Positions 1-21,016 of a DNA stretch of 21,016 nt are shown one piece after another (positions within the stretch are counted from its first letter, which is position 1; every line of letters begins with the position of its first letter). The notes under the pieces were generated by a model. That model was not told where the DNA came from. It did not search any database and worked only from the letters and a program-made list of their open reading frames with translations. A program made the position numbers and the translations under genes. Origin of the DNA: a virus; the IMG/VR virus record IMGVR_UViG_3300025137_000372, positions 1 to 21,016 of that record, one strand, 5' to 3'.

Positions 1-7
1 TTAAAAT

Positions 8-46
8 AAAATATATATAATACATAAGTATTATTATATATATTTT
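8..46. repeat. AT-rich bulged hairpin, copy 1
   Basis: Left arm 8-23, loop ATAA at 24-27, right arm 28-46. The arms are complementary apart from three extra bases in the right arm, about six pairs from the loop. It is nearly identical to the core of the copy at 1902-1944 and has the same plan as 541-576 and 1594-1636. It lies downstream of the minus-strand gene at 127-501. It could be a terminator, an mRNA processing site or a DNA cruciform; the sequence alone does not decide. Confidence 0.75.
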
Positions 47-126
47 TTTTACTGTCACTGACATGCTACATGAAAGGAAGAAATCATGCAACATGTTTCG
101 TCTATCTTTAAGACTCTTCAGAGTGA

Positions 127-501
127 CTAACTTTGAACATCAAGTCTTACTTTCGTAAAGTCTTTATTGGTAAAGAAACCAAAGAAACCAGTAAACTTGT
201 CTACTAATTGTCTCAATGAAAGTTTATCATTGACTCTAACTTCATCAATAACTTTCTTGCCTTGAGTTTGCACTAATACTTCTTGAGCATTAGAACAACT
301 ATCTTGCACAAGAATCTCAGTCCCTTGTATATCTGCAATCATCTTATGAGTTGATGATGCTGACATGTCAAAAGGTGAGCAAGTTACTTTAAGTTTACCA
401 TAGGTAAAAACTATATTGCCATTATCATTCGTTGTAATTAATGGTGTTTCTGAGTAGATTTTATTTTTTGCTACTCGCAAAATTAAGTTGTCAGTTGCCA
501 T
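127..501 (-). CDS. hypothetical protein, 124 aa
   Basis: I do not recognise this family. The start ATG (499-501) has a clear ribosome binding site: reading the minus strand, AAAGGAT lies about six bases upstream. The protein is a mix of polar and beta-prone segments with no membrane helix or signal peptide. Its C-terminal third contains an Arg-Gln-Leu-Val-Asp-Lys-Phe stretch and a Phe/Gly-rich FTGFFGFF segment near residues 103-110. It has two cysteines (about residues 41 and 69), too few for a metal site by themselves. It is the last gene in the window of a minus-strand group of four. It is separated from the next gene upstream (581-1312) by the bulged hairpin at 541-576 and followed by another at 8-46. 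By position it belongs to an early or accessory block transcribed away from the packaging genes. No function is proposed. Confidence 0.8.
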   Translation of the reverse strand: MATDNLILRVAKNKIYSETPLITTNDNGNIVFTYGKLKVTCSPFDMSASSTHKMIADIQGTEILVQDSCSNAQEVLVQTQGKKVIDEVRVNDKLSLRQLVDKFTGFFGFFTNKDFTKVRLDVQS

Positions 502-540
502 GTTATTATCCTTTCATGGTGGTTAATGTTTAATATAATA

Positions 541-576
541 AATAAATATATATTACACAAGTAATAATATATATTT
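541..576. repeat. AT-rich bulged hairpin, copy 2
   Basis: Left arm 544-556, loop ACAA 557-560, right arm 561-576, with three extra bases in the right arm as in copies 1 and 3. Compared with those copies the fourth pair from the loop is swapped (T-A instead of A-T) and the loop differs at one base, so pairing is kept while sequence changes. It lies in the gap between the stop of the 581-1312 gene and the ribosome binding site of the 127-501 gene. Confidence 0.75.
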
Positions 577-580
577 TTTA

Positions 581-1312
581 TTAATGTTGGTAAATCGCAA
601 CACTTTTCGCATTGAGATTTGAACCACTACAAAGTACACAAGTTGCACATGTAGTTCGTCTTCCAGCCTCTTTAGAGGCAGGGCAAAGCACTTCTTTTGT
701 CTTGTCAAGCACTTCGTCTTTCTGCATAACTCTAAAGGTTCGTAGTCCTTTAGACCAGAATTTCTTTGACTCCTCGTAAGAGTCAGCACTCATCATGCTA
801 ATATCACTTCTTACATCACAACTACTGTTGTGAGATTGATGTGTATAGCTTGTATGTTTCTTAGCTTTGCTAAGTAAACTATCCCAGATGTAGCTAGGTA
901 CTGCACTTGGGTCACCATAAGTTCCAAGTCTTACGACTTGATTTTCGCCTAGACTTTGTATGTCTTTATGATGTTTAACTACTTTGTAGTTACCTTTCTT
1001 AAATGCTCTGTAGGTTGCCAAGACACCTTGATATAACTTGACATAGCAAGTTCTATTCTTAGCTTGTTTTCTATCTGGTTCAGTAGTAACTGAACCCCTA
1101 TGCTTACAATCACCACAGATTGAGTAGTCCTCGCCAGTTTTACTGGCAAGTCTTGGGTCTATATCACTTCGTATGATATAGGTTTGAGCCATATTGCCAG
1201 TCTTTTTGTTCAAACTTTGTGGTAAATATACCACACTTATTGACTTGCCATCTATCAAGGACTCACCTTGATAAATGACAAAACCTTTAGGTTTTTTGTT
1301 ATTATTTAGCAT
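581..1312 (-). CDS. conserved phage protein with two Cys clusters (CGDCKHRG family)
   Basis: 243 aa from the ATG at 1310-1312. A TTG six bases further upstream is in frame, but AGGAT sits at the right distance for the ATG. The sequence carries CGDCKHRG followed by a CYV about 24 residues later, then a VRLGTYGDPSAVP motif, a tyrosine-threonine-histidine segment, FRV, and a C-terminal CPASKE...C..C..C cluster. The Cys count and spacing suggest binding of zinc or an iron-sulphur cluster. From memory this matches a family of unknown function found in many actinobacteriophages and marine phages (possibly the one catalogued as DUF7227). I cannot confirm the accession. It overlaps the 1302-1565 gene by 11 bases, so the two are probably translationally coupled. 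The enzymatic role is unknown. The strictly conserved RLGxYGDP and Cys motifs argue for catalysis or nucleic-acid binding rather than a structural role (inference). Confidence 0.85.
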   Translation of the reverse strand: MLNNNKKPKGFVIYQGESLIDGKSISVVYLPQSLNKKTGNMAQTYIIRSDIDPRLASKTGEDYSICGDCKHRGSVTTEPDRKQAKNRTCYVKLYQGVLATYRAFKKGNYKVVKHHKDIQSLGENQVVRLGTYGDPSAVPSYIWDSLLSKAKKHTSYTHQSHNSSCDVRSDISMMSADSYEESKKFWSKGLRTFRVMQKDEVLDKTKEVLCPASKEAGRRTTCATCVLCSGSNLNAKSVAIYQH

Positions 1313-1565
1313 GTTCAATCCTTATCTTTTTAATTTTTGTTGCAAAATCACTATTAGAAAGCTCATAAGCCTTGCTTTGTATTTCATGATTTGTTTGTTT
1401 ATACAAATCCTTGTAGTAATTTTCCAATTCCCAACCAAAATCTTCAAGTCTTTCACCAACTTCGTTGGTTAATTTATCTATATGTTCCAAATCTTTTTGG
1501 ATAACTTCTAGTCTTTCATCAAAGCCATCTGGCAATGTTGTTTGTAAAACAATCTTATTTGTCAT
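1302..1565 (-). CDS. small acidic helical protein, 87 aa
   Basis: The start is placed at the ATG at 1563-1565, because AAAGGA lies seven bases upstream on the minus strand. The longer open frame to 1613 would run through the hairpin at 1594-1636 and has no ribosome binding site. The protein is rich in Glu, Lys, Leu and Asp. It is predicted by eye to be almost wholly helical, with a likely coiled coil from about residue 15 to 60 and a basic tail (KIKKIRIEHAK). Its stop overlaps the start of the downstream 581-1312 gene by 11 bases. I do not recognise it. A role as a small partner or inhibitor protein of the adjacent Cys-cluster protein is possible but is inference only. Confidence 0.75.
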   Translation of the reverse strand: MTNKIVLQTTLPDGFDERLEVIQKDLEHIDKLTNEVGERLEDFGWELENYYKDLYKQTNHEIQSKAYELSNSDFATKIKKIRIEHAK

Positions 1566-1593
1566 GTTAAGTCCTTTCTGTAAGTTGTTGTAA

Positions 1594-1636
1594 TATATTA
1601 CTACTACTTCCAAAAGAAGTAAGTAGTAGTTATATA
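1594..1636. repeat. bulged hairpin, copy 4 (divergent sequence)
   Basis: Inner stem 1606-1610 pairs with 1616-1620 around a CAAAA loop. Four extra bases (1621-1624) interrupt the right arm. Then 1594-1605 pairs with 1625-1636 with one mismatch. The sequence is unrelated to copies 1-3, apart from AT ends, but the architecture is the same: short inner stem, A-rich loop, 3-4 base bulge on the same arm, long outer stem. It lies between the stop of the 1644-1859 gene and the ribosome binding site of the 1302-1565 gene. Confidence 0.7.
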
Positions 1637-1643
1637 TAAGTTG

Positions 1644-1859
1644 TTACTTTTTCCAGCTATTATCATATTCTATGATATTTGCTAAAGCAAAATAAGTTAT
1701 GGATAATAATCCATAACCAATAAAACCTATTCCCATAATGTCTGGTGTTACACCAAGACTTGGTGCAAAGCAAAGTAAAACAAGACTTAAGAAACTTAAG
1801 ACTCCACTAATTGCAGAGATTTTTAAACAAAGTTTAGATTGAAACATAAAATCTAACAT
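1644..1859 (-). CDS. small membrane protein with two predicted transmembrane helices, 71 aa
   Basis: The ATG is at 1857-1859, with AAAGGA five bases upstream on the minus strand. Two hydrophobic stretches are visible, about residues 12-34 (ISAISGVLSFLSLVLLCF) and 42-62 (IMGIGFIGYGLLSITYFALA). They are separated by a short PSLGVTPD loop, with a polar tail ending NSWKK. It is therefore a small two-pass inner-membrane protein. It is the first gene after the divergent control region in the minus direction. Small membrane proteins in such early blocks can act in superinfection exclusion, host membrane takeover or lysis control, and holins also have this size. Nothing in the sequence separates these options, and no endolysin is adjacent. 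Function unassigned. Confidence 0.75.
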   Translation of the reverse strand: MLDFMFQSKLCLKISAISGVLSFLSLVLLCFAPSLGVTPDIMGIGFIGYGLLSITYFALANIIEYDNSWKK

Positions 1860-1889
1860 ATTTTTCCTTTCACAGTTGGTTGTTGTCTA

Positions 1890-1953
1890 AGTAGTATATA
1901 ACAAAAATATATATAATACATAAGTATTATTATATATATTTTTGTATACTACT
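1890..1953. repeat. 64-base palindrome containing hairpin copy 3
   Basis: The core 1902-1944 is nearly the same sequence as copy 1 (8-46), with loop ATAA at 1920-1923 and three extra bases in the right arm. Flanking arms 1890-1898 (AGTAGTATA) and 1945-1953 (TATACTACT) are exact reverse complements. Three extra bases (1899-1901) on the left balance the bulge on the right, so both arms are 30 bases long. It lies between the minus-strand promoter candidate at 2013-2041 and the first minus-strand gene, so it would form in the 5' leader of that transcript. Confidence 0.85.
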
Positions 1954-2004
1954 AAAGGTTTGGGAAAATGAGATAGCATTGAATTTATTACATAAATTGT
2001 GATT

Positions 2005-2028
2005 GAAAGAGTCTTATCTTACTCTTTC
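2005..2028. promoter_or_regulatory. perfect 8+8 inverted repeat overlapping a -10 candidate
   Basis: GAAAGAGT (2005-2012) and ACTCTTTC (2021-2028) are exact reverse complements around an 8-base centre that contains the minus-strand -10 candidate (2013-2018). A second perfect inverted repeat, AGACTC-AA-GAGTCT, lies at 2043-2056, just upstream of the -35 candidate. This arrangement fits operator sites flanking or covering a promoter for the leftward genes; the binding protein is not identified. Confidence 0.5.
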
Positions 2029-2041
2029 TTATTGATATCAA
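2013..2041 (-). promoter_or_regulatory. candidate sigma70-like promoter for leftward genes
   Basis: On the minus strand TTGATA (2036-2041) resembles a -35 hexamer. A spacer of 17 bases then leads to GATAAG (2013-2018), a weak -10 with 4 of 6 consensus bases. It is the best candidate I see between the palindrome array and the 1644-1859 gene. In such AT-rich sequence other -10-like words exist, so this is tentative. Confidence 0.35.
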
Positions 2042-2157
2042 GAGACTCAAGAGTCTATGACTGTCAAAGAATTGACATAAACTGTCAAATAAATGACAAA
2101 AGTGTCAGATAATTGGCATGTCAAAGTTTTGACACCACTAAATCTAGGTAATTTTAC

Positions 2158-2201
2158 TGCAATTAAGAATCATTCGCAGTGCAATTAAGAATCATTCTCA
2201 C
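2158..2201. repeat. 22-base tandem repeat, two copies
   Basis: TGCAATTAAGAATCATTC occurs at 2158-2175 and again at 2180-2197, exactly 22 bases apart. Each copy contains the 9-base dyad GAATCATTC (2167-2175 and 2189-2197). The pair lies inside the gap between the fourth and fifth TGTCAAA palindromes. It is likely a binding site for a second factor on the same face of the helix. Confidence 0.7.
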
Positions 2202-2206
2202 TAAAA

Positions 2207-2272
2207 TGTTCTACATTTGTTCCCTGTCAAAGTTTTGACTGTTCTACTTTTGTTCTATGTCAAACTTTTGAC
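2207..2272. repeat. 33-base tandem repeat containing palindromes 5 and 6
   Basis: 2207-2239 and 2240-2272 are adjacent copies with four differences in 33 positions. Each begins TGTTCTAC and ends with a TGTCAAA palindrome arm pair. The duplication explains the last two members of the palindrome array and suggests the array grows by local tandem duplication. Confidence 0.75.
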
Positions 2273-2279
2273 ACTAAGA

Positions 2280-2454
2280 GGGGGTAGAAAAAAACTAGGG
2301 GGGTGTGCAATAATATAAAAAAGGGTACCCCCAAAAAAATACCAAATAAAACCATAATGTACTACACAATTAGTAGTGTACAATAGGTAGTAGCCAATAA
2401 CAGCAGCAACTACTACATATATGGGGGGAGTTCTAAAGAATTATGGGGGGAGTT
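2280..2454. other. G-tract cluster with 22-base spaced repeat upstream of the terminase genes
   Basis: Runs of five or six G occur at 2280-2284, 2298-2303, 2423-2428 and 2445-2450, and GGGTACCCCC at 2323-2332. They stand out in a sequence where G-runs are otherwise short. TATGGGGGGAGTT is repeated exactly at 2420-2432 and 2442-2454, 22 bases apart. Lying just before the small terminase gene, this could be a terminase recognition (pac or cos) region or an operator. No cohesive end can be read directly. Confidence 0.4.
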
Positions 2455-2511
2455 TCAGAATAATCTATACAATATTGAGCACGAGAGATGCAATAGAGTT
2501 ATATAGACTAT

Positions 2512-2545
2512 GTATCACATATTCTAGTGATACTTTTGTTTTGTC
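2512..2545 (+). terminator. possible terminator hairpin
   Basis: GTATCAC (2512-2518) and GTGATAC (2527-2533) form a perfect seven-pair stem with an 8-base loop, followed by TTTTGTTTTGT. The stem is weak (3 G-C pairs). A second hairpin, GGGTTA-CCTT-TAACCC, lies at 2553-2568. They may block read-through into the packaging genes or be attenuator or operator elements; I cannot tell which. Confidence 0.35.
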
Positions 2546-2625
2546 TCCTCATGGGTTACCTTTAACCCTGGAAAACTTAGTAGAAGTATAGCATACTTTT
2601 TTAATTCTGGCAAGTTATTTTTTAA

Positions 2626-2661
2626 TTTGTTTATAATTTAAACTATGTTATAATACAAACT
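2626..2661 (+). promoter_or_regulatory. candidate promoter for the packaging operon, possibly leaderless
   Basis: A perfect TATAAT lies at 2649-2654, with a weak -35 (TTGTTT, 2627-2632) about 16 bases upstream. Another TATAAT lies at 2632-2637. Transcription from the 2649 box would start near 2661, at or beside the ATG at 2662. No Shine-Dalgarno sequence precedes that ATG, in contrast with most genes here. The combination fits a leaderless mRNA, or alternatively use of the upstream TATAAT with an SD-independent start. Confidence 0.45.
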
Positions 2662-3357
2662 ATGAAAAAAGATAAACATCTTCTATATGCTCACTTAGAT
2701 GATAGAGGTTTACGTGACCTTATAAAAGAATTAGCATCATATCGTAAGAAACCTAATGCAGGTAGGGACTTAATTGAGATGAGACGTGAGTATATGCGAA
2801 GATGTGAAGAAAGGAAACTAAATATGGCTGAGAAAAAAGCTAAGAAATTACCTGAAGGACAAAAAGTTGAGATGCTCCAAAGAGCACAGAAGAAATATAA
2901 CTCTTTTGCAAAGAATACTTTACCTAGTGGTCTATCTCCTATGCAGGAAAAGTTTTGTTTAGAGTACATTGCAACAGGTGACACCTTAACTGCATGGAAA
3001 GCAGCAGGATATAAAGACTGTAGGACTGAGGCAGATACTCGTGCAGAAAGTAAAAGACTTTTAAAGAATGATAAGATTGAAGAAAGATGTAATCAGATTA
3101 GGGAAGATGCAATAAAAGACGTAGGTCTTAATATTAATGAAGTTGTAAAGAAGTTTATGAAAGTTTATGACAGAGGTATGGAAGAGAATGATTTAACAAA
3201 CTCTAATAGAGCAATGGAGTTTATTGGTAAGCACATGGGTATGTTAATTGAACGACAAGAAATTAAACAAGAGGTAACTAACAAATCTCCTGAAGAATTA
3301 GAAAGAGAGATTAAGCATTACGAAAATGTTGTTAAACTTGAAAGTGGTAATAACTAA
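2662..3357 (+). CDS. terS: terminase small subunit (Terminase_2-like)
   Basis: 231 aa. It recognises phage DNA and brings it to the large terminase for packaging. The central part, from about residue 91, reads LSPMQEKFCLEYIATGD, then TAWKAAGY and a series of helices. This is the pattern of the Terminase_2 small-subunit family (LTPkQekFveeYl...AaikAGY), with a helix-turn-helix DNA-binding fold. The roughly 90-residue N-terminal extension is strongly basic (RREYMRRCEERK, AEKKAKK) and is longer than in typical family members. It could be an extra DNA contact or an artefact of the start choice, since no ribosome binding site precedes ATG 2662. The C-terminal part (residues 150-225) is helical and acidic, as expected for oligomerisation and contact with the large subunit. 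It is followed by an overlapping membrane-protein gene and the large terminase, which supports the call. Confidence 0.8.
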   Translation: MKKDKHLLYAHLDDRGLRDLIKELASYRKKPNAGRDLIEMRREYMRRCEERKLNMAEKKAKKLPEGQKVEMLQRAQKKYNSFAKNTLPSGLSPMQEKFCLEYIATGDTLTAWKAAGYKDCRTEADTRAESKRLLKNDKIEERCNQIREDAIKDVGLNINEVVKKFMKVYDRGMEENDLTNSNRAMEFIGKHMGMLIERQEIKQEVTNKSPEELEREIKHYENVVKLESGNN

Positions 3358-3562
3358 AATTAATTTATATCTATTTTATATAATGGTAGGTATATTATTT
3401 AGTTGGCTTATATATATATTTAGTATGGCAATTTGGAATACATTTTGTAGAGGTTGTCCTGCTACTTGGTATGTAACTAATGTTCAACCTTTACTTCCTA
3501 AAATTAAACCTAAAATTATTATTGAAGAAGATGAAGAAGATTGGGAAGACAGTGAATTTTAA
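3326..3562 (+). CDS. small membrane-anchored protein with acidic tail (GCPATWY motif)
   Basis: 78 aa from ATG 3326, overlapping the terminase small subunit by 32 bases. An internal ATG at 3383 would give a 59-aa protein without overlap, and neither start has a good ribosome binding site. The sequence shows one hydrophobic helix (around residues 15-38, YIMVGILFSWLIYIFSMAIW). This is followed by a short Cys-containing segment NTFCRGCPATWYVTNVQPLLP, and an extremely acidic tail (EEDEEDWEDSEF). Similar short proteins with a CxGCP-T/A-WY motif after a membrane helix occur, as I recall, beside terminase genes in marine phages; no function is established. The CxxC pair could bind metal or form a disulphide. 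A packaging-linked or membrane-docking role is inference from position only. Confidence 0.7.
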   Translation: MLLNLKVVITKINLYLFYIMVGILFSWLIYIFSMAIWNTFCRGCPATWYVTNVQPLLPKIKPKIIIEEDEEDWEDSEF

Positions 3563-3697
3563 ATGGCATATAATCACTACCACAATAAATACTATAATAA
3601 ACAAATTAAACCTAAACAGTATAAAAGTCCAGTTGTTATGTGGTCTTCTGAATTGGTTCGTAACGAAGAGGGTGAAGAAAGTTATCAAAAAAAGTGA
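3563..3697 (+). CDS. small protein, 44 aa, Tyr/Asn/Lys-rich
   Basis: The ATG directly abuts the stop of the upstream gene (TAA 3560-3562). The stop TGA (3695-3697) overlaps the GTG start of the large terminase in a GTGA junction, so the open frame fills the gap exactly. It begins MAYNHYHNKYYNKQ, continues with a basic KPKQYKS segment and ends with an acidic/basic tail (NEEGEESYQKK). No domain is recognised. The perfect junctions on both sides are the main evidence that it is translated and that it couples translation of the membrane protein to that of the terminase. Confidence 0.65.
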   Translation: MAYNHYHNKYYNKQIKPKQYKSPVVMWSSELVRNEEGEESYQKK

Positions 3698-5211
3698 TAA
3701 GTGAAAATTTAATTAAACTTAGAGAGTTATACTTTCAAAGAGCAGTACAACAATCTAAAGATAGCTTCCTACATTTTGTAGGTTTATTTGCTCCTACTCT
3801 TGTACCTGATTGGGTAATGGGTAAACATATACAAGTTATCTCTGATAAATTACAAAAGGTTGAGAGTGGTGAAATAAAAAGACTGATGGTCTTCTTACCT
3901 CCACGTTCTTCTAAGTCAGTAATCTGTTCTAAGTTATTTCCTGCATGGTATGTAGGTAGACATCCACAACATGAAATACTGTGTGTCTCACACTCTGACC
4001 AACTGGCTTCAGACTTTGGTAGGTCAGTAAGAGACTTAGTTAACTTTGATTTATTTAATAATGTTTTTCCTAGTGTAAGTTTAAGAAGTGATGTAAGAGC
4101 AGCAGGTAAATGGAAAACAAATGAAGGTGGAACTTATTATGCTGCAGGTGTTAGAAGTCAGATAGCTGGTCGTGGTGCACATATAGCAATCTTAGATGAC
4201 GTAATGTCTGAAGAAGATTCATTCTCTGCAACAGGTAGAAGATATGTAAAAGAGTGGTACCCCTCAGGATTAAGAACTCGTATTATGCCTAATGGTTCAA
4301 TAGTTATTATTAATACTCGTTACCATGAAGATGATTTATGTGGTTGGCTGTTAAGACAAGAATCACAAGTTGAATTAGAAAACAAATGGGAAGTTATAAA
4401 AATACCTGCTTGGGTAGATGAAGATACAAGTAAATTATTAAAGTTACCTGTAGGGTCTTCGTACTTTCCTGAATGGAAATCAAAAGAAGTTTTAAAAAAT
4501 GATGAAGAAGAAATAAAAGCAAGTAATGGTTCACGTTATTGGGAATCATTATATATGCAAAATCCTGTACCTGATGAAGGTGGTCTTATAAAAAAGAAAT
4601 GGATTGAATGGTGGGATTATGATGAACCACCTGAATGTAATTATATTATACAAACATATGATACTGCATTCTCAACAAAGACAACTGCTGACTTTAGTGT
4701 AATACAAACTTGGGGAATCTTTGAAGATATAGAAACAGATTCCAATGGTGTTGAAAGATGGGTATCTAATTTAATTTTATTAGGAAATGAACGAGGAAGA
4801 TTTGATTATCCTACATTAAGAATGAAAGCACAAGAACTCTATGATTATCATAAACCTGATGTATGTATTATAGAAAAGAAGGCAAGTGGACAATCACTAA
4901 TCCAGGACATGCGAAGAGCAGGTCTGCCTGTTTTGGATTATATACCTGATAGAGATAAGACTGCAAGAGTATATGCAGCAACCCCATTAATGGAAGCAGG
5001 GAGAGTCTGGTTGCCAAAAGGCAAAGAATGGAGTGATGATTTATTTAGTGAAGCAATAATGTTTCCTAATGGAAGACATGATGACCAAGTAGATGCAATG
5101 ACAATGGCAATACATTACATGAAAGAGTCTTGGAATTTAACTCATCCAGATGACCCTGATTATGATGAAGGGTATGAAAGAAAAAAAAGAGTTGCATACT
5201 GGAAATTTTAA
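3694..5211 (+). CDS. terL: terminase large subunit (ATPase and nuclease)
   Basis: 505 aa. The packaging motor that translocates DNA into the prohead and cuts the concatemer. The N-terminal ATPase domain shows a Walker A-like loop PPRSSKS (residues 69-75), in place of the more usual PPRHGKS. Walker B is IAILDD (164-169), and the coupling motif IINTRYHEDD lies at 205-214. The C-terminal RNase H-like nuclease domain has the expected acidic residues: Asp323 in TYDTAFS, Glu394 in CIIEKKASG, and Asp464/Asp467 in RHDDQVDAM. Length and motif order match the family of terminases with separate ATPase and Terminase_6C nuclease domains. The start is a GTG overlapping the previous stop (GTGA), which implies translational coupling. 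The missing glycine in Walker A is a known type of variant among phage terminases (PPRS/T-x-KS) and not evidence of inactivity. Confidence 0.95.
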   Translation: MISENLIKLRELYFQRAVQQSKDSFLHFVGLFAPTLVPDWVMGKHIQVISDKLQKVESGEIKRLMVFLPPRSSKSVICSKLFPAWYVGRHPQHEILCVSHSDQLASDFGRSVRDLVNFDLFNNVFPSVSLRSDVRAAGKWKTNEGGTYYAAGVRSQIAGRGAHIAILDDVMSEEDSFSATGRRYVKEWYPSGLRTRIMPNGSIVIINTRYHEDDLCGWLLRQESQVELENKWEVIKIPAWVDEDTSKLLKLPVGSSYFPEWKSKEVLKNDEEEIKASNGSRYWESLYMQNPVPDEGGLIKKKWIEWWDYDEPPECNYIIQTYDTAFSTKTTADFSVIQTWGIFEDIETDSNGVERWVSNLILLGNERGRFDYPTLRMKAQELYDYHKPDVCIIEKKASGQSLIQDMRRAGLPVLDYIPDRDKTARVYAATPLMEAGRVWLPKGKEWSDDLFSEAIMFPNGRHDDQVDAMTMAIHYMKESWNLTHPDDPDYDEGYERKKRVAYWKF

Positions 5212-5250
5212 GTGTATAATATTAACCATTAACAACTGTGAAAGAGTAAT

Positions 5251-7674
5251 ATGGCAACTGAAAAAAATCCCTTTGAACCTATTCCTGATATGGAAGAGAT
5301 TACACAGGACAATATTGAAATAGAAGAACAAGATGTAGCTACAAATCCTGAAAGTGTTATGATGATGGATGATGGTTCAGCAGTAGTAGACCTTACAGGT
5401 AAACCTGCTATGATGTCTGAAGAAGAAATGCAAGGTGGTCATTATGATAACTTAGTACCTTTTTTAGATGAAGCAGAGTTAGATGATATAGCAAGTGAAG
5501 TTATTGAAAAATATACAGCAGATAAATCTTCAAGAGGAGAATGGGAACAAACATTTGAAAGAGGATTTGATTTACTAGGATTAAAATTAAAAGAAACTTC
5601 AGAACCATTTGAAGGTGCATGTACTGCAGTCCACCCACTCTTAATAGAGTCAGCAGTGAAGTTTCAATCTAAAGCATCACAAGAATTATTTCCACCAGGT
5701 GGTCCAGTTAAATCTCAAATAATTGGATTAGAAACAGCAGATAAACAACAACAAGCACAACGTGTTAAACAGTTTATGAATTATCAGATAACTGATGTTA
5801 TGCCTGAATACTTTCATGAGTTTGAAAGAATGTTATTTCATCTGCCTATTATAGGTTCAGCATTTAAAAAGATTTATTATGATGCATCTATAGATAGACC
5901 TTGTTCAGAGTTTGTACCTGTTGACCAGTTCTATGTTTCTTATCATGCATCAGACTTAAGAAAAGCTGATAGATATACACATGTTATTTTAAGAAACCCA
6001 AATGATTTAGCAAAAGATATTGCAGCAGGAGTCTATGAAGATTTAGAATTACCTGAAGCAACTTCAGTTGACCCTACAAGTATGTCAATGAAAGTTGACG
6101 AGATAATGGGTACGTCAGTTCCTGAAGATACTGACCCTCAATATACTTTATTAGAGCAACATTGTTATTTAGATTTACCTGAACCTTATGGTGATGAGGA
6201 AGGAATTGCTTTACCTTATATTGTTACAGTTGAAGAACAATCAAGAAAAGTTTTATCTATAAGAAGAAACTATAATGAAGATGACCCAAAGAAGCAAAAG
6301 AAAATGTTCTTTACTCATTATAAGTTTGTACCTGGTTTTGGTTTTTATGGTTTAGGTCTTATACATTTCTTAGGTAATCTAACTATGACTGCAACTGCAG
6401 CTATGAGAAACTTAGTTGACTCTGGTCAGTTTGCAACATTACCTGCAGGATTTAAAGCTAAAGGTGTAAAGGTAGTTGGTGATAATGAACCATTAGCTCC
6501 TGGTGAATTTAGAGATGTAGAATCTACTGGTATTGATTTAAATAGAGCCATTGTTCCATTACCTTATAAAGAACCTTCTAATACATTATTTCAGATGTTA
6601 GGTTTTATTGCTGGAGCTGGACAAAAATTTGCAGACTCTACTGAAAAAGTAATTAGTGATTCAACTAATTATGGACCAGTAGGTACAACTATGGCATTAC
6701 TAGAAGCATCTAGTAAATTTTTTAGTGCCATACATAAAAGAATACATAACTCTCAGAAAGAAGAGTTTAAGATATTGGCAAGGATTAATTTTGAATCCTT
6801 ACCTGACCAATATCCATATGAAGTTCCTGGTGGAAGTCCTACAATATTTAAACAGGACTTTGATGGTAAGGTTGACGTAATTCCTGTCAGCGACCCAAAC
6901 ATACCATCTAGTGCACATAGATTAATGCTTTCACAGTTGGCATTACAACTCGCTAGTCAAGCACCCCCAGGAAGCTACAATATACAGGCACTTCATAGAA
7001 CTATTTTAGAAGCTGCTAATATGCCTAACTTAGATATGATATTGCCACCACAACAACGACCACAAGCACTTGACCCTGTATCAGATATACAAAATGCAGT
7101 AAAGGGTGTACCTATTGCAGCTTTTCCAGGACAAGACCATATGGCACATATTACAGTTAAGACTGCATACATGTCTGACCCTATGAATGGTGGTAGTCCA
7201 ATTATGCAAAAAGTTAGACCAGTTCTTGAATCAAATATAAAAGAACATATGATTATGAGATACCAAGAACAAATGAATGGAATGGTAAATGGAATGGTAT
7301 CAGGAGTTGCAACTGACCCTGCAACCTTACAACAAGTACAAGCACAAGCTGCTCAACAAATTTCACAAGCTAACCAAGCAATGGGTGTACCTCAATCCCC
7401 AGAACAACAAATGGTTGAACTTGAGAAACAAAGACTTAATTTAGAAGAAGATAAATTAGGTCTTGAAGCATTACAAGAAGCTGCTAGTTTATCTGTTAAA
7501 CAGCAAGAACTTGCACTTAAAGAAGAAGACCAAGGTATTAAAGCATTAAAAGAAGGTGCTGCTCATATCTTAAAACAAACTGAAAGTGAAAAAGATAGAA
7601 AAACTAAAATTGCAGAAACAACAATAAAAACTCTTGGGAAGTTAGCTCAAGAAGAAATAAAAGGAGAAAACTAA
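5251..7674 (+). CDS. portal protein, P22-like, with long coiled-coil tail
   Basis: 807 aa. Forms the dodecameric ring at one vertex of the capsid through which DNA enters and leaves. The start ATG follows GAAAGAG at good spacing. The N-terminal 90 residues are acidic and probably flexible. The core begins with a motif at 119-160, PFEGACTAVHPLL...FQSKASQELFPPGGPVKSQIIG. I associate it with P22 gp1-like portals of marine podovirus-like phages (consensus PFeGAs-v-hPLl-ea-vqfQakA-kELfPpgGPVr). Length is near the P22 portal (about 725) plus an extra C-terminal region. The last 120 residues are Gln/Ala/Glu-rich with a heptad-like pattern, probably a coiled coil comparable to the helical barrel of P22. 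It follows the terminase directly, the usual order. I am confident of portal, less so of the exact subfamily. Confidence 0.88.
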   Translation: MATEKNPFEPIPDMEEITQDNIEIEEQDVATNPESVMMMDDGSAVVDLTGKPAMMSEEEMQGGHYDNLVPFLDEAELDDIASEVIEKYTADKSSRGEWEQTFERGFDLLGLKLKETSEPFEGACTAVHPLLIESAVKFQSKASQELFPPGGPVKSQIIGLETADKQQQAQRVKQFMNYQITDVMPEYFHEFERMLFHLPIIGSAFKKIYYDASIDRPCSEFVPVDQFYVSYHASDLRKADRYTHVILRNPNDLAKDIAAGVYEDLELPEATSVDPTSMSMKVDEIMGTSVPEDTDPQYTLLEQHCYLDLPEPYGDEEGIALPYIVTVEEQSRKVLSIRRNYNEDDPKKQKKMFFTHYKFVPGFGFYGLGLIHFLGNLTMTATAAMRNLVDSGQFATLPAGFKAKGVKVVGDNEPLAPGEFRDVESTGIDLNRAIVPLPYKEPSNTLFQMLGFIAGAGQKFADSTEKVISDSTNYGPVGTTMALLEASSKFFSAIHKRIHNSQKEEFKILARINFESLPDQYPYEVPGGSPTIFKQDFDGKVDVIPVSDPNIPSSAHRLMLSQLALQLASQAPPGSYNIQALHRTILEAANMPNLDMILPPQQRPQALDPVSDIQNAVKGVPIAAFPGQDHMAHITVKTAYMSDPMNGGSPIMQKVRPVLESNIKEHMIMRYQEQMNGMVNGMVSGVATDPATLQQVQAQAAQQISQANQAMGVPQSPEQQMVELEKQRLNLEEDKLGLEALQEAASLSVKQQELALKEEDQGIKALKEGAAHILKQTESEKDRKTKIAETTIKTLGKLAQEEIKGEN

Positions 7675-7675
7675 T

Positions 7676-7837
7676 ATGAATAATAAACCAATTATAAGTG
7701 GTCCAGGACCAGATACTTTTGGAGACTCAAGTAAATTAACAACTGAAAACTTTTCTATTAGAGCAAAGAAAGCTGTTAAGAGACAAGACCCAGGCTATGC
7801 TTATCAACCAGCAGGTGGTAGTAAAGTAAAAGGTTAA
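7676..7837 (+). CDS. small Gly/Lys-rich protein, 53 aa
   Basis: ATG 7676 lies one base after the portal stop and has a strong AAAGGAG ribosome binding site inside the end of the portal gene. The protein starts MNNKPIISGPGPDTFGD and ends YAYQPAGGSKVKG. It is polar, with no hydrophobic segment and no recognisable domain. The strong ribosome binding site and tight spacing are the evidence for expression. It is the first of a run of very short genes between portal and scaffold, which in related phages I would expect to be minor virion or assembly proteins (inference). Confidence 0.7.
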   Translation: MNNKPIISGPGPDTFGDSSKLTTENFSIRAKKAVKRQDPGYAYQPAGGSKVKG

Positions 7838-7844
7838 ATTATTT

Positions 7845-8048
7845 ATGGACAATATTCTAAAAGAAATTGGACATGAAATAGATAAAGAAATAAGTCAGAT
7901 TCAAGTAATGTTAGGGGATGGAGTCTGTGAGGATTATGCCCAATATAAACAAATGGTAGGTTCAATAGTAGGTTTAAAAAAATCTAAAGAACTTATTAAA
8001 ACAATATATACTAACATGATAAATGGAGATGATGATGCAGACGATTAA
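7845..8048 (+). CDS. conserved small helical protein, 67 aa
   Basis: It begins MDNILKEIGHEIDKEISQ and contains the stretch DYAQYKQMVGSIVGLKKSKELI, ending in an acidic GDDDADD tail. It is probably all-helical. Short proteins with a YxxYK-x-vGxi-GL core sit beside portal genes in other phages as I remember them, but no function is known. The only ribosome binding candidate is AAAGG about 12 bases upstream of ATG 7845, inside the end of the preceding gene. It overlaps the start of the GroES-like gene by 14 bases if that gene starts at 8035. Confidence 0.75.
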   Translation: MDNILKEIGHEIDKEISQIQVMLGDGVCEDYAQYKQMVGSIVGLKKSKELIKTIYTNMINGDDDADD

Positions 8049-8451
8049 AATGCCACAAGCAATTAAAAATGATAAATGGACTAACAAAGATGAATTACCT
8101 GACCCTACAATATTACCAGAGTTACCAGGTTACCATGTACTGGTTCGCCCTGTTTCAATAAAAGATAAAACTAAAGGTGGTATTATGCTACCTGAATCTG
8201 TTAAAAGTGATATTGCTTATTTAACAACAGTAGGTAGAGTATTAAAGATAGGAGATATAGCATATAAAGATAATGATAAATTTCCTAATGGACCTTGGTG
8301 TAAAATAGGTGACCATGTATGTTATGGTAAACACACAGGTCAAAAACTTTTATATAAAGGAGTAAGACTTATATTGTTATTTGATGACCAAATAATTATG
8401 AGAGTACAAAATCCTAAAGATTTAGATACAACTTATAACTTATCTAATTAA
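8035..8451 (+). CDS. GroES-like co-chaperonin
   Basis: 138 aa from ATG 8035. Other in-frame ATGs lie at 8023, 8029, 8032 and 8050; 8035 is preferred because GGAG at 8025-8028 is six bases upstream. The core matches the Cpn10 fold: a first strand GYHVLVRP, a mobile-loop-like segment KTKGGIMLPES that resembles the GGIVL loop contacting GroEL, then VGRVLKIGD, IGDHVCYGKHTGQKL and the closing ILLFDDQIIMRV strand. Phage GroES homologues such as T4 gp31 work with host GroEL to fold the major capsid protein. Here the gene lies in the head module, upstream of the scaffold and capsid, which fits that job. The protein is longer than host GroES (about 95 aa), with an extended N-terminus and some inserted loops. 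It probably replaces host GroES on host GroEL (inference). Confidence 0.9.
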   Translation: MQTIKMPQAIKNDKWTNKDELPDPTILPELPGYHVLVRPVSIKDKTKGGIMLPESVKSDIAYLTTVGRVLKIGDIAYKDNDKFPNGPWCKIGDHVCYGKHTGQKLLYKGVRLILLFDDQIIMRVQNPKDLDTTYNLSN

Positions 8452-8452
8452 T

Positions 8453-8650
8453 ATGAAAGAAAAATTAAAACAAGCCTTTCTGTCTCATGCAGATGGTCAT
8501 GTTAAAAAACATGTTGCAAATGTTGAAGTGTTATTAAATAATCCTATGGGTATAGCTCAACATGGTGACATACTTACTGAAGTTGAAAAAGAACTTGAAG
8601 AAGTAGCGAAGTACGAAGATTTAATTAATGTAATGAATAAATATTTTTAA
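8453..8650 (+). CDS. conserved small phage protein, 65 aa
   Basis: Starts one base after the GroES-like stop. The sequence is helical and amphipathic, with a histidine-rich N-terminal half (HADGHVKKHVANVEVLLNN) and an acidic segment (EVEKELEEVAKYEDLINV), ending MNKYF. I recall a similar short family (HI-KHk-NVevyL-NpvGigeH-d) in marine T4-like and T7-like phages, with no known function. There is no obvious ribosome binding site, so coupling to the upstream gene is likely. Confidence 0.75.
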   Translation: MKEKLKQAFLSHADGHVKKHVANVEVLLNNPMGIAQHGDILTEVEKELEEVAKYEDLINVMNKYF

Positions 8651-8662
8651 AGGAGTAGTATT

Positions 8663-8791
8663 ATGTTATTAACTAAAAAAATAATAAAGTTCTCTAACAC
8701 ATATTTTATAAAAATTCCTGAAGCTATGAAAGGTTTATGGGATTTATCTGAAAATCGTTGGGGATATAAAAAGGTAAAAAATAATGACTAA
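8663..8791 (+). CDS. small basic protein, 42 aa
   Basis: ATG 8663 is preceded by AAGGAG at ideal spacing (8650-8655). The protein reads MLLTKKIIKFSNTYF and continues with a Trp-containing segment GLWDLSENRWGYKK. Its stop (8789-8791) overlaps the start of the next gene by eight bases. No family is recognised. The ribosome binding site and overlap make it likely to be translated despite its length. Confidence 0.65.
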   Translation: MLLTKKIIKFSNTYFIKIPEAMKGLWDLSENRWGYKKVKNND

Positions 8792-9041
8792 ACTATGTGC
8801 AAGGGGGAAAAATGCTGCGAAACGTAAATTTAAAGTTTATCCAAGTGCGTATGCAAATGCGTATGCTTCTAAAATCTGTGCAGGAAAAATTAAAGACCCT
8901 AGTGGAAAAAAGAAAAAAGATTGGAAAGGCTCTGCAAAAAAAATGTCTTCTGGTAAAACAGTGGGTAAATCAAAAGGTAAAGTTGCTAGGGGTTGTGGTG
9001 CAATTATTCCTACTAGAAAGAAAACAACCAAGTATACTTAA
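8784..9041 (+). CDS. small basic phage protein with YPSAYANAYA motif, 85 aa
   Basis: Lysine-rich, predicted pI very high. Two marks are recognisable: KFKVYPSAYANAYASKICAGKI near residues 15-36, and a C-terminal ARGCGAIIPTRKKTTKYT. Both motifs recur, from memory, in small basic proteins of marine phages and in some bacterial and giant-virus proteins, sometimes as tails on larger virion proteins. The function is unknown. Lysine/glycine content and single Cys residues before and after (C5, C32, C71) suggest nucleic-acid or surface interaction rather than an enzyme. Its reading frame is supported over the overlapping +2 frame (8797-9078) by these motifs. Confidence 0.8.
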   Translation: MTKLCARGKNAAKRKFKVYPSAYANAYASKICAGKIKDPSGKKKKDWKGSAKKMSSGKTVGKSKGKVARGCGAIIPTRKKTTKYT

Positions 9042-9070
9042 ATTTAGAAAAAGACCTAAGTTAAAAGATG

Positions 9071-9166
9071 ATGAATAAATATACACAAAGACAATGGGAT
9101 AGAACTGTAGGTTATGGTAAAGTTCCAGATAAATATAAATTAAAAGAAGAAAAAAAGAATGGCTAA
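9071..9166 (+). CDS. short basic protein, 31 aa
   Basis: MNKYTQRQWDRTVGYGKVPD followed by a lysine-rich tail. An in-frame ATG immediately upstream (9068) is also possible. The stop overlaps the next start by eight bases, the same junction as at 8784-8791. The evidence is position and overlap only, plus the absence of a better use for this stretch. There is no strong ribosome binding site. Confidence 0.5.
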   Translation: MNKYTQRQWDRTVGYGKVPDKYKLKEEKKNG

Positions 9167-9431
9167 AAAGGGTGGACTTAAAAAATGGTTTAAAGAAGAT
9201 TGGGTAGATATATCTACAGGTAAACCATGTGGCAGAAAATCTGCTAAGTCTTCAAAAAGAAAATATCCAGTCTGTAGACCTAAGGCAGTTGCAAATAAAA
9301 TGACTGCTTCACAAAAGTCATCTGCAGTTAAAAGAAAAAGAAATAAAAGTAATGCTGGACCTAAACCAACTTCCATAAAGTACCCTATTAGTGCAAGTGG
9401 GAGGAAACAAAAAACAAGAAGGAAAACATAA
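9159..9431 (+). CDS. small basic phage protein (KKWFKEDWVDISTGKPCGR family), 90 aa
   Basis: It begins MAKKGGLKKWFKEDWVDIST and has a GKPCGRKSAKSSKRKYPVCRP segment, then a Lys/Ser-rich tail ending RKQKTRRKT. The combination W-(K/V)-DV/I-tGKPCGR...YPxCRP is a pattern I have seen in a widespread short family (possibly the one named DUF5872) in marine phages, giant viruses and bacteria; the accession is from memory. The two Cys (in PCGR and VCRP) are the conserved ones. The role is unknown. Its very high positive charge suggests DNA or RNA binding. It overlaps the next gene by one base (TAATG). Confidence 0.8.
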   Translation: MAKKGGLKKWFKEDWVDISTGKPCGRKSAKSSKRKYPVCRPKAVANKMTASQKSSAVKRKRNKSNAGPKPTSIKYPISASGRKQKTRRKT

Positions 9432-9889
9432 TGATAGACCCATTTACAGCCTTTGCAGCATTAAAAGCTGCCAGTAGTAGTATTTCTACTGCTATAAAAG
9501 TTGGTAAAGATTTAACTTCAATGGGTGGTGCAGTTTCTAAGTGGGCAAAAGCTGAAGCTAGTCTACAAGTAGTTGCTAATCATAAGCCAGGAATGTTTGG
9601 AAAATTAACTGGTGTTGAGCAGAATGCTATTGATGCTCATTTTAGAAACGAAGAAGCTAAAAGACTTCGTGATGAAATGAGAGAACTATTTGTTCTTTAT
9701 GGTTCTCCAGGTCAATGGGATAGATTGCAAAGTGAGATTGCTGCTGAAAGAGCACGTCAAGCTGCTGCAGTTAAAGAACAACTACGAAAGCAAAAGTTAC
9801 GACATAATATTATTATAGGTATTGTGTTAGGAATTATTGGTTTTGGTTTAATAACTTTAGAAGTAATGTACTTGAAAGGAATGTTATAA
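9431..9889 (+). CDS. predicted C-terminally membrane-anchored phage protein, 152 aa
   Basis: The protein starts MIDPFTAFAALKAASSSIS and continues with a helical, charged middle (residues 40-125, rich in Ala, Glu, Arg and Lys, probably coiled coil). It ends in one strong hydrophobic helix, NIIIGIVLGIIGFGLITLEVM (about 126-146). A family with the same N-terminus (MIDPfTAyAa), long helix and C-terminal membrane helix occurs, as I recall, in T7-like and T4-like marine cyanophages near structural genes, function unknown. It could be an ejected or membrane-interacting virion protein, or a lysis-related one. The start overlaps the preceding stop (TAATG). Confidence 0.8.
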   Translation: MIDPFTAFAALKAASSSISTAIKVGKDLTSMGGAVSKWAKAEASLQVVANHKPGMFGKLTGVEQNAIDAHFRNEEAKRLRDEMRELFVLYGSPGQWDRLQSEIAAERARQAAAVKEQLRKQKLRHNIIIGIVLGIIGFGLITLEVMYLKGML

Positions 9890-10002
9890 TGAAGAAATCT
9901 AAAATGGGTTATGCTGGTGGCAAGAAAGTTAAAATGGGATATGCTGGTGGTAAAAAAGTTAAGATGATGAATGCAGGTGGAATTATTTCAGGTCCTAAAT
10001 GA
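9889..10002 (+). CDS. 37-aa Gly/Lys repeat peptide (KMGYAGGKKV repeats)
   Basis: ATG 9889 overlaps the upstream stop by one base, with AAAGGA nine bases before it. The stop TGA overlaps the next ATG in an ATGA junction. The peptide contains a decamer KMGYAGGKKV twice, followed by a third degenerate copy, KMMNAGG, then a short IISGPK tail. The DNA has a 30-base tandem repeat to match (about 9901-9960). Short Lys/Gly peptides with a repeated K-M-x-x-GG pattern are common beside head genes of marine phages in my recollection. Being between two well-supported genes with overlapping codons it is probably translated. Function unknown. Confidence 0.65.
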   Translation: MKKSKMGYAGGKKVKMGYAGGKKVKMMNAGGIISGPK

Positions 10003-10667
10003 GTGAACTAATATCCAACATACCTTTTTTTAGGTGTTGGGTAAGGAAGGAGTTTACTCATAGTCATCAAAAATATCATGGGGAATATTTACATGGACTA
10101 GCAATTGCAGTTAATTGTATGCCTGATAGATGTTTAAGTTTCCAAGTTGTATTTACAGGTTGTGAAGCTGAAGAAAAAAATTTACATGGTGGTGCTATGT
10201 GGGCACGAATGCCAATCACAGGTTTAATAGGTGATATACCTTTAGATGAATGGACACCTCCTATGGAAACACACTATGCTCAACCTTGGGATTGTCCAAG
10301 TCATAATCATAGTGTGATTGTTATGGACAGAGTTAGTTCAAGTCCTTGGTTATGTAAAGTAAATGGAGAATTTTATACTGGTAAATATTATTTTACTGTA
10401 GACTTTACAGGTAATGCAGTGGCAGATGACCCTGCACAACATAAACAATCTCATGTATTACATTTAACTTCAGGACCATATAAAGGTGCAATGGTAGCTT
10501 TACCTAATAATAGAGTTAGAGTTACAAGTCCTGCAATGTGGTCAGCAGGTGAAGGTGCTCCAGATTTTATACCTTCACAATATAAACATACTGCTGAATG
10601 TCATGATGATTATATGGATGTTAATAAAACATTTGATAATTTATATAATGGTAAAAATAAAAAATGA
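9999..10667 (+). CDS. conserved marine-phage protein, 222 aa
   Basis: Begins MSELISNIPFFRCWVRKEFT, with later stretches WARMPI, WDCPSHNHSV, KYYFTVDF, DPAQHKQSHVLHL, and NNRVR near the C-terminus. It matches from memory a family in cyanophages and other marine phages with the same order of features (IPFFrfWvRKEF, vWWRMP, WDCfSyh-sV, GEYLFTVDw, pgQHKcgHfi-L, qPNNRv). The function is not known to me. The pattern of Trp, His, Cys and Asp suggests a compact beta-rich globular domain. It has no signal peptide or membrane helix. It is flanked by ATGA junctions on both sides, in the block between portal and scaffold, so a virion or assembly role is likely (inference). Confidence 0.85.
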   Translation: MSELISNIPFFRCWVRKEFTHSHQKYHGEYLHGLAIAVNCMPDRCLSFQVVFTGCEAEEKNLHGGAMWARMPITGLIGDIPLDEWTPPMETHYAQPWDCPSHNHSVIVMDRVSSSPWLCKVNGEFYTGKYYFTVDFTGNAVADDPAQHKQSHVLHLTSGPYKGAMVALPNNRVRVTSPAMWSAGEGAPDFIPSQYKHTAECHDDYMDVNKTFDNLYNGKNKK

Positions 10668-10768
10668 ATGAAAGAACAGTTAAAGGTGTAGTTGCTGCAT
10701 TAAAGAAAGCATCAAAGGCACATGCAGCACAAGCTAAAAAATTAGAAAAGATGTTAAATAAAAAATAA
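10664..10768 (+). CDS. small basic helical protein, 34 aa
   Basis: It reads MNERTVKGVVAALKKASKAH and continues as a lysine-rich amphipathic helix ending KMLNKK. ATG 10664 overlaps the upstream stop (ATGA). A short family KGVvkALrKASkaHakQA is, I believe, present at the same position in several marine phages. It is wholly helical and positively charged. The adjacent acidic scaffold suggests a possible partner, but this is inference. Confidence 0.65.
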   Translation: MNERTVKGVVAALKKASKAHAAQAKKLEKMLNKK

Positions 10769-10786
10769 CTCTTGTATCTCAAAGGG

Positions 10787-10852
10787 TTGTATAGTATTAT
10801 AAATACTTTATAACTTTACGTAATCGTTTGGTTCGTAACAAATGGAGATAAT
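10787..10852 (+). promoter_or_regulatory. candidate promoter and leader before the scaffold gene
   Basis: This 84-base gap (10769-10852) is the largest between rightward genes. TTGTAT (10787-10792), a 16-base spacer and TATAAC (10809-10814) make a fair sigma70-like promoter. The spacer is filled by an inverted repeat AGTAT-TATAA-ATACT (10793-10807). TTGTAT also occurs 15 bases upstream. GGAG precedes the ATG at 10853. This would allow extra capsid and scaffold mRNA. Confidence 0.45.
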
Positions 10853-11902
10853 ATGTCTAAAGAACAAGAAACATGGAGTAAAATAGATACTTCAAAAAAA
10901 GAAGATACAGAAGATAAAGTAGATTTTGAGGTTGAAAAACCTTCAGTAGATTCTAAAGCTAAAGAAATGGCAGAAGTTGTTAAACAAGAAGTTGAAGTTG
11001 AACAAGAAAAGCCAGTTGAAGAAAAAGTAGAAGTAGAAGCTAAAGAAGAAACTCAACCAGTTGAACAAAAGTCTGAAGAAGAAAAAGCAACTGAAGGCAT
11101 TGAAGGTAAACGTGCTGAAAAAAGAATCAGACAATTAGTTCGTCAAAAGAAAGAACGAGAAGAAGAGGTTCAATCACTTTTAACTAAACAAAAAGAGTTA
11201 GAAGAAAGATTAAAAACAACTCATGACTCTCAGTTTGATTTAACTAAAACAAGTATTGAGTCTCAAGAAAAAGGTTTAGAAAATCAATTAGGTTTAGCTA
11301 AACAAAATTATTTAGATGCTTTTGAAAAAGATGATAAGAATCAATTATTAAAAGCACAAGAAGCATTAAATGAAGCTCAGATAAATTTAAACACAGTTAA
11401 AAATAATAAGGTAAGTTTTGAGAAAGATTACGAGAGTTACCAAAATAGAATTAAACAACAACCCTTACAACAGACACCTCAACAACCTCAACAACAATAT
11501 GACCCTAAGGCAGTTGAGTGGGCAGAGGCTAACGAATGGTTTGGGAAAGACAGAGTAATGACTGCAGCAGCTTTAGCTGTAGACACTCAGTTAAAAGAAG
11601 AAGGTTTTGACCCATCAGATGATGACTTTTATAAAGAAGTAGATTCAAGAATAAGAACTACATTTCCAACAAAGTTTAATGATGAGTCACAAGTTCGTCA
11701 GAAGGCTACGTCAAGTCCTTCTCAAGTGGTTGCAGGAACATCTCGCACTCCTGCTTCTAAAAAAATTAAGTTAACCCAAGAAGATGTTAGGTTAGCTAAT
11801 AAATGGAATATACCACTTGATAGGTATGCCAAAGAAAAGGCAAAGGTTGAACAAACCAAAGAAGAATATACCACAATATCAACAATGCGAAGGAGTTCAT
11901 AA
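10853..11902 (+). CDS. probable scaffolding protein
   Basis: 349 aa, lying directly between the portal block and the capsid gene, where scaffolds are normally encoded. The composition is typical: very rich in Glu, Lys and Gln, no Cys, an acidic low-complexity N-terminal 90 residues (repeated VEKP, VEVE and EEK units), a basic segment GKRAEKRIRQLVRQKKEREEEV starting near residue 84, and a long predicted coiled coil to about residue 200. A Gln/Pro-rich linker follows (QQPLQQTPQQPQQQ, about 203-216). The last 130 residues form a more ordered region, ending with KEEYTTISTMRRSS; the basic C-terminal end could bind the capsid shell. No sequence-family match is claimed; the call rests on composition, length and position. 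ATG 10853 has a clear GGAG. Confidence 0.75.
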   Translation: MSKEQETWSKIDTSKKEDTEDKVDFEVEKPSVDSKAKEMAEVVKQEVEVEQEKPVEEKVEVEAKEETQPVEQKSEEEKATEGIEGKRAEKRIRQLVRQKKEREEEVQSLLTKQKELEERLKTTHDSQFDLTKTSIESQEKGLENQLGLAKQNYLDAFEKDDKNQLLKAQEALNEAQINLNTVKNNKVSFEKDYESYQNRIKQQPLQQTPQQPQQQYDPKAVEWAEANEWFGKDRVMTAAALAVDTQLKEEGFDPSDDDFYKEVDSRIRTTFPTKFNDESQVRQKATSSPSQVVAGTSRTPASKKIKLTQEDVRLANKWNIPLDRYAKEKAKVEQTKEEYTTISTMRRSS

Positions 11903-11903
11903 C

Positions 11904-12401
11904 ATGGCATTAACTAAATTAAAAGCAACACGTACTGAAGAAACTAGAGAAGCAACTTCAAAAAATGAAACGTATTCATTTGAAGAACAAAGTGCATTAG
12001 ACATACCTGAAAATGTAGTTGAAAGATTTCATAGTCAAGGTATGGCATTAAGATGGATTAGAATATCTTTAGATGGAGAAGACGATTATAAAAATGTTGG
12101 TAAACAACAAAGAGTAGGGTGGACTTTCGTTTCCCCTGAAGAAGTACCTGAATTATCTAACTCTTCTTTTACAAAAGAAGATGGTCGTTATAAAGGTGTA
12201 GTTTCTAATGGTGACGTAGCATTGGCAAAAATGCCAAAAGGTAAAGTTGAAGCTATGACTGAATATTATAGGAATAAGCATAAAGCACAGGAACAGGCTG
12301 TAGAGAAAAATCTTCAAGCAGCTTCTGATTCTAAGATGCCTATAACTAATTCTAGCAAATCCTCTACAACAAGAGGAAGGGAGCCTCGCTTCCAAAGATA
12401 A
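11904..12401 (+). CDS. head-associated phage protein, 165 aa
   Basis: The start is set at ATG 11904 because AAGGAG lies at 11890-11895. An upstream ATG at 11817 is inside the scaffold gene and lacks a ribosome binding site. The sequence is mixed, with SLDGEDDYKNVGKQQRVGWTFVSPEEVPEL and later VVSNGDVALAKMPKGKVEAM, ending in a Ser/Lys/Arg-rich tail. From memory, a family with the core RGWdfVkPEElPe...GDlaLak.P.e is common between scaffold and capsid genes in marine phages, with no assigned function. Its place between scaffold and major capsid suggests a head decoration, completion or maturation role (inference). No catalytic motif is seen. Confidence 0.8.
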   Translation: MALTKLKATRTEETREATSKNETYSFEEQSALDIPENVVERFHSQGMALRWIRISLDGEDDYKNVGKQQRVGWTFVSPEEVPELSNSSFTKEDGRYKGVVSNGDVALAKMPKGKVEAMTEYYRNKHKAQEQAVEKNLQAASDSKMPITNSSKSSTTRGREPRFQR

Positions 12402-12429
12402 TTAATAATGTATAACAAGGAGAATATAT

Positions 12430-13011
12430 ATGTCTACAACAAAAGGACTCTTTGGGTTACAGCCTTTAAGACAGTTAGGTTCAGGATATAATACTACAGG
12501 TTCATCTGAGTATAATATTGCAAACACTTTAACTGTTAATATATTTAAAGGTGATGTGGTAACTATGAATAATGGTTTTATTCAACCAATTGCAACAACT
12601 ACTGATTATATCATAGGTGTTTTTCAAGGTTGTTCCTACATTGACCCAACAACTAAACAACCAACCTTTAGTTCTTTTTATGCTGCCAATACGTCAAGTG
12701 CAGTAGGAAATCCTAAAGCATTTGTTGTTGATGACCCTGCAGCTACTTTTATGGTACAAGCAGATGCATCAGTAACAATTGGTGATATTAACTCGCAAAA
12801 CTTTCCAGTAACATTAGGAGCAGGAAATACTATAACTGGTATCTCAGGCTTTGGTATTAAGGCTGCAGGAAGAGCAACAACAAGTAAAGCATTAAGACCT
12901 CTTAATGTTATTAACGAACCAGGTAATTCATTATCAGGTACAGATGGTGCATTTCCTAAAGTTGAAGTTGAAATTGTTCAACACTGGACCAAACGATTTG
13001 CAACAGCATAA
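12430..13011 (+). CDS. predicted head structural protein, 193 aa
   Basis: Begins MSTTKGLFGLQPLRQLGSGY and is beta-rich, with Gly, Thr, Asn and Ala and low charge. Recognisable pieces are the N-terminal pattern PFGLrPvr-lG--ynsg, a GDVVTM segment, VDDPAATFMVQAD and a C-terminal KVEVEIVQH. I recall the same pattern in uncharacterised proteins encoded beside the capsid gene in many marine phages (MatPfGLrPVrkvGqny...GDpVkl...). It is likely a minor capsid, decoration or head fibre protein; I cannot say which. AAGGAG precedes ATG 12430, a strong ribosome binding site as expected for an abundant virion protein. The major capsid gene follows 17 bases later. Confidence 0.8.
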   Translation: MSTTKGLFGLQPLRQLGSGYNTTGSSEYNIANTLTVNIFKGDVVTMNNGFIQPIATTTDYIIGVFQGCSYIDPTTKQPTFSSFYAANTSSAVGNPKAFVVDDPAATFMVQADASVTIGDINSQNFPVTLGAGNTITGISGFGIKAAGRATTSKALRPLNVINEPGNSLSGTDGAFPKVEVEIVQHWTKRFATA

Positions 13012-13028
13012 TATAGGAGAAATAAATT

Positions 13029-13940
13029 ATGGCTATTAATAGAGCAAGTATTGCTAAAGAACTTCTCCCAGGTCTAAATGCTGTGTTTGGACTTGAATAT
13101 GGAGATGTTAATGAAGAACATAAACCTTTATTTGAAGTTGAAAATTCAGATAGAAGTTTTGAAGAAGAAGTATTGTTCACAGGATTCGCAAGTGCACCAG
13201 TCAAAGCTGAAGGTGCTGCTGTTTCATTTGATACAGCACAAGAATCTTTCACTGCTAGATACAACCACGAAACAGTTGCATTAGCTTTCTCAGTAACTGA
13301 AGAAGCTATGGAAGATAATCTTTATGATACTTTCGCAAAAGTTCGTGCAAGAGCACTAGCAAGAGCAATGGCAAACACTAAGCAAGTAAAAGCTGCTAAC
13401 ATTTTTGTTAATGGTTTTACTGCAGGTGATACAGCTATTGGTGATGGACAAGCATTTTTTGCAAACTCACACCCAGTTGTAGAGGGTGGAACACAAAGTA
13501 ACTTATTAGCTGCTGCTGATTTATCAGAAGCTGCATTAGAAGCTGCTTTGATTGCAATTGACAAAACCAAAGATGATAGAAATATTTTAATTGGTGCACA
13601 AGCTATGTCATTGCACATACCTACTGACCTGAAATTTACTGCTGATAGAATATTAGCATCACCAGGCAGAACTGCAACAGCTAACAACGACATCAATGCA
13701 GTTAGAAACATGGGAGTAGTTCCAGATGGTTATTTTGTAAATAGAAGATTTACAAGTGTAAATGACTATTTCATTAAAACTGATGTTCCTAATGGTACTA
13801 AGATGTTTGTTAGAGTTCCATTACAAACTAAGATGGAGCCTGACTTTGATACTGGCAATGTTAGATTTAAATCAAGAGAAAGATATTCTTTTGGTGTATC
13901 TGACTGGAGAGGGTTTTATGGCTCTCAAGCAGCTAGTTAA
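13029..13940 (+). CDS. major capsid protein, Mu gpT-like
   Basis: 303 aa, forming the icosahedral shell. The features match the Mu-like major head subunit family: a near N-terminal LLPGLNAVF segment and a middle helix region EEAMEDNLYDTFAKVRARALARAMANTKQV (about 91-120). Then come GDGQAFFANSHPV (138-150; Mu gpT-type proteins have a similar FFs-aHpn), MSLHIPTDLKFTADRIL (193-209), and a C-terminal DTGNVRFKSRERYSFGVSDWRGFYGS. The last motif is the typical end (rfk-R-r-g-gv-dWrgvyg) of HK97-fold capsids. It carries no long N-terminal scaffolding domain; scaffolding is supplied by the gene at 10853. AGGAG precedes ATG 13029, and a strong hairpin terminator follows the stop. Confidence 0.88.
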   Translation: MAINRASIAKELLPGLNAVFGLEYGDVNEEHKPLFEVENSDRSFEEEVLFTGFASAPVKAEGAAVSFDTAQESFTARYNHETVALAFSVTEEAMEDNLYDTFAKVRARALARAMANTKQVKAANIFVNGFTAGDTAIGDGQAFFANSHPVVEGGTQSNLLAAADLSEAALEAALIAIDKTKDDRNILIGAQAMSLHIPTDLKFTADRILASPGRTATANNDINAVRNMGVVPDGYFVNRRFTSVNDYFIKTDVPNGTKMFVRVPLQTKMEPDFDTGNVRFKSRERYSFGVSDWRGFYGSQAAS

Positions 13941-13961
13941 TAAATAAATAACATATATAAT

Positions 13962-13990
13962 AGGGTCTCTTATGAGACCCTTTATATTTA
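13962..13990 (+). terminator. rho-independent terminator after the capsid gene
   Basis: AGGGTCTC (13962-13969), loop TTAT, GAGACCCT (13974-13981), then TTATATTTATA. The eight-pair stem with five G-C pairs is the strongest hairpin in the window and is followed by a T-rich tract. It lies 21 bases after the capsid stop codon and 23 before the next start. Confidence 0.85.
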
Positions 13991-14004
13991 TATAGGAATT
14001 ATAA

Positions 14005-14301
14005 ATGACCAATTTAACTACAATAAGACATATCACAACTTCAGCAGGTGATTCAACAGCAGTTGGAGCTGCTTTTCCTACAAGAATTAGAGGTTTTAAT
14101 GTTTTAAATTCAAAAGATACACTAGGTACATTTGAAATAAAAAATGGTTTGTCAACAGGAGTTACTGATTCAAGGATTAAAATAAACATAGCAGCAGGTG
14201 GTTCATTAGATACTTATCTAGCAGATGAAGGTGTTAGATGTGATACAGGTGTTGTTGTAAGTGCAACTCCAAGTGTTTTTGCTACAATTTATTTTGGATA
14301 A
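14005..14301 (+). CDS. small beta-rich virion-like protein, 98 aa
   Basis: MTNLTTIRHITTSAGDSTAV then a beta-rich, low-charge sequence with many Thr, Ser, Gly and Val, ending GVVVSATPSVFATIYFG. The pattern (RgFnvlNS, sliding into KINIAAGGSLDTYL, GVRCDTGVVV, then a final hydrophobic strand) resembles short capsid-side proteins of marine phages that I know only as hypothetical (gfsvnsat...e-kv-aG---w...GvrfstGlyvdv-----vtvyy). It could be a decoration, neck or head-tail joining protein. It follows the terminator, so its mRNA depends on read-through or on an unrecognised start. GGAA precedes the ATG at weak strength. Confidence 0.7.
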   Translation: MTNLTTIRHITTSAGDSTAVGAAFPTRIRGFNVLNSKDTLGTFEIKNGLSTGVTDSRIKINIAAGGSLDTYLADEGVRCDTGVVVSATPSVFATIYFG

Positions 14302-14305
14302 ATAA

Positions 14306-14608
14306 ATGCCTAGAAAGAGAAAAAAATCTAAAGGCATGGGAATTAAAACGAGTGTTAAGTCAGGTAATTTTTTACCTACTAACAAAGGTGCAGGTATGAC
14401 TAAGAAAGGAGTAGCTGCTTATCGTAAAGCTAATCCAGGTTCTAAGTTAAAGACTGCAGTTACAGAATCAAAACCTACAGGGAAAAGAGCAAAGAGAAGA
14501 AAATCATTTTGTGCACGTTCAGCAGGACAAGCCAAGATGCATAACATTAGTTGCAAGAAAACTCCAAAGAAAAGAATTTGTGCAGCTAGACGTAGATGGA
14601 AATGTTAG
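14306..14608 (+). CDS. small basic phage protein (GKRAKRRKSFCARS family), 100 aa
   Basis: Very lysine/arginine-rich. The diagnostic run is KGAGMTKKGVAAYRKANPGSK, a TAVTE segment, KRAKRRKSFCARSAGQ, and a C-terminal RRRWKC. From memory, this order (GltakGvakYr-eNPGSkLqtAVTgk, RRKSFCARm, RRWkC) defines a widespread short family in marine phages (I think DUF6321, not verified). Four or five Cys are present, among them FCAR, NISCKK, RICAA and the final WKC, so a zinc-binding or disulphide role is possible. It is probably a DNA-binding or packaged protein; function unknown. The gene abuts its downstream neighbour (stop 14606-14608, next ATG 14609). Confidence 0.8.
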   Translation: MPRKRKKSKGMGIKTSVKSGNFLPTNKGAGMTKKGVAAYRKANPGSKLKTAVTESKPTGKRAKRRKSFCARSAGQAKMHNISCKKTPKKRICAARRRWKC

Positions 14609-15265
14609 ATGGCAGATTATACAACTTTAATTACAGAAATTTTAAACACAACTGAGAATGATGCAAGTGAGTTTATAAACCATTTACCTAATATTGTTAA
14701 TCGTGCTGAAGAAAGAATGGTTGATGACTTAGATGATTATGGTTTAGTATCATATACATCAGTAGCAGTTTCTGCAGGAAACAATATCGTTACCTTACCA
14801 ACAGGTACAAGAATTGTAAAGAATTTTAATGTCATTACAGATGGCGAGAGAACAAATATATTAGTAAAGACTGATGAATACTTAAGAGATTATTGGACAG
14901 TATCAGCTTCAACAGGAAATCCAAAGTATTATGCTCATAAAGATAATACTAATATAATGATTGCGCCTACACCTGCATCAACAAGTAATGGTGAGATAGT
15001 GCATGTTAGTAGACCTACTACTTTAAGTTCTACTGCACCTTCTAATTATTTTACAAACTTTTGTTATGATGGTTTGTTTAATGCATGTTTAGTTGAGAGT
15101 TATATCTTTATGAAGAACTTTGAGATAGTTCCTCTCTTTGAACAAAGGTATCAATCTTCTATTAATATTTTAAGAAATAGAGCCAGAAGATTTAGAAGAG
15201 ATGATATGACTGCTCCATCAAGTCCAGCAGGTGGAGATGATACAATTATAGACAGGAGTAACTGA
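14609..15265 (+). CDS. head-completion / adaptor-like protein, 218 aa
   Basis: The sequence has the signature of phage adaptor (gp4-like or gp11-like) proteins: an N-terminal helical bundle (MADYTTLITEILNTTEND, EFINHLPNIVNRAEERMVDDL) and then a beta domain with YTSVAVSAGNNIVTLPTGTRIVKNFNV. It continues with DEYLRDYW, GNPKYYAHKDNTNIMIAPTP, HVSRPTTLSS and a C-terminal helical segment (YFTNFCYDGLFNACLVESYIFMKNF, YEQRYQSSINILRNRARR). The consensus that I recall from tail-tube adaptor families of podoviruses (TltYaeLv-ei...f-ni-t--pfltLP-D-l-irs-q...EYW...G-PryYa-wD--t--laPtPd) fits. Such proteins join the portal to the tail. A second adaptor-like protein is encoded at 16701. Confidence is moderate for the fold, lower for the exact step. 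Confidence 0.7.
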   Translation: MADYTTLITEILNTTENDASEFINHLPNIVNRAEERMVDDLDDYGLVSYTSVAVSAGNNIVTLPTGTRIVKNFNVITDGERTNILVKTDEYLRDYWTVSASTGNPKYYAHKDNTNIMIAPTPASTSNGEIVHVSRPTTLSSTAPSNYFTNFCYDGLFNACLVESYIFMKNFEIVPLFEQRYQSSINILRNRARRFRRDDMTAPSSPAGGDDTIIDRSN

Positions 15266-15531
15266 TGGCAATAATGAGAAGTGATATATCTCAACAGATA
15301 AATAAACCTGGTGTAAAGAAAAAAAGTAAACTTAAAACATTTTTTAAAACTATAGGTAAAGGTTTATTTAGTCCTGGAGCAGTTGCTTTTGAAGCTATAA
15401 TGCCTAAAGAAGCAGGTACAGCAACTTTATTTACTAATAAAGAATTAAAAGAAATAAAACGTAAAGAAAAAGAAAATGAAAAAGCTATTAAAAAATATAT
15501 GGGTGGTACCCTAAACAAAAGGAGTAAATAA
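15265..15531 (+). CDS. small basic protein, 88 aa (MAIMRSDISQQINKPG)
   Basis: Lysine-rich; begins MAIMRSDISQQINKPGVKKK and ends MGGTLNKRSK. The N-terminal M-I-RS-I-qqI-kpg pattern and C-terminal MGGxL recur in short proteins of marine phages (memory only). It contains a central KTIGKGLFSPGAVAFEAI segment, more hydrophobic, which might be membrane-active or fold into a core. The start overlaps the previous stop by one base (TGATG), with CAGGAG upstream. Function unknown; it is the first of three adjacent basic proteins. Confidence 0.7.
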   Translation: MAIMRSDISQQINKPGVKKKSKLKTFFKTIGKGLFSPGAVAFEAIMPKEAGTATLFTNKELKEIKRKEKENEKAIKKYMGGTLNKRSK

Positions 15532-15998
15532 TGTCTAAAGTACAAGCACTAAAAGCAGCTAAAAAATATGTTACAATAGGATTTAATAAATTATCTAAAA
15601 TAGAAAAAGATGATGTTATAAAATCTATGGGAAAATTAAAAGACTTTGCAGGTAAAACTAAAAAAGAAATTAGAGATGTTTTAAAAAAAGTTTATAAAAA
15701 AGATGTGACTCCTCCAGCTAAGTTAAAGAAAATACAAGCAAATAAAGATAGACCAAGAAAACCTTTATTTGATTTAACAGATAGAATGAGAGGTAGGAAG
15801 AGAGAAGTAAATATGCTTAATAGAGTAACTCCTAGACAACAACCTACTGCAAAAGATTTTACTTCAGAAGGAATTAATAAACAACTTTTAAAACTTCAAG
15901 ATGAAGCAGGTGATGGTATGAATATTGTAAAAAGAAAAGTAGGACGTACACTTCGTAGCACTCGTGGTTATCGTAATGCTAGAAAACCTATTATTTAA
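15531..15998 (+). CDS. lysine-rich protein, 155 aa, unknown function
   Basis: Starts MSKVQALKAAKKYVTIGFNK and is highly basic over its length, with helical segments (LKDFAGKTKKEIRDVLKKVYKK) and an Arg-rich C-terminal end (GRTLRSTRGYRNARKPII). There is no recognised domain. ATG 15531 has AAAGGAG at ideal spacing and overlaps the previous stop by one base. The strong ribosome binding site suggests high expression. Such basic proteins in a head-to-tail region may bind the packaged genome or the tail interior; this is inference. Confidence 0.7.
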   Translation: MSKVQALKAAKKYVTIGFNKLSKIEKDDVIKSMGKLKDFAGKTKKEIRDVLKKVYKKDVTPPAKLKKIQANKDRPRKPLFDLTDRMRGRKREVNMLNRVTPRQQPTAKDFTSEGINKQLLKLQDEAGDGMNIVKRKVGRTLRSTRGYRNARKPII

Positions 15999-16012
15999 TA
16001 CAGGAGAAATAT

Positions 16013-16696
16013 ATGATTATAAAAGGTGTAGGTAAAGTTACAGAAGCAATGTTTAAAGCTGCTTCAAAAAAAGCTAATAAACTTAAAAAGAAAAAAGATA
16101 AACTTGAAAAAGAATCAATTGTAACTGCAAAAAATGACCCTGCAGTTATAGCTGAGTTAAAAAAATTAAAACCAGGTTCAATTCCAGGTATTAAATCTGG
16201 AAGTAGAGAAGCTGATGCTTTGAAAAATACTTTAGGTCCTAAAGATTTTACATCTCAAAGTAGTAATACAAAAGGTTTGCCAAAGTTTACTGGACTGCCT
16301 AATAAAACTGCATCTTCAGCTAGTGGTTCTTCTAAAAAAATATCTAAACAATTAGCTTTAAAACAAAGAAGTAAAAAAAGATTAATGGAATTAAATAGAA
16401 AAAAGAATTTAACTGAAGCTGAAAGATTAGAACAAAGAGGATTAATAAAAGATTTTGGTTCTATTAAAAGTTTGCAAAAAGAAACTGGAAAAATGACAAA
16501 TTTTTTAGTTAAAAAAAATAAAAAACTTCCACCAGATGTTAAAGGTAAAAAAGATTTTGACCCTAAAGTATTAGAAGAAATCACTAGAAAAGCTAACAAA
16601 AAAAAATTAGGTGGTGCAATTAAAAAATTAAAATCTGGTGGTAGAGTTGGTAGCTGTAAAAGTTATCGTGGCTATGGTGCTGCAAGAAGGGGTTAA
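16013..16696 (+). CDS. lysine-rich protein with GGRVGSCKSYRGYGAARRG tail, 227 aa
   Basis: Nearly a quarter lysine; predicted pI above 10. Helical charged blocks (KKANKLKKKKDKLEK, KKRLMELNRKKNLTEAERLEQ) alternate with Gly/Ser/Pro-rich linkers (about residues 55-110). The C-terminus, KKLKSGGRVGSCKSYRGYGAARRG, resembles a recurrent C-terminal sequence of marine phage proteins (Gg-v-k-CrG-GaA-rG). I recall it as a tail added to unrelated virion proteins. The recurring motif suggests a shared docking or cleavage function. AGGAG precedes ATG 16013. The function is otherwise unknown; it is not an internal virion protein that I can name. Confidence 0.7.
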   Translation: MIIKGVGKVTEAMFKAASKKANKLKKKKDKLEKESIVTAKNDPAVIAELKKLKPGSIPGIKSGSREADALKNTLGPKDFTSQSSNTKGLPKFTGLPNKTASSASGSSKKISKQLALKQRSKKRLMELNRKKNLTEAERLEQRGLIKDFGSIKSLQKETGKMTNFLVKKNKKLPPDVKGKKDFDPKVLEEITRKANKKKLGGAIKKLKSGGRVGSCKSYRGYGAARRG

Positions 16697-16700
16697 ATAA

Positions 16701-17384
16701 ATGACAACAAATTCAACGTCAGGTACTTATAACTTTAACTTAGAGATAGGTGATGTTATACAGGAAGCTACTGAGATGATTGGTGGCGAGATTACTTTAG
16801 GTGAAGAACCTAGAAGTGCCAGACGTTCTATTAATTTAATTTTAAATGATTGGCAAAATAGAGGTGTATGTCTTTGGACTACTAATACTACAATTGTAAG
16901 TATTGCTGCAAGTACAACTGCTATTAATTTAGGTAATAACATTAGTGACGTTATGCAAGTTGTAATTAATAGAGACAATACAGATTTAAATTTAACTCGT
17001 ATATCTTATGAACAATACTTAATTCTTCCTAATAAAGGACAGACAGGTAGACCTTCACAATATGCAATTAAGAGATTTGCAGATAATGTTGAGTTATATA
17101 TGTGGGCATTATCAGATAATAATACAAGTAAATTAAAAATTGAAAAGATTGATTACATGCAAGACGTAACAAAGTCAGCAGTACAAAATGCAGATATGCC
17201 TAGAAGATTTTTACCTTCACTTACAACTGGACTTGCTTATTATATGTCATTAAAAAGACCAGGGATAACTGAAGCAAGAGCAACATTTTTAAAAAAAGAA
17301 TATGAAGAACGATTAGCTTTTGCTATGACTGAAGATAAAGAAAGGGCATCTTTATATATTACTCCACGTATGAGTAGTATATAA
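16701..17384 (+). CDS. P22 gp4-like tail accessory / DNA-stabilisation adaptor
   Basis: 227 aa. Family pattern: N-terminal MTTNSTSGTYNFNLEIGDVIQEATEMIGG, then EPRSARRSINLILNDWQNRGVCLWT (about 37-61). The adaptor proteins have the matching helix (a-rrLNemla-We-rGi-LW). Then follow a beta segment IVSIAASTTAINLGNNISDVMQVVI, NLTRISYEQYLILPNKGQTGRPSQYAI and VELYMWAL. The C-terminal helix is RRFLPSLTTGLAYYMSLKRPGITEARATFLKKEYEE. P22 gp4 and relatives bind under the portal and close it after packaging. With a P22-like portal in the same window this call is coherent. It has a partial ribosome binding site (AAGGGG) and an overlap with the next gene (TAATG). Confidence 0.75.
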   Translation: MTTNSTSGTYNFNLEIGDVIQEATEMIGGEITLGEEPRSARRSINLILNDWQNRGVCLWTTNTTIVSIAASTTAINLGNNISDVMQVVINRDNTDLNLTRISYEQYLILPNKGQTGRPSQYAIKRFADNVELYMWALSDNNTSKLKIEKIDYMQDVTKSAVQNADMPRRFLPSLTTGLAYYMSLKRPGITEARATFLKKEYEERLAFAMTEDKERASLYITPRMSSI

Positions 17385-17674
17385 TGGCAGTAGGTAAAAA
17401 GTCTTTAGCAGTTTGTGATATATGTGGATTTGTATATCCTCATAGTGTAATGAAAAGAAACAGTTATGGACTTATAGTTTGTCCTACTGATTATGATGGA
17501 GCTTATGATGAAAAGAATCATCCACAGAATAGAGCACCTGATGTAAGAGATGACCCTGCAATAAGAGACCCTAGACCTTCTCCTTCTGAAGCTATGACTG
17601 ATTGGGAAAATCAAAATACTAAATGGGAAGCTACAACAAAATTTTGGAATATGGTGAATAATAACAATGCCTGA
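17384..17674 (+). CDS. small zinc-finger-like protein, 96 aa
   Basis: N-terminal CDICGFVYPHSVMKRNSYGL then VCPTDYDGAYDEKNHPQN and APDVRDDPAIRDPRPSPSEA. The CxxC pair and a Cys about 19 residues later look like a partial zinc ribbon. I recall a widespread short phage protein with the same plan: C-I-sGf-yp-s-mrk--yG-lV-p-Dyd--hPqd---pd---d-pi-dPRPe. His20 and the later histidine could complete a metal site. No enzymatic function is known. It overlaps the next gene by eight bases and the previous by one. It sits at the junction between head-completion and fibre genes, so a tail-assembly role is conceivable (inference). Confidence 0.75.
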   Translation: MAVGKKSLAVCDICGFVYPHSVMKRNSYGLIVCPTDYDGAYDEKNHPQNRAPDVRDDPAIRDPRPSPSEAMTDWENQNTKWEATTKFWNMVNNNNA

Positions 17675-19703
17675 TTTAACTGGAACACAAATATCAAATA
17701 CCTATAAAAGATTAATGCAGGTTAATGTATCTGCAAACTCAGGTATTACAACAGACTTACAAACAATTCAATCTGGAGATAATTCTAATACTCCTCTTCA
17801 ACTTTCAAACTCAACTTTAAATGTTAATGGAACTTTTGCAATAGGTGGTGTAAACCTTACAGCAACAGTATCTTCTATAAATGCTATCTCAGATATTTCA
17901 GGTGGTGTAGGATATATTGTTGTATCAGGTACAAACATTTATAATAGAACATTTTCTGCAGGTCCTAATATTACAATTACAAATGCAAATGGTGTTGCTA
18001 GTAATACTGGTATTGCATTAACAAGTGCAGTTGCTACTGAGTCTTTAGGAGCTACAACAGTTTCATGTTCAACATTAGAAGTAACAGGAAGTATAGATGT
18101 ATCAGCAGTAAGTGTAGGTACATTTACTGCAGTATCTATTAATACCTCAGTAATGAAAGCAGCTTCAGTTTCAATTGCAGGTGGTGATGCTACACTACAA
18201 ACAGGAAGTATTACAACCTTTGCAGCAACAACAGTTGCCTGTTCAGTTCTTGAGGGAACAACAGGTACATTTACAGGAATAGTTTCAGCATCAGGGTTTG
18301 CAGGAGATGGTTCTCAATTAACTAATGTACCTTCAGCAGAAGGTGGAACTGTTAAACGTATAACTGCAGGTACTGGAATAGGTATTACAGTTAATGGTGC
18401 AACTTCAACTTCTATTCCTACAAGTGGTACAGTTCTTATAAATCCTAATCAATCATTTGGTACAGTTTCAGTTTCAACAGGATTAGTAGTTCCTGAAGGT
18501 CTTGCAAGATTTTCAATACCTGTTAGTGGTACAGCAGCAACATTCTCAGGTAATGTATCTGCTGCAAATGTTTATGCATCTACAAATGTTTTTGTAGCTG
18601 GAACAGCAGTACCAACAGGTGCACAAATTGCTGCAGTATCAGCTTTAACTTCAGTAAACAAAGCTGACATTGCTACCAATGTAGCTGCAATAACTTCAGT
18701 AAACTCAGTTGTAGCAGCAGTATCAGCATTAACGTCAGTAAATAAAGCAGGAGTTGCAACTAATGTAGCAGCTATTACTTCTGTCAATAGTAAGATAGCA
18801 ACAGTTTCAGGAGCACTTGCAACTTCAATAGGAAATACAAATACAGTTTTAGCAGCAACGTCAGCAGCTTTAGCCACGTCTATAGGTAATAGTAATACAG
18901 TTATTGCAGCAGTCTCAGTTTTAACATCAGTTAATTTAGCTAAGATTACATCTATAAATTCAGTAATAGGGGATGGTTCTGGATTTGCAACAGATGCTGA
19001 ACTACAAGCAGTGTCTGCTACAATGGCTACATCTATAGCAAATAGCAACACAGTCATAGCTGCAGTGTCAGTTCTGACTGGAGTTAATCTTGCAAAGATA
19101 ACTTCAATTAATTCAGTAATAGGTGATGGTACAGGGTTTGCTACAGATGCAGAATTACAGGCAGTATCTGCAACAATGGCTACGTCTATTGCAAATAGTA
19201 ATACAGTAATTGCTGCAGTATCAGCATTAACCTCAGTAAATAAAGTTGATGTAGCTGCAAGGTTACCATTATCAGGTGGTACATTAACAGGTATCTTATC
19301 TGCTACTGATGTATATACAAGTGCAGTAGCAATTGGTGTTGATACATTATTAGGTAAACAATTACATATAGGTACAGCAGCAGTTGCTGACATTGTAAGT
19401 TTAACTGATGGTACAAATATAGCAGTAGATTTAAATGCAGGTCAAAATTTTGCAGTTCAGTTAGGTGGTAATAGAACATTATCTAATCCAACAAATTGTG
19501 TAGCAGGACAAACAGGAAGTATTTTTGTAATACAAGATGGCACAGGAAGTAGAACATTATCTTTTGCAGCTAATTATAAATTTCCAGGAGCAACTGCTCC
19601 AACATTAACAACAACTGCAGGGCAAACAGATAGAATTGATTATATAGTTTTTGCTTCTGCAAACGTACATGCAATAGCAACTTTAAATGTAAGTACATCT
19701 TAG
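17667..19703 (+). CDS. repeat-containing tail fibre or tail spike protein
   Basis: 678 aa, Ser/Thr/Ala/Val/Asn-rich with almost no Lys or Trp, as in trimeric fibres. An N-terminal head-like part (MPDLTGTQISNTYKRLMQV) could bind the virion. The middle is built from repeats: 28-residue units (about 322-349, 350-377), then 51-residue units at about 400-450, 451-501 and a partial one to about 525. These have a repeated TSVN, ATSIANSNTVIAAVS and AKITSINSVIGDG pattern; they may form a triple-helical coiled coil or beta-fibre stalk. The C-terminal 120 residues form a distinct domain, with FAVQLGGNRTLSNPTNCVAGQTGSIFVIQDGTG and a closing strand pattern. I recall this ending in many phage tail fibre and virion glycan-binding proteins. 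The start ATG 17667 has no clear ribosome binding site and overlaps the upstream gene. Receptor target unknown. Confidence 0.8.
   Translation: MPDLTGTQISNTYKRLMQVNVSANSGITTDLQTIQSGDNSNTPLQLSNSTLNVNGTFAIGGVNLTATVSSINAISDISGGVGYIVVSGTNIYNRTFSAGPNITITNANGVASNTGIALTSAVATESLGATTVSCSTLEVTGSIDVSAVSVGTFTAVSINTSVMKAASVSIAGGDATLQTGSITTFAATTVACSVLEGTTGTFTGIVSASGFAGDGSQLTNVPSAEGGTVKRITAGTGIGITVNGATSTSIPTSGTVLINPNQSFGTVSVSTGLVVPEGLARFSIPVSGTAATFSGNVSAANVYASTNVFVAGTAVPTGAQIAAVSALTSVNKADIATNVAAITSVNSVVAAVSALTSVNKAGVATNVAAITSVNSKIATVSGALATSIGNTNTVLAATSAALATSIGNSNTVIAAVSVLTSVNLAKITSINSVIGDGSGFATDAELQAVSATMATSIANSNTVIAAVSVLTGVNLAKITSINSVIGDGTGFATDAELQAVSATMATSIANSNTVIAAVSALTSVNKVDVAARLPLSGGTLTGILSATDVYTSAVAIGVDTLLGKQLHIGTAAVADIVSLTDGTNIAVDLNAGQNFAVQLGGNRTLSNPTNCVAGQTGSIFVIQDGTGSRTLSFAANYKFPGATAPTLTTTAGQTDRIDYIVFASANVHAIATLNVSTS
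18630..18797 (+). repeat. 84-base coding repeats in the fibre gene
   Basis: Two adjacent 28-codon units (18630-18713 and 18714-18797) encode AAVSALTSVNKADIATNVAA and nearly the same sequence again. They belong to the stalk part of the fibre. Confidence 0.75.
18864..19241 (+). repeat. 153-base coding repeats in the fibre gene
   Basis: Units begin near 18864, 19017 and 19170; equivalent Met codons at 19023 and 19176 are exactly 153 bases apart. The proteins they encode are almost identical, while the DNA differs at many third positions, so the duplication is not recent or is under protein-level constraint. Confidence 0.8.
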
Positions 19704-19999
19704 TGGTTAGAAGAATACCTAGAAAAAAAGGTCAACGTGCTAAAAGTAAAAAACATTCAGACTTATATACTGATGAAGACCCAAAGGGTACAATACATGG
19801 TTTAAAGTTTGCAACTGAAGCAGATGCAAAAAGTTCAATACGAAAGATAAAAAATTCTACTCGTAAACATAACCATAAAACACAAGCAGCAATTGCAATG
19901 GAACAAAGAGCAAAAGTTGCAGGTAAAGATAAAGCAGCAATGATTTATAGAAAATTTATTGAGCAACAAAAAAAGAAAACTAAAAGTAGGAAGGCTTAA
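19703..19999 (+). CDS. small basic conserved phage protein (YTDEDPKGTI family), 98 aa
   Basis: Starts with GTG 19703 overlapping the stop of the fibre gene by one base. It carries DLYTDEDPKGTIHGLKFATEADA, then helical basic IRKIKNSTRKHNHKTQAAIAMEQRAKVAGK and YRKFIEQQKKK. I recall a common family in marine phages with the order ELYTDEDPKGTIkGLgFKTeaDA-kSV-kI-nSgRsHAHkiQAAvAMEQRAkvmGk-saA-vYRkfi. The strong conservation and predicted helix-rich, basic form suggest DNA binding or virion packing, but the function is unknown. There is no ribosome binding site of note, so it probably depends on coupling to the fibre gene. Confidence 0.8.
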   Translation: MVRRIPRKKGQRAKSKKHSDLYTDEDPKGTIHGLKFATEADAKSSIRKIKNSTRKHNHKTQAAIAMEQRAKVAGKDKAAMIYRKFIEQQKKKTKSRKA

Positions 20000-21016
20000 T
20001 GGCAGTATTTCAAAATAATTTATTAATGGGAGCAGCTTCTCAAGCAGGAGGTGGTGTACATTCAATAGAGCAATCTATTCGTTTTAATGATGATGATTCA
20101 CCATTTATGACTAGAACTCCTGGTAGTACAGGAAACAGAAGAACTTGGAGTATTAATTGTTGGGTAAAATTAGGCAACAGCCCAGGCGATTTTACACTTT
20201 GGTCAGTACATACTGGGTATCAATCTTATGCACAAATAAGAAGTGATGGATTAGAATTTGCAGTAGGTAATGGAAGTTCAAGTAATTCGTACCATAAAAC
20301 AAATAGAGTATTTAGAGATGGTAGTGCTTGGTATAATTTTTTATTTGTTTTTGATTCAACAAATGCTATTAGTTCTGAACGAGCAAGAATTTATGTAAAT
20401 GGTCAAAGAGAAACTAGCTTTTCAAATACTGGAAGTTGGGCACAAAACTATGACTCTAATGTTAATTTTACACAAGCTCATTATATTGGTGAGCAAGGAA
20501 CTGGAGGGAATCATCTTGATGGTTACCTAGCAGATTTTGTTATTATAGATGGTTTAGCATTAGACCCAAGTAGTTTTGGAGAAACTAATGATAATGGAAT
20601 TTGGGTTCCAAAAGATATTACTGGTTTAACATTTGGTACTAATGGTGTTTTTATTGATGGTAGAGATGCAAGTGATTTAGGTGATGATGAATCTGGTAAT
20701 GGTAATGATTTTACCACCAGTGGTCTTGCAACACATGACCAAATGGCAGATACACCTACAAACAATCATGCAATTATGAATACTCTTGATACACACACTT
20801 CACCTGACTGGACTGCAAGTAATGGTAATTTAGATGTTTCATGGAATGGAACTAATTATACTAATCATTTATTTTCTACTTTATCTATGCCTTCAACAGG
20901 TAAATGGTATTTTGAAATTAAATACGTTTCTGACTCTAGTCAGGTTTTATATTATCAACAATTAAGGTTGGGTATTATGAGAGAAGATATAAATGCTGCG
21001 TATATTCAAGCTAATC
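19999..21016 (+). CDS. LamG/concanavalin-like tail or receptor-binding protein (partial, 3' end outside window)
   Basis: Open to the window end: 339 complete codons. ATG 19999 overlaps the previous stop by one base (TAATG). The first 190 residues match a concanavalin-type jelly-roll seen at the front of many marine phage tail or receptor-binding proteins. Evidence is SIRFNDDDSPFMTRTPGSTGN, TWSINCWVKLG, VFRDGSAWYNFLFVFDSTNA, RIYVNGQRET, and HLDGYLADFVIIDGLALDPSSFGE. The text then goes on to DESGNGNDFTTSGL, PTNNHAIMNTLD, and SNGNLDVSW, which is usually followed by a SPRY-like domain; TGKWYFEIKY near residue 300 is its beginning. The function is presumably binding of a host surface glycan or protein. 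Truncated at the edge, so total length and C-terminus are unknown. Confidence 0.85.
   Translation, partial: MAVFQNNLLMGAASQAGGGVHSIEQSIRFNDDDSPFMTRTPGSTGNRRTWSINCWVKLGNSPGDFTLWSVHTGYQSYAQIRSDGLEFAVGNGSSSNSYHKTNRVFRDGSAWYNFLFVFDSTNAISSERARIYVNGQRETSFSNTGSWAQNYDSNVNFTQAHYIGEQGTGGNHLDGYLADFVIIDGLALDPSSFGETNDNGIWVPKDITGLTFGTNGVFIDGRDASDLGDDESGNGNDFTTSGLATHDQMADTPTNNHAIMNTLDTHTSPDWTASNGNLDVSWNGTNYTNHLFSTLSMPSTGKWYFEIKYVSDSSQVLYYQQLRLGIMREDINAAYIQAN

Follow-up and report, generated by a model that had tools for sequence, protein, structure and literature searches.

A shared, predicted nuclease-like gene in phages that lack GATC

Gene content of the fragment and absence of GATC

The stretch of DNA analysed here (the window; IMG/VR record IMGVR_UViG_3300025137_000372, positions 1 to 21,016, 21,016 nucleotides) is a fragment of a marine podovirus genome, distantly related to the pelagiphages HTVC023P and HTVC027P. 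Its features are as follows, with + and - denoting the strand.

1..21016, no strand: GATC-free fragment; the putative GATC nuclease gene (phrog_13596) is not in the window, and by collinearity with the related contig G001 it lies about 7 kb to the left of position 1
127..501 (-): leftward small early-region ORF of 124 aa, function unknown, without a Pfam hit
581..1318 (-): leftward ORF, phrog_2554 (unknown function)
2662..3357 (+): terminase small subunit
3694..5211 (+): terminase large subunit
5251..7674 (+): portal (head-to-tail connecting) protein, used to define the GATC-free clade
8023..8451 (+): GroES-like co-chaperonin
13029..13940 (+): major capsid protein
5080..5088 (+): Asp-Asp-Gln written GAT GAC CAA
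5149..5157 (+): Asp-Asp-Pro written GAT GAC CCT, the second Asp being GAC before C
8383..8391 (+): Asp-Asp-Gln written GAT GAC CAA
10425..10433 (+): Asp-Asp-Pro written GAT GAC CCT
12730..12738 (+): Asp-Asp-Pro written GAT GAC CCT
17549..17557 (+): Asp-Asp-Pro written GAT GAC CCT

An earlier note, made from the sequence alone, had claimed that GATC is completely avoided in the window and that Asp codons are rewritten accordingly, and this observation is confirmed. GATC occurs 0 times in 21,016 bases, against 62.3 expected from base composition or 41.9 from a second-order Markov model, and it is the most depleted of the 256 tetramers (z -6.5; P(0) about 6.5e-19 for a Poisson mean of 41.9). In 1,000 shuffles of synonymous codons within the genes of the window, 44.3±4.4 GATC were obtained (minimum 31; z -10.1). 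As the note stated, GATA (121), GATG (135) and GATT (121) are abundant, and GANTC is found 55 times against 62 expected. Asp codons before a base C are GAC in 36 cases and GAT in 0, while those before other bases are GAT in 262 and GAC in 57 (Fisher p 2.8e-24); the note's "almost always GAC" is in fact always. No such effect is seen for His, Asn or Tyr. Ser after ..GA is AGY in 16 cases and TCN in 0, and Ile ATC after G is found 0 times. The example sites in the note are real to within about 2 bases, with GATGACCCT at 5149, 10425, 12730 and 17549 and GATGACCAA at 5080 and 8383. The note missed that TCGA (0, expected 13.9), GGCC (0, expected 5.7) and the trinucleotide CCG/CGG (0) are also absent from the window.

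The absence of GATC is a property of the clade. All 32 portal relatives at 82% identity or more have 0 GATC, whereas all 48 at 65% or less contain GATC. Among whole contigs, six (G001-G006) have 0 GATC against 84-148 expected each, while three others (G009, G010 and G011) have 156, 112 and 203. Selection acts at the level of DNA, since 24 of 24 and 31 of 31 amino-acid-conserved GATC sites of G009 and G011, respectively, are synonymously altered in G003, mostly to GACC.

A phage gene associated with GATC loss

Relatives with the left arm carry a protein of 136-149 aa that matches phrog_13596, a family annotated only as of unknown function (E 3.2e-44, positions 2-126 of 131). The gene is present in G001, G003, G004, G005 and G006 (G002 ends before the slot), and absent from G009, G010, G011, HTVC023P and HTVC027P, although gene absence among the 48 GATC-containing portal relatives rests on only 3 of them. 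HMM scores are 82-209 bits in every gene-bearing genome and below 10 bits elsewhere. The gene usually sits in the replication module, beside DNA polymerase and often beside an exonuclease, and in T7-like pelagiphages between the two; it occupies a polymerase-primase slot that GATC-containing relatives leave empty or fill otherwise.

Among named phages, tblastn finds the gene in only 44 of 50,697 records. All 16 of these that were examined, from SAR11, SAR116, Roseobacter and Xanthomonas (the jumbo phage XacN1), have 0 GATC with 64-170 expected each (XacN1, 0 against 233 in 60 kb). They include unrelated lineages, XacN1 sharing only about 1% of sampled genes with the others, although several named phages, as well as the IMG/VR contigs, are related to each other and are not independent samples. 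Of 173 IMG/VR contigs fetched by the gene, 165 have 0 GATC. Pooled over 169 gene-bearing contigs (1.76 Mb), 5 GATC are found against 5,101 expected (O/E 0.001), and the next most avoided tetramer is GGCC with an O/E of 0.44. The five residual sites lie in four of these contigs (two in L196, and one each in L243, L327 and L328). In three contigs (L254-L256), in which the conserved TGN motif of the protein is changed, GATC is present and AATC/GATT is avoided instead (7 against 361).

Eight pelagiphages lacking the gene, most on the same host strains, contain GATC: HTVC010P 131, HTVC008M 32 (in 60 kb), HTVC026P 55, HTVC106P 93, HTVC111P 65, HTVC202P 65, HTVC023P 218 and HTVC027P 206. The count in HTVC008M is nevertheless reduced (32 against 154). 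Of all G003 genes, this is the only one found in all 12 GATC-free phages compared, which were chosen by it, and in none of 10 GATC-containing ones, and no other shared gene separates the two sets; DNA polymerase and primase are shared with GATC-rich relatives. No homologue is found in 385 alphaproteobacterial genomes or in 72,556 plasmids.

In 45 divergent homologues, E37-V38-K39 is invariant, as are E24, E54, G63 and GGD108-110, so that the conserved (D/E)-x-K motif of the PD-(D/E)XK nuclease superfamily is present. In a Foldseek search with an AlphaFold model (pLDDT 83.8), the top PDB hits are restriction enzymes, namely the Eco15I N-terminal domain (probability 0.97), PvuII (0.60-0.80) and MspI, but these matches are weak (E 0.03-0.4 and TM about 0.3-0.4; best E 0.028, TM 0.40) and lack an assigned canonical preceding Asp. 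No Pfam, NCBIfam or PDB sequence family is convincingly hit, and a sequence-based PDB search gave nothing credible. Neither Pfam (up to E 10) nor NCBIfam (up to E 1) gives a match to the known GATC enzymes (DpnII/MboI, Sau3AI/MutH, CviAI), and no such PDB sequence is hit. No match to MethyltransfD12 (the Pfam Dam family), the methyltransferase family searched systematically, is found in the window-clade genomes searched, in which no GATC sites are left to methylate.

A phage-encoded GATC nuclease as the likely explanation

The interpretation offered in the earlier note, either a host defence that reads GATC, such as an MboI/DpnII-type or Dam-linked restriction system, or a phage strategy of losing all methylation sites, is only partly supported. 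Active selection against GATC at the DNA level is fully supported, but host defence is not the best explanation, and a strategy of merely losing methylation sites does not predict the link to a phage gene. What separates GATC-free from GATC-containing phages in every genome tested is phrog_13596.

It is considered likely that the phage lineage encodes its own sequence-specific nuclease for GATC (phrog_13596, a small protein of about 115-150 aa with a PD-(D/E)XK-like E-V-K motif), without a detected partner methyltransferase for protection. In this view, natural selection has instead removed every GATC from the phage genome, mostly by synonymous change (GATC to GACC), and the enzyme would cut unprotected GATC in other DNA during infection. 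The host chromosome is the most likely target, given the usual position of the gene beside DNA polymerase and often an exonuclease, with rival phages and plasmids as the alternative. The genomic comparisons demonstrate the absence of GATC, the coincidence of a GATC-free genome with the gene across unrelated phages, the loss of GATC as the one site missing throughout (apart from the residual sites and variants described above), the occupation of the polymerase-primase slot, and a resemblance of the motif and, weakly, of the fold to restriction enzymes. In contrast, that the protein cleaves DNA, that it reads GATC and what its target is are inferred from the genomic footprint without biochemical evidence, and the presence of the gene in the genome of the window itself is inferred from near-identical contigs. 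Catalysis rests on the E-x-K motif and a modest fold match, and correlation alone cannot exclude a GATC-binding protein that is toxic for another reason, or a gene that is a counter-measure to something else targeting GATC. These phages avoid other sites too, so some other selection also acts.

If correct, this would give a function and a precise recognition sequence to a gene of unknown function that is common in phages of SAR11, one of the most abundant bacterial groups in the ocean. It would reverse the usual reading of site avoidance, in that a missing word can be the mark of the phage's own weapon rather than of host defence, offer a sequence-only way to find and assign phage nucleases, and explain how a restriction enzyme can live without a methyltransferase. 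No paper describing this was found in the open-access literature, subscription papers and preprints lying outside the search. More tentatively, phages might carry a class of methyltransferase-free, site-specific nucleases as takeover weapons, each readable from the word its genome lacks. phrog_13596 would be the GATC member, variants with an altered TGN motif would read another word (AATC/GATT), different nuclease-like genes occupy the same polymerase-primase slot in related phages, and other complete losses (CCWGG, GANTC, CCG) may mark further such enzymes. Two nuclease-like ORFs in this slot of G011 were rejected as the cause of CCWGG loss, as no homologue is found in the other CCWGG-free phages.

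Alternative explanations

It is possible, although less likely, that the putative nuclease is a weapon against competing phages, satellites or plasmids in the same cell rather than against the host chromosome. GATC-rich phages infect the same strains, and the marseillevirus GATC system does not degrade host DNA, while DNA of a related virus without it is noted to be open to GATC cutting (PMC7253447). On the other hand, the location of the gene in the replication module is as expected of host-DNA recycling, and chlorovirus enzymes are thought to degrade host DNA and were not responsible for mutual exclusion (PMC7019647).

Escape from a GATC-specific host restriction system (MboI/DpnII type) is improbable. 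Site loss is a common anti-restriction strategy, and all 46 phages whose hosts encode the corresponding enzymes have a GATC compositional bias below 1 (PMC6286503). The broad loss of several palindromes, these phages also avoiding other restriction-like sites, first suggested a host rich in restriction systems; this was set aside for GATC, the only one lost in all gene-bearing phages, though it remains possible for the other words. By isolation record, however, SAR11 strains HTCC1062 and HTCC7211 are infected both by GATC-free phages (HTVC019P, 011P, 025P, 031P, Eistla; 115P, 109P, 103P, 104P) and by phages full of GATC (HTVC010P, 026P, 023P, 027P; 106P, 111P), with HTVC008M reduced but not empty; phages of one host thus do not share the avoidance, but differ completely according to the gene. 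In addition, no restriction-modification systems are reported in the Pelagibacterales genomes of PMC9516812, and GATC loss follows a phage gene across SAR11, SAR116, Roseobacter and Xanthomonas phages. As for the host, a search for the phage in GTDB genomes returned only distant terminases and no host-linked copy. The IscU gene, used as a host marker, is closest to low-GC alphaproteobacterial genomes of about 1.4 Mb, which suggests but does not prove a SAR11-like host, and the low-GC alphaproteobacterial loci with the closest IscU carry GATC at the expected rate (38 against 38 in 13 kb).

It is similarly improbable that the protein is a GATC-specific nickase, resolvase or packaging/replication factor whose uncontrolled action on the phage's own GATC is harmful, with sites removed for reasons other than attack on foreign DNA. 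The small single-domain protein and its weak fold match would allow this, but a factor working on phage DNA would be expected to keep at least one target site, and there are none. Evasion of methyl-directed mismatch repair or Dam-linked processes, as proposed for the GATC-free phage phiX174 (PMC5014478), is very unlikely, because it does not predict the association with one phage gene and GATC-rich phages thrive on the same hosts; GANTC methylation is described in SAR11 (PMC9516812). Dam-type repair is not known to be present in SAR11.

Relation to known systems

Virus-encoded endonucleases reading GATC are already known. Chlorovirus restriction endonucleases, such as CviAI (GATC) of PBCV-1, are sequence-specific and thought to degrade host DNA, but chloroviruses protect their own DNA with an adjacent cognate methyltransferase and keep the sites (PMC7019647, PMC7253447), whereas in the window clade no Dam-family methyltransferase is detected and the sites are gone; no similarity of the phage protein to a DpnII-type Pfam family was found. 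The marseillevirus GATC restriction-modification system (mel_015/mel_016) is also virus-encoded, but it belongs to a eukaryotic virus, has a paired methyltransferase gene and is protected by methylation (PMC7253447). Type II restriction endonucleases of the PD-(D/E)XK fold (PvuII, MspI and the Eco15I N-terminal domain) are the best, though weak, PDB fold matches, and the phage protein shares with them a small size close to that of PvuII, an invariant E-x-K and an inferred palindromic 4-bp target, while no sequence similarity is detected, no methyltransferase partner is found and the gene is found only in phages. Host-DNA-degrading phage nucleases such as T7 endonuclease I, acting with T7 exonuclease, have a similar place beside polymerase and exonuclease in the gene order of T7-like pelagiphages, but T7 endonuclease I is not known to be sequence-specific. 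A T7 endonuclease-I-like gene (phrog_945) was rejected as the cause of GATC loss, because it was not found in CRP-143, C75C1, C72C1, HTVC103P and the XacN1 sample, which are GATC-free, although the window clade encodes this endonuclease-I relative separately from the phrog_13596 protein.

Absence of GATC from the window and its close relatives

The window contains no GATC, whereas 62 would be expected from base composition, 42 from a second-order Markov model and 44.3±4.4 when synonymous codons are shuffled within its genes. Before a base C, Asp is encoded by GAC in 36 of 36 cases and never by GAT, while His, Asn and Tyr show no such rule. The other two reading frames obey it too: Ser after ..GA is always AGY, and Ile ATC never follows G. 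The earlier note, which had claimed a complete lack of GATC with Asp codons rewritten before C, was thus correct in its observation, and the coordinates of its example sites are right to within about two bases.

The window, a 21-kb virus record, encodes terminase, portal, GroES, capsid and other structural proteins. The nearest named phages include Pelagibacter phages HTVC027P and HTVC023P, all below 60% portal identity. It has no near DNA relative among 50,697 phage records, although contigs such as IMGVR_UViG_3300001589_000035 (G001) have portals 97-99% identical. The avoidance is a property of the clade and has a sharp edge. Of 80 portal relatives, the 32 at 82% identity or more all have zero GATC, and the 48 at 65% or less all have GATC, in most cases near expectation. 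Whole contigs of six clade members (G001-G006) have 0 against 84-148 expected, while three relatives outside the GATC-free clade, G009, G010 and G011, have 156, 112 and 203. At amino-acid-conserved positions, every GATC of G009 (24) and G011 (31) has been changed in G003 without changing the protein, most often to GACC.

A phage gene associated with the loss of GATC

Comparison of gene content between GATC-free and GATC-rich relatives gave one outstanding candidate, a protein of 136-149 aa belonging to phrog_13596, a family of unknown function, encoded between DNA polymerase and primase-helicase. It is found in G001, G003, G004, G005 and G006, while the G002 contig ends before the slot. In G009 and G010 there is no gene between polymerase and primase, and in G011 this slot is occupied by the following ORFs:

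G011 contig C1, 40347-40823 and 40813-41301, minus strand: two other nuclease-like ORFs (DVK and EVEVK motifs)

The window is a fragment that stops about 7 kb before the place where the gene lies in G001, and in turn the presence of the gene in this very genome is inferred.

Only 44 of 50,697 phage records encode a relative of this protein. Sixteen of them were examined: HMO-2011, HTVC115P, 309P, 109P, 019P, 103P, 104P, 011P, 025P, 031P, Eistla, CRP-143, C75C1, C72C1, Deep1-GF2-KM23-C739 and XacN1 (60 of 385 kb), a few others being read over their first 40 kb. All have zero GATC, although GC ranges from 31 to 54%, hosts range over SAR11, SAR116, Roseobacter and Xanthomonas, and identity falls to about 30%. 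On the other hand, eight pelagiphages without the gene have 32 to 218 GATC. By simple arithmetic, 16 of 16 against 0 of 8 has a Fisher p of 1.4e-6; the phages are not all independent, but they fall into at least five gene-sharing groups, and XacN1 shares about 1% of its sampled genes with the rest. The host defence that reads GATC, suggested in the earlier note, is not the best explanation, since the controls infect the same strains or strains also used for gene-bearing phages (HTCC1062, HTCC7211, FZCC0015), which argues against host restriction as the cause.

The gene was then used as bait in IMG/VR, without regard to GATC. Of 173 contigs, 165 have zero GATC. When the non-homologue L335 and the variant contigs L254-L256 are left out, 169 contigs (1.76 Mb) hold 5 GATC against 5,101 expected (O/E 0.001), the next tetramer, GGCC, being at 0.44. 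The five sites are in L196 (two, near a contig end; its conserved TGN motif reads SGN), L243, L327 and L328 (the last two near contig ends). The homologues in L254, L255 and L256 keep the E-V-K motif but have lost the conserved TGN. These contigs contain GATC (6, 4 and 14) and are instead strongly depleted in AATC/GATT (7 against 361) and in ATC generally. This is what a shift in recognition would look like, although another agent cannot be excluded. TSN and TNN variants remain GATC-free.

Predicted protein and possible mechanism

Across 45 divergent homologues, F13, D16, L17, G20, E24, E37-V-K39, E54, S62, G63, I64 and G108-G-D110 are invariant. The AlphaFold model has a pLDDT of 83.8, and its best PDB matches are restriction enzymes (Eco15I N-terminal domain, PvuII and MspI), although with weak E-values. 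Matches in a viral library are mostly uncharacterised phage proteins. One of them belongs to Pectobacterium phage Wc4, whose 92-kb genome also has zero GATC (365 expected), but this genome lacks several other words and its host group is Dam-positive, so that the case is suggestive only. No Pfam, NCBIfam or PADLOC family claims the protein convincingly. It was found neither in 385 alphaproteobacterial genomes, in a search with no positive control among them, nor in plasmids.

The best-supported reading is that the gene encodes a GATC endonuclease without a methyltransferase, and that the phage survives its own enzyme by having no site. While the absence of GATC and its association with the gene are observed in the genomes, the nuclease assignment, which rests on the motif and weak fold similarity, and the activity of the protein on GATC, like the presence of the gene in the window's own genome, are inferred. 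GATC loss without this gene exists elsewhere, as in phiX174 (PMC5014478), so absence of GATC alone does not prove the gene. In T7-like pelagiphages the gene is between DNA polymerase and exonuclease, so cutting of the host chromosome followed by exonuclease digestion and nucleotide reuse is presumably the likeliest purpose. Attack on competitor DNA is the main alternative. Chlorella viruses offer the precedent of virus-encoded restriction enzymes that are thought to degrade host DNA, including a GATC enzyme, but those viruses keep their sites and methylate them (PMC7019647; PMC7253447). Marseilleviruses carry a GATC system that does not degrade host DNA (PMC7253447).

Other missing words and minor features

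Other words lost from the same phages (TCGA, GGCC, CCG, CCWGG and GANTC) are not explained by this gene. The trinucleotide CCG/CGG is completely absent from the window and from the whole contigs of G001, G009 and G010 (0 in 21 to 60 kb; 84-123 expected in G001, G009 and G010), that is, in both GATC-free and GATC-rich members, and CpG is about 0.2 of expectation. TCGA is absent from the window (0 against 14) and from most of the clade but present in the clade contigs L012, L013, L019, L020, L026, L035 and L037, whereas GGCC is absent throughout the clade. CCWGG is wholly absent (0 against 23-177) from HMO-2011, HTVC115P, HTVC109P, HTVC019P, HTVC011P, HTVC025P, G011, XacN1 and Wc4 regardless of host, but present in the window clade and in HTVC103P, 023P and 027P, possibly reflecting another phage nuclease. 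G011, with its two nuclease-like ORFs in the polymerase-primase slot, lacks CGCG and CTGCAG as well as CCWGG. GANTC is nearly absent (0-6 against 108-121) only in a subset of pelagiphages, HTVC011P, HTVC025P, HTVC019P, HTVC031P and Eistla, in line with PMC9516812, and the cause may also be phage-encoded. In the whole contigs of G009 and G010, CACTG (0 against 42 and 26), GATATC and GAATTC are absent.

Clade phages also carry IscU-like (NifU_N) and Fe-S_biosyn iron-sulphur assembly genes (G001 contig C1, 39275-39975, and equivalents in G003 and G004), the first of which is closest to low-GC alphaproteobacterial genomes of about 1.4 Mb (83-85% identity). In the window itself, imperfect repeats lie within a possible tail or fibre protein:

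17667-19703: 678-aa ORF, a possible tail or fibre protein
18873-19241: imperfect repeats inside this ORF
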